A DNA stretch of 64,000 nucleotides, taken from contig OX453280.1 of the NCBI GenBank assembly GCA_949710005.1, forward strand, positions 6,311,034 through 6,375,033. Direction: 5' to 3'. The stretch comes from Ricordea florida (Eukaryota; Cnidaria; Anthozoa; Corallimorpharia; Ricordeidae). Positions 1 to 64,000 of this stretch are shown in pieces. The first letter of the stretch is position 1, and every line of letters begins with the position of its first letter. A program made the position numbers and the translations under genes. A model generated the notes under the pieces. That model saw nothing but the letters and a program-made list of their open reading frames with translations. It made no database searches and had not been told where the DNA came from.

Positions 1-35
1 ATGGATAGTGCCCGTCCGTGAAATTTTAAATAATT

Positions 36-2009
36 ATGGCTACTCGCTTCGCCGAAGTCAGCGAAGAAGATGTAACCATACTTGTGAATGAGGGAGTACC
101 CCAAAAAACGAAGGAGGCGACTTCGTATGCGGTTAAAGTTTTTGAAGGTAAGGAAACTTTTAACAGGAAATATTTGTTTCAGTTGAAAGTTACGATGGAT
201 TTGGCGAATTTAAAAAAAAAACACTCACCAAGAAAACATAATAAAAGTTAAATTCAATAATATTGTTTTTACCTTTAAGCATGGTCTAGAGAGAAAGGAA
301 TAACGGAAGAAAACATCGAAGAGTTTTCGCCAGAAAGACTTGCTGAAGTCCTTCGCAAATTTTACGTGGAGGCACGTACAGTTAGTGGACAACACTATTC
401 GCGAAACTCCATGAAAGCCATTCGAGCGGGTCTTGAACGGTATCTAACTCAAGCTCCACACAGGAAAGCATTTTCCATTATACGTGACAAAGTTTTTGTT
501 CCATCCAACGAGGCTTTAAGATCTTTCCAACCACCGATCGAGGAAGTCTTGTTTGGCTACTTTTCTAGCATATGGGATGCACGTATTAAAAAGAAATTTA
601 ACTACACCACCTTAGCTATGCGCCAATACATATATGCTAACAAAACCAATAGCAAAGCCATCTCCATTCAAGAGTTTGTTGACAAATTAATCGTTAAATA
701 TAATCTTGAAAATATTTATTAATTAGAACCAATACAGGAAGAGACCAACTCCTTCTCGAAATCTCGACAATATTAAATCAAGAAACTTTAATCTCGGAAA
801 ATATTTACGAAATATTGATTAGTAGCACAACCTGATAATATTCTAATTATAGACTAACTGACTTGCATTGTATATTTCAAAAGACTTACTATGTTCTAAA
901 ATAAATCAATGAGTAAAGGCAATGTAATATAATGTAGCGTAAGTAATGACTGCAAGTATATTAGCACAATCAGTAAGGAGATATTGTAACGTATTGAAAG
1001 CTATGTTTCTAAATAAAATTTTAATGCACGAAAAAAAAAAAAAAAAAAAAAAAAAAACGAGGCTTTAAATTCCCACCTAAAGTGTTTGGCGAAGACGGGG
1101 GTGTTGTCATCAACAAAACACAAGCAAGCCCTTGAGCGCGAAGATGTGGAGCAGTTGTTTGCAGCGAAGCAGTTGGGAAACGACACTCCTGAAAGTCTTG
1201 TTCAGACTGCTTGGTTCTATCTAATGCTCTACTTTGGCAGGCGAGGCCGAGAAAACCAGAGAAATATGGTACAGGAAGATATTGTTTTCGGAAAAACGGC
1301 AAACGGCATGGAATATATTGCTCTTAGAGAGCGAGCTACAAAAAATCATGCTGGCGGCCTCCGTGACAACGAAGATAACTCGCAAGCCATAATGTGTGAG
1401 TGGCCAGATAATCCGGAAAGATGTCCAGTCAGATGAAAGAAGTATTTGCAGAAGCGAAACCCCAACTGCCCAGCCCTGTGGCAAAAGGCAAGAAATTACA
1501 GCACCGGCAAGTTTAATGAAAGCGACGCGGTGTGGTACTGCAATGTCCCTTTAGGGAAAAACACCTTGGATAATTTACTGGGCCGCATGAGTAAGAAAGC
1601 TGGTCTGTCTACTCACTTCACATCCCACTGTATTCGGGCAACATCACTAACCATCCTCAAAGCAGCCGGCCTGGAGAATTCAAGAGTAAGAAGTGTTACT
1701 GGCCACAAAAGTGATGCCTCAATCGAGTCATACCACGAAAGACCGACAATTCAACAACAGGTGCAGTCCTCGGCAATATTTAGCAATTTTGTGGCTCCGT
1801 TGACAGCGAGTCAAGCTATTGCACCGCTCAGAGTCAATGCTCCGTTACGAAGTCCTCTTGGATCACTGCAGCAAAACCAGAGCCAGGACGAAATTCATTG
1901 CATCAATCAACAGTCCAATGTCGGCCCTCAACAAACCAACGCGGCCCAGAACTTTTCATCGGGTACTTTTCAAAACTGTACTTTCAATTTTTATGGACAG
2001 TCTGCCTAA
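36..2009 (+). pseudogene. DUF3504 / Crypton-type tyrosine recombinase gene, interrupted
   Basis: A two-exon gene. Exon 1 (36-147) starts MATRFAEVSEEDV and ends in a GT donor; exon 2 starts at 280 after a pyrimidine-rich AG acceptor, in matching phase 1. The N-terminal part (SREKGITEENIEEFSPERL) and the later region with YFGRRGREN, TSHCIRAT, TGHKSD and SYHERP give the R, HxxR, H and Y pattern of tyrosine recombinases, as in the DUF3504 family related to Crypton transposons. Such enzymes cut and rejoin DNA through a tyrosine; many animal copies are domesticated. Two defects are visible: a poly(A)-tailed insertion at 520-1068, and one in-frame TGA at 1434-1436. Reading resumes in the same frame on both sides of each. 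It is either a recently inactivated mobile element or a decayed domesticated gene; the sequence does not decide which. Confidence 0.75.
520..1056 (+). pseudogene. Processed retrocopy (3' end of an unknown mRNA) with poly(A) tail
   Basis: The sequence between two copies of AACGAGGCTTTAA (507-519 and 1056-1068) ends in a run of 27 A (1031-1057). An AATAAA signal lies 14 nt before the run, at 1012-1017. This is the signature of a reverse-transcribed, polyadenylated transcript inserted by non-LTR machinery, with a 13-bp target duplication. The left part stays open to a stop at 720 (a tail ending VDKLIVKYNLENIY), followed by about 300 nt of 3' UTR-like sequence. I do not recognise the protein. The insert plus one duplication is 549 nt, a multiple of three, so it leaves the frame of the host recombinase unchanged but adds a stop. 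Confidence 0.7.
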
Positions 2010-2211
2010 AAAGACGTCTGAAAAGTAGTCTTCCGAAGTCTTTTGTAAAACACTCTATGTTAAAGTTCATGTGTTAAGGTTGTCATTTTTTCAAAATGAA
2101 CGGTTTGACGGCCACGAGGTTAGGCAGGTCGGAAAAACACTGTGAATTTTGTGACAGTTATACCGTGTTTTTTAGCCAATGTACTTTGCGAATTGACAGG
2201 CTATACGCATG

Positions 2212-2217
2212 AATAAA
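2212..2217 (+). terminator. Candidate polyadenylation signal AATAAA of the recombinase gene
   Basis: AATAAA about 200 nt after the stop codon of the DUF3504 gene. The position is reasonable for a short 3' UTR; no other evidence. Confidence 0.35.
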
Positions 2218-2326
2218 TATTTGACTGATCTGCATTTCATGGGTTTTGATTGTAGTTTTTTAACTGGCGCGCGGAAGAAAATTTAGTGGCGAACAATAAA
2301 GACAATAGGGGCAACTATCAGACCGA

Positions 2327-2502
2327 TACGAATTTTTTTTACTACGTGTGAAAATGTCACAATTGGACCTTCCTTCTGCCTTCTTCTTTGCATGAATTTT
2401 TTTTCTTGGCATTTTCCCTTGCATGAATTTTTTTTTGGTTTCTTTCGCCACCCCCCCCCCCCCCCCCACCTCCCCATCACTTTTCTAATGGTCCGTCCCT
2501 AA
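2327..2502 (+). mobile_element. MITE of the GGACGGACC family, left end missing (copy 1)
   Basis: The right terminus CACTTTTCTAATGGTCCGTC matches the ends of two fuller copies at 11,424-11,713 and 11,858-12,040. The interior has runs such as GCATGAATTTTTTTT and a C-tract. The left inverted terminus seen in the other copies is absent here. Confidence 0.65.
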
Positions 2503-2519
2503 ATACTGCAAATCCTCCA

Positions 2520-2770
2520 CCATGAATAAAGTTGTCAGCCGATAAGTTCTTAAGTCTATCCACCACCAAAACTTGTCAACATAAAAATCCTTCTCCTCCA
2601 TATTACCTACATTTAAACGTTGCTTGATACTTTCTGATGCAACCATTCCCTTTGAATAAACCCGGTTTGGTACACCATCGATATCAATGTGGACTGAAGT
2701 AATACGTGGATTAACAAATTGTTCACTAACCCTCTGTCCACCACTATGTTTATTAGTAAATAAACATAAT
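2520..2770 (-). pseudogene. Possible Polinton-like structural protein fragment
   Basis: One minus-strand frame stays open across this stretch. It has a protein-like run containing FVNPRITSVHIDIDG, PNRVYSKGM and KFWWWIDLRTYR. This pattern of strand-rich, aromatic segments resembles, from memory, structural proteins found in Polinton/adintovirus-like elements. The DNA polymerase fragments a few kb away fit that context. No start codon or complete domain is visible, so this is a tentative assignment; it could be any decayed mobile gene. Confidence 0.25.
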
Positions 2771-2947
2771 ATATACCAGTCATTGAACGTCTGGCCATGA
2801 TATTGATGTGCTCGTTAATTATACTATCATTATTCATGGATATAGTCCTAGTCTTGAGCAGGTTCATATTTTCATAGTAAAATCCTTTGCCAACTTGATA
2901 TACCGACAACGCCTGACCAGCTAGATAATCACTGGATATACATCATT

Positions 2948-3247
2948 AGTATAAAAACTCAGGTGATTATACAAAATCGCGCGCTCTGATTGGTTCGCTA
3001 TCTCGGATTATCAGCCGATAATCACCTCGACGAACAAAATGGCTGCCAGTCGTTCGCGCGCTTTTGATGAAATAAAACTTTTTCGTGTTGTAAAATGCTT
3101 TTCTTATCTTTTTTGAAATAATCACCTGTGTATTTATACTAAAACAATTATTCGCCTCAGGCTCAGTGATTCTTGGTGAATATTCACCTCGACTTCGTCT
3201 CGGTGAATATTCACCGAGAATCACTTCGCCTTCGGCGAATAATTGTT
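2948..3247. mobile_element. Composite MITE: CAGGTGATT element plus AACAATTATTCG hairpin (copy 1)
   Basis: Two adjoining inverted-repeat units. The first (2948-3141) runs from TAGTATAAAAACTCAGGTGA to AATCACCTGTG...ATACTA. The second (3143-3247) is a long hairpin bounded by AACAATTATTCGCCT and its complement. The same pair occurs at 20,545-20,819 and 47,884-48,150. The first unit holds CGCGCGCTCTGATTGGTT (a CCAAT box in reverse) and an ATGGCTGCC motif. Confidence 0.75.
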
Positions 3248-3515
3248 AAATATTCTATTTCAAGATTATTTATTTGGCAAGTGGGAGGTTTGGTTGCATT
3301 TGAGTATACAACAATATCAGCTACTGGAGCTAATGTAAGCTCAGACCTAATAAAAGTGGATGCTGCAGTGCCTTGGGATAAAATACCCTATGATCTGTTA
3401 GAATAGGGTGATCAAGTGGAGTGCACTATTTAGTACAATATATACGCGAGAACGTATTTTCGTCAGCATTTGTTGTGGCTGCATTCTTTGCCCCCAGTCC
3501 TAAGCGCTATTTACA

Positions 3516-3640
3516 GTGAATCTGTGCCCAAAATCTTGCCTATTAAATAATCCAAAAAGTCATAATAAAATTCTAACATTCTTAACTTTGCTAGTTGATA
3601 TACTGAAATCCCGCATTGATATTAATCTCTTGCTTTCGCA
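3516..3640 (-). pseudogene. Third fragment of the polymerase-associated repeat
   Basis: About 110 nt starting CCCAAAATCTTGCCTATTAA matches 7,230-7,330, which sits just downstream (minus sense) of a DNA polymerase B fragment. It is therefore a third, very short copy of the same Polinton-like region, left next to the 3' end of a non-LTR fragment. Confidence 0.45.
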
Positions 3641-3647
3641 CTTGTAC

Positions 3648-5380
3648 ATACATACATACATACATACCTTGTTACTTTATTTAAGGTATCATAAGAAATA
3701 AACGATACAAATAATACCCTAAAAAGGTTGACCCTATGTAAACTTCCAAAGATAAAAATTAAAAATAATATTATATGCTTATGAATAAAACCTAAGATCT
3801 GAGATGGATAAAATCCTAAGAAATTAAATACGCATGCACGATTTAAGAGCTATTTTAAAACGTCTTGAATTTCTTATCTCAACAACATTGGCGGGCAGGT
3901 CATTCCATTCACGAATAATTTTAACAAAGAAAGAGTATTTATAACAATTGCAGTTAGCCGATTTAACTTGCAGTTTGTAGTTGTGATTGGACCTGGTACG
4001 TTTTGAAGCAAACTCAAAAAAATCGGAAAAACAAAGGCTATTCAATCCGAATACAAGTTTATAGCAGGAAAAATATAGCCTTCTAGCAGTCAACTGCGAC
4101 CATCGTAACATTTCGCAGCGATCTTCGTGCGACATCTCTCCCCTTCGCTGACCTAAGGCCAATCGAGAAGCTCTTCTCTGAACTTTCTCAAAGAGAACAA
4201 TATTCTTAACTAGGTAAGGGCACCATACAGGGGAAGCGTACTCGAGGATTGGTCTCACAAGAGCCTTGTACAGTGTGGAAAAGATTTCCTTGTTTACAGA
4301 ACCGATTGTTCGCTTGATTAGACCAAGAACTTTATTGGCCTTATTGACAACCTCAACAACGTGTAAAGACCACGAGAGGTCATGCGAGATTGTGATGCCG
4401 AGGTCCTTTACAGAACTCACTGAGCTTAGACGTTCTCCAAGGGGGACAAGGGAGTAATGTGGGACAGGTTTATCACGATTATGTGTAGCTCGCATAATTT
4501 CACATTTCTTCGCATTGAAGTTTAACTGCCAGACCTCAGACCAATTTCTAAGGTGGAATAAGTCGGACTGAAGGATGCTTGTGTCTCTAGCTATGTCGGA
4601 GATCTCTCTGTAAACCTTGGTATCATCTGCATACAGTTTAACCGTTGATGATGTTACATTTGAAACACTGTCTATTAATTTCTCGTTTCCCACGGACAAC
4701 CTAAGGTAGCTTATGTTTCCGTCACGCTCTTGTTAATTTCCTTTTAAGGCTTTAGTTACTTGTTTTCTCATATTACGCATGTATGACAGCCACGAGTCTT
4801 CTGCGAGCTACTGGTGATTTTCCTTTGGCTATCGGTCCTGCAAAGAATTGTCTATCTACTTTAAACTGCCTATTGACTTAGGAGCTTACCAAAGTAAGTG
4901 TATCATGTTTTGTAACACGTGCCTTCTACATTGTTCGTTAAGTCAGTTTCTTTGCATCTATAGCTAATCGCACATTTGCTAATTTTGCTTTTATTTGTTT
5001 CTATTTGACTTGTAGTTCGAACCACGCTCAAGCACGCTCAATCACGCTCAACCACGCTCTATCAAGTTCTACTACACTAAATCACGCGCTACCACTTGTT
5101 ATAGCTACAGTGACATTAAAATTATTGGAATCGACGGCGTACGTTCGTTTATAAAGGTGCTAAGGCTAAACGCTATCCCTGTGGTTCCCTAAGGACAACA
5201 GATGAAATACCTGACGAGATGTCATTCACGTATAAAATGAATAAGACGGGTCCGAGGATTGTTCCTTGGTGTACTCCAGATAAACCTAGAGACCAGGAGG
5301 AGCAAGTACCACGCAGGACGACGCGTTGCATCCGACCGGTTAATTTGTAATGTCTGTAATTCATAAACATCGTCTATCTC
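3648..5380 (-). pseudogene. Non-LTR retrotransposon reverse transcriptase fragment
   Basis: On the minus strand, GVHQGTILGPVLFILYVNDI (5,173-5,370) is RT palm sequence. It continues after an insertion into VKLYADDTKVY, where YADD is the catalytic motif, and then into a long C-terminal region with NFNAKKCEIM, KDLGITISHDLSW, LYKALVRPILEYASPVW and REWNDLP (3,824-4,699). This order is typical of CR1/L2/Jockey-group elements. The 3' end carries a TATG-type microsatellite tail (3,648-3,668), a usual terminus for such elements. The 5' part (endonuclease and first half of RT) is missing, and the reading frame shifts across the insertion, so the fragment is dead. Confidence 0.8.
4701..5192. mobile_element. 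492-bp insertion in the RT fragment, flanked by GGACAAC
   Basis: The RT reading is broken between NDISSGISSVV and the YADD segment. GGACAAC occurs at both edges (4,694-4,700 and 5,193-5,199), which suggests a 7-bp target duplication. The insert starts CTAAGGTAGC and ends GGTTCCCTAA. Near 5,030-5,065 it contains four imperfect tandem copies of CACGCTCAA. No coding potential was seen. The class is unknown. Confidence 0.5.
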
Positions 5381-5738
5381 TTCTAGATTTACCTACACAG
5401 TACCTACACAGCCCATATATGGGAGTAACCCCCCCCCCCCGCCTTCGAAGTATGCAGTTCTGAATGCTTTGTCTACTTTATCTTCACTGTTGGTAAACGT
5501 TGTGATGACATGGCCTTTAAGAGTTTCTATCATCTTGCCATAAAAACTATTTCCCTCCAACTTGAAGGAATCACCCAAGAGATTAAGATCTGGATTATTA
5601 TCGTCACCCCGTCTAGCATTACAAACCTCTTCGAGAAGACAGCGGAAGGGTCGGTATGCAGCATACTTTAGATATTTGTTAATACCTGTCACTTCTAGTC
5701 CGTGGTTAAGATATTAAATCAAGACTGGTGAATATGCT

Positions 5739-5868
5739 GTGGTTCAATTTTATGCTTGGTTTAATTTTATTTCCGTTTGTTTTTTTGGTATGCTAATGTG
5801 TGATAATGAGTTTGAAACAAAGGAAAATAAAATTTAAACCAAGGATAAAATTGAACCACAACATATCT
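5739..5868. mobile_element. Short hairpin MITE inside polymerase copy B
   Basis: TGTGGTTCAATTTTAT at the left is mirrored by ATAAAATTGAACCACA at the right; the arms are about 45 bp with few mismatches. The related copy near 7,656-7,732 has only the left half. Confidence 0.6.
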
Positions 5869-6662
5869 AACAAGGTTTATTAGCCTTTGTTACACCAAGC
5901 ACTTACTATCCGCAAGGGCTGTTCGTCCAGTTGATTCTCGATATTGTTCCATCTGGAACTAGATCTTCGAGTACACTATCGACCACAAATAAGGGTGAGA
6001 ATTCACTTAACTTATCTCAGAGTAGTCTGTCGGGCACGTGGATGTCAACTTGCACAAATCCAAATCGCTCACCACTGCGTATTTTCCCGCACAGATCCTG
6101 CATTGTTGTTATCTCTTGGGGTGAGTCCACTTCAACATATTTTTCTTTTTAATTCCCACATGGCATATCAAAGACTGAGCAGTATAATTATAGACTGTTT
6201 GCGTCATAGCCAACTAAAGAGTTACAGGTCTTTTGCTTTAGAAATTTATGATGTGTAATGGTTGTTATACCACTTTTAGCGTATCTAGTAAAGACCATGT
6301 TCGGTCCCCTAACCATGCCTGTTCGTAATAACTCGAAGGCTTTATCTTTCGAACAAACGGCGCATTTTTTGTCGGGTTTCGGTACAAGCTTCGCGACGCT
6401 TCTCGGTACATTCGTCGCTACACTTGATATGATAACAAGGTTGCCCTGGAGCGTATAATTCAGGCTCATCTCTCTTTCTTAGTTTTATAGCTTTGTTAAC
6501 TGAGTACATAATTCATAGAAATACCTGGAATACTTACTGCGTCTCTCAGCATATCTATCTTATCTGGGTAGTACTGTTCTCTAGTTTTTGTTAGGGCTTC
6601 CACAAAAGGGATGACATCCACTAGATTGTACTGTCGAAGCCAATCTTTCTTAGTAACACAGC

Positions 6663-6709
6663 CGTAACCGAATTTTATGAGCGTGGCACGCTCATAAAAT
6701 TCGGTTACG
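6663..6709. repeat. Perfect 23-bp inverted repeat with 1-nt spacer
   Basis: CGTAACCGAATTTTATGAGC continues to GTG and is followed, after one base, by the exact complement ending CGGTTACG. The homologous place in the second polymerase copy (near 8,275-8,305) has only one arm, so the inversion arose locally. Confidence 0.8.
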
Positions 6710-6983
6710 AAGTTTTCGTATTCTTCGGGGGTTATGTTTATTCCGCCAATACGACTTGTCTAAAAGTCTTCGTATTTTACAAGACCGGCATGATTTAGCT
6801 TTTCATAGTGAAAACAAATACGGGGATATAGACGGACTCCTCTAGACGGCCCAAACCAGTTTGTCAAAAAAACATTGTTTAATGCTGCACTCTCAGTCTA
6901 TGTTGGTGTAAAAGGTGCTAACCCATTTTTGAATACTCATATCGAAATTGAAGACATCCAGTGTTCTCATTATAAAGGGCCAT

Positions 6984-7217
6984 TCAAGTGAGTCGAAAGC
7001 CAAAGTTTCTGAAGCCGTCTAGAGACACTAGAATGCCTGGGATGTTATGCCTCTTAGTATATTCCATAATGTCGATTATGAGGCGGATATTTTCCCCAAT
7101 ATAGCGCCCTTTTATAAACCCGGTTTGGTCTGAGTTTACTAGCTTTGGCAGCGAAGCTTCTATTCTCCTAGCTACGGCCTTAGTTGCTATCTTGGACAAC
7201 AGTGAATCTGTGTCCAT
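6984..7217 (-). pseudogene. L1/Tx1-like reverse transcriptase fragment
   Basis: The run DQTGFIKGRYIGENIRLIID followed by IMEYTKRHNIPGILVSLD is characteristic of the L1-type RT fingers/palm region, just before the first catalytic aspartate. Only about 75 residues survive. The fragment sits between the two polymerase B copies. Confidence 0.65.
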
Positions 7218-7289
7218 GTGAATGATAAGCCCAAAATCTTGCCTATTAAATAATCCAAGAAGTCATAATAAAATTCTAGCATTCTTAAC

Positions 7290-8400
7290 TTTGCTAGTTG
7301 AAATACTGAAATCTCGCATTGATATTCATCTCTCGCTTTCTCATTTGTAATTCATAAGCATCGTCCATCTCTTCTAGATCTTCGAAATATGCACTTCTAT
7401 ATGCTTTGTCTACTTTACCTTCACTGTTGGTTAACGTTGTGATGACATGGCCTTCAAGATTTTCTATCATCTTGCCATAAAAAGTATTTCCCTTCAACTT
7501 GAAGGAATCACCCAACAATCGCGCCAAGCATTACTAACCTCTTCGGGAAACCAGGGGAAGGGTCGGTGTGCAGTATGCTTTAGATATTTGTAAATAGCTG
7601 TTACTTCTAGTCCGTGGTTAAGATACCATTTCTGGACTGGTGTAGATGTTGTGGTTCAATTTTATCCTGGGTTTAAACTTTATTTTCGTTTATTTTTTTG
7701 GTATGCTAATGTATGATAATGAGTTTGAGGTGAGTCCACTTCAACATATTTTTCTTTTTAACTCCCACATGGCATATCCAAGCCTGAGCAGTATAATTAT
7801 AGACTGCGTCATAGCAAACTAAACTGACTTACAGGTCTTTGCCGGCTTTAGATATTTATGATGTCTAATGGTTGTTATACCACTTTCAGCGTATCTAGTA
7901 AAGACCATGCTCGGTCCCCTAACCATGCCTATTCGTAATAACTGGTAGGCTTTATCTTTCGAACAAACGGCGCACTTTTTGTCGGGTTTCGGTACAAGCT
8001 TCGCGACGCTTCTCGGTTCATTCGTCGCTACACTTAATATGATAACAAGGTTGCCCTGGAGCGTATAATTCAGGCTCATCTCTCTTTCTTTGTTTTATAG
8101 CTTTGTTAACTGAGTACATAATTCATAGAAATACCTGAAATACTTACTGCGTCTCTCAGCATATCTATCTTATCTGGATAGTACTGTTCTCTAGTTTTTG
8201 TTAGGGCTTCCACAAAAGGGATGACATCTACCAGGTTGTACTCTCGAAGCCAATCAGTTCATAGTAACACAGCCACGCTCATAAAATTCGGTTACGACGT
8301 TTTCGTATTTTCAGGGCTTATGTTTATTCCGCCAATAAGACTTGAGTAAAAGTCCTCGTATTTTATAGGACCGGCATGATTTAGCTTTTCATAGTTATCT
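7290..8400 (-). pseudogene. Polinton-like DNA polymerase B fragment, copy A
   Basis: Minus-strand GDSFKLKGNTFYGKMIE (7,294-7,527) is the KxxxNSxYG region. 7,819-8,079 repeats the CxxCSKDKA segment that precedes the palm motif. The DNA is a near copy of 5,440-6,660, including the run through CATCTCTCTTTCTT. Both copies are broken by frame changes. A single duplication of about 1-1.3 kb explains the pair. Confidence 0.6.
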
Positions 8401-8888
8401 AACCGGTATTTGTAGGGAAAAACAAGCTTTTCTACCGCACATCCCATTGACTTACACCATGCATCTAATCAGTGATAGCCCTGGAGCCAAGATGTTTCTG
8501 GCATCGAGTTTTCCGCGGTAAGGAACATATAGTTATTCTCACGTTTGGCCACTGAGATATAACCTTGGTTCTCACTAATACGTTTTACGAAATATCGCTT
8601 TATCATATTAATATCGTATTTACCGCTATTGAATCCTAGACCACGCACTTGACAAGCCCACCGATTTCACTTTTGGGTAGGCTATCAGGCCTGGGTATTG
8701 GACACTTATTACATATTTCCTCTTGTATTCTTTCAGCTCTCTCATTTACATCTAAAATAAACGCTTCGGATAAGCTTGCCTGGGTCTGAATTTTCTAAAA
8801 AGGTTTGCTGGTTGGAAAAGTTATCGTGAACAGCCGCGCTTAGCGGTATATGTTGCTCGTTAAAAGTCAAGTCTTGTGTTTTAACAAC

Positions 8889-9330
8889 ATGGAGTCTTTC
8901 TTAAATAGCTTCGAAATCATAAACGTTGAAGTAAGGGTAAGGAACAAATTTTTTCTCCAACTTTTTTTTACTACATTCTAGGTTTTGGCACTCCCACACC
9001 GAAATAACTTTGTAACCTATTCCTCTAATCTTATTGTCGATATCCAATGTTTCGATATATATCTTGTACTTCAGTCCTAGTAGCACCTAGAAAAGGGCAG
9101 CCATGCCATTTACATCCGTAGAACAGGTAGACAATATTAGGTTCGGGCTCGTACCCATCAACTAAGATCTCTTTGATACTTATATTAATAAATCGTTCAG
9201 CACCGTGTCCGCATAAAGCGTGATGAATGTGTTTAGTACATAATCGTTCGGACTGCCTCTCGATCCATCCACAGCCCTTATAACTACTAAACTGGTTGTT
9301 CGGGTAAAAAACTAGTTCTGAAGAGTTCAT
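8889..9330 (-). pseudogene. N-terminal / exonuclease part of the Polinton-like polymerase
   Basis: The minus strand reads DGYEPEPNIVYLFYGCKWHG (9,031-9,330). A second frame (8,901-9,086) then gives PYFNVYDFEAI, where DFE fits the ExoI DxE motif of family B polymerases. The cysteine/histidine-rich YGCKWHGCP motif is common at the start of Polinton-like and organellar-viral polymerases. The position upstream (minus sense) of the palm fragments is collinear with a real gene. Frames are broken. Confidence 0.55.
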
Positions 9331-9711
9331 AATATGTTTAAAATGTTTACCTTTACAGATTAATTTAGATTTTCCTCCATGGCATGAATGTTCATCTAGG
9401 TGTCTGAGTAAAGTCGAGTGTCCTGTGAATCTTTAATGACAACCTATTTATTCCCAATTATTGGTTAATAATTCTATATCTTTGACGTAGAAACAGTGTC
9501 CGTTATATAATCCAATATTAGCACATGGTATATGCCTGCTCTGAATTGGTTTTTTCCAAACACTTACTTCCAAACTGTCGTGTCTTTATTAGGTTCAAAA
9601 AGTCGGATGTTAATCTTAACTGTTTGGTTATATTTTTGAAATCAACTGACTTGGTTGCTCTAACTTCTACACTTTTGAGTTTCTGGTTTTTATAATAGAT
9701 TTAACGAATGG
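9331..9711. other. No gene recognised
   Basis: AT-rich sequence continuing from the polymerase debris. No motif, repeat or open frame that I could support. Confidence 0.5.
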
Positions 9712-9890
9712 TCTTTGCGAGCATTCGCGAGCAATGCGAGCAGGCGATTTTTTGGCGAGCACGAGCAGAGGTAAAAAAATTGCTTTGCGAGCATACGAGC
9801 AACTGCAAGAATTTAGGGAGCGCGAGCAAGCGAGCACTCGTTTAAATTTTGCGAGCAAATCGAGCAAAGGTAAAATTTTGCGAGCAGTTA
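9712..9890 (+). repeat. Irregular GCGAGCA-motif array
   Basis: The heptamer GCGAGCA and close variants (GCGAGCG, ACGAGCA, TCGAGCA) recur about 15 times in 180 nt with irregular spacing of roughly 7-25 nt. It is not a simple tandem repeat; spacers include short A/T runs. The stretch stays open as a Ser/Arg/Glu-rich frame, but that follows from the repeat. Confidence 0.7.
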
Positions 9891-10104
9891 AAAATTTTAA
9901 TGGACCATTCATCACTCCTTATAATAGCTGCGGTTACACTAGCCATGTTGCCCTGGCGTAAGTGGCTTTTTCCCGCAGGGAAGCAATGTTTTGTGTGTAA
10001 CCGATCTCCCCTAAAGTGAAATTGCCTCCGGAAAATTTTCATGGATACGTCAAAAGAACAAAAGAATTGCCCATGACAGTTCCAGATGTAAGTCTTATGG
10101 TTAA

Positions 10105-10794
10105 GGTTACCGTATACCTTCGCGGGTGTCCTTCGCGAAAAAAAATATTTGCGCGCTGTCTTAAATGTAACAACCACAAACTATATATCAGTACAAAGCT
10201 AATGAAATGCACTATCCGGTAAAAATTATTTCGCTTTGATTTTTTTTAACCGTAAAGAGAGTGCGTCCCAAAACCCCAAAACGACCGACGTCTCTTTGAG
10301 CGAATTTATCGGGTATGGAATTCGACCTTAGAATGAAAACTACTGCATTATATCAATCACAAGGCATTAATCTTCAAAACCGTGTGAGGCTTTTTCGATA
10401 TTTCTATTGGTTGCTTCGCAATTTTTCTGTCAATTTTGATGATCAAAAATTTACCGATACCTTTCACAACAATGGCCATTGCGGGGGATCAATTTAAAAA
10501 AACGGAAATCCCTGACACGGTTTTGATGATTGATGCCTTGTGAATGATATAATACAGTAGTTTTGTTTACTCGGTTGAGTTTGATACCCGATAAATTCGC
10601 TCAAAGGGACGTCGGTCGTTTCCCGCTTTTAGGTCGCGCTCGCCTTACTATTAAGAAGAATTGAAGCGAAACAATTTTTATCGAATAGAGCATTCTATAA
10701 CCTTGACATTGATATATAATTTGTAGTGGTTGTATTTAAGACAGCGCGGTAATATTTTTTTCGCGAAGGACACCCGCGAAGGTATACGGTAACC
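10105..10794. mobile_element. TTAA-flanked element with long terminal inverted repeats
   Basis: The left end GGTTACCGTATACCTTCGCG and its complement at the right are each bordered by TTAA (10,101-10,104 and 10,795-10,798). The arms match imperfectly for over 200 bp, including CGACCGACGTC and CGAATTTATCGGGTAT segments. The middle has no coding potential. A TTAA flank fits piggyBac-type or Kolobok-type insertion, but TTAA is itself a palindrome and could be part of the repeat. Non-autonomous. Confidence 0.65.
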
Positions 10795-10798
10795 TTAA

Positions 10799-11420
10799 CA
10801 AGACCCCAAAGCGGCTCAACCAATCACAAGATTGCCGCCAAACGCAAGGAAACAACGTGCTGTAATGAGCTGTGCAAACAACATGGCTGGCTTTCGAACA
10901 ATGATGCCAGTATATTCTGCGGTCGTGGAAATACCCAAGCATGCCTTTTCTGGCGAGCGGCAAGTCGACGTCTAAAATATAAATGTCACTTCAGGTCCCG
11001 GTACTGAGTAAACCTTTCTAATTCTTTGGTGGATAGCAGTAAACAACACCAGACACACAGAATATCGTTTATTATATCGATTATCATTTCGTTTTCGCCG
11101 ACCATCCAGGTAAAGAACCGCGGCCCATGAGAGGTTCTTTTGAAAGAATTAGGTTTGTTTTTACCTCCGTAAACATAACTCGACCCTGATATACGCCTTC
11201 TGCGTTGTTAGTTTGGGTTGCTGGTAAATAAGCTTTATCCCAAGTGCCACTGTCTTTTCACCTTCATCAGCTGTCTCGTATTCGCTTTCCTCTTCCTGTT
11301 CTGTTTCGGGGTTAACTTGTTTAGATTTGAATCTATCGCAAATTCTCTTAACTTGTTTCCTAGTAATCCCTTTACTGCATTATTAATTGGTTGTCGTATT
11401 GCATCGGGTACAAATGATAA
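10799..11420. other. No gene recognised
   Basis: Mixed sequence with a CCAAT box next to GCCGCC (about 10,818-10,850) and an ATGGCTGGC motif near 10,881, resembling the promoter-like cassette seen in several repeats here. No supported gene. Confidence 0.4.
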
Positions 11421-11423
11421 TAA

Positions 11424-11713
11424 GGGACGGACCATTAGAAAAGTGATGGGAGGGGGGGTGGGGAATTTTCAGCTTGCACGAATTTTTTTTTTTCGCTCAC
11501 TGCTTGTGCAGGAATTTTTTTTTCAGGTGAACCCCTCTGCACGAATGTTTTTTACTACGTGTGAAAAAGTCACAATTGGACCTTCCTTCTGCATGAATTT
11601 TTTTTCACCTTCTTCTTCGCATGAATTTTTTTCTTGGCATTTTCCCTTGCATGAATTTTTTTTTGTTTTTTCCCCACCCTCCCCCCCTCATCACTTTTCT
11701 AATGGTCCGTCCC
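11424..11713 (+). mobile_element. MITE of the GGACGGACC family (copy 2)
   Basis: GGGACGGACCATTAGAAAAG at the left and its complement at the right form the terminal repeats; the bordering bases are TAA and TTA. The interior contains G- and T-tracts and several GCATGAATTTTTTT repeats. Non-coding. Confidence 0.8.
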
Positions 11714-11857
11714 TTATTGATCAGAACTAAGTGTGTGTACCTTTGGTATAATCTGGATTTGGATTCATGATACTGGATCACACTGGCGCAGCAATGAAAA
11801 TGATAAATTCACTCAGATGCAAGGATTCATTAGTTCCTTTGATTTGCCATGATCTAA

Positions 11858-12040
11858 GGGACGGACCATTAGAAAAGTGATGGTGGGGGGGGAAACAAAA
11901 GGGAAAATGCCAAGAAACGAAATTCATGCAAAGAAGAAGGTGAAAAAAAAATTCCTGCACAAGCAGTGAGCGAAAAAAAAATTCGTGCAAGCTGAAAATT
12001 CCCCACCCCCCCCCCCATCACTTTTCTAATGGTCCGTCCC
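11858..12040 (-). mobile_element. MITE of the GGACGGACC family (copy 3, opposite orientation)
   Basis: Same termini as copy 2, but with the interior in reverse. TAA on both sides (11,855-11,857 and 12,041-12,043) looks like a 3-bp target duplication, as made by PIF/Harbinger-type transposases. About 100 bp of interior is missing relative to copy 2. Confidence 0.8.
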
Positions 12041-12126
12041 TAAGTGATCTTGGATCACAAAGTCAGATTCAGGGCATACCGCTGGAACACACCCTAACAA
12101 ATTCCCCTTAACAGAGCCCATTTGAG

Positions 12127-12449
12127 TTAGAAGGTGGTCATGAGTGCTGCAAACACATACAAAATGTAAGTTGGCTTGATCGATGCCGATCTATTGCAAT
12201 TGTCTTGATTACAGCAGTCTACTTGACACCAGTCTCCTCGCTGTGCACACTCCTCCCCACTGCAAAGGCTCTGCAGACCGCAGTTCTTAGAGTATCGATG
12301 GAATTCTGTTCCATTTATTCTTTCCACAAGATGAACTTTCCAACAGACGTCAAACACATCGTTCGCAGAACAGTTGAGAACTTGAAAATGTTCCTCGCAA
12401 TCTTTCCACGATTCCGTTGAGCTGCACTTGTTGCACAGCAGTGCTGAGC
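12127..12449 (-). CDS. Terminal exon of a Ly6/uPAR (three-finger) GPI-anchored protein
   Basis: After a TTCCTTTACAG acceptor at 12,450, the minus strand reads LLCNKCSSTESWKDCEEHF and ends CCNQDNCN plus a hydrophobic tail ending at a stop at 12,127. The LxCxxC start and terminal CCxxDxCN are the hallmarks of the Ly6/uPAR fold, with about ten cysteines between. The short tail after the last Asn (ILYVFAALM) fits a GPI-anchor signal. The exon begins in phase 1, as is usual for this family. The signal-peptide exon should lie upstream on the minus strand (above 12,450), but I could not identify it. This is the only ordinary host-type gene piece in the window; such proteins act at the cell surface in signalling or adhesion. 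Confidence 0.75.
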
Positions 12450-12746
12450 CTGTAAAGGAAACAACTCAGTCAGGCGGCCAATATGCGTTTTTACCACAAT
12501 TTCTACTAATCTCGCAATCTGATTGGCTAATTTGCCGTTTTCGATAAGAGTCTAGACAACGCTGCTAGCGTCAATGTGTCACACAAAGCAATAGCCAATC
12601 AGAAACGCTCATTTTGGAGAATAAACCAATCAGATTGTGTGAAAGTTATAGATAACGCTTTCTCTTTCTTTCCGTCACGATCTTGGTCACGCTCTGAAAA
12701 AAAACATTGTCTTTGACGTTTTTTAACGTGGCTATTGAGGTAAAAA

Positions 12747-12875
12747 ACAAATCGAATGTGGTTAAGCGTTGTCTGTACTCTTATCGACAACGCGTACGCG
12801 TCATCACAGCGGTCAAAATGTTGTGGACTCACGAGGCGCAGAGTACAGACAACGCTAAACCACAATCGATTTGTT
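12747..12875. mobile_element. 129-bp hairpin MITE
   Basis: The left arm AACAAATCGAATGTGGTTAA and right arm ending CCACAATCGATTTGTT are inverted copies extending through CGTTGTCTGTACTC. The loop has GCGTACGCG and is non-coding. Confidence 0.7.
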
Positions 12876-12961
12876 AATTTGATTATTGGAAAGATACTGA
12901 CTATTCTGAGGAAACGTTCTTATAGGGAGCCTAATAACAACTGAATTATTGTTTGTATTAT

Positions 12962-13484
12962 AGCGGAGCTCCACGCGCGCGTATGCGGAGCCCCATAGCT
13001 AAGGTAATCTACCCATCCCAGAAAATTTGGTAATCACGTGACCGTACACCGACCGCCCGCCATCCGTCCGCACCGCAGGCATACCAATCAATTTTGGGTA
13101 GTCTGTGTGCATAATAAGTTTTGTTTTGGCGCGAAAACGAATGGCCACCCGCGTTTTGTGAAGTAAAACAACTTAGTCCAGCGAAATCAACTCAGAAAGA
13201 AATTTTTCGTATTGGTTGACGGAAATTGTTTTTACATCCGTATTTTCTACATATTACAGTTATTAGTCTCTGGCAATTGGGCTCTGAAAAAAGCATCGCT
13301 TAAATTTTTAGGATGGTGGTAAGCTACTATTGGAAGGTTTTCAAAATCATTTCTACATCGTTCTGAAAAGTAGAGAACATGGGAATGTTTGTGAATAATG
13401 TACGCGACATTGGGAAATGTAAGGTTGTCATCGTCATCATTGTTATCGTTTCATTATTGTTGTAATGAGATCGGGAGCTCCGCT
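12962..13484. mobile_element. Possible AGCGGAGCTCC-ended element
   Basis: AGCGGAGCTCC at 12,962 is mirrored by GGAGCTCCGCT at 13,474-13,484. The 11-bp ends are the only evidence. The interior includes a GC-rich stretch and no open frame. It could be chance. Confidence 0.3.
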
Positions 13485-13869
13485 TTTAGGCTTGGCTAAA
13501 TATATATATTATAAAATTGACTGGTATACCGAGTGGTTAATATACAACGAGATTGAGGGAAATAATTGTTTTATTTTATCTCTAAACCCTCAATTGTGAG
13601 AAATTGGAATTAGTTTGCACGACAAGAATTGACTTTGTTATTGTTTGTAAATAGAACCATGTTGTTGTCGAGCTGACATGTTTTTGTCGAGCCGATGTGT
13701 AAAAAAGTTTCAAACACGAGTACAGTTCGTTCTTAAACATCTCTTTATGCACTTGTCAAATTTTATCGAGTTAACAAACCAGTCTGAGAATTAAGAGTGG
13801 GAGAAGAAAGCAGAAGTAAAAGAAAGACTATAAATATAAATATATAGATTATACTGAAATCTTTCTTTA

Positions 13870-14840
13870 TTGAAAGGCATTTTCCCAGATAAACTAAAAA
13901 TTGATAAAATAATTCCCATCTACAAAACAGAGCATCCGAGTCTTTTTGTAAATTATAGACCAATTTCTTTGCTACCAAATTTCTCAAAATTCTTTGAAAA
14001 GGTCATGTACAATCGCTTAGTCGAATTTGCCGAAACAAACGAAATACTTTATCTCCGTCAGTTTGGATTTCGTAAACTGATCACTCGACATCACACGCGC
14101 TAATCCATTTACTTAATAAAATCTCTTCAGCAATTGATGAGCATGAAACCACTGTAGGTATCCTTCCGGATCTTTCTAAGGCGTTCGATACCCTTGATCA
14201 TGAATTTTTATTCAACAAGCTGGAGCATTATCGCCTGTATCCGTGGTGCAGCTCTGCAGTGGATAAATAGCTACTTTTCTTATCGCTATCAATTTGTTCA
14301 ATTCCACCAAACCGGTTCTCCAATGCAGACCATAAAATGTGGTGTTCCACAAGGTTCCATTCTTGACCCTTTTTTTTTCATACTCTACATAAACGATCTC
14401 CCAAACGCTTCAGAACTGATAGAACCTCTGCTCTTTGCTGACGATACTGGTATTTTTTATTCCCACTCTAACCGCCATACACCATAGAATCTGTACTAAA
14501 TAACGAACTAAAAAGTATTGAAGTTTGGCTACGATGTAACAAATTATCGGTGAATGTAAAGAAAACGACCTATCTCATTTTCAAACCTCGGCAGAAGAAA
14601 TGTAACCACAATTTCTCTATCTCTTATGGGGGTCAACTCTTAACACAAACTAGCCCTACGAAATTTCTTGGAGTATACATTGACGAGCACCTTACTTGGA
14701 AAGATCATATTAGCTATTTATGTAAACAAATGTCTAAATCAGTTGGAATGCTATTCAGGTCCCGCTTTTGTCTATATCTTTAAAAACTAAACTCACCTTG
14801 TATTATTCGCTAATTTATCCTTTTATTATATCTACAGCCC
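13870..14840 (+). pseudogene. Non-LTR retrotransposon reverse transcriptase fragment
   Basis: Successive frames give YRPISLLPNFSKFFEKVMYN, a broken LSKAFDTLDHE region, CGVPQGSIL with FILYINDLPNASE, LLFADDTGIFY (FADD catalytic motif) and KFLGVYIDEHLTWKDHI. This is the RT core of a Jockey/CR1-like element. At least three frame changes break it, and it stops abruptly at about 14,840 where another repeat begins. The endonuclease is missing. Confidence 0.8.
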
Positions 14841-14842
14841 CT

Positions 14843-15120
14843 GTATATGAGCAAACGCGCGCTCTGATTGGTTCCCTACTCATAGTATATCAGCTCATAT
14901 ACGGAAAACGGCCATCATGGAGGAATGATTTCTTGAATTGGGCGGGAAGAAATTCAAGTCTTGCTTGAAAAAAGTGTACCAAAAAATACTATCGAAGCAA
15001 ATAAATATGGCATTGACTGATTCGACGGTAAGTGAGCAAATTATACAGCGAAATTGTTTATTACGAACGATAGGGAAACTCTTACAAGCAGCCGCCATTT
15101 TGAAAGATCTGTGGAGCCCG
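14843..15120. repeat. Repeat carrying CGCGCGCTCTGATTGGTT and ATGGC motifs
   Basis: Begins CTGTATATGAGCAAACGCGC and contains an inverted TATATGAGC/GCTCATATA pair, a reverse CCAAT box and CCGCCATTTTG near the end. Related in design, but not in sequence overall, to the 2,948 element. Non-coding. Confidence 0.45.
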
Positions 15121-15290
15121 TAAACCGAGTTTTTATTTATTTCTACCTAATTTTCCACTTTTAATTCTCAAATTAATTTGCTAACTCGAAAAAAATTGAC
15201 AAGTACATCAAAGTAATGTTTAAAAACGAGCCGGACTCGTGTTTGAAACTTTTTTACACCTCGGCTCGACGACATAGTTGACGAGGGCGC

Positions 15291-16739
15291 AGCCCGAGTC
15301 AACTATCACGCATAGAAATCGAGAGCGAATAATCTAATTGTTTTAGTATATACTACCAGTGGTTCAAAACTTTGTCTTTTCTGGAACAGCCTCGACCAGT
15401 AAACTGTCTAAATCTTCTTCATGATCACGGACACTTTGAAAACGTGAAGAAGCGGCCGCCATTACGCTACTCACTATCTATCACAGAATAGATAGTGTGT
15501 AGCGTATCCAATCAGAGCGCGGCATTTGTGATAGAAAGCTAGTAGATTTATACTAATGAAGGTTATTTCTTGAAAATGAAATTTTCTTACAAATAAAGAA
15601 AGAAATTCTAACTCCTCTCTACGTCGAAATGTCCAAAGCACCGATAAACATTACACAACAAAAACAGCAATGGCGAACAATTTTATACAGTTAGCGGTTG
15701 GGATTGCTGACGCGCATTTTGGAATTTCGCAACTTTGTTTTCCAATTCTTGCCTTGCCCTCCCCCTTATTGTTTTCCTAAGCAGATTTGAAACTTATCCA
15801 GCAATCTTTATCAAATTTTCGTTTTTTGATGCGTAGCGTAAGTCAAGTTCACTGAAATTAACCTTATAAGCATATTAGCGCATACGACTTTGTGCTTCGT
15901 CTGACATTTTGCTTGTTTATTTTTTTGAATTTCCCTCACTTCTGATTAAACAATGATGTAATACTTTCATAAAGGAGTGCTTACATAATAAGAGAGGAAA
16001 ATATGAGTTCAAAATGGCGATCGACGTGATCCTCACATGCTGACTAAAACACTCGTGAATCGAAAGTGACGCATCAATATCAATGCGTCCCTTTTCTCTC
16101 AGAGAGGAATACGTGTTCACTCAAAAAATGTCCATGCAGCAATTTATGTACATAATTTAAATACAGAGAAGCCATTTGAAAAGCCGCGTCGGTCACGTGA
16201 TTAAAACAGCGTCGCGGAGGAAAATGCCTTGCAACCGACCACCGTGATGACCTTCTCCTTTAAATCTCGCCAATGTAAGGATGCAGTTTTTCCAACATTT
16301 TATGCGTGCTGGGAACAAAGACGAATGATCAGGAAACTCTATTTTTGGGCTTAAAACAACCTTCAAAATGCAACTAGTGGATATCGGATCTGTGGGCCTC
16401 AAACATTGCCAACTTGAAATAGATTTAGGCCCGTTATGTACATCGTTCTGCTGCAGCAGGTGGGAGCTAATTTGGAGAAGAAGTATGGCGGATATTGTAG
16501 AAAAAGGAGCAAGTTTTACTCGCGTTAGGAACAAACAATTCGCTGTATTTTTGGATGCTGCAATATTCAGAGACAAGAACAGACACGGAGACCCTGTTAG
16601 GGGGCTTCTTTATGTCACCCGTCTGAGTTTCAAACCTTTTCACGTCGCAATTTTGGAAGGTTGGCAGGTCACCGTCGTCAGTAATTTTGCGTGAGCGGCT
16701 AGTCGTTCGTCGTCATTTCAGCTCCTTCGTGTCGCCGTT
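15291..16739. other. No gene recognised; hairpin at about 15,465-15,515
   Basis: CTATCTATCACAG mirrored by CTGTG...AGATAG sits within GCTACTCAC...GTGTAGCG, next to CCAATCAGAGCGCGGC. The rest is AT-rich. An open plus frame at 16,368-16,694 has no recognisable motif and I do not call it. Confidence 0.4.
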
Positions 16740-17208
16740 TCAGAGCCATGTCGCCTGTCGGAATTTACCCCAACAAGGCTTCACAAACATGCGTTTTGAG
16801 AAACTACGCCACAAAACGCGAGGATACCCTAATAACTTCATTGAGAGGTCCCTAACAGGAGTCTGCTTCGAAGACAGAAGGTTGGCACTCCAACAAAGAA
16901 AAAAGACTCAAACGAGAGTTTTACCATTTGTCACGACATATCACCCAGCAATGCGTGACCTAAAGAAAATTTTAATGGAATACTGGGTTGCCATACAAAA
17001 TCAGCTATTGCTGAAAAGCATCTATACAAAGCCTCCCATTATATCATACAGGAGAGGCAAATCTCTTAAAGATACACTCGTTAGAGCGAAGATTTCAAAA
17101 TGCATCGCTACCACAACTCACGAGGGGAGTCCGTGTAGACCTGTCATTATCTTTTGTTTTTCAACAAGTTACAGTGGAGGAGAAAATACAAACATGTTGA
17201 CGCAGTAG
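16740..17208 (+). pseudogene. Penelope-like retroelement tail (after RT, before GIY-YIG)
   Basis: The plus frame reads RGYPNNFIERSL, RVLPFVTTYHPAM and PIISYRRGKSLKDTLVRAKI, then EGSPCRP. This linker, with its P-F-V-x-TYHP and YRR-x-KSL-x-D-x-LVRAK signatures, lies between the RT and GIY-YIG endonuclease of Penelope-like elements. Neither of those domains is visible on either side, so only about 120 residues of the element survive. The alternative is another RT family sharing this linker. Confidence 0.6.
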
Positions 17209-19227
17209 GTCATATTTTCCATATATTTCTTTCATATTTTTTCTGCATTACTTTTAGTAACGCGATTCGCATGCGCAGCGGCCATGTTCTATGAAATTGT
17301 TCGCCATGAACAATAAAGGTCACCTCTAAAATTCTCAAAATGGCTTGAAGTCCATGTGGGAGTAAGTTTTCGGTGAAACCGAGAGAATAAATGAACAAAC
17401 AAGAACTTAATTTAAGCCTCATGCAGGAATTTAAATTTGCACATCGCTGAGGAAAAGAGACGGATGTTTCAGCAAGGGTGTTTCAATAACATTGGTAGTA
17501 ACTGTATCAAGTCTCTCAGGATGGGACTCAATTAGCTCCACACTTCCAGATCATAACGGCCACAATAGCAGTTACACTGGGAACAATCTGGCAGAAACTA
17601 CTGTCTTCGCTCGCTGTCTGTGTCACAGTGGTAATCAAAGTTTGCCGCAGATGTTTTCCAACGGCGAAGCGCAAGTACGCAATTATTAAACTCCTCGACG
17701 TGTTAAACCTTAAACACATTTTGAAAATTCCCCACCGCGGATTTAGCTCCTTTGTTAAGTTGGCATTCCATTAGTTTCTTCAGTTTCATTCAGCGAATTT
17801 TGCAAACGGCGCGCGTGTCATGTGATGTCCTGTGGCCTTGTTGCTGTTTTTATATCATCTACTTCGGGTCGTTTTGTAAAATTAAAACAGAATTCAATGA
17901 AATTTAGCTCATCCTCAATGATCAAAACGTTTAGAAATCAATAAAATTTAATCGAAACCAATTATTCCATTCGCGCTTGTTGCATATGAGATTGGCAATA
18001 GCCAACGAGGCGCTACGCTATTTACCATGTTATATCATGGAATAATGGTTAAAAATAACCGGGAATCGAAAATCTTAGAAATCTTACGGAAAATCAGTAA
18101 CAACTAAGTGTTGATTCCGAAAATGGGCAATTGAACGTTTCGCAGTCACTATAGTCTCCTTCACAGACATTTTTTGGTAGGAATTCGAATATTTGACGAA
18201 GCCAGGAGGGAAGCCCAAGGAATGTCAGAGTTGGAGCCCATTGCGACTATGGCCTCTACAGAAAACGGCAGAGTTTTGCAATCTATAAGGACGCAAGAGT
18301 CTGAACAGTATTTCTTAGAGTTGTCACCACGGTGACAGACTGGTAGGTAACAATTGTCATGCAGGTTTTAATATTTACTGTATCACTGTATCAAGATTTT
18401 ATAGGCGTCTCCATACCTTTCCAAAAGACCAACAGCGATATGACCAACTTAACTGCAGATTTCTTCATCGCAATATATGTGTCCTCTCAAGACTTCAAGT
18501 GACGAAACGTTCCTTAGCTGAAAGCAAACGTGTTACTTAGAAGAGAATAGCAGTCAAATCCTAGAAGAACAGACGTTCGTGAGTAAACTTCATCACAGTA
18601 ATAACTACCAACAAAATTAAAATATTCAACGAACGGCAGTAATAATAAAATCAATAACAATGGTAGATCAACAAGTTAGTGGGCACTTTGTCAGACAGTT
18701 GATAGCGCGGCATTGACGTCTCCGCTTTGCAATTCTCACCAAAATATTTTCCGGTGCACTTATCCTTAATTAGCATAAATTCCAAACAAGGACTATTTAT
18801 TTCAAATTAAACACTCGACAGTTCGATTTATGGTGTGAATGTAAAAATAAACTCAGGTCCTCGACGTTCTCGTGTAACTTGAACGAAGAATAATATCAGG
18901 AAAAAACATTTGAAAGTCTATAGTCCTAGTAAAATATATATACTTTTTGGTTATGCAAATATCCAATGTAAACCGTGTTAGACATAGTTTCCTGCAGATA
19001 ATAGAAGTTATAGACAGCACGGCTTGAATAATTAATTTTTAGTAACATATGAAGGTGCAGGTTCTCCTAAAGTTTAACCTTCTTCCTGTTCTTAAATGGT
19101 TGCTTAGGATACAAACGTTGTGGAGGTCTTTGTCCTCTTTTGTATTAGTCAACGCCGAGCTGTAGCATTTTCAAAACTAAGTTGCTTTTCCACTATACGT
19201 GAGTTTTCTATATCTCTGTCATTATGA
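17209..19227. other. No gene recognised; small inverted repeat at 17,955-18,050
   Basis: About 2 kb of AT-rich DNA with no supported gene. AACCAATTATTCCAT at 17,955 is mirrored by ATGGAATAATGGTT at 18,036-18,050, possibly a ~95-bp MITE. This DNA is the left flank of the large nested element. Confidence 0.4.
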
Positions 19228-19230
19228 GTA

Positions 19231-19900
19231 CACAGGATGAAATGACATATTTAATGTTTCTTAAAGGTAACTTAAAGATACAGTAAAGAAGCATTTGCTG
19301 TATCTTTACTTTTGACTTAAATATTTTAAGTGTTAGTTTCCTTAACCTTTAAGGATAGCAAGTAAACTGATTAATGAACGACTTAATCATTATTTAAGAT
19401 CTGTTCTTAAAGAGTCATTAATGACTCCTTTAAGAACATCTTAAAAATACAGTAAAGCATCATTTCCTGTATCTTAAAGAAACATCTTAAAGATACAATA
19501 AACCATCGTTTCCTGTATCTTTAAGAACATCTTAAAGATACAGTAAAGCATCATTTCCTGTACCTTTAAGTTTGGCGAAACATTTTAAATGTTTGTTTCC
19601 TTAACCTTTAAGGATAGAAAGTAAATTGATAAAATGACTTCTTTAAGAACATCCATCTGAGTAATTAAAGGTCAGGAAATAGTCATTTCATTTGCTTTCA
19701 AATAGTAAATGTTTATTAAATGTAAAGGAAAGTATTCTTTATGTATCTTTAATGACAATTTAAAAGGAAACAAGTGTTCAATGATTAAATAGCTATAATT
19801 TCTATGGTGAGTATATTAAAAACTGTTCTTTAGTATCTTTAAAGTCTAAAGGGAATAAATGCTAAGAGAATTTAATTTTTTTTATAACATTTAATTAAGT
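19231..19900 (+). repeat. Left subterminal repeats of E
   Basis: Repeated blocks of the type CTTAAAGATACAGTAAAGCA followed by TTTCCTGTATCTTTAAG occur several times, each a small palindrome built on CTTTAAG/CTTAAAG. The same block is mirrored at 48,780-49,460 in the inner copy. Such arrays near transposon ends usually bind the transposase. Confidence 0.7.
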
Positions 19901-20544
19901 GGACAAGGTAAAATTACTTCCTGCAAACTTTCTCTTCACCATCACCTTTTACATTTTTGGATATAACATCTGCTGCCTGATTTGCCCTGTCCGAATACAA
20001 GCGCTTGTAATCACACAACTCATATAAGACAGTACTGGAGTTGCAACAGCCACATCAAGCAATACATGTATATTATGGCTGTTAAGAACCAATTAGATTT
20101 GAGCATTTTGTTCTTGACACATGTACAATTAACTTTCCAACTGAAACAATTATTGAACTAAATTTCTATATTTCTATTCTTCTCTGGTACTGATTCAGTA
20201 AGAAATATAACGTTTCACTGCATTTGTTTTGTATATATATATATATATATCTATTTGTATTTCTTTGAAAAATTTTTTTTTCAAATAAAGACTAATGTGT
20301 CACTTAATCAACCCCTTCTTTTCATAGTTAATTTACCAATTCAAGAATGTAAGTGAAAATGCATTATTCAGCAAGGTAACAACTTATAAAAAATCTGAGC
20401 ATGTGTTCTTTCTAAGTAATTAGTTAAACATTGCTTGTATTTACTGCAAAATGTTCAAACTGCAATTCTATACTTTTCTGGTAATGATTAACTAACGTAT
20501 ATAATAAAATTTCATTCACATATACAGCTAATTATCTCTATTTT

Positions 20545-20819
20545 TAGTATAAATACTCAGGTGATTATACAAAATCACGCGCTCTGATTGGTTCGCTATC
20601 TCGGATTATCAGCCGATAATCACCTCAATGAACAACATGGCTGACAGTCGTTCGCGTGCTTTTGATGAAATAAATGTTTGTCACGTTATACAATGCTTTT
20701 TCTTTCCTTTTTTGAAAGAATCACCTGTGTACTTATACTAAAACAATTATTCACCTCAGGCTCAATGATTCTCAGTGAATATTCCCAGAGAATCACTAAG
20801 CCTGAGGCGAATAATTGTT
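20545..20819. mobile_element. Composite MITE (copy 2), inside E
   Basis: Same two-unit structure as 2,948-3,247: TAGTATAAATACTCAGGTGA to ATACTA (20,545-20,740), then the AACAATTATTC hairpin (20,742-20,819). It is at the same place in both E copies, so it was already in E when the copies separated. Confidence 0.8.
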
Positions 20820-20865
20820 AAATAATACTACAACTGAAAATTGTTTCAAAATAAAGTAATCAATT

Positions 20866-21308
20866 CTAAGCACATGCCCATTCTGGGCAGTTATCCGGTT
20901 TTGGACGGACAGAGATCATCCCTTCATGCCTAACTCTTTTTATAAGTCGCTGCCTTGAGCGCTTGGACTGGTTTTTTTCATGTGTTTTGTCCAAGACTTT
21001 TTTCCTTTTTGTTAATCTTTCACTTTCCCATGTGATTGTCCTAACTATGTAGGTTAGTTGATCATCTTCATTTGATGACTCCTCTGTGGACATGTAGTCC
21101 TCCGTTAAAACTTCAGCCACTTGCCCTTTCTTTTCTTTGCTCCAATTTATCACTTCCAAGGCAAGTGTTCTTCTACTAAGTTTCTGCAATGAAATTAATA
21201 TTAATTTCATTAATATGATCCAAGTTGTCCTAAAAAAAACAAACAAAGCCAAGGAAGAGCAACAACAAGGACAAGAACAACAACCAAAGACAAAACAACT
21301 TGTAATAT

Positions 21309-21366
<58 letters not shown>

Positions 21367-22325
21367 ATAGGGAAGGAAACCCCAGCTATTTTTGAACAAT
21401 AATTATTGGTCAAGCTGTACCAATGAAAAGCAAGGGATGATTCTTGATAGACATAGCTGTTAACAAAAATTATTTTAAACAATATTTCAATATGAACTCA
21501 CTTCTCTTTTTCTAGATTGCCGCCTGCACTTTTGCTTGTGGTCTTCATATTTGCCACTACTTCTTTTCTTAACAGTTTCGTAAGTTGAAAGAAAGTACCG
21601 TCTAAATGCCTCTATGGTAATCAAAGAAAAAGAAAGAACATGTATGAGGACCTGAACTGGAGTCAAATACCAGGGTTATGTATGACTAGGGTGGGAAGTG
21701 GGGATTGATTGCATTTGGAATTGACTGATGCATTGACTTCTATGACCTTCTACAACTGGAAGAATTAAATTCAGAGACACTGATCTCTGTTATTTTCACC
21801 TGTCCCTTTATTAGGGTACATCTTTTCAGCTTTATTGATAATGAAATTTTTGTTTTTGTTTTGTTTTGGTTAGTGCATGTCTTCTTTGAGACAAATCATT
21901 TGAAGGGATTAAAGGTTTGGGTCTTTGAGTAAATGAATTAATGTTCATGATCATTAATATTGTAATTAATACCAGTATTTGTTTCCTGTACTTCATGGTA
22001 CAGGATCAACCTGCCAACTACATGTAGATATACATCTTGATGAAAGTGCACAAAAACCCAGACATGTTACTAAATGTTTTCAATACTAATACATCAACAT
22101 TATTAGGACTACAGGGTTTTGACCTGAAGAACAGCTCTTGTAGTCACTTTGTCTTGTGAAGACTAATTATTTAATTTAATTTGCACAAATGTTACTTCAA
22201 CTCTATGCAAACACAGACCATGCTTGTGTGTCTCAAAATGATTATTGTTAAGCTTTGATGCAAATTTTCAGACCAAAATTCACTTACACACTAGGTTACA
22301 CTTTTATCAGAATATAATATAAAAT

Positions 22326-22380
<55 letters not shown>

Positions 22381-23920
22381 TGCAATGAAATTAACCTTAC
22401 CCTCAATCTGTGCATCTGACCATGCACAACGATCTTGCCCGCCTACATAGTGATAGATTTCATCCTTGACTCTTTTGAATACCTCACTATTTGCAGCTGA
22501 GTTAACACTAACAAAAGAATCAAAAAGTAAGAAAGAAATGAAGAAATACTTTACAAATAAGACTAATTAGGTTTTAGCACTGTACATCAACAAATTAGTG
22601 ACTAATCATCCACGCATACCTGCATCTGTCCATCATGCCATTTACAAATTCGTCAAAAGTGACTGATCCTTTATCAATCGGGATATAGCTAGTGTCTTGC
22701 AAATTTTACTAAAATGTTACAACTCTTGTGGTCAATAGCAAGTTTACATCTAAAGTCCTAAAAATCATGAACTGTCAAAGGTGATAACAACCACAGACTT
22801 TATGGACTGTTTTTATTAAAAGTATCTCAAACTTGATGAGTGATTTGCTTATGAAAAATTAAACTTGGCATGAGCTTCTTTACCTCTCTTCAAGATGAAA
22901 ACCACTGAAATCCTCTTTCTCAGATAGAGTGCTGTACACTTTTCGCAAGGTACGCTTAAAGAGAAATAAATGTCATTAGAATGTGTATCATTTATCTTAT
23001 TCATTGTATTGGTAAGTGCAGAAAGTCAGTAAAAATCAAGCACTTTGATTGACTTGCACAGTTAGGACAGTTTCACTTATCTGCACATTGATACACTCAG
23101 ACTGGTCTCCAACACAAATATTTCAACCATGCAGGTGACCTACTGGTCTCATTTACAATGTATAGTGACACCACTAATCTGATGCATAAATGCATAGGAT
23201 AGTATTTTTTACCATGGCCTAATCTACACATTAGAGAGAATCAAAATGTACTGGATAGGTAAACATATGCATGTACATGTATCTGGTTAGCAATGATTCC
23301 TTTTTCCTGTCCACTTGCAATACAAACCTTTATATTTTTCACATGGCAGTTAACTCGATTACCCACGATGCATTTAATGCCTGGTCTATTTCGCTCTCAA
23401 GACAATTTAAGTTGACATTATATGATTTTTTTGATATATTTTTCTTATGATTAGGCGAACTTAAAGAGAGCATGTTGATAACGAGAACAAGAAGATGGAA
23501 ATTTATTTAAGCTTACAGACACAAGCTTTAGAAATCGGGCATATGATCGAGAATTGCAGCTTGAATAAAAAAAAAACTGGCGTCAACAGCGTAGAACTAA
23601 CCGTAGATAACGAAGCCTAGAGTTTGCAATACCCGGCCACTTATTCTCAAAGTGCTTTACTGCGAAACACTTACCCGACAACTAGGGGGAACTTGTACTT
23701 TATCCTTCTTACGCGACAGCCGTGACTGCCCTTGGTTTCCAAAATTTCGGTTTTGTTTTAATTCTTGAAGCTCCTTTAACACATCGTGAAGAACTTTATT
23801 GTGCTTCTCGTCCCTCGATTTTATCTCATCTTGGAGTTTCTTGTTCTCCGCTATAACTTCCTTGTTGGTTTGAAGTGTTCTCTCCAGAAGAACAGCTTGA
23901 TCGTCGGTAATGCCCGCCAT
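20866..23920 (-). CDS. Six-exon E gene: 306-residue basic coiled-coil protein, function unknown
   Basis: Exons on the minus strand: 23,675-23,920; 22,884-22,954; 22,620-22,688; 22,401-22,507; 21,502-21,611; 20,866-21,183. All five introns are GT-AG, phases match, and the coding length is 921 nt with no internal stop, which strongly supports a real gene. Residues ~8-70 (ERTLQTNKEVIAENKKLQDE onward) form a coiled coil. The middle has acidic/aromatic segments (DKGSVTFDEFVNGMMDRC; FKRVKDEIYHYV). The rest is rich in Lys/Arg with an acidic patch (STEESSNEDD) and ends NCPEWACA. I do not recognise a family. Basic regions and a coiled coil would suit a DNA-binding or structural role, or an atypical transposase; none of this is shown. 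It is divergent from the kinase gene. Confidence 0.75.
21314..21363 (+). repeat. (CA)n microsatellite in an intron of the E gene
   Basis: About 24 CA units. The matching (GT)n tract in the inner copy (43,510-43,556) is slightly shorter. Confidence 0.95.
22327..22374 (+). repeat. (AT)n microsatellite
   Basis: About 23 TA units just beyond the donor of exon 4 of the minus-strand E gene; the inner copy (42,519-42,546) has about 14. Confidence 0.95.
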
Positions 23921-24783
23921 TTCGTGCTTGGTTTCTTGTAAATTAAGCTAAGGTTAAAAGTTTTCCAACCCTTTGAACTGGAACTGCTCTGGAAAACGCG
24001 CGCTAGCAATAATTTATGCAACCTATTTTGGCGCGCAAATACTAATTGCAACTTTGGGTACGGGAGGTAAGGGAGAGGTGTTCATGGCAGTTGAGAATTG
24101 TTTCGTGTTCATTTTCATTGTAACCAGGTAATATTAGCTGTGAAGCAATTATTTATGTTTAAGTGTTTGTTTAAGATAAATTTTCCCTCCGAAAGCAGAG
24201 TAAGATTGGAGAAATTGTATGTATTGCAGACTAGCCACCCCTAGCCAGTGAATCAGTCACGCAGCGACTCACGCAGGCTCACGTACATGTAGCTGTCAAA
24301 TAATGCGCACGCACACCTGATCATTGCCTGCAAAGATCGTGACCACTGTTATGATAAAATCAGGGCAATCTTAGCTTTAAGCAAGCTGTGTACCTGAAGC
24401 AAAAATTTCTTATTCACTTCAATTTTCCTATCATTTTTCTGGTAGTATTTTTATCTCATGCGTTCAAAACATAGCCCACTTCAGAAAAGAGTGATGACCC
24501 GGGCCGAGAGTCGGGAAAGTTGGCCAATGACGGCAGTTAATTGTGTCAGCGGTTGTCTTGCGGGCGGGCGCGGGAAATTTTCTCATGTTGAGTGGGTCTA
24601 GCTTGTAGCTTGCTTTACAGTAATTTGCCATGAAAAGACGTAGCAGGAATAATACTATGGAGGAAAGAAAGCGAATGCTCAAAGAACGAAAAAATAGAAA
24701 GCGACGGCAGCGGCTTTTAGAACGAAGGAACCGAGCAGAGGCGCGACTTGTAGCCGAATTGAAGGAAACAACGAAGCGTATAT
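23921..24783. promoter_or_regulatory. Probable bidirectional promoter of the two E genes
   Basis: The two E genes point away from each other across 863 bp. The interval contains a GC-richer block (GGCGGGCGCGGGAAATTTT near 24,560) and a reverse CCAAT-type sequence. Inference from gene arrangement; no core promoter element was identified with confidence. Confidence 0.4.
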
Positions 24784-24836
24784 ATGGAACGCCAGCGGGA
24801 AATTTACGCCTATCTTTCAAGAAAGTACTACGATAG
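24630..24836 (+). CDS. Short basic ORF overlapping the kinase start (possible uORF)
   Basis: A 68-residue frame starting MKRRSRNNTMEERKRMLKER, very rich in Arg/Lys and bZIP-like in its basic region but without a leucine zipper. It overlaps the first kinase exon in another frame. It is conserved without change in the inner copy (37,177-37,383). It could be an upstream ORF that limits kinase translation, a separate small protein, or chance. Confidence 0.35.
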   Translation: MKRRSRNNTMEERKRMLKERKNRKRRQRLLERRNRAEARLVAELKETTKRIYGTPAGNLRLSFKKVLR

Positions 24837-26003
24837 GTGGCGTTCTCTTCCTAAAACAAAAGAGAATTGTGAAATTCGGAAAACAATATTCATGCCTGAA
24901 CAGCGAAAGGTAAGAATCGATCGTCCTGTGTTTATAATGAGGACCTGCTTGTTGAATGTTAATATCAATGTTGTTGAGCTGCTGTATAAGCTTATGTTAG
25001 GACAATAAGCTTGCTGCAATCGATTCATTCCTCTCTTTGTAGTCGCTAGTTTTCCTGTGTTTGGAAGAGCAGCGATTTTGCAAGGGTTTATTAACTTTTC
25101 AATAAGCGTGGGAAGCCGGGTCAAATAACTCTTTCCTGCAAAATGACCACCATTTTAAATCAGATAAAGGACTATGTAAATTTATCAGGTACATGTAGCT
25201 GATTTTATCTTCATCAACTACAGGTGTCTAAAGAGAAGCCTATTCAGGCACATATTGCAGAGATTGACCGTAGTCTATTAGAGACTCCAAGCGATAAAGA
25301 TGAGAGAAGCCACCTTGGTTCAGGTATGTTTGGTTCCTGCCAGAAAATGTTTTACCGAGGTACACCTGTAGCTGTCAAGAGCTTTTCCTCTGCTACTTCA
25401 GAAGATGTTAAAAGAGAAGCCATGATAATGATGTCATTGCAACACCAAAATATTCCCTTTCCTTTAGGGATCTCAATAGAATCAACTCCTAAATTATTAG
25501 TCATGAGTTATTATGACATAAACAACAAAGCATTTACAATGTACACTGCCCTCCATAGCAAGTCACTGCATCTTTCACAAGCAATTTGGTGCAGCATAAC
25601 ACTGCAGCTGGCTCAAGCAATTTCATATCTGCGGTTTATTCACCAAGACATTAAATTGGACAATGTTCTTGTTTCATTTTGGAATAATAAGTACAGAGCA
25701 GTCTTGATCGATTTTGGGAAGTGCATAACAACAGCTGCTGGGTCTGTCAAACACCTCTCACATGAAGAGCAACAAGAATACCACAAGAAGCATGCTCACA
25801 TAGCTCCAGAAATAGTATCTGGAGCAAGTAAACCTTCTGCTGCTAGTGATATTTACTCCTTTGGTAGAATAGCTTCTGTAATTGCCAAAAGTGTTGAAAG
25901 CACTGTCCTTAAAAGTATAGGGAACAAGTGCACTAGCTTCAATCCAAATACAAGACTGCATTTAAATGACATCATTAAGCAGCTTGGTGCTGTTACCGAA
26001 TAA
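24784..26003 (+). CDS. Protein kinase carried by element E, intact
   Basis: Two exons, 24,784-24,909 and 25,224-26,003 (GT-AG, phase 0), encode 301 residues. The start is the first Met after an in-frame TGA at 24,760. Motifs in order: glycine loop LGSGMFGSC (73-81), VAVK lysine (94), a Glu in KREAM (107), catalytic HQDIKLDN (182-189), DFG (205-207), APE (236-238), SDIYSFG (250-256) and a late Arg (286). Every catalytic residue of an active Ser/Thr/Tyr kinase is present; HQD replaces the usual HRD. The domain fills nearly the whole protein, with no transmembrane or SH2-like part. Looks most like a tyrosine-kinase-like or dual-specificity type; the substrate is unknown. The inner copy has a 1-nt deletion near its C-terminus, so only this copy is complete. 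Confidence 0.85.
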
Positions 26004-26149
26004 TTGTTGTGGATTGCTGGAAATTGTTGGTAGGAGTTTGTTAGCATGACATTTATATTCTAAGAAAAAATTATTCACATTGACAAAATTAAAGGAAATA
26101 TTTCATTGTCTTAATTATCAGATCCCATTGCAACTGCTTTCAAATGCAA

Positions 26150-27360
26150 TTTAGATAGTGACTGAATCCGAATAAGTATTGGTACTTGCAAGTTTGAATT
26201 ATTTCTTGAATAATGGAGTAGCTCACCAGAGTACTGAGCCGCTTTCTTGATGGCTCATCAAATGTTAGCAAGTGGCGAGATGGCGCATCTTGTCAGTCAG
26301 TTCTTTGGTGATGCTAGCTTTCAGAGTTTTCTGAAACCTACCCAAATAGTGACATTCATAGATGTGTGCACAGATTATAAGAAAAAACCATTAATTTTCA
26401 TTTTTCTGCTGACATGGCTCCATGCATAGCAGTTTCTTGGGGATCAAACCAGACAAGATTATTAAGAGGGCTTAATGGACAAATGAATTATTTATTGTTT
26501 AAATTTTAAAATATTACAGTAATAATTAAATTTAAGTATCAGTTCATGTTGTGTTGATTTGCCAATAGAGTGAGAACAAGAGTAAATGAGTACATTTATC
26601 ATCATGTTTATTTATAAATACATTTGCTGAATATTAAATATACATTTATTATTTCAACAGAGATTTTTTTCTGAAAGTAACATACATGTACATAATTAGT
26701 TTCATGTGTGTAGATTATATTTAAGATGAAATAAGCTACATTATTTTGCTGACCTTGCTTATTTTATAATGGATTTAATAGACAAATGAATTATTTATTG
26801 TTCAAAAATATCACAATATTCCCATTCAAATTAAACTTACGTATAAGATCCCATTTATTGATGGAGTAAGAACCTAAATAAGCAGGTGTAGTAAAATTCA
26901 GTAACAAATTTGCATTCCTGTATGATGGCGTAGCTCACCAGTGTACTGAGCCGCTTTCTTGATGACTCATCAAATGTTAGCAAGTGACAAGATGACACAT
27001 CTTGTCAGTCAGTTCTTTGGTGATGCTACAGCTGTAGTTTCAAGAGGTTGTTATGAAACCGAGATGCAAATACCTACATACAGGTATGTACAGATTACAA
27101 GATGAACAAATTTGATTAATTCTGCAGATGTTGCTTCATGCATTGCACTTTCATAGGGACCAAACAAATCAAGATTAATAACTCTTTACCCACTAAGAGT
27201 GACTTCATAGATTTTACTCTGTCTAATGCCAGACGGTTTTACTTGTCACAAGGAGACCTCTTAGGAGAGGTCTCAAGGAGACCTCTAAAAGACAAAATAT
27301 TTAAATTTTTAAAAATTTCCCAGCATTACAGTTATAAATGAACTTAAGTACCACATCCCA
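26150..27360 (+). repeat. Diverged tandem duplication downstream of the kinase gene
   Basis: Blocks at about 26,215-26,480 and 26,925-27,170 share GCTCACCAG, CTGAGCCGCTTTCTTGATG, CATCAAATGTTAGCAAGTG and CTTGTCAGTCAGTTCTTTGG. A weaker third unit follows near 27,300. 27,155-27,343 is absent from the inner copy and contains a GGAGACCTCT repeat. No coding function seen; it may be the kinase 3' UTR and beyond. Confidence 0.65.
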
Positions 27361-28279
27361 TTGTTTCTAGTTTCGAATATTAGAGAGAGCAGTGTTTATG
27401 GAAACCTTAGACTTTAATCATCACCTTTAATTTCAGGAAAGAAGTTGCTGATATGTAAAAGGAAAAGTAATAAACTGTATTGTTTTGGTGGGTTGACTTT
27501 CACTCACCACTTTTGTGTCTTCATTGTCAAATTTAGGTCTTTTTCATGGTAGAGATCTATCAGTCACATTATTCATCATGTAAACACAAACTGGGGGTCA
27601 TATGCCATTTAGCAAGTCAATCAAGTCCTGAGTTATGTCATAACGAACACAACAATGGGCCCAACCCTTAAACAACATAATATACTTCACACAATAGAAC
27701 AACACAGTAGTGTATATACATGTATTGACTTGGTATATGGAGCATCACCCGAAATTGGTGAATGGAAAAAAGGGCTTTTTTGCAATAACTGGTAAATTGA
27801 TATTCTCCATTGGTTATGAGTCAAAAGCTGATAATGAGGTCAGTTTCAACCATGTGGAAACCCAATATCATACTGATACTGTAGAGAAGAGTGTGATGTA
27901 GTTGGGTTGGGATGTATGCAATGAGTTTTAATCGTATGGAGCACATGAAGTTAATGTTCATTGCCGCATACTGAGTAAGGGACTGAGTAATTTGTTTAAT
28001 TATGTAATTTGATATAATATTTTTGGAGTATAAGCTCAGAGCATTTTATTTAAATCATTGGTTCCTTTTGTATTGCCTTGTGGGGTAGAGAGCTCATGGT
28101 TTTTTCTCAGCAACTTTGATAAATTGGTTTTGTAAATTGTACTGGTACACTTGAGCTGCACTGTTCTTTAATACATGTAGCATGTCAGTTTGTTTTTCTT
28201 TATTTTTGTTGGTTTGCTTTTAACTGTTGTCTTTACGAAAATTTGAGTGTTACCGCTTAAATACTGTAGTACATTTACT

Positions 28280-28487
28280 GGATCATGTATCTTATGGGGG
28301 TGCCTTGACCGATACATCGGTCGACCCATCGTTTGAGATCGGTCAATGTCTCGACCGATATACTCGACCGATACTCGGTCGTCATATCTACCATGTATCG
28401 GTCGAGTACCGATCAAGACATCGATCGATATCTTGATCGATGTGTCGACGGATGTATTGGTCGAGGCCCCCATAAGGTACATGATCC
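28280..28487. mobile_element. GGATCATGTA MITE with dense ATCGGTCGA motifs (outer E copy)
   Basis: GGATCATGTATCTTATGGGG at the left is mirrored by CCCCATAAGGTACATGATCC at the right. The ~150-bp interior is almost entirely made of ATCGGTCGA/TCGACCGAT-type words in both orientations. It sits inside the first of the right-end tandem repeats of E, and is present in both E copies. Confidence 0.75.
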
Positions 28488-28550
28488 CCATTTTCTTAGT
28501 TAAAGGCATATTTCAATTTAACTTTTTTTCTGAGACCTCATTAAATTTTT

Positions 28551-29053
28551 CACAGGGCGAATTAATACATTTATGAACTTTTAAGAAAAAATTAAATGGC
28601 ACTTAAACTTGATGAGAATGTTTAATTTAAGCCGTAAAGCTTCTTAAAGTTCTTAAAGGGCAAGAAAATCTTTAAGATGTCTTTAATGACATTTAAGTTT
28701 TATTAAATGTATTTGTCAACAAACATGAATTTACTGCCTTTAATTGGGTCTTGGAAAGGTAACTTAAATTGAAATGTGCCTTTAACTAACTTTAATTTTC
28801 CCATTAAAGGTTAAGTAAATGTAATACTGTATTTAAGTGGTAACACTTAAATCTTCGTAAAGACAACAGTTAAAAATCACATTTATAAATCTTTAGGAAA
28901 GATTTATATGGCACTTAAACCTGATGAGAATGTTTAATTTAAGCCTAAAGCTTCTTAAAGCTTCTTAAAGGGTAAGGAACGCTTTAAGATGTCTTTAATG
29001 ACATTTAAGTTTTATTAAATGTACTTGTCAACAAACATGAATTTACTGCCTTT
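28551..29053 (-). repeat. Right-end subterminal tandem repeats of the inner E copy
   Basis: About 1.7 units of a ~290-bp repeat containing CTTTAAG/CTTAAAG words, ACAACAGTTAAA and GTCAACAAACATGAATTTAC. It starts at the CACAGGGCG terminus of the inner copy. The identical block closes the outer copy at 49,461-49,964. Confidence 0.7.
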
Positions 29054-29108
29054 AATGAGGTCTCAGAAAAAAAGTTAAATTGAAATATGCCTTTAACTAA
29101 GAAAATGG

Positions 29109-29316
29109 GGATCATGTACCTTATGGGGGCCTCGACCAATACATCCGTCGACACATCGATCAAGATATCGATCGATGTCTCGATCGGTACTCGACCGATA
29201 CATGGTAGATATGACGACCGAGTATCGGTCGAGTATATCGGTCGAGACATTGACCGATCTCAAACGATGGGTCGACCGATGTATCGGTCAAGGCACCCCC
29301 ATAAGATACATGATCC
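29109..29316. mobile_element. GGATCATGTA MITE with ATCGGTCGA motifs (inner E copy)
   Basis: Inverted counterpart of 28,280-28,487 and nearly identical to it. The two copies face each other 620 bp apart near the centre of the giant palindrome. Confidence 0.75.
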
Positions 29317-29754
29317 AGTAAATGTACTACAGTATTTAAGCGGTAACACTCAAATTTTCGTAAAGACAACAGTTAAAAGCAAACCAACAAAAATAAAGAA
29401 AAACAAACTGACATGCTACATGTATTAAAGAACAGTGCAGCTCAAGTGTAACAGTACAATTTACAAAACCAATTTATCAAAGTTGCTGAGAAAAAACCAT
29501 GAGCTCTCTACCCCACAAGGCAATACAAAAGGAACCAATGATTTAAATAAAATGCTCTGAGCTTATACTCCAAAAATATTATATCAAATTACATAATTAA
29601 ACAAATTACTCAGTCCCTTACTCAGTATGCGGCAATGAACATTAACTTCATGTGCTCCATACGATTAAAACTCATTGCATACATCCCAACCCAACTACAT
29701 CACACTCTTCTCTACAGTATCAGTATGATATTGGGTTTCCACATGGTTGAAACT

Positions 29755-29897
29755 TGTAATGTTGTTACTATGGCAACTCGATGTAAGCACCATATTTGGT
29801 GTAGCTAAGGGAGTTAAGAGAAAGACAATAAAGCGAGCGGTTCTAACCTCTGAAGTTTGGTTTTGATTCACCTTCAAACTCCCGTATAAACATCACA
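29755..29897 (+). repeat. 5' LTR
   Basis: 143 bp, TGTA...CACA. Contains CAATAAAG at the usual place for a processing signal. Looks identical to the 3' LTR. Confidence 0.95.
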
Positions 29898-29943
29898 CTG
29901 GCAAAGAGGATCAACACAAGAATCCAAAAATCATAATCAAGAC

Positions 29944-32900
29944 GTGGGAACACATTATTCACCCGAAAAGCGCGTGAAAATGGCAGCCGCAGCGCTCCCA
30001 AGCTTCCCGGAATTTGACCTCACCGACCAAGGGACGCAAGCTACTCGTTGGAAGAAATGGCTTTCGAGATTCAAAAATCTACTAATCGCCTTGGACGTAA
30101 CAAACAAACAACGACAAAGAGCCCTTCTTCTCCACTATGCAGGAGAAGCGGTGAATGAGATCTTCGACACTTTGCCAAACACGCAAGCCACTGAAACTGA
30201 AGACCCGCTCGAGAAGGCCGTCCTAGCTTTGACCAATTACTTCACCCCGAAGCAAAATCGTGAGTACGAGATTTATATATTCCGTCAAGCAAAACAAGAG
30301 GCTGATGAATCCATTACAGCTTTCCACACTAGGCTCAGGCAGTTGTCACTCACCTGTGAATTCGAAAACGTAGACCGCGAAATCAAAACGCAGGTCGTGC
30401 AGAGCTGCAGTTCGCACAAACTGCGAATGAAAGCACTCGAAAATCCCCAGTACACCCTCACACAGCTCTTGGATGCTGGAAAGGCCATGGAACTATCGAA
30501 AATCCAGGCCGCTTCAATTGAGGATAAGCAAGTTGTTCATACGATGTCGTCAAACTGTGGCAATCGAAGCCAGCGTAGGCAAAATAAAAGTAGAAAAGCA
30601 AAACAAGATGGCGGACGTCCCGGCGAAGCCCAGCGGTCACGTGACCGGAAGTCTCGCAACATCAGTCACGACAAGCGGAAATCAAGCGAAAAATGCCGGA
30701 ATTGCGGGAGAGAATACCCCCATCAAGGCGGAAAAACAGCTTGTCCAGCATACGGAAAAGCCTGCCGAGGTTGTGGAAAGATGAATCATTTCCAAGCCGT
30801 TTGTAGAGGAGAAGGCCGAAGCATGCATCGCTTACATGCGGATGAGGCGTCTTCAGGTGAATCCAGCGACGACGATGAAGTGTACACATTTTCACTGAGC
30901 ACGAATCAGGTCTCAAAGGACCAGCCTTTATTTGAAGTCAAGGTTCAAGGAACACCCGTGGTCATCATGGCGGACTCTGGGGCGAGCATTAATGTCCTGG
31001 ACGAAAAGGATTTCCACAGGCTACCCAATGGCACCGAATTGGAGCACACCGCTGTGAAGATTTTTGCCTACCAGTCGAACAGCCCTCTTCACGTCATCGG
31101 AAAATTTAGTGCAATCGTGGAGTCGGACACAAAGAAGGTGAACACCAGGTTCTACGTGGTGAAAGGTTCTGGTGGCTCGTTATTAAGCTGGAAGACCTCT
31201 CAAGAGTTAAACCTCCTCCAGATAGTACAGCAAGTCACAACAAAGCCGTCAACACTAAAGAACAAGACCGACACTGTCCCAAGCCTACTTGAAGAGTATG
31301 ATGACCTCTTCCACGGCCTAGGCAAGCTAAAGGGATATCAAGTGAAACTGCACATCGATGAGAACGTACCACCTGTTGCGCAGCCACATCGCAGGGTCCC
31401 ATTTCATGTGCGCAAGCAACTCGAGGAGCAGTTACGCCACGATATAGAGTTGGGAGTCGTAGAAAGCATCGAAGGTCCCACGCCCTGGGTATCCCCAATC
31501 GTAGTCGCGCCAAAACCGAAGTCACCAGGAAAGATTCGCGTTTGCGTCGACATGCGTCAAGCCAACACAGCAATTAAACGTGAGCGTCACGTCACACCGA
31601 CGATCAAAGAGATAATCGGTGACTTGAATGGCGCCAAAGTCTTCAGTAAACTGGATCTCAACCAAGGATACAACCAACTTGTCCTAGCGCCAGAGTCGAG
31701 GTACATCACCACCTTCAGCAGTCATCTAGGCCTTATGCGTTATAAGCGCCTTAACTTTGGAATCTCAAGTGCAGCTGAGATCTTCCAGAATGTAATCCGC
31801 GAGACACTGGAAGGAATCGACGGCGCAATCAACATCAGCGATGACATCTTGGTCTTTGGCAAGAATCAAGAAGAGCATGACCGAAATCTGAGGGCAGTAT
31901 TCACGCGATTAAGAGAGAAAGGCCTGACCCTCAACAAGAACAAGTGCGAATACAGCAAGAACAAGCTCGAGTTCTTCGGATATGTTTTCTCTGAAGACGG
32001 CATATCACCTGACCCCAAAAAGGTCGAAGACGTGGTCAATCTTCAAACACCTACAAGCGCATCCGAAGTACGGAGCCTACTGGGTATGACAAACTACTGC
32101 TCAAGGTTCATCCCAGACTACGCGACCAAGACAGAGCCCTTGCGCAAGCTTACGCACAAGGAACAGCCATGGCACTGGACAGCCGAGCATGACCGTGCAG
32201 TCGGTCAGTTGAAAGAAGCTCTGGTCAGCGCGCCAGTTACCGCATACTTCGATCCTGAGAAAGACACCGAGATCTCTGTAGATGCCAGCCCCGTTGGCCT
32301 AGCAGCCATCCTATCACAAGTAGACACAAAGACAAACGAACGACACGTGGTCACCTATGCAAGTCGTTCACTCACCGACGTGGAACAGCGATACAGCCAG
32401 ACCGAGCGTGAAGCTCTCGCAGTCGTTTGGGCGTGTGAACACCTGCACCTCTACATCTATGGCAAGCCGGTAACAGTCTATACGGACCACAAACCCCTTG
32501 TATCGATCTATGACAATGCAAGCTCAAAGCCGCCGGCGAGGATAGAGCGTTGGGCTTTAAGGCTCCAGCCATATCAAATCACCGTCAAGTACCGGAAAGG
32601 CAAGGCAAATCCAGCAGACTATCTGTCACGGCATCCCAACAAGTTAACCACAAGAGCCAGCCGTCAACAGAAAGTGGCTGAAGAGTACGTAAACTATCTC
32701 GCTACCACATCAACCCCAAAGGCCTTAAAGACGGAAGACATAGAATCAGCGACGCAGAGCGATCCGACCTTGCAAGCCGTAGCAGAGGCGATCCAGAAAG
32801 GAAACTGGCACCACGTAAGCAAGTACCCATCCATTAACGTAGCCGATTTTCATCTGCTAGAGCGAGTGAAAGAGGAACTAACGCTTAATGCCCCTGGCAA

Positions 32901-34035
32901 TCTGATCCTCCGGGGCACGCGTATAGTCATCCCAAAGAGCCTGCAGGAACACGTAGTCGAGCTAGCACACGAAGGCCATCAGGGTCTTGTGAAAACCAAG
33001 TCGCTACTACGAGAGAAGGTTTGGTTCCCCAACATCGACAAGCTCGCGGAAAGCAAGGTGAAGACTTGTGCTGATTGTCTAGTCGCAACTCCCGAATGCA
33101 AGAGAGAACCTCTTCAAATGTCGCCACTTCCGGACGCACCCTGGACGCAAGTTAGCGTGGACTTTGCTGAGATGCCGGAAAAGGACTATCTACTTCTGAT
33201 CACCGATGACTATTCCAGGTATCCGGTGGTAAAGAGAGTAAGGTCAACAGCAGCGAGCACTGTTCTTCCGAAACTCGACACTGTGTTCGCCGAGTTCGGC
33301 ATTCCAGAGATAGTGAAGTCTGACAACGGTCCCCCTTTCAACGGAAAGGATTTCAAGTCCTTTGCGAAGGATCTCGGTTTCAAGCACCGCAAGATCACAC
33401 CAAAATGGCCTAGAGCCAATGGAGAGGTAGAAAGGTTCGTACGTACAGTAAAGAAGACAGTGAGAGTAGCGAAGCTCAAGCGCAAGAATCGACAACAGGA
33501 GTTGAATAAGTTTCTCCGGAACTATCGTAGTACGCCACACACAACAACACGCGTACCCCCGGCAACGGCCTTGTTTGGAAGGCCCGTGAAGACCAAGTTA
33601 CCTGAAGTGATAAAGTCCACTGCTGATCACGAGATGAGACAGCGCGATCAGAAAGCAAAGGCAAAGATGAAGAAGCATGCTGACAGCAAATCGTACGTTA
33701 AACCGTCTGTTATCAAAGAAGGAGACAAGGTACTGGTCAAACGGGATGAGAGAATGAAGAAGAGTGACACGCCCTACGACCCAACACCCCGAGTTGTGGT
33801 AGACAAGAAAGGAACGATGGTTACCGCAGAAACAGAAGATGGCGCCCAGATCACTAGGAATTCATCCTTCTTCAAAGCGGCGCCCACGGCGGAGGAAGAT
33901 AGTGCACCCTCGGAGGAACTAGACGACTCCCTTGGAGCGGAAGCACATCCTCCGGCTGACAATACACCGCCAAGACGGTACCCGCTGCGCATACGCAAGC
34001 CTCCTGTCAAGTTTCAGGATTATGTCTGTTCATAA
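29944..34035 (+). CDS. Gypsy gag-pol polyprotein, single open frame
   Basis: 1,363 residues without interruption. Order: gag-like N-terminus (from MAAAALPSFPEFD); cysteine knuckles CRNCGREYP and CRGCGKMNHF (about 251-287); aspartic protease DSGA (344); RT with VCVDMRQAN (about 533) and catalytic SDD (632-634); RNase H with D780, E821-E823 and D848; integrase with HEGH (1009-1012) and CADC (1042-1045), then D1073, D1127 and E1163, a D-35-E spacing. All enzymes look functional. The RT box reads NISDDILV, so the usual YxDD tyrosine is Ile. Gag and pol share one frame, so no frameshift separates them; the gag:pol ratio must be set another way. No envelope gene. Confidence 0.95.
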   Translation: MGTHYSPEKRVKMAAAALPSFPEFDLTDQGTQATRWKKWLSRFKNLLIALDVTNKQRQRALLLHYAGEAVNEIFDTLPNTQATETEDPLEKAVLALTNYFTPKQNREYEIYIFRQAKQEADESITAFHTRLRQLSLTCEFENVDREIKTQVVQSCSSHKLRMKALENPQYTLTQLLDAGKAMELSKIQAASIEDKQVVHTMSSNCGNRSQRRQNKSRKAKQDGGRPGEAQRSRDRKSRNISHDKRKSSEKCRNCGREYPHQGGKTACPAYGKACRGCGKMNHFQAVCRGEGRSMHRLHADEASSGESSDDDEVYTFSLSTNQVSKDQPLFEVKVQGTPVVIMADSGASINVLDEKDFHRLPNGTELEHTAVKIFAYQSNSPLHVIGKFSAIVESDTKKVNTRFYVVKGSGGSLLSWKTSQELNLLQIVQQVTTKPSTLKNKTDTVPSLLEEYDDLFHGLGKLKGYQVKLHIDENVPPVAQPHRRVPFHVRKQLEEQLRHDIELGVVESIEGPTPWVSPIVVAPKPKSPGKIRVCVDMRQANTAIKRERHVTPTIKEIIGDLNGAKVFSKLDLNQGYNQLVLAPESRYITTFSSHLGLMRYKRLNFGISSAAEIFQNVIRETLEGIDGAINISDDILVFGKNQEEHDRNLRAVFTRLREKGLTLNKNKCEYSKNKLEFFGYVFSEDGISPDPKKVEDVVNLQTPTSASEVRSLLGMTNYCSRFIPDYATKTEPLRKLTHKEQPWHWTAEHDRAVGQLKEALVSAPVTAYFDPEKDTEISVDASPVGLAAILSQVDTKTNERHVVTYASRSLTDVEQRYSQTEREALAVVWACEHLHLYIYGKPVTVYTDHKPLVSIYDNASSKPPARIERWALRLQPYQITVKYRKGKANPADYLSRHPNKLTTRASRQQKVAEEYVNYLATTSTPKALKTEDIESATQSDPTLQAVAEAIQKGNWHHVSKYPSINVADFHLLERVKEELTLNAPGNLILRGTRIVIPKSLQEHVVELAHEGHQGLVKTKSLLREKVWFPNIDKLAESKVKTCADCLVATPECKREPLQMSPLPDAPWTQVSVDFAEMPEKDYLLLITDDYSRYPVVKRVRSTAASTVLPKLDTVFAEFGIPEIVKSDNGPPFNGKDFKSFAKDLGFKHRKITPKWPRANGEVERFVRTVKKTVRVAKLKRKNRQQELNKFLRNYRSTPHTTTRVPPATALFGRPVKTKLPEVIKSTADHEMRQRDQKAKAKMKKHADSKSYVKPSVIKEGDKVLVKRDERMKKSDTPYDPTPRVVVDKKGTMVTAETEDGAQITRNSSFFKAAPTAEEDSAPSEELDDSLGAEAHPPADNTPPRRYPLRIRKPPVKFQDYVCS

Positions 34036-34201
34036 GCACGTATAGTACAAGTTACGAGACGCGACCCAGCTTAGTCGTGCGAACTGTTTTCGTTTTAAGG
34101 ACTGATAATTGATCTTGAACACTTTTGCTTCATTTGTTTATTTGGTAATTATAACCGCCTTAGCTTGTAAATTGTTTTTTTTCGTAGTTAGGTTTTCTCC
34201 T

Positions 34202-34214
34202 AAAAGGGGAGGGA
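34202..34214 (+). promoter_or_regulatory. Polypurine tract
   Basis: AAAAGGGGAGGGA directly before the 3' LTR; the plus-strand primer site expected for an LTR element. Confidence 0.8.
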
Positions 34215-34357
34215 TGTAATGTTGTTACTATGGCAACTCGATGTAAGCACCATATTTGGTGTAGCTAAGGGAGTTAAGAGAAAGACAATAAAGCGAGCGG
34301 TTCTAACCTCTGAAGTTTGGTTTTGATTCACCTTCAAACTCCCGTATAAACATCACA
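34215..34357 (+). repeat. 3' LTR
   Basis: 143 bp, followed at once by the second AAACT target copy. Confidence 0.95.
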
Positions 34358-36049
34358 AAACTGACCTCATTATCAGCTTTTGACTCATAACCAATGGAGA
34401 ATATCAATTTACCAGTTATTGCAAAAAAGCCCTTTTTTCCATTCACCAATTTCGGGTGATGCTCCATATACCAAGTCAATACATGTATATACACTACTGT
34501 GTTGTTCTATTGTGTGAAGTATATTATGTTGTTTAAGGGTTGGGCCCATTGTTGTGTTCGTTATGACATAACTCAGGACTTGATTGACTTGCTAAATGGC
34601 ATATAACCCCCAGTTTGTGTTTACATGATGAATAATGTGACTGATAGATCTCTACCATGAAAAAGACCTAAATTTGACAATGAAGACACAAAAGTGGTGA
34701 GTGAAAGTCAACCCACCAAAACAATACAGTTTATTACTTTTCCTTTTACATATCAGCAACTTCTTTCCTGAAATTAAAGGTGATGATTAAAGTCTAAGGT
34801 TTCCATAAACACTGCTCTCTCTAATATTCGAAACTAGAAACAATGGGATGTGGTACTTAAATGAAAGTGCAATGCATGAAGCAACATCTGCAGAATTAAT
34901 CAAATTTGTTCATCTTGTAATCTGTACATACCTGTATGTAGGTATTTGCATCTCGGTTTCATAACAACCTCTTGAAACTACAGCTGTAGCATCACCAAAG
35001 AACTGACTGACAAGATGTGTCATCTTGTCACTTGCTAACATTTGATGAGTCATCAAGAAAGCGGCTCAGTACACTGGTGAGCTACGCCATCATACAGGAA
35101 TGCAAATTTGTTACTGAATTTTACTACACCTGCTTATTTAGGTTCTTACTCCATCAATAAATGGGATCTTATACGTAAGTTTAATTTGAATGGGAATATT
35201 GTGATATTTTTGAACAATACATAACTCATTTGTCTATTAAATCCATTATAAAATAAGCAAGGTCAGCAAAATAATGTAGCTTATTTCATCTTAAATATAA
35301 TCTACACACATGAAACTAATTATGTACATGTATGTTACTTTCAGAAAAAAATCTCTGTTGAAATAATAAATGTATATTTAATATTCAGCAAATGTATTTA
35401 TAAATAAACATGATGATAAATGTACTCATTTACTCTTGTTCTCACTCTATTGGCAAATCAACACAACATGAACTGATACTTAAATTTAATTATTACTGTA
35501 ATATTTTAAAATTTAAACAATAAATAATTCATTTGTCCATTAAGCCCTCTTAATAATCTTGTCTGGTTTGATCCCCAAGAAACTGCTATGCATGGAGCCA
35601 TGTCAGCAGAAAAATGAAAATTAATGGTTTTTTCTTATAATCTGTGCACACATCTATGAATGTCACTATTTGGGTAGGTTTCAGAAAACTCTGAAAGCTA
35701 GCATCACCAAAGAACTGACTGACAAGATGCGCCATCTCGCCACTTGCTAACATTTGATGAGCCATCAAGAAAGCGGCTCAGTACTCTGGTGAGCTACTCC
35801 ATTATTCAAGAAATAATTCAAACTTGCAAGTACCAATACTTATTCGGATTCAGTCACTATCTAAATTGCATTTGAAAGCAGTTGCAATGGGATCTGATAA
35901 TTAAAACAATGAAATATTTCCTTTAATTTTGTCAATGTGAATAATTTTTTCTTAGAATATAAATGTCATGCTAACAAACTCCTACCAACAATTTCCAGCA
36001 ATCCACAACAATTATTCGGTAACAGCACCAAGCTGCTTAATGATGTCAT

Positions 36050-37229
36050 TTAAATGCAGTCTTGTATTTGGATTGAAGCTGTGCACTTGTTCCCTATACT
36101 TTTAAGGACAGTGCTTTCAACACTTTTGGCAATTACAGAAGCTATTCTACCAAAGGAGTAAATATCACTAGCAGCAGAAGGTTTACTTGCTCCAGATACT
36201 ATTTCTGGAGCTATGTGAGCATGCTTCTTGTGGTATTCTTGTTGCTCTTCATGTGAGAGGTGTTTGACAGACCCAGCAGCTGTTGTTATGCACTTCCCAA
36301 AATCGATCAAGACTGCTCTGTACTTATTATTCCAAAATGAAACAAGAACATTGTCCAATTTAATGTCTTGGTGAATAAACCGCAGATATGAAATTGCTTG
36401 AGCCAGCTGCAGTGTTATGCTGCACCAAATTGCTTGTGAAAGATGCAGTGACTTGCTATGGAGGGCAGTGTACATTGTAAATGCTTTGTTGTTTATGTCA
36501 TAATAACTCATGACTAATAATTTAGGAGTTGATTCTATTGAGATCCCTAAAGGAAAGGGAATATTTTGGTGTTGCAATGATATCATTATCATGGCTTCTC
36601 TTTTAACATCTTCTGAAGTAGCAGAGGAAAAGCTCTTGACAGCTACAGGTGTACCTCGGTAAAACATTTTCTGGCAGGAACCAAACATACCTGAACCAAG
36701 GTGGCTTCTCTCATCTTTATCGCTTGGAGTCTCTAATAGACTACGGTCAATCTCTGCAATATGTGCCTGAATAGGCTTCTCTTTAGACACCTGTAGTTGA
36801 TGAAGATAAAATCAGCTACATGTACCTGATAAATTTACATAGTCCTTTATCTGATTCAAAATGGTGGTCATTTTGCAGGAAAGAGTTATTTGACCCGGCT
36901 TCCACGCTTATTGAAAAGTTAATAAACCCTTGCAAAATCGCTGCTCTTCCAAACACAGGAAAACTAGCGACTACAAAGAGAGGAATGAATCGATTGCAGC
37001 AAGCTTATTGTCCTAACATAAGCTTATACAGCAGCTCAACAACATTGATATCAACATTCAACAAGCAGGTCCTCATTATGAACACAGGACGATCGATTCT
37101 TACCTTTCGCTGTTCAGGCATGAATATTGTTTTCCGAATTTCACAATTCTCTTTTGTTTTAGGAAGAGAACGCCACCTATCGTAGTACTTTCTTGAAAGA
37201 TAGGCGTAAATTTCCCGCTGGCGTTCCAT
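36050..37229 (-). pseudogene. Kinase gene of the inner E copy, frameshifted
   Basis: Exons 37,104-37,229 and about 36,790 downward match the intact outer gene almost base for base. A single T is missing in the region that reads AAGTGCACTAGC in the outer copy (AAGTGCACAGC here), so the last ~20 residues are replaced by ASIQIQDCI and a stop. All catalytic motifs lie before the break, so a shortened kinase could still fold. One substitution (MIMMSLQ to MIMISLQ) is visible. Confidence 0.85.
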
Positions 37230-37861
37230 ATATACGCTTCGTTGTTTCCTTCAATTCGGCTACAAGTCGCGCCTCTGCTCGGTTCCTTCGTTCTAAAAGC
37301 CGCTGCCGTCGCTTTCTATTTTTTCGTTCTTTGAGCATTCGCTTTCTTTCCTCCATAGTATTATTCCTGCTACGTCTTTTCATGGCAAATTACTGTAAAG
37401 CAAGCTACAAGCTAGACCCACTCAACAGGAGAAAATTTCCCGCGCCCGCCCGCAAGACAACCGCTGACACAATTAACTGCCGTCATTGGCCAACTTTCCC
37501 GACTCTCGGCCCGGGTCATCACTCTTTTCTGAAGTGGGCTATGTTTTGAACGCATGAGATAAAAATACTACCAGAAAAATGATAGGAAAATTGAAGTGAA
37601 TAAGAAATTTTTGCTTCAGGTACACAGCTTGCTTAAAGCTAAGATTGCCCTGATTTTATCATAACAGTGGTCACGATCTTTGCAGGCAATGATCAGGTGT
37701 GCGTGCGCATTATTTGACAGCTACATGTACGTGAGCCTGCGTGAGTCGCTGCGTGACTGATTCACTGGCTAGGGGTGGCTAGTCTGCAATACATACAATT
37801 TCTCCAATCTTACTCTGCTTTCGGAGGGAAAATTTATCTTAAACAAACACTTAAACATAAA

Positions 37862-39778
37862 CTAGAAATACGACTCCCGCAAAAACCTCGCGAAGCTAGT
37901 TTTTGAAGAAGTCACAATGCTTTCATATTTTATTCTTTATTTTTTTTTATATTATATATTTTATTTTTTATATTAGCGTAATCCCCATTATTTTATTTCT
38001 TATGCTGTGTTTGGTACACAATTAGTGACACCTGGTGCAAATTACATGATCAGTATACCGCTCAACACAGTGCTTAAAAATTGACCTTCATTTAGCTCTT
38101 TCACTGCCACTGAGATTGCACCAGAGGGAATAGACGTAAAATTATTTATTATCTTGACAGGGAATACAGAGTCGATGAAGTATCACAATAATATTCACTT
38201 AACACAAATTGAAAATGATTGTAAATCTTTTGCAGGTGAAATCTTGAAGAGTTGATATGAATGCTTGTGTTTACCACGGTGTAAAAACCTGTGTTTTTTT
38301 TCTTTAGTTTTATTTTCTTAGTCTCTACTGCTTTGTCTTCTTTGTTGTACATCACTTTTGAACACAATATGTTCTTACACAGAGGATGAGCTGAACGCTC
38401 CAATTATTTTTTGTTTATGTTTTTTTGGTTATAATTGCATGAGATTCATTGTAAGAAGAATCTTCTGATTAGATATTTTATTGTCTACTGCAGTCATTAT
38501 TTCATTCCCGGGTAACCACAATTGAGAGCATTATGAATAGTGCATGTTTTAATGTGTGTACTCTTTCCAGTTGCAATGGTACCCCCAGTGGTAGATAGAA
38601 AAATTCCTCTTCCCTCAAAAGAGATGCCATATCAACAAGTTGGGGGTAAAACAATTGGATTCTACAAAAGCTTTGAATAAAGGTTTGGTAATAGTGAGTG
38701 CCCACTGTATAGTATGTGGTTGTGCTATTTTTAGGTCATATCATAAAAACAATACATGTAAGAAAGAGTTATTGAAATCTTAATATGTTCAAAAAGATTG
38801 CTGCACTACGTACTCCTGTAAAAAAATAATGTGAAATCAACATCAATCAGTCAAAAGTATATACCACATGAAAGTTTAATTGTGCTGTTACAGAAACAGG
38901 CAAAATATCCATACCCAACCATAGAATAGTACATTATTTTGAATATATGAAAATTTCTATTATAAAAACTGCAGAAGAAAGATTTAATATAAGGACGGTA
39001 TTTCATCGAAAAAGTCATGGCAGCCAGAGGTATTGAACTGTAACCAATGACATATAGTAACGAGAAGAACTATCATTATATTATTATCATTATTATTATC
39101 ATTACTATTATTATTACTGGTATTGATATTATTATTGTTATATTTTTTATGTTAAACATAATATATTTTTATGGGGTGGGATTCATGTCTTAATCTTGGT
39201 AAAGTTATTGTTACTCTACTACTAAAAGCAATACAAAAATCTTCTTAATAGGCTTTCCATCAGAGGTGGTAGTAATCAAAACAGCTCCAAACAATACCAT
39301 TTCTTCTAAAAGGCTTAGAATCTAGTGCAGTCATTTGTCTATACAGTTTGTGTGGAAAATCATTATTGAAAGCATAGGGCATTTAGGAAACTTGAAACAC
39401 TTGTTACTACATACAGCACACTTGCAATGAATATATGAGAAAGATCATAAACGTTTTGGCATTACAAAATTTATTTTCTTCTTTATAAAGTTTTTCCAAT
39501 GTAAAAGGTTAATTGCATGTTGTGGTTGTTATGAAATATTGATATTTGACATAAAAATAAAGTAAACGGCAGAAAGTAACAAAGTTAATATGTTATGTCT
39601 AACTTTGCAAATTAAGGCTTGAATTAACATTTCATTTGTGAAAAAAGGGCAGGGGTTCTAGATAGCAATATTATCAGGGGGGGGGGGGGTCATTGCACTC
39701 TAAGGTAAAACTGACCCATTGTGAAAAGGCTATGAAACTTGTCTCTACACAATATTATTGAAACCTTTCAATCAGAGA

Positions 39779-39809
<31 letters not shown>

Positions 39810-40837
39810 GCAAAGAGAAATACTACTCAGAATTCAGTAATCACATTTGCTTTATTTTAAAATGATCACATTGATCACTGATAATATTGCAGAACCAGTA
39901 CTTTATAGTGACACAGGGTATACATTCTGTTGAAAATGTTTAACATAACTGCTAGATCAAGAAAATTTACAATATTTTCACTGTTGCAATGATATCAGAT
40001 CACATCGTTATAAATGATTGCTATAACAACTGCAACTCTCTGTGTTGGAAATTACTTCAAACTGGAAACGCTATCGTTTTATTATGAAAAATACCTATTT
40101 ACATTCTCTTGTAATCTGTTGGTCGTCTTCCGATTCCGGTTTTAGACTAATAGAATTATTTTCCAGAGACATCTCCAATCGTTGAAGTCGTTCTTACTCG
40201 GTGTCCCTTCTAAGTCGTTTTGCTAAATGTAGTACACCAATATATTTCGTTATGTAATCGTTCACTCATGTCCTGTATTTCTATCAATAACACATTCAAA
40301 TTCAAAACTAACTTGATTGAATTCCTGGTCCTTTTCCCTGCTGTTTCGTTTGCCTTTTTCTGGAGCGAGCAGTTGTTGTCTTTGCTGCGATTTCTGTTGT
40401 TATTCTCCCTGCTGTCGTTTCTCTATCCCTGCTTTGAGTCGTGCTTTCCTCGTGTTGATTTTCACGGTATTCGAACTTACTCGGCGACGATCTCGTGCTA
40501 ATATTTCTTGAATATCTTGGAGATCACCTTGCTGGGATGTACTTCCAGGACGAGTGAAATCGGTTTCCACAAAATTTACATTACTTTCAAAAAGGCATCA
40601 CCGAATAATGGCGGAAATTCAGCGTTCTCAAGTGCGTTACTATTGCCAGGTAACCTGGCCTGCGAACGGACACCTTTAAAATATAGATATATATAAACAT
40701 ATATATAAATATATATATATACATATATAAAAACTCTCGGCTCGATTTACTCGGGCTTGCGAGCCACGTGGTCTGACCGGAACCGACACGATTAGTAACC
40801 TCGCTTCGCTCGGCCTTCGGCCTCGCTTCGCGAGGAA
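37862..40837 (-). mobile_element. Helitron-like insertion, non-coding
   Basis: The outer copy has an uninterrupted ACATAAATAATTG where the inner copy has 2.97 kb. On the minus strand the insert starts TTCCTCGCGAAGCGAGG, ends GGGAGTCGTATTTCTAG and is followed by T. It has no target duplication beyond a 1-2 bp A/T overlap. CTAG fits the CTRR end of Helitrons, which insert between A and T and carry a palindrome near the 3' end (CTTCGCGAG is close). A strong hairpin of the GAAGCGAGGCCGAAGGCCGAGCG type lies at the other end. The interior is AT-rich with microsatellites and a G-tract near 39,677, and no Rep/helicase. A non-autonomous Helitron is the best guess. Confidence 0.5.
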
Positions 40838-42514
40838 TAATTGCTTCACAGCTAATATTACCTGATTACAATGAAAATGAACACGAAACAATTCTCAACT
40901 GCCATGAACACCTCTCCCTTACCTCCCGTACCCAAAGTTGCAATTAGTATTTGCGCGCCAAAATAGGTTGCATAAATTATTGCTAGCGCGCGTTTTCCAG
41001 AGCAGTTCCAGTTCAAAGGGTTGGAAAACTTTTAACCTTAGCTTAATTTACAAGAAACCAAGCACGAAATGGCGGGCATTACCGACGATCAAGCTGTTCT
41101 TCTGGAGAGAACACTTCAAACCAACAAGGAAGTTATAGCGGAGAACAAGAAACTCCAAGATGAGATAAAATCGAGGGACGAGAAGCACAATAAAGTTCTT
41201 CACGATGTGTTAAAGGAGCTTCAAGAATTAAAACAAAACCGAAATTTTGGAAACCAAGGGCAGTCACGGCTGTCGCGTAAGAAGGATAAAGTACAAGTTC
41301 CCCCTAGTTGTCGGGTAAGTGTTTCGCAGTAAAGCACTTTGAGAATAAGTGGCCGGGTATTGCAAACTCTAGGCTTCGTTATCTACGGTTAGTTCTACGC
41401 TGTTGACGCCAGTTTTTTTTTTATTCAAGCTGCAATTCTCGATCATATGCCCGATTTCTAAAGCTTGTGTCTGTAAGCTTAAATAAATTTCCATCTTCTT
41501 GTTCTCGTTATCAACATGCTCTCTTTAAGTTCGCCTAATCATAAGAAAAATATATCAAAAAAATCATATAATGTCAACTTAAATTGTCTTGAGAGCGAAA
41601 TAGACCAGGCATTAAATGCATCGTGGGTAATCGAGTTAACTGCCATGTGAAAAATATAAAGGTTTGTATTGCAAGTGGACAGGAAAAAGGAATCATTGCT
41701 AACCAGATACATGTACATGCATATGTTTACCTATCCAGTACATTTTGATTCTCTCTAATGTGTAGATTAGGCCATGGTAAAAAATACTATCCTATGCATT
41801 TATGCATCAGATTAGTGGTGTCACTATACATTGTAAATGAGACCAGTAGGTCACCTGCATGGTTGAAATATTTGTGTTGGAGACCAGTCTGAGTGTATCA
41901 ATGTGCAGATAAGTGAAACTGTCCTAACTGTGCAAGTCAATCAAAGTGCTTGATTTTTACTGACTTTCTGCACTTACCAATACAATGAATAAGATAAATG
42001 ATACACATTCTAATGACATTTATTTCTCTTTAAGCGTACCTTGCGAAAAGTGTACAGCACTCTATCTGAGAAAGAGGATTTCAGTGGTTTTCATCTTGAA
42101 GAGAGGTAAAGAAGCTCATGCCAAGTTTAATTTTTCATAAGCAAATCACTCATCAAGTTTGAGATACTTTTAATAAAAACAGTCCATAAAGTCTGTGGTT
42201 GTTATCACCTTTGACAGTTCATGATTTTTAGGACTTTAGATGTAAACTTGCTATTGACCACAAGAGTTGTAACATTTTAGTAAAATTTGCAAGACACTAG
42301 CTATATCCCGATTGATAAAGGATCAGTCACTTTTGACGAGTTTGTAAATGGCATGATGGACAGATGCAGGTATGCGTGGATGATTAGTCACTAATTTGTT
42401 GATGTACAGTGCTAAAACCTAATTAGTCTTATTTGTAAAGTATTTCTTCATTTCTTTCTTACTTTTTGATTCTTTTGTTAGTGTTAACTCAGCTGCAAGG
42501 TTAATTTCATTGCA

Positions 42515-42551
<37 letters not shown>

Positions 42552-43510
42552 ATTTTATATTATATTCTGATAAAAGTGTAACCTAGTGTGTAAGTGAATT
42601 TTGGTCTGAAAATTTGCATCAAAGCTTAACAATAATCATTTTGAGACACACAAGCATGGTCTGTGTTTGCATAGAGTTGAAGTAACATTTGTGCAAATTA
42701 AATTAAATAATTAGTCTTCACAAGACAAAGTGACTACAAGAGCTGTTCTTCAGGTCAAAACCCTGTAGTCCTAATAATGTTGATGTATTAGTATTGAAAA
42801 CATTTAGTAACATGTCTGGGTTTTTGTGCACTTTCATCAAGATGTATATCTACATGTAGTTGGCAGGTTGATCCTGTACCATGAAGTACAGGAAACAAAT
42901 ACTGGTATTAATTACAATATTAATGATCATGAACATTAATTCATTTACTCAAAGACCCAAACCTTTAATCCCTTCAAATGATTTGTCTCAAAGAAGACAT
43001 GCACTAACCAAAACAAAACAAAAACAAAAATTTCATTATCAATAAAGCTGAAAAGATGTACCCTAATAAAGGGACAGGTGAAAATAACAGAGATCAGTGT
43101 CTCTGAATTTAATTCTTCCAGTTGTAGAAGGTCATAGAAGTCAATGCATCAGTCAATTCCAAATGCAATCAATCCCCACTTCCCACCCTAGTCATACATA
43201 ACCCTGGTATTTGACTCCAGTTCAGGTCCTCATACATGTTCTTTCTTTTTCTTTGATTACCATAGAGGCATTTAGACGGTACTTTCTTTCAACTTACGAA
43301 ACTGTTAAGAAAAGAAGTAGTGGCAAATATGAAGACCACAAGCAAAAGTGCAGGCGGCAATCTAGAAAAAGAGAAGTGAGTTCATATTGAAATATTGTTT
43401 AAAATAATTTTTGTTAACAGCTATGTCTATCAAGAATCATCCCTTGCTTTTCATTGGTACAGCTTGACCAATAATTATTGTTCAAAAATAGCTGGGGTTT
43501 CCTTCCCTAT

Positions 43511-43560
<50 letters not shown>

Positions 43561-43769
43561 ATATTACAAGTTGTTTTGTCTTTGGTTGTTGTTCTTGTCC
43601 TTGTTGTTGCTCTTCCTTGGCTTTGTTTGTTTTTTTTAGGACAACTTGGATCATATTAATGAAATTAATATTAATTTCATTGCAGAAACTTAGTAGAAGA
43701 ACACTTGCCTTGGAAGTGATAAATTGGAGCAAAGAAAAGAAAGGGCAAGTGGCTGAAGTTTTAATGGAG

Positions 43770-46700
43770 TAAGTAAGTAAGTAAGTAAAAACTTTATTTC
43801 AGTGTCAATGGATTTAGCCCTTGTGGGCTAATTGGGGACACTAATTAGAATACTTAACCTAAAATCATTTAAAATGCCTAACTATTGAAACTATTTACAA
43901 CTAGTACTTACAGTATTTTCTGTTAGCCTGATATCATTTAAAATACTTAAAAAGAAATAGACTGGTATTTGCAGTATTTCCTACGCACTGCAGAGCTTAC
44001 AGCAGTTGCTGTTGTTTTCTATATAGTCCGAAAGAGTGAGTTTTCTAATTTTAGTTCTAAAAGTAGCTACTGTAGGCGAGTTTTTCAAGTCTTTGCTTAA
44101 TTTTGTCCATAGTAATGGTCCAAGATATCTAATACAATGTTTCGCGTAACGTTTAGTGTCGAAACGCGGTAAGACAAAATCACTGTTTCTAAGCGAGTGT
44201 GTAGAGCGTTTGCGGACGAAAAGTGCAGAGACGTTTTCTGGTGCAAGCCCATTCTTGACCTTGTACATAAGTATTGCTGTATCCTGTAAACGCCTATCAT
44301 ATAATGTGGGCAAATCTGCACGTCCCAAAAGCTCTTTGTAGGTTTCGGAGTGTGATTTATATACAGCTCTTAGTGCGCGTTCCTGAATTCGCTCGAGTTT
44401 CCTTTTGTCCGATGACCTACAAAATTGCCATATTAAATGGCAGTATGTTAGGTAAGGCAAAATGAATGTCTTATACAATAATAACTTAGCCTTGCAAGGT
44501 ATTAAATTGCGAAGGCGAGAAAGTACTCCGACTTTCTGGCTGGCCTTAATGCATAACTCGCGGATATGCTCGGTGAACTCAAGTTTATCGTCGATGTAAA
44601 CTCCCAATAGTTTGATTTTTTCTGTTTTTATAATGTCTGTGTCGTCAATGTTGAGGACTGTGTCACTCTTGTTCTTATCGAGTTTCCTTGGATTAATAAT
44701 TAGCGACTGGAACTTGTCTGGGTTTGCTTTTAAGTAGTTCTTTGAGTACCAGGTCAGGGCTTGCCTACCATGAATTTTCAAGCTGCGTCCAACTGTTTCG
44801 TGGTCCGTTCCCTTAGCGTACATTTGATGGTCGTCAGCGTACATAGTTAAGTTTGCGTCCTTTACATGTGATGGCAGATCATTTTGAAACATGTTCCAAA
44901 GTAGGGGTCCGAAGGATGATCCCTGGGGACATCCACGTTTCATCTTTATCCAATCACTAGTGATTTCGCCCAGTTTTACTCTATTCTGTCTGTTCTCAAA
45001 GAATGATCGCATTAGTCCGAGAGAACGTCTTCCAAAGCCGTAAGCCTCCAGCTTCTTAGTCGTCAAGGAATGGCTCAAGCTGTCAAAGGCCTTGCTCATG
45101 TCTGTAGATAGGATATAAACAAGTTGCTTTGTATCAGCAGCCAGTTTCCAATCTTCTATCAGGGCAAGTAGTGTTGTTTCGCAGCTGTGTTTCTTCCTGT
45201 ACGCTGTCATTCTGTAATACAGCGTTTTATCATAATGGCATGTCACCTGGTTGCAGAGTAACTGTTCGAATATTTTGTCAACTGCGATTAGGGAGGTGAT
45301 GGGGCGGTAGCTTTTAGTATCCTGTCTATCTCCCTTCTTAAACGCTGGTGTCCACTCTCCCATTTTCCATGCATTAGGCCATTCACCCTGCTCTATGCAG
45401 TTGTTGTAGAGGTTAGTAAGCGATGCTGCTGTACCCTTAGCCACGCTCTTGAGAAGCTTCGGTGAAATACCCAAGTCCCATCCACTGGATTTCTTTGAGT
45501 TGATCTTTTGAAGTGCCTGTTGTACTTCAGGTACCGAAAATAATTTGAAATCGAAATCATTTTCTTTATAGGCTTCTCGTATGCTCCTGACACTACTGTG
45601 CTCACTGTGGTCTTCCTCCGTGAGATTATTAGCATGATCTCCTCCAATATCTAACGCCACATTTGTAAAGTAGGTCGCCAGTGTTTCTGCTACTTCCTTT
45701 TGGTCCTTTACAACGTTGTGTTCGTTTGTCTTGAGATAGATTGCTGTTGGTTCCTTGCTTTTACTGCCGATAATAGGTTTAAAAGTGTCATAGAATTTAT
45801 CCGGTCTTGATTTAAGTTCTTCAGTCTTTTTATACCAATATGCTCTAATAGCTTTCCGGCGCTCTCGGGTAGCTATATTTCGATACTTTCTTTTGAGTTC
45901 TAGATTCTCAGCTGTACGATCTTTTGCAAACTTTCTTGCGTACTTCCTTTTGGTTCTCAAGGCCCTTTTCCATTCTTCTGTCATGTAAGGAATGTCCGTT
46001 TCTCTCACTCTCTTTCTTTTGACTGGCGCATGCTGGTCTACGACGTATTCAAAAAGTCCTTTCCAATAATCGTACTGATCGTCTGTGCTGGTGAAGATAT
46101 CGCCCACTTGCCAAGGCGCATTCATAAGTTCTTGATTGAGCAGTTCGAAATCAGCATTCTTAGTCTGCCTAAATGTCATGGTCTTTGGTTTATGCTTGCA
46201 GACTTTCTCTGTCATTTGACCGTAGATCAAATAGTGGTCACTTATCTCGGGGTTGTACACCCCGCAGTTTTTGAACAGCTCTGGCGTGTTTGTGAGAAGC
46301 ACGTCTAGGAGCGTCTGAGAGTGTATTGTGACTCTAGTGGGCTCTGTTATCAGGCAAGACAGGCTGTATACTTCCTCCAGATCTCTGAGTATCTTTCCCT
46401 CACCCCTGTCTGGGTTAAGCCTATCCATATTCAGATCTCCTAATACCACTATGGTCTGCTTTTGAAGACACGCCCACTGACAGATGTCATTCATTTCTTC
46501 CTCTACATTCTGCAGGTATTTTGATCCAGTGTTCCCTCTAGCTTGCTTAGGCGGTCTATAAAGCGCTAAAAACAGTATTTCCTTCCTGCCTATACTGCAT
46601 TCAACCGCGATAGCTTCGAGTGTCCTGTAAGTCTTTGGCAGTTTTAGTCTCTTCGAGGGCACAACTGTAGAAAAATAAGCAATGAGACCACCTCCTCCTT

Positions 46701-47577
46701 TGGCTCTGTCTCTACGATACATCTGGTATCCCTGTAGTCTAAACTGGTCGTCAGGGTAAGAACGATCAATTTTGGTTTCTGATACGATGAATATTTGTGC
46801 TTTCAGTAGGTCGTTCAGTAGTTTTAACTCTTCAAATTTATTCTGTATACTATTGATGTTCAGGTGTGCTACAAAAGCACTATTTGCATTGTTTTTCCTT
46901 TCTTCAACAATCCAGTTCATCTGGGAATTCTGAAGGTCTTCATTAGCATAATCTTCTTCGAAGTCCCTGGCTTCCATCGCCGAACCTGTTGACGATGTAT
47001 TTACTTGCATGTTAACCTCTTTTTCAAATGAATGGTTTACAGTCGTGAAGGGAAGATTACACAAAGAACATGTCCAGTCAATGTCAGGAAAATCTAAGTA
47101 GTACTTGAAAGAGGCCTTTGTTAGTCCAAGACATCTAGCGTGCGACCATGAATTACAAACAGCACATAAAAGAGCGTCCTGATTCGCGCGAACGTTTTTA
47201 CGACATTCCTTGCAAGGATATTTTGGTGGTTTGTTGATATTCCTGTTTGGTCCAGGGTTTGTTTGTACATCTCCTCCGAAAATAATTCGGTGTAGCTGGA
47301 AGGTGCTGTTACCGTTCGCAGTGTAATACGCTCTCGATGCAAGGTAAACATTTCCGCGGCCACGACCTCGTTGTGTAGTATGTTTCAAATTTACTACAGG
47401 TTGCCTTGCCGCTCTCGGTTCCTGTTTTGCAACAAAATTTAGACCGTATGGTAAAGTTGTATCCTCTTCATATCCGTAGTCCAGTGATGCGATCACGAGC
47501 GGGAAAATTAAGAAAAATCGCGGTGTCAGTGATTTGCATCCAGCCGCCATCTTTGGAGTCTCATTTGTTTAGGTTGT
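43770..47577 (-). mobile_element. CR1/L2-like non-LTR retrotransposon, apparently full length
   Basis: Inserted in exon 6 of the inner E gene, whose uninterrupted form in the outer copy defines the edges. The minus-strand 3' end is a (TTAC)n tail (43,770-43,787). The 5' leader before the ATG is only about 25 nt. The single long ORF is intact. No clear target duplication could be defined; only GGA is shared at the junctions. Confidence 0.85.
43981..47550 (-). CDS. Non-LTR polyprotein: signal-like N-terminus, 2A-like motif, PHD finger, APE endonuclease, RT
   Basis: 1,189 residues, uninterrupted. A hydrophobic stretch at 11-22 (RFFLIFPLVIAS) is signal-peptide-like. GGDVQTNPGP at 92-101 fits the 2A-like consensus, where the ribosome skips the Gly-Pro bond. 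A PHD-type zinc finger follows (C113, C116 ... WTCSLC). The APE endonuclease has AHLNINS, SETKID, YRPP, GDLNMD and SDH motifs. The RT has a PITSLIAVDKIFE region, DMSKAFDS, GCPQGSSFGPLLW and YADD (about 900), then the usual C-terminal thumb. A 2A motif in this place has been described in some APE-type non-LTR elements of marine invertebrates; here it would split off a ~100-residue leader. The element looks retrotransposition-competent. Confidence 0.9.
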   Translation of the reverse strand: MAAGCKSLTPRFFLIFPLVIASLDYGYEEDTTLPYGLNFVAKQEPRAARQPVVNLKHTTQRGRGRGNVYLASRAYYTANGNSTFQLHRIIFGGDVQTNPGPNRNINKPPKYPCKECRKNVRANQDALLCAVCNSWSHARCLGLTKASFKYYLDFPDIDWTCSLCNLPFTTVNHSFEKEVNMQVNTSSTGSAMEARDFEEDYANEDLQNSQMNWIVEERKNNANSAFVAHLNINSIQNKFEELKLLNDLLKAQIFIVSETKIDRSYPDDQFRLQGYQMYRRDRAKGGGGLIAYFSTVVPSKRLKLPKTYRTLEAIAVECSIGRKEILFLALYRPPKQARGNTGSKYLQNVEEEMNDICQWACLQKQTIVVLGDLNMDRLNPDRGEGKILRDLEEVYSLSCLITEPTRVTIHSQTLLDVLLTNTPELFKNCGVYNPEISDHYLIYGQMTEKVCKHKPKTMTFRQTKNADFELLNQELMNAPWQVGDIFTSTDDQYDYWKGLFEYVVDQHAPVKRKRVRETDIPYMTEEWKRALRTKRKYARKFAKDRTAENLELKRKYRNIATRERRKAIRAYWYKKTEELKSRPDKFYDTFKPIIGSKSKEPTAIYLKTNEHNVVKDQKEVAETLATYFTNVALDIGGDHANNLTEEDHSEHSSVRSIREAYKENDFDFKLFSVPEVQQALQKINSKKSSGWDLGISPKLLKSVAKGTAASLTNLYNNCIEQGEWPNAWKMGEWTPAFKKGDRQDTKSYRPITSLIAVDKIFEQLLCNQVTCHYDKTLYYRMTAYRKKHSCETTLLALIEDWKLAADTKQLVYILSTDMSKAFDSLSHSLTTKKLEAYGFGRRSLGLMRSFFENRQNRVKLGEITSDWIKMKRGCPQGSSFGPLLWNMFQNDLPSHVKDANLTMYADDHQMYAKGTDHETVGRSLKIHGRQALTWYSKNYLKANPDKFQSLIINPRKLDKNKSDTVLNIDDTDIIKTEKIKLLGVYIDDKLEFTEHIRELCIKASQKVGVLSRLRNLIPCKAKLLLYKTFILPYLTYCHLIWQFCRSSDKRKLERIQERALRAVYKSHSETYKELLGRADLPTLYDRRLQDTAILMYKVKNGLAPENVSALFVRKRSTHSLRNSDFVLPRFDTKRYAKHCIRYLGPLLWTKLSKDLKNSPTVATFRTKIRKLTLSDYIENNSNCCKLCSA

Positions 47578-47883
47578 GGACTACATGTCCACAGAGGAGG
47601 TCCACAGAGGAGGTCCACAGAGGAGTCATCAAATGAAGATGATCAACTAACCTACATAGTTAGGACGATCACATGGGAAAGTGAAAGATTAACAAAAAGG
47701 AAAAAAGTCTTGGACAAAACACATGAAAAAAACCAGTCCAAGCGCTCAAGGCAGCGACTTATAAAAAGAGTTAGGCATGAAGGAATGATCTCTGTCCGTC
47801 CAAAACCGGATAACTGCCCAGGATGGGCATGTGCTTAGAATTGATTACTTTATTTTGAAACAATTTTCAGTTGTAGTATTATT

Positions 47884-48150
47884 TAACAATTATTCGCCTC
47901 AGGCTTAGTGATTCTCTGGGAATATTCACTGAGAATCATTGAGCCTGAGGTGAATAATTGTTTTAGTATAAGTACACAGGTGATTCTTTCAAAAAAGGAA
48001 AGAAAAAGCATTGTATAACGTGACAAACATTTATTTCATCAAAAGCACGCGAACGACTGTCAGCCATGTTGTTCATTATCGGCTGATAATCCGAGATAGC
48101 GAACCAATCAGAGCGCGTGATTTTGTATAATCACCTGAGTATTTATACTA
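47884..48150. mobile_element. Composite MITE (copy 3), inner E copy
   Basis: Inverted counterpart of 20,545-20,819 with the same two units. Confidence 0.8.
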
Positions 48151-49460
48151 AAAATAGAGATAATTAGCTGTATATGTGAATGAAATTTTATTATATACGT
48201 TAGTTAATCATTACCAGAAAAGTATAGAATTGCAGTTTGAACATTTTGCAGTAAATACAAGCAATGTTTAACTAATTACTTAGAAAGAACACATGCTCAG
48301 ATTTTTTATAAGTTGTTACCTTGCTGAATAATGCATTTTCACTTACATTCTTGAATTGGTAAATTAACTATGAAAAGAAGGGGTTGATTAAGTGACACAT
48401 TAGTCTTTATTTGAAAAAAAAATTTTTCAAAGAAATACAAATAGATATATATATATATACAAAACAAATGCAGTGAAACGTTATATTTCTTACTGAATCA
48501 GTACCAGAGAAGAATAGAAATATAGAAATTTAGTTCAATAATTGTTTCAGTTGGAAAGTTAATTGTACATGTGTCAGGAACAAAATGCTCAAATCTAATT
48601 GGTTCTTAACAGCCATAATATACATGTATTACTTGATGTGGCTGTTGCAACTCCAGTACTGTCTTATATGAGTTGTGTGATTACAAGCGCTTGTATTCGG
48701 ACAGGGCAAATCAGGCAGCAGATGTTATATCCAAAAATGTAAAAGGTGATGGTGAAGAGAAAGTTTGCAGGAAGTAATTTTACCTTGTCCACTTAATTAA
48801 ATGTTATAAAAAAAATTAAATTCTCTTAGCATTTATTCCCTTTAGACTTTAAAGATACTAAAGAACAGTTTTTAATATACTCACCATAGAAATTATAGCT
48901 ATTTAATCATTGAACACTTGTTTCCTTTTAAATTGTCATTAAAGATACATAAAGAATACTTTCCTTTACATTTAATAAACATTTACTATTTGAAAGCAAA
49001 TGAAATGACTATTTCCTGACCTTTAATTACTCAGATGGATGTTCTTAAAGAAGTCATTTTATCAATTTACTTTCTATCCTTAAAGGTTAAGGAAACAAAC
49101 ATTTAAAATGTTTCGCCAAACTTAAAGGTACAGGAAATGATGCTTTACTGTATCTTTAAGATGTTCTTAAAGATACAGGAAACGATGGTTTATTGTATCT
49201 TTAAGATGTTTCTTTAAGATACAGGAAATGATGCTTTACTGTATTTTTAAGATGTTCTTAAAGGAGTCATTAATGACTCTTTAAGAACAGATCTTAAATA
49301 ATGATTAAGTCGTTCATTAATCAGTTTACTTGCTATCCTTAAAGGTTAAGGAAACTAACACTTAAAATATTTAAGTCAAAAGTAAAGATACAGCAAATGC
49401 TTCTTTACTGTATCTTTAAGTTACCTTTAAGAAACATTAAATATGTCATTTCATCCTGTG

Positions 49461-49964
49461 AAAGGCAGTAAATTCATGTTTGTTGACAAGTACATTTAAT
49501 AAAACTTAAATGTCATTAAAGACATCTTAAAGCGTTCCTTACGCTTTAAGAAGCTTTAAGAAGCTTTATGGCTTAAATTAAACATTCTCATCAGGTTTAA
49601 GTGCCATATAAATCTTTCCTAAAGATTTATAAATGTGATTTTTAACTGTTGTCTTTACGAAGATTTAAGTGTTACCACTTAAATACAGTATTACATTTAC
49701 TTAACCTTTAATGGGAAAATTAAAGTTAGTTAAAGGCACGTTTCAATTTAAGTTACCTTTCCAAGACCCAATTAAAGGCAGTAAATTCATGTTTGTTGAC
49801 AAATACATTTAATAAAACTTAAATGTCATTAAAGACATCTTAAAGATTTTCTTGCCCTTTAAGAACTTTAAGAAGCTTTACGGCTTAAATTAAACATTCT
49901 CATCAAGTTTAAGTGCCATTTAATTTTTTCTTAAAAGTTCATAAATGTATTAATTCGCCCTGTG
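49461..49964 (+). repeat. Right-end subterminal repeats of the outer E copy
   Basis: 504 bp ending CGCCCTGTG, differing by about one base in length from the block at 28,551-29,053. Rich in CTTTAAG/CTTAAAG words. Followed directly by GTA and unrelated DNA. Confidence 0.75.
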
Positions 49965-49967
49965 GTA

Positions 49968-52480
49968 ATTTCCTGATCGAAACCTTCTCACGAAAAAGGG
50001 AACTTTGAAGTAAAGAAGTAATTTGATACTTGAAACCCAAAGGAACAATTGTTTTGAATTTCCTCGGAAAAGAGACAGACATTGTGAATCCACGCACCCC
50101 AACTAAGACTAAATAATAAAAACAAAAATAAGGTAATTAATTTTCCCAGTAGGTGCTTCAGGGATGAGGGACATCCGACTGGCTAAATTAGTCGGTTGGG
50201 GTATTTGTTTATTTTTTTTGTATTACTTGTCGTGTGAAGATTTGTATTTGAGGCTAATAAGGTACCTCACGGCTACTTAACTGTTGCAATTCAAATCACT
50301 TCTTTCTTTTGAAATGCACGCGCCGTACCTTTGCACTCAGAAATTGCGCCCTACGCTGAGAACACAACGAGTTCTATTAATAAAAACCAACTGAATTATT
50401 CCTTTTTCATTGCTCCATAAAATTAAGATTTTAATAAAGGCCAGCAGTTACCGCAGGAGTTTCGCGCTTTTTTCTTGACCTCAAAAAATGAGATTCTACA
50501 ATGACTTTATATGATTATCATCGCATAGATTGTCAATAGAACAAACCAGAGGTTCCATTCTGCAAAACCGTAAATTTAAGCAAAAGAATAGCTAGAGATT
50601 TTGTCAACAGTTCTACGCAAGATTCAGTACATACTGCGTGGGAGCTTAATTGAACCCGGCAACGAAAATGAAATTGTTTTCTTCCTTGATCAGAGCACTA
50701 ATTGAGGCGGGCACGTTTGTCTCATTTTCTTCCCGTATTTCTTTCAAACTGTAGAATATTCGAATTTTCACCGTTTGCATTTTATTTCGAATTCCTTGAT
50801 TGCTGTTTACTTAAGCCGCACGCGCCACTCAGAACGCCATTAATTTACGTTCACAACTTTTCTATATATTCCTTTTAGTTAATTCTATGCATGTAATTTT
50901 TTAAGGGGTTTACCGACTGTAAATTATATTATAAATAACAATGAAAATGATCCATCCAGTTAAAAATAAAGTTAATCAAAATAATTTTTTACTTGCAACT
51001 GTATATCTCTAGTACCCATTTACAAATTTGGGAAACTGAGGAGAAATAGTAGATGCCTTGAGTTATTTCTTTTGTAAGTACCAGCCCATTTTCCATGGTA
51101 GGACATGTCAATTACTTCACTTCTGCAGCGCCGGATCGCAATTTAAGGTTAAATGGAGCCCGTTAATAACAACGATGCACAACACGATACGTTCGGCATG
51201 ATCCTTTGACCCTTTCACTGCCATGATCGAGTATCAATTCTCCTGAGTAAGTGCTATACGGTTCCTTATGTTCTAGACCGGAGAGTTTGGCTGTTGATCG
51301 CCAGATCGCTTTAGCATCTTTGATGTGATCATGTTCTCAATTCTTATAATCTGTTTGTGCGGTAGTGTATTTTGGAATTATAGGGAAAATTTATACATGG
51401 GTCACCAGTGGCATCGAGAGGGTTAATTAATCCGAGTCTTCAGTGGTTCGTGTTGAGCTTACATATCGGAGTCACAACTTCCCATAACGTACAGTTAGGA
51501 CTATCTTGGGTCTAAACTGCATGGGACTGTCAAAGACTGTAACGAAACCACAAACTGTTTTATGAGCGACGTATAAGAAATTGCAGGTCTAATAAACGAA
51601 AATATTCTCCCAAGTAAGTGTTTTTCCGGCACGTGCTAAGCAATATCCCGTATAATCACCTGTGGGATGACGGGAAATGTAACGCTCTACTACCTGAAAG
51701 GCGTGACACTGCCGTGGCTTCACGAGTGCTATTTGTGCAGTTTTGACTCGGCCGGGACTAAACAAGCAAAGATACAAACTTATTTTTTAAAGAATGAAAC
51801 ACCTTGAGTAATAAAGAAACCTTAACAGCCCTAGGTAGATAGAGAAAATGGGAACAATTACGATATTAACTGCAATTGGTTAACAAGTTGTCAATCATAC
51901 ATCAGTGCTTAAACAGCCGCCGAAAAATTTGTCTAACTTTCAGACCTTTTGCTATGAAATTTATTTTAGCTCCTCTCATGTCCTTCGGCAACATACACAG
52001 GTTATTTGCATCTTTTCCTGACATACTTTGATTTTCAATAATTAAGGCATGTTTAAATTAGGTTCAAGACTCTGGAAGTTTGCTATTTGGCAGCAGGATA
52101 ATATGTCATCCCTTTTTAAGCCAAAACACAGAATCGAATAATACCCAGTGAAAATCATTTGTTTAATGAAATTATAGATTTGCCATTTCAACTAGAAATG
52201 AAAGACTCGAGACAGCTGCTGTTATAATGTCCATGGGTATTATAGTGGAGGGTTTTTAAAACCATCATGCTTCAGGATTTTTATCATGGTACACGGGAAA
52301 AGGGAGCGTCGACTCCATGCCACCCGGGAAGTAGGTCTCTTGTGTGATCATGGCCGTTTTCAGGATTCTTGGCACCACGGTCACACGAGAAGATAGACCA
52401 AAACACAACGAAGACGAATCCACCCGCACTGAAGGATGATTCGCGTGGGGATAGCCGATGCGAGTCTGATTTAGTGTTTA
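49968..52480. other. No gene recognised
   Basis: Right flank of the large element. AT-rich, no convincing exon or repeat structure seen. It continues the flank that was adjacent to 19,230 before insertion. Confidence 0.5.
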
Positions 52481-52487
52481 TCAGTGG

Positions 52488-52538
52488 TAGTTCTAAGAAG
52501 AAGAGGAGGTGGATTCGTCTACGTTGTGTTCAGCAGTA

Positions 52539-52610
<72 letters not shown>

Positions 52611-52664
52611 TACTGCTAAACACAACTTAGACGAATCCACCTCCACTTCTTGACTCTCACTCTC
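52488..52664. repeat. Cruciform-prone inverted repeat around (AAT)n(ATT)n
   Basis: AGGAGGTGGATTCGTCTACG before and CGAATCCACCTCC after a centre of about twelve AAT and twelve ATT units form ~50-bp arms with few mismatches, continuing through AGCAGTAGAATAAT. A third partial copy (GACGAATCCACCC) lies near 52,410. Confidence 0.85.
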
Positions 52665-53090
52665 CTCCTCTGAGTCTGTCTCAAATGTCATGGTCTCAAA
52701 ACACATTTGCCCCACGAAGTATACACTTGGTCCTCTGCCGAGTGTACTCTCATCTGGATCGTTTCCAAGGCTGCATTGACAAACACTCCATCCACATGGC
52801 CCACACAGACTATACAACGTTGGCGAAGGTAGTGCTTGGGATGCACCCTCCCGGTCTTCTTGGGCAACATCTTGGTCCCTTATCTTGTCTTGCTAGGTGC
52901 TGGGATGATAGAAAGTCGTGTCAACCATATATGATCCGTCCACGTCCTTGGAAAGCAGCTTCACAAACATAGTAGGACTGCTGTCCGGCTTAAGCTTGTC
53001 GGGGCGTTGTTCGGTCATGACAAGGTTCTCAGGACACATTGTTTTCTTCTTTATCTTAGTATATGCTTCGATCAACGCGTGCCGACAAAA
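52605..53090 (-). pseudogene. Degenerate coding fragment, virus-like context
   Basis: Three minus frames give protein-like runs that join in order: MCPENLVMTEQRPDKLKPDS with KLLSKDVDGSYMVDTTFY, then RQRCIVCVGHVDGVFVNAAL, then an acidic C-terminus (DSEEESESQEVEVDSS). I do not recognise the family. Its position just after the TBP-like fragment on the same strand suggests a common origin. Confidence 0.35.
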
Positions 53091-53324
53091 GAACTCAACT
53101 CATCTCGTAGAACTTGGTTTCCTCATCAGTCTTGCTCTTCTTTTCTCAGAAGCAAGGCAAAGAAAGAGTAGACCTAGTGGTCTGGTGGTCCTTGGGGTCT
53201 TTTTTTCTCAAACACGCCAAAGCTTAGTGTTGATGGCCGGTGTCTGTCAGGTGAACCACCTCAGCGGTACATAGTCTCCGTAGGTCAAAGGTCTCCACGC
53301 TGACATAGTTCTCCATCTTTTATA

Positions 53325-53883
53325 TTACTTTGGAGAATGTCGCCACCCCTCCACATCATTTAGAAACCATCTAATGATCTCGTCCTGGTACATCTTGTCT
53401 ATCCCAGAGGCGATCACTTTGCCCATATGAAACACCACCAAGGTGACATACTTGGTTTTGGTCGTCACCTTGGTTCTTACTTGCCACAAGGCTTCGTATC
53501 TGGTCTCTTCTAAACCTTGGGGTGTTACATGAACGATAGGCATTTCTTTGACCGTCACAAAGTCTTAACCCTAAGGGTTAGCGCATGGGTGGGTACACTT
53601 CCTAGGGTCCACTTGCTGCCTCGAAACGGCCTATCGACGCTTTGTCCACCTCGGATCCCAGATCGAAGAACACATTGCGCATCACCGAAAACAACCACAT
53701 TTCCACCGGACCCTGACAGGCGCGGGGTTGCTCGTTACCTTTACAGCCTGTGAGATGGAAGCTCCCATTGCGAAACGCCTTGACATGCCCTCCATCACCG
53801 ACTTGGGTGGTGCAATAAGGGAAACCCTTAGGACCAAGGTTGATATAGACCACAAACGTCTGAGTGGATACCTTTGGCTCCAT
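53325..53883 (-). pseudogene. Fragment resembling TBP-like proteins of large DNA viruses
   Basis: The minus strand gives TTQVGDGGHVKAFRNGSFHL then TGCK (53,602-53,883). A second frame gives KYVTLVVFHMGKVIASGI (53,325-53,558). Paired motifs of this type, FxNGxxxxTGC and VTLxxFHxGKxxxSG, are, as I recall, typical of TATA-binding-protein-like proteins in nucleocytoplasmic large DNA viruses. The two halves are in different frames with stops between, so the copy is dead. It would be an endogenous viral remnant in an animal genome; contamination or a host gene are alternatives. Confidence 0.4.
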
Positions 53884-54027
53884 TTTCTATAGGACGTTAG
53901 TCATGGTTAGTCGGGTCAGATGATTCTCAAAGCGGCTCGACTAGCAAGAATAGGTGTTATCCTTTGGCGGGATTAGCGAAATAGGGTCCATCCAAGCCCA
54001 GCCGCCTACAGATTCAGTAGAGCAAGA

Positions 54028-54258
54028 TCAACCATGTACTGTGTCTGGTTTGGATGCCCCTTCGATAGGGCTCGGCGGTGGTATTGGCTTTGGCATAGCG
54101 GATGGAGGGGATATCACTTTGGAAGACCCCAGATAGTGTTGAATGCCCACAGTCTTGATCTCTGTGTTCAACGTGGTGTTCAATCCAAAGTCAATGCTGC
54201 TTGTAGCTTTCAGTAGCTTGTTGGTGTACTCAGTCACCCTTTCTGTGTTGATCACCAA
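54028..54258 (-). pseudogene. Unidentified coding-like fragment
   Basis: Minus frame with NTERVTEYTNKLLKATSSID and a Pro/Ser-rich tail. Its protein-like composition and strand agree with the fragments on either side. Not recognised. Confidence 0.3.
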
Positions 54259-54266
54259 GTTCGATG

Positions 54267-54734
54267 CATAACGAGCCAGAGGATCTTAGCAACGAAAAAG
54301 CGTAGACAAGTAGCTAAGTTTATTAAAAGACATTTGCAACCTCTAAGGTTCAACTGAGCCTATTTACAAAAATCATAGAATTAAACGGAAAGCACTGTTT
54401 AGCAGGGTCGCCGGAACACAAATCCACTAGACGTGGGGCCTCTATTCCTGCTGAAGAACGAGCGGGAAAATGTCTCTCTTCCCGCGTTTATGGCAAAATA
54501 TGCATGACAGCCATACTACTAAAACGTGAAGAAGCGATTCCGGTTTCTAAAGTAAACAGGCTTCCCCGGAAGGAGTTTGTATACAAATGGTAAATCATAT
54601 TTCGGACAATCTCCCGCCGCGAAACCGCTAGCTAATCACTATCGATGATGGTTTCGAATCAGGCCTACGACGTCACTCCTTAGCAACCATTTTAAGCACA
54701 TTTTTTACCGTCCGGTTTTCTCTGGCTCGTGATG
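54267..54734. mobile_element. Possible MITE with CATMACGAGCCAGAG ends
   Basis: CATAACGAGCCAGAG at the left and CTCTGGCTCGTGATG at the right are inverted copies with one mismatch. The element separates two coding-like fragments on the same strand, as an insertion would. TTAGCAAC also occurs near both ends in direct orientation. No duplication identified. Confidence 0.4.
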
Positions 54735-54736
54735 AA

Positions 54737-54992
54737 TCAACCACAATCAAGGCCCTCATTGGCAAAGTCCAGCCTTGGTTTGGCCTCTTGAACCGCCAAT
54801 TTGTACCGTTGGAGACTCTGGGATATGTCTTCTTCGATGACTGCACTCTGAAACAAGGACACGAACTCTTGCTGCGTTTTCACCGCAGACCCACTTGTCT
54901 CCACAACGCCTGATCTGACATTGACGAGGGCCCTCAAGACGCGATACACAAAGACTTGCAAGGATAAAGACGCGATACACAAAGCCTTGCAA
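54737..54992 (-). pseudogene. Unidentified coding-like fragment with 28-bp duplication
   Basis: Minus frame with VRSGVVETSGSAVKTQQEFV and SLQRYKLAVQEAKPRLDFAN. Near its start, the block AAGACGCGATACACAAAG is present twice in tandem (54,937-54,992). Not recognised; probably the same decayed unit as 54,028-54,258. Confidence 0.3.
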
Positions 54993-56263
54993 GGATAAAT
55001 TTAGTCGCTTTGGTCAGACCTTCATGTTTGGCTAGAGCAACCCAATGGAAATCGGGCGGGAAATCTGCAACGACTAAACACGAGGGTCGAATGAAGGTTT
55101 AATTTTTCTCTAGAGCTATATATAAAATGAAAACCATTCACAGCGGGAACATTCAATTGAACAACTAACTGGTTTTGCACTGGCCATTCCCCGATTAGCG
55201 GCTTTTCAAACTACACAAATTGAAAATATAAATCGTTTAGGGTTGCGACAAAATTCATACAAGTTCCACTACTTGACTATGAACACGGTCTTTTTTCGTT
55301 AGCCTTCAAACACTTCTTGAGGTCATGTCTATTGCTCGGTAGAATTAAAATTTTAGAAAATATGATGCCTGACGAGCAAGAAAGTCAGTATAAAGGCAAT
55401 AATTCAGTAACAAATGCAGCTTACTTGGTTTTCGCCACTTCATCGAGCGTCACCCAGTAAACCAGCTGCCTAAATGCTCCCATACAACAGAAATGATACC
55501 ACACTTTTTTGTTTGTACGGTAACGGCTCATTTTTAATCTCCTAAAGTTTAACTGCCTGTTTTAAAAAAAAAACAGACAAGTAATCCTATTTCCCCGACA
55601 CAGAGGAAGGTGCCTGGAGAACACATAGCGACTGGTTGATCGTTTTCTCCCGTTCAATTCCGACCGGAAACGAACTCAATATTTTGTCTCGGTACTTTTG
55701 GAAATCAAACACTCTATTCGCACAACGTTAACTTTTCAACTTTAAATAAATATATATTTTGTAATCTTCAATTTTTAGGCTTTCATAAAATATATACTTT
55801 TCTGGAGTTTGCGATAAACGTGGAGCGGTAAAGCAGTTTCAACGGAAGATTGTCATTTGGGGTACGCTGATACCTTATTAAGCACTTAAAAAGCTAGAGT
55901 GGCACTCGGCTTCGTTTCGTGCTACTCGTACGCTTTTTTCGTGCTCAGTTAGCAATCTCCCGCGTGCACAATAACTCCATAGATGCACGCTACCTATGAA
56001 CCATTTCTTAATTATTACATGAAATTTTCGCGACATGTTTATTTCACGATTTTGATGTGCACATACTTATTTTCGAATTTTGCGAAAATTTTATATTTTG
56101 AATCCCTTTAAATTCGCGTTTTTGAGTAAGACACAATTAACATTTCATTGGCAATGTTATTTAACATGTCCTTGAATTTAATGAAACGTCTTTATGATGG
56201 GAAGAACAACGTCAAAATTAAGAAAAACCAGGGCTCCTGGAAAAACGCAACAGCGCAGGGGAC
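54993..56263. other. No gene recognised
   Basis: AT-rich. A TTTTCGCGACATG...TTTATTTCACGATT segment near 56,030 resembles 60,600-60,680 in the same orientation, possibly flanking repeats. Nothing else supported. Confidence 0.45.
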
Positions 56264-56265
56264 TA

Positions 56266-59200
56266 CCTTATTATAGGAAATTAACGCTGCATGAAATTAA
56301 CGCGAATCGTCAAAATTCGCGTTAACAATTACCCATGAGACATGGCGGTTAGACGTACCTCTACGAGCTCCTCGTATTTCTTAATATTTATAGTGATTTT
56401 GACGCTTCTTATATCTCTAAAGCCCAATAATGGTCTTCAGAATGCTCATTCTCTGATAGTAAGTAGTGGTTCAGATGTGAAAGTATATCCAGGACGAAAT
56501 TCGCCCGGTTGGCGCCGTACTTGTTCAGCTATCGTAAGTTTGTCACCATTTTCAAAAGCCTCACTGGGATTGAAGCTCGTAAATATAACTCTGGTTGCCT
56601 CGCTGCTACTTCTTGCTGGTGATGTGAGCTCCAATCCTGGCCCGTTACAGATCCATGTGGTCTATGCTCAAAAGGATGTCGCAAGAACCAACGAGCAGTG
56701 CAATGCGACGATTGTGATACCTGGTACCACGCTAAGTGTATTCACATGGGAATGGATGAGTATATAAATCTCTGCCAGCTTTCTGCAGCTTGGTCGTGTT
56801 CAAAATGTTTATTTCCTTTATTTCATGAAGCGGATAGTGGTGATACCAGTCCTATAATAATATTACAGCCCAATCTCAATCTCATCTTCAATCGACACCA
56901 CGTTTAAAGAGAGGTTTGAGAATCGCTCATTTGAATATCAACAGATTACTGAACAAACTGGACGGAATTCGAGATCTACTGTCTGATTATAATCTAGATA
57001 TCTTAGCCCTGAGTGAAACATGGCTAACAAGGGATATTTCTGACGATGAAATTAATATTTCTGGCTACTCAGTTGCGCGGAAAGATCGGTCCAACCCTTT
57101 AAAGAGTAGTGGGGGTGGCGTAATATTCTACGTTCGCGAAAATATACCTTTTATCGTGAGACCTGATCTTTCAACTAATACCTCAGAACATTTATGGATT
57201 GAGATCACACGACCAAAATGTAAACCGCTTCTTGTGGCTTCTGTTTACAGACCTCCTGATCTGGACGTTGTTGACTTAATTCATTCATTAAATGAAACTT
57301 TTTCTGCTATCACGGAACGATTCCTAACGATGATTCTAGGCGATTTTAATGTTGATCAACTTTCCAGAAATAATTCCAACAAGACGCTTCTTGCATCTTT
57401 TGCCATCGAAATCGAAAATGATTTGAAACAGATTATTAGAGAGCCCACAAGAATAACTCAGACCTCAAGAACTTTGATTGATCTAATTTATGTAAATGAC
57501 AGTCCTCGAATTGTCCAAAGTGGAGTCATTCACTCAACATTGAGTGATCACAGCCTAACATTCTGCATCATGAAATGCGGTGTACCCAAGCTTCCGCCAA
57601 GAAAATTTGAATACCGTTCATTCAAAAATTATAACCAAGAGTCCTTTGTTAATATAAAGAGCTATCTCAAGTACCATGGTCAGTCATCGATGGTGCTGAT
57701 GATATTGATGATGCGGTTCTCCTCTGGGACCAGTTGTTCTCAGGTGTCGCAGATATCTATGCTCCATTAAAATTCAAACGAGCTAAAAGAATAAAGAACC
57801 CTTGGGTAACAACAAAGTTATTAGAGATCAGACGTGATAGAGATTATCACCACAAAAAGGCACGAGTTCAGAATAGTGAATATCACTGGAAAATGTACAA
57901 GAAATTGAGAAATTATTCTAACTATGAGGAAAGAAATCTCAAGTCCAAATATTTCTGCAAGTTAGTTGAGGAGGCTAAAAACGATGGGGGTGAAATGTGG
58001 AAAGCCATCAAGAATGCTCTACCAAATTCAAAGAAATCTGTTGTGTTTTCAATCTTTGACAATGGTAAAGTTTACACTGATAGTGCTTCAATAGCGAAGA
58101 TCATGAATAACCATTTTATTTCCATTGGAAAAAAGTTATCCAAAGCCTTTAAACACTGTACTTCTAAGTTTTCTACAGTAAACAGTCAACAAATCCATTT
58201 CAACCTGGTTCCTGTTGATGAGGGATTTGTATCTCAAACCATTGCAAAACTTCGACCAAGTAAAGCAGTGGGACTTGACAAACTTAGCGCACGTCTATTG
58301 AGGGATGGCTGTTCTGTCATCGCACCTGTATTAACATCACTGATTAACAAGTCCATTAGTGACGGTGCATTTCCCAAGTTATGGAAATCTGCCAAAGTCT
58401 CAGCGCTCTTTAAAGGAGGTGACAAATTATCAAAGGATAATTATCCACCAATTTCAATATTGCCCACTGTAAGTAAGATCATTGAAAGAGCTGTACATCT
58501 ACAATTGAGTAATTACCTTGAACACAATAACTTACTATCTACGTGTCAGTTTGGATTTCGTCTGGGCAAATCAACATCTACAGCTTTGGTTAACTTTACA
58601 GACCACATCCTAAGCAATATGGACAGTGGCAAAGTTACAGGTGCAGTCTTCCTGGATCTTAAAAAGGCGTTCGACACCGTCAATCACGAATTCCTTATAA
58701 AGAAACTTAAGAACTTGGGCGTAATTGGGAAAAGTTTGTCATGGTTCAATTCCTACCTCAGTGGACGAACTCAGAAAACTGTGTGTGGTAATATCATCTC
58801 ACCCGAAGCCAAAGTGTCTATTGGGGTACCACAGGGGAGTATACTCGGGCCTTTATTCTTCCTGATCTATATCAACGGAATTGAATCTACTCTCAAATCT
58901 TCCAAGATGACGATGTTTCCCGACGATATGGCTTTTTACTGTTCTGAGACTTCTGCCGCTGATTTACAACGCAAGCTTAATTATGACCTGCAGAGTATCT
59001 CTTCCTGGCTACAAGAGCACAGGCTTACCCTGAATATTAAAAAAATCAAAATTCATGATCATTGGCAGCCGGGTTAAATTGAAGAATTTCCAGGAAGTGC
59101 AGCTGGTGTTGGAGCAAGATAGTCTGGAAAATGTTACAGAGTTTAAATATCTTGGTATAATCATTAATCAACATCTCACATGGCATGATCACGTTGAGAT

Positions 59201-59849
59201 GTTACACTCCAAAGTTGCACAGCGCCTTGGGGTATTAAAACGTATAAGACACTTGTTGCCTGTCTATGCTAGAAAGCTTTATGTCATGATGATGATAGTT
59301 CCTCTGCTTGACTACGCATCAGTTGTCTGGGGTGATAAAAATAACAAGACCCTAATGAATTTGCTCCAGATACTTCACAATAAAGCAGCTAAATTAATTC
59401 TCAACAAACCACCTTGGTCTTCTTCTTCTGACGTGCTTAAAGAACTCAAGTGGCTGGACTTATCTCAGCGAAGAAAATTTCAACGCTGTATTTACATGTA
59501 CTACCAATTATCTGAAGATGCAGCAAGCTTTCTCAAAGGCAAAGACTTCCACAAGTATAATACACGTAACAAAGATCTGTTGAGAACAGTTAAATCCAAC
59601 ACTAACTGGGGTGTACAAACATCTCAGAATTCCTGTGCTCTAAGTTGGAACTCTTTACCTAATGACATTAAATTGTTGTCAAGGATAGATAAATTTAAAA
59701 GAGCTCTAAAATGTTACTTAAATTCAAACTAATACTTATTTTTTATCTTTGTTTGTTTTACTTGTAATGTATTATATTTATATACTTCTTAAATGCAGTT
59801 CCCTATTGTAAATCACCTTTGTGACATAGGCCTACTGTCAAAAGAAATG

Positions 59850-59880
<31 letters not shown>

Positions 59881-60454
59881 TTAAGTCGCGTTAATTTCCG
59901 CGTAGTTAATTAAGTGCAGCGTTAATTTCCGCGCTCTTAATTTCCAGTATTTTAACCCCAATTTTGAACCTGTCCATACATTCTTGACACCTAAAAAACA
60001 TTAACTACAAGCTTTCTTTCTTTCCATTTACTCTTTATTTTCCATCTTTCACAAAAGCAAAGACAAAATTTCTTTTAACAGATAAAAGAACGGGCATTAT
60101 TTTATCGGGGTGGAGATCGGCCGGTATCATGGACTGAGTGGAAAACGCTAGAAATGGACAGATTCCGTCGAGTAACCCCTACGTTTAGAATTGTGCGTAC
60201 TGTTTTGTCGAGCACATGGCTCAGTTTTGTTCAGTTTTGATTTTTTTGCATCCAGTGTTGAAATAAATTTGTTCCAGTTGTCACCACCGTGTCTTAATCG
60301 CGTTAATTTCCTTTTATTATGAGATTCTACCTCCTCTTTCGCGTTAATTTTCTTTATTCGAAAGTTGTTTTCAATTAAATTCGCGTTAATTTAAGTCGCG
60401 TTTATTTCCAATACCTTTTAAAATTTCATGGAGCGTTAATTTCCTATAATAAGG
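56266..60454. mobile_element. TA-flanked inverted-repeat element, host of a nested retrotransposon
   Basis: CCTTATTATAGGAAATTAAC at the left matches the complement of the right end for about 35 bp, with TA on each side (56,264-56,265 and 60,455-60,456). Without the non-LTR insert the element is about 650 bp. It contains many GCGTTAATTT(CC) words (59,885-60,450). A TA duplication fits Tc1/mariner-type mobilisation. Non-coding by itself. Confidence 0.65.
56342..59732 (+). pseudogene. Second 2A-bearing non-LTR retrotransposon, frameshifted
   Basis: ORF pieces in order: 56,342-56,767 with a hydrophobic N-terminus (YFLIFIVILTLLISL) and AGDVSSNPGP ending at residue 101; a PHD-type finger in the next frame (CDDCDTWYHAKC); APE endonuclease 56,916-57,700 (AHLNIN, LSETWL, VYRPP, GDFNVD, LSDHS); RT 57,734-59,077 (YPPISILPTVSKIIE, DLKKAFDTV, GVPQGSILGPL); thumb 59,055-59,732. 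At least three frame changes (about 56,655, 57,660 and 59,060) break it. The catalytic box reads FPDD instead of YADD, and NDI is NGI. An (ATT)n tail at 59,845-59,880 marks the 3' end. Same design as 43,981-47,550 but clearly a different, older family. Confidence 0.85.
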
Positions 60455-60455
60455 T

Positions 60456-61268
60456 AAATGTCAACAGTAACAACAAAGCTACTCCCACAATGTCCACAAG
60501 CAGTTCATACTTGTACGTGAATCATTTTTCTTAAGTCAATTGACCACAGCAACCATTTACAATGAAAATTGGGCATAATGTGAGCCACTTAATTTTCACG
60601 TCATGTTATGTTCGCGACATTTATTGTTCCCTTCACTTCGCGATTTTTTTGTATCGCGAAATTCGCGAAATTAACGTGTCGCGAAAACTTCATGTACCGG
60701 TAATAAGGTACTTTAATTGTAATTTTTACGTGTATGTTTTTTCTCTCGAAAATTTGAGAGGTCCAGAAAGGAGTCCAGAAGGTTGGGTTGGGGGTGGGGG
60801 GTATCCACGTTTTGTCTATACCCCTCCTTTTCGTTCCAAACAACACATTTTAACAAAAACTGATAGAAATACAATTCACGCAACATGATAAACACCCACA
60901 GAAAAGAACCGGTGATTTTTGACAATGCGCTGAAATGGTAGTAAAGTAGAAAATTATATATTTTCCTGTGTATATTTGACTCAGTGGCTGACTAAATTTC
61001 AGCCTGGAGTTCTTAATTTGCCGTTCCCTTTTTGCGGGAATGATGCATGAACAATATAACACCGTCGCTGTATGCCGTCGCGTTACTGGCGCCGCAGACC
61101 CACGGTGTTGTGTATCAAAGAGTTTGCCAGGTCAGCCACAGTCCTGCCGACTACGCATTACTTGCGGTGAAAAGTGTGATCGTGACTTAAGGCTGCTTAA
61201 GGCTAATCTTGTCTCCAAGGAATCACTCAAAGGTAAAACGCTTAAGGTCGCCAAAAGTTGGACTCGTG
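60456..61268. other. No gene recognised; TCGCGA-rich palindromic words
   Basis: 60,600-60,690 has repeated TTCGCGA/TCGCGAAA words and looks like repeat DNA. The rest is unremarkable. Confidence 0.4.
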
Positions 61269-61355
61269 CTAGCCTACGTGTAGCCGCACCCTCCCCCTCC
61301 CAAGGAAAAAACGTTTTTTCCTTGGGGGGGGAGGGTGCGGCTACACGTAGGCTAG
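61269..61355. mobile_element. 87-bp near-perfect hairpin MITE, hAT-like
   Basis: CTAGCCTACGTGTAGCCGCA to AAAAAACG and back in complement, with a G/C tract in the stem. ACTCGTG flanks both sides (61,262-61,268 and 61,356-61,362). It can be read as an 8-bp duplication if the leading base is counted, as hAT transposases make. Confidence 0.75.
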
Positions 61356-61362
61356 ACTCGTG

Positions 61363-63619
61363 CTCTTGCAAGTTACCACTTAATTCAAACGACCAGAATA
61401 CAGTAACTACAACTTGAAACAAAATGCAGATAAAAACAATCACATTAAATAACTTAACAGGGGGACAAATAAACAAGAAATCGGCAACATGAGAATATAA
61501 CAAACTTACTTGACGAACTGTGACGGCGAACAAGAACTGAACTGAACTAACACAAATAACCCGACAATAACGAAAGATTGAATCGATTTACTCTGTGTCC
61601 CACGAGTGATGCCTCGAAATTAAATGCTTACAAAATATTATATGGAGGCGCTATGCAAATTTTGCGGAATGTACACTGGTCCGGACAATAAAGATTAAAC
61701 AATTCCCAGAATGCATCACTGTCAGGTTTAAAACGGTTCAGTTGATAGCTCAGTTGATAGTTCAGTTGCTTTTAGCGTCGGTCATTAGTGCACTTCAGTT
61801 TACGTCGAACAATAAGTTAATTTTCAAGCTTAGGAGATCAACTCTTCAGATACAATATTTTCTTTTTTCATTTGTTTAAACTTGTACGATGATTTCTCGT
61901 TTGTTTTAAGAATTCCTTCATTATTTATATTCCTTTGTTTATTACCATCTAGCGTAGCAAAACCCTTTTGTTCCAGAATCTTTTCCAATACAGATTAAAA
62001 GAAATCTCCTTGTCTTGGAGCGCGTTATGTCCCTCGTTACCATACATGGAGTGAACATGTGAAATAGATTGACATGATAGAAACTGACTAGGCTTAAAAA
62101 CAAATATGGAGGAACAGACTAGTTAGTACAGATTACATAACACGATATTAAATGGATAACAAATATTAAAACGCGCAACAACAATATACACTTCACAATT
62201 ACATAAACGAATAAATTCTGTCGCCTACAAAACTTGCAAAGAAATCTCCAACTTCTCTTTGAGCTCCTAACACGCTGACAAAACTCCGAAAAACTAAAAA
62301 AACCTGCTCTAGAAACGGAGATTACCTATTTCACGCTCATGAAGGAAACGAAAATAAGAAATCTTTGTGCGGTCGGCAAAAAATGGATATCGGTTAAACA
62401 CGAAACAGAAATTAATTCTTTGATAAAATTTCTGTCTATTTGCAAGGACACCACACTATAGCATCGCTCGCATTATCATGTAAATAGCTTACAAATATAT
62501 TTGCATGCACTGATCTATGGCTCTATATGTTTTGAACTCATTTTGTTAGGTTTAAACCATATGGCTCGCATGCCTAAGTCGTACTGTCGTGACTCTCGTG
62601 ATTCGCATTCATGATACCTGGTTTGCATAACTCGTAGGCCTGCTCGCACATTTAATGAAACTCCTTGAAGCGGATAGTGTTGTTTGTCAAACCGTTGTAC
62701 TCAGGAGCTTGTAGCCTGGCTCGCCTTTGATGTGTCTAACTGCCTCTAACAATAGATCTCTAAATATTGGATTGCTCAAGTAGCGAGGTCGATTTTTATC
62801 CTACGCTTCAGCTGCAGGCAAGGATTAAACAAAATCGATTTAGACGGGATACGAATAAGGCCACTTGGTTAATGTTTTTCAAGAAGGGTACAGTAACATC
62901 AGCCATAACATTTACGTTTTGGGCCATTTCGTATTGGTCCTCATTTTTAGTATCACCCCGCTTAACACAAAAGCAGACGTCACAAACGTTTTTCGAGGGT
63001 CTGAATGGAGTTTAATGTTTGGTGGTATTTTCCCACAGCTTTTAGTGTTTGCTGTTAAATTGGCCAATTTTTTAATGTTTACTGTTTCCGAAGAAAATAC
63101 TGTTAGGTGTTTGGAGGACAATCAAACAGCCCTTAGGCGTTGTCGTCAACAGAGGACACGTGGTACAAAAATCTGGCTACGATAGGTCGCCTTCATTTTC
63201 ACTATATCATCTGAGACAACTCATTAACAAGTGTCTTTTTCATTCAGATTAATTCATATATTAGCGTCCAAGAGGAGTCAACCTTAATTTTTATAGGTCC
63301 TATAGTGAACTTTTGCTCAATACATTGGATACTGAAACTAAAAACTTTACTTTAACTAAACAATATATTGGTGGATCAAAAATTTTAACATACTCGCCGT
63401 ATTACCCACAAATTCTTTGATGAAGGCACAATTGATTTTTTTTGCAATCCATTCTGTGGTTTGTGTTTTGCTTTGCTTTAGCGACGTGAGACAATAAGCG
63501 AGACTTTTGATGGTCGTTTTTTCCTTTCATAGCATAGGGAATTCTGGTTTCAATTTGGCATTCGATGCTGCAGCCGGTAGAAATCCGTCTGCTGCTCCAA
63601 TGAGGCCCCATTAGGGGGG
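61363..63619. other. No gene recognised
   Basis: AT-rich, no exon I can support. Three imperfect CAGTTGATAG units lie near 61,738-61,765. Open frames near 62,767-63,185 have no recognisable motif. Confidence 0.45.
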
Positions 63620-64000
63620 GTCTGAATATCACGTATCCCATTAATTCCTGTAGTTTATATCCCTATAATTCAAGTTAATACTGATGACGTCACTGCATGT
63701 GATAAGTCCGATTACCAAATAATGTAAAACACATTTTCCGGTGCGGTTTCATACTTTAAAATAGAAATCGAGTGCAAATAGGGTTTGAAGGATGATTGCA
63801 ATGTTTTTTTCTTAGGGAAATACATTAATTCGCATTTTCAAGTATTTTTTTTACTTTTCGCGTCTTTCATATTGATCAATCATTGATCAACCTGTTTTAT
63901 TCTGTCAAAAAAGAAAACTTTGACCTTCAATATCCCACTATCGATTTTCTAAATATCCCGTATCCCTATAATTTTTCCCCGAAATATCCCGTATCCCTAT
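63620..64000 (+). repeat. Start of a repeat with ATATCCCGTATCCCTATAAT units
   Basis: Related words occur near 63,627-63,675 and twice in direct tandem at 63,950-64,000, where the window ends. Probably one edge of a larger repeat. Confidence 0.5.

Follow-up and report, generated by a model that had tools for sequence, protein, structure and literature searches.

The two nested elements in the window, by which we mean the whole 64,000-nucleotide stretch of Ricordea florida DNA analysed here (contig OX453280.1, positions 6,311,034 to 6,375,033), very probably descend by internal deletion from a CACTA/EnSpm transposon with three genes, as non-autonomous derivatives that were moved in trans and carry a kinase as an accessory gene. 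The transposon is of a known kind, CACTA, and it is the kinase, not the mobile machinery, that is the unusual part.

One element interrupted by an inverted copy of itself

A self-BLAST of the window and an inverted-repeat search gave the order A-S-A'-S', with A at 19231-28545, S at 28551-29053, A' at 29051-49460 and S' at 49461-49964; the aligned pieces of A and A' and of S and S' are 99-100% identical. One element (19231-28545 plus 49461-49964) is interrupted, in its right part, by an inverted second copy (28551-49460), and both searches confirm the proposal of the earlier note that an element of about 9.8 kb is split by an inverted copy of itself. Three insertions inside A', which that note had not mentioned, lie at 29755-34357, 37862-40835 and 43770-47612.

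19228..19230, no strand: GTA target duplication of the outer copy, left (partner 49965-49967)
19231..28545, plus strand: outer copy, left part, with left terminus CACAGGATGAA
28543..28550, no strand: AAA target duplication of the inner copy plus five extra T (partner 49461-49463)
28551..49460, minus strand: inner inverted copy with three later insertions (inverted-repeat search, self-BLAST)
29755..34357, plus strand: LTR retrotransposon in the inner copy (143-bp repeats; reverse transcriptase, RNase H, integrase)
37862..40835, no strand: unclassified 2974-bp insertion in the inner copy, with no open frame of at least 120 aa
43770..47612, minus strand: LINE-like element inserted in the inner copy, with endonuclease and reverse transcriptase
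49461..49964, plus strand: outer copy, right part, with right terminus CGCCCTGTG
49965..49967, no strand: GTA target duplication of the outer copy, right (partner 19228-19230)

The outer copy is delimited exactly by CACAGGATG...CGCCCTGTG with GTA flanking each side, just as had been described. The description of the inner ends as the same termini in reverse stood for the termini themselves, which are accompanied by an AAA duplication (read on the window strand) at 28543-28545 and 49461-49463; it did not account for five extra T (28546-28550), which separate the right terminus of the inner copy from that duplication. These five T at one junction are what might be expected if the nest were an assembly artefact fusing two separate loci, but the inner junctions carry an AAA duplication while the outer ones carry GTA, and the inner copy has three private insertions, so that we regard such a fusion as very improbable.

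Elsewhere in the window, self-BLAST detected a 240-bp piece near its start (2946-3185) that matches a section of the element (20544-20784) at 90% identity. Palindromic stretches at 10100-10799 and 52498-52651, self-complementary at 78% and 95%, lie outside the nested element.

The element is present in about two dozen copies

Copies were searched for in the whole 538-Mb genome. The last 504 bp of the element matched end to end at 24 places with 99-100% identity and the first 600 bp at 20 places with 98-100% identity, both counts including the two copies of the window, and the genome holds about two dozen copies in total. Among the 22 copies with both termini, 21 are flanked by an exact, directly abutting 3-bp direct duplication of varied sequence, the 22nd being the inner copy of the window; a further pair at C1:35.2 Mb lies outside this count because its left terminus is missing. 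Short inverted termini of the form 5'-CAC...GTG-3' are present (CACAGGATGAA / CACAGGGCGAA in paired copies). The search for further copies with the same ends and 3-bp duplications, which had been put forward as a check, thus found them, and the element is a real, recently amplified mobile element. By coordinates, eight copies measure 9.76-9.81 kb and the remaining ones are shorter or longer. A search of viral contigs for relatives returned none.

Four copies on C2 (13.2-13.4 Mb) have one common right flank and therefore look like a single insertion that was multiplied with its surroundings. Separately, three older copies (C12:13.7 Mb, C5:15.1 Mb and C5:14.1 Mb) have a nearly identical right flank, and for this reason look like duplicates of one locus.

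Both ends of the element are rich in the motif CTTTAAGA.

19259..19648, no strand: left subterminal region, with CTTTAAGA eight times, in both orientations
49525..49873, no strand: right subterminal region, six CTTTAAGA motifs

The 9816-bp reference contains 14 such motifs, all near the ends (8 left, 6 right) and none between. When the ends were shuffled with dinucleotides preserved, none of 500 shuffles reached 14 (maximum 11); longer tandem repeats contribute to the observed count.

A full-length copy carries the tnp2 transposase

No Pfam transposase was found in the scanned frames of the window. Searching the genome for tnp2 led to a copy of the same family that contains it (C15:11319619-11335175). 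This copy is 15.5 kb long, has the same ends as the window element and a 3-bp duplication (GAA/GAA), contains 15 CTTTAAGA motifs, one of them internal, and matches the 9.8-kb element on both flanks of an additional segment of some 5.35 kb. The segment encodes a 915-aa stop-to-stop open frame that Pfam assigns to Transposase_21/tnp2 (PF02992) at 5e-17, with DUF4218 matched weakly. The frame contains FDFFQP, SDIPAAR, GCSRC, HLHCH and FSFERYNG, which supply D, D, C(2)C, H(3)H and E in this order; the choice of the catalytic D and E within these motifs is our own reading of the sequence and should be taken as putative. A study of accessory genes of fungal transposons describes the same motif set for CMC elements (PMC12730594).

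Because the flanks of the C15 copy match and the copy has an additional tnp2 segment, we infer that the window elements are internal-deletion derivatives.

24345..24350, plus strand: internal-deletion junction, where about 5.35 kb including tnp2 is additionally present in the C15 copy

Direct reading of the junction (window 24345) showed 1 bp of microhomology, which ruled out the 5 bp that had been deduced from BLAST overlaps. The junction is crossed unbroken in the five other copies examined (C8, C3, C9b, C7 and C2a), as would be expected if a single deletion had occurred and its product had then been amplified.

In the C15 copy, a minus-strand gene comes first, followed by the divergent tnp2 and then by the kinase on the tnp2 strand. 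A diverged relative on C12, which is 92-94% identical over most of the right half, likewise has tnp2 upstream of its kinase half; its left end was not found.

In a copy on C9 (C9:12142170-12184410), an insertion sits exactly at the internal-deletion junction, with ACTGT on both sides and a 1200-aa frame that we take to be PolB-like, the insertion presumably being Polinton-like. A Polinton had been considered as the mover of the element and was rejected, as the PolB-like frame belongs to the insertion in this copy at 12.1 Mb.

The earlier note had seen in the element, for which no known transposase was recognised, the best candidate in the window for an undescribed mobile system; on such a reading, the kinase or the six-exon gene would be the mover. 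The window frames scanned lack a Pfam transposase, and about two dozen near-identical copies exist, both of which would be compatible with such a class. However, the C15 copy carries tnp2 between the same ends, in a segment missing from the copies of the window, and largely refutes this reading; the CAC...GTG ends with 3-bp duplications also speak against it. We therefore consider an undescribed class extremely unlikely, and an unknown superfamily was dropped once the C15 copy had been read. The suggestion to classify the element against EnSpm/CACTA was right, since its ends, its 3-bp duplications and the tnp2 of the C15 copy fit.

For the CACTA family, it is established that a tnp2 protein acting in trans moves elements by cut-and-paste with a 3-bp stagger. 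The window elements would have arisen in the same manner, with one internal deletion followed by amplification in trans, the tnp2 protein presumably being supplied by full-length copies.

The minus-strand gene is a candidate partner of the transposase

The minus-strand gene of the window has six exons.

23675..23920, minus strand: exon 1, coiled-coil-like
22884..22954, minus strand: exon 2
22620..22688, minus strand: exon 3
22401..22507, minus strand: exon 4
21502..21611, minus strand: exon 5
20864..21183, minus strand: exon 6

Its splice sites agree in phase and it encodes 306 aa, so that the six-exon gene noticed earlier is real. In Pfam, nothing scored above the cut-off for the 306-aa protein, and a protein search returned two relatives, P0020 and one protein of Acropora muricata; the predicted structure of P0020 has a mean pLDDT of 50. 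The gene was counted at 19 loci, namely the C15 copy and others outside the 9.8-kb copies of the window's family (E), which were left out, as were five loci with weak or broken last-exon rows (C14:12157960, C14:9805182, C12:9472113, C12:11600121 and C12:18393920). It is divergent from a tnp2 within 25 kb at nine of these 19 loci, comprising C15 and eight F33-type loci (F numbers give the rough percent identity of a kinase lineage to E); at the other ten, no tnp2 lies within 25 kb.

Partner proteins of CACTA transposases bind subterminal sites such as CTTTAAGA repeats. By analogy, the 306-aa protein is a candidate binder of these sites and may act as a TnpA-like partner.

The kinase gene is damaged in the abundant copies

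The element carries a kinase gene of two exons.

24630..24909, plus strand: exon 1, with a 4-bp frameshift near 24778 in the abundant copies
25224..26003, plus strand: exon 2, kinase domain; compared with older copies, 9 bp are deleted in frame near 25630

Pfam matched the window kinase to PF07714 (E 2.8e-22) and to PF00069, which bears out the earlier identification of a kinase as a real gene. Relative to the C2 copy at 13.37 Mb, exon 1 is frameshifted by 4 bp in the seven other fully aligned copies, which also show an in-frame deletion of 9 bp. This 9-bp deletion is present in the window copies and lies before the catalytic loop, just ahead of HxD; the copies on C4 and C12, like the C2 13.37-Mb copy, do not have it. 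In the C15 kinase, exon 1 does not read through in one frame, and the kinase-domain exon is open over 269 aa. Because the abundant young derivatives have a damaged kinase, the kinase is not needed in cis.

In an alignment of eight kinase sequences from families at 32-52% identity, the VAVK lysine, HxD, N, DFG and APE are invariant, and the HRD arginine varies (R, Q or N).

Where kinase and tnp2 lie close together, their order is fixed

Genome searches gave 147 rows for the kinase and 119 for tnp2, both of which are lower bounds; merging second pieces of one locus by hand reduced these to 144 and 101 loci, respectively. Among them, 17 kinase-tnp2 pairs lie within 15 kb of each other, where 0.2 would be expected if the two were unlinked. 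In all 17, the kinase is downstream of tnp2 on the same strand, and it is never upstream or on the opposite strand. The pairs are distributed over four diverged lineages of the kinase, E (4), F45 (6), F33 (5) and F40 (2), within each of which copies are not independent.

No tnp2 lies within 15 kb of 127 of the 144 kinase loci, including 81 of the 83 F40 rows. Conversely, the kinase list, itself a lower bound, has no entry beside seven tnp2 loci with about 47% identity or beside two tnp2 loci of F33 type (C1:41.16 and C4:28.93). As a separate observation, most of the 83 rows of the approximately 40%-identical kinase (F40) have one identical score and a 298-aa open frame, and in two F40 copies that we compared, the flanks (1.6 kb upstream, 2.1 kb downstream) share at least 99.7% identity.

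One could suppose that CACTA elements insert by chance next to kinases that are normal genes of the host, as annotations of other anthozoans list the relatives as ordinary kinases. But the E-family kinase lies inside the termini and recurs with about 98% protein identity at many chromosomal sites, and order and strand are the same in 17 of 17 tnp2 pairs, which makes this explanation highly implausible.

Kinase relatives, and a kinase/right-end module joined to two transposase lineages

Among the matches listed (120 of 316), kinase relatives with an organism name came from Montipora, Oculina, Desmophyllum, Actinia and Paramuricea, all of which are anthozoans, and protein searches with the element proteins found relatives from Montipora and Acropora. 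A tree of 54 proteins places the kinases of the R. florida genome at five points among sequences from other sources.

The sole unsaturated comparison between families, F45 against F38, gave a kinase dN/dS of about 0.27 (two pairs, dS 0.8-0.85). Within families the values are 0.35-0.57, at a dS of only 0.02-0.03, and for tnp2 they are 0.04-0.15 (three comparisons, high dS). dS is saturated for the kinase pairs E-F51 and E-F45 and for the transposase pairs C15-F45.

The C15 transposase is 72% identical to that of F33 and 37% to that of F45, while the two pieces of the C12 transposase match that of F45 at 80% and 66% identity and that of C15 at 46% and 31%. The kinase and right end of C15 and C12 are nonetheless 91-95% identical at the DNA level, and the C15 kinase is 33% identical to the F33 kinase and about 45% to that of F45. 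Since C15 and C12 share this module and their transposases differ, one kinase/right-end module is joined to two transposase lineages.

Possible role of the kinase

A part in the control of transposition, or in an action against host factors, would best explain why the intact kinase is conserved. As an accessory gene of the transposon lineage, it may phosphorylate the transposase, its partner or host factors, and this phosphorylation could either tune transposition or allow the element to escape control. We tentatively extend this to anthozoan CACTA elements in general, for which it is conceivable, though short of probable, that a dedicated kinase is a conserved third gene that is swapped together with the right end among transposase lineages and controls transposition through phosphorylation of proteins of the element itself or of host factors for silencing and repair. 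Such a DNA transposon would bring along a signalling enzyme of its own.

The kinase might instead be a mere passenger of a CACTA element, that is, a kinase picked up from the host by an ancestral element and playing no part in transposition. Its damage in the abundant young copies, the majority of kinase loci with no tnp2 nearby and the tnp2 groups without a kinase match would agree with a passenger. On the other hand, the active-site residues are invariant across families at 32-52% identity, dN/dS is 0.27 between F45 and F38, order and strand are fixed in 17 of 17 pairs, and one kinase module was joined to two transposase lineages. In view of this evidence, we deem a passenger rather unlikely and retain an accessory kinase as our working model.

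Comparison with known systems

With these results, an apparently unclassifiable repeat becomes a CACTA element with an explained deletion, and tnp2 transposons are associated, within one genome, with a kinase family that is annotated as ordinary kinases in anthozoans. Among the kinase genes tallied in coral genomes, some may belong to transposons, and if the kinase acts on transposition, it would provide a directly testable system of a transposon with its own phosphorylation control.

The element resembles CACTA/EnSpm (CMC) transposons in its CAC...GTG ends, its 3-bp duplications, its subterminal repeats and, in the C15 copy, a tnp2 with D, D, C(2)C, H(3)H and E. It differs from them in the protein kinase gene downstream of the transposase, which occurs in several families, and in the 306-aa divergent gene. 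Internal-deletion derivatives of CACTA elements that are moved in trans, such as dSpm of maize, are known; the derivative described here, in contrast, keeps the kinase and the 306-aa gene and has lost only the transposase segment. Our search of published papers found no report of a kinase gene conserved in CACTA elements.

Like SmTRC1 and other animal CACTA elements, it is an animal element with Transposase_21 (PMC1636069). Target duplications of 2 bp were reported there, compared with 3 bp here, and the text of that paper nowhere uses the word kinase (PMC1636069). According to a study of fungal transposons, IS3EU elements carry an alpha-kinase and EnSpm elements a TET/JBP dioxygenase (PMC12730594). 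The anthozoan element shares with these an accessory enzyme gene, a fixed gene order and the passing of accessory genes between transposon lineages, and IS3EU with alpha-kinase is the nearest precedent that we found (PMC12730594). It is distinct from it in that the kinase here belongs to PF00069/PF07714, the transposase to PF02992 and the host to the anthozoans rather than the fungi.
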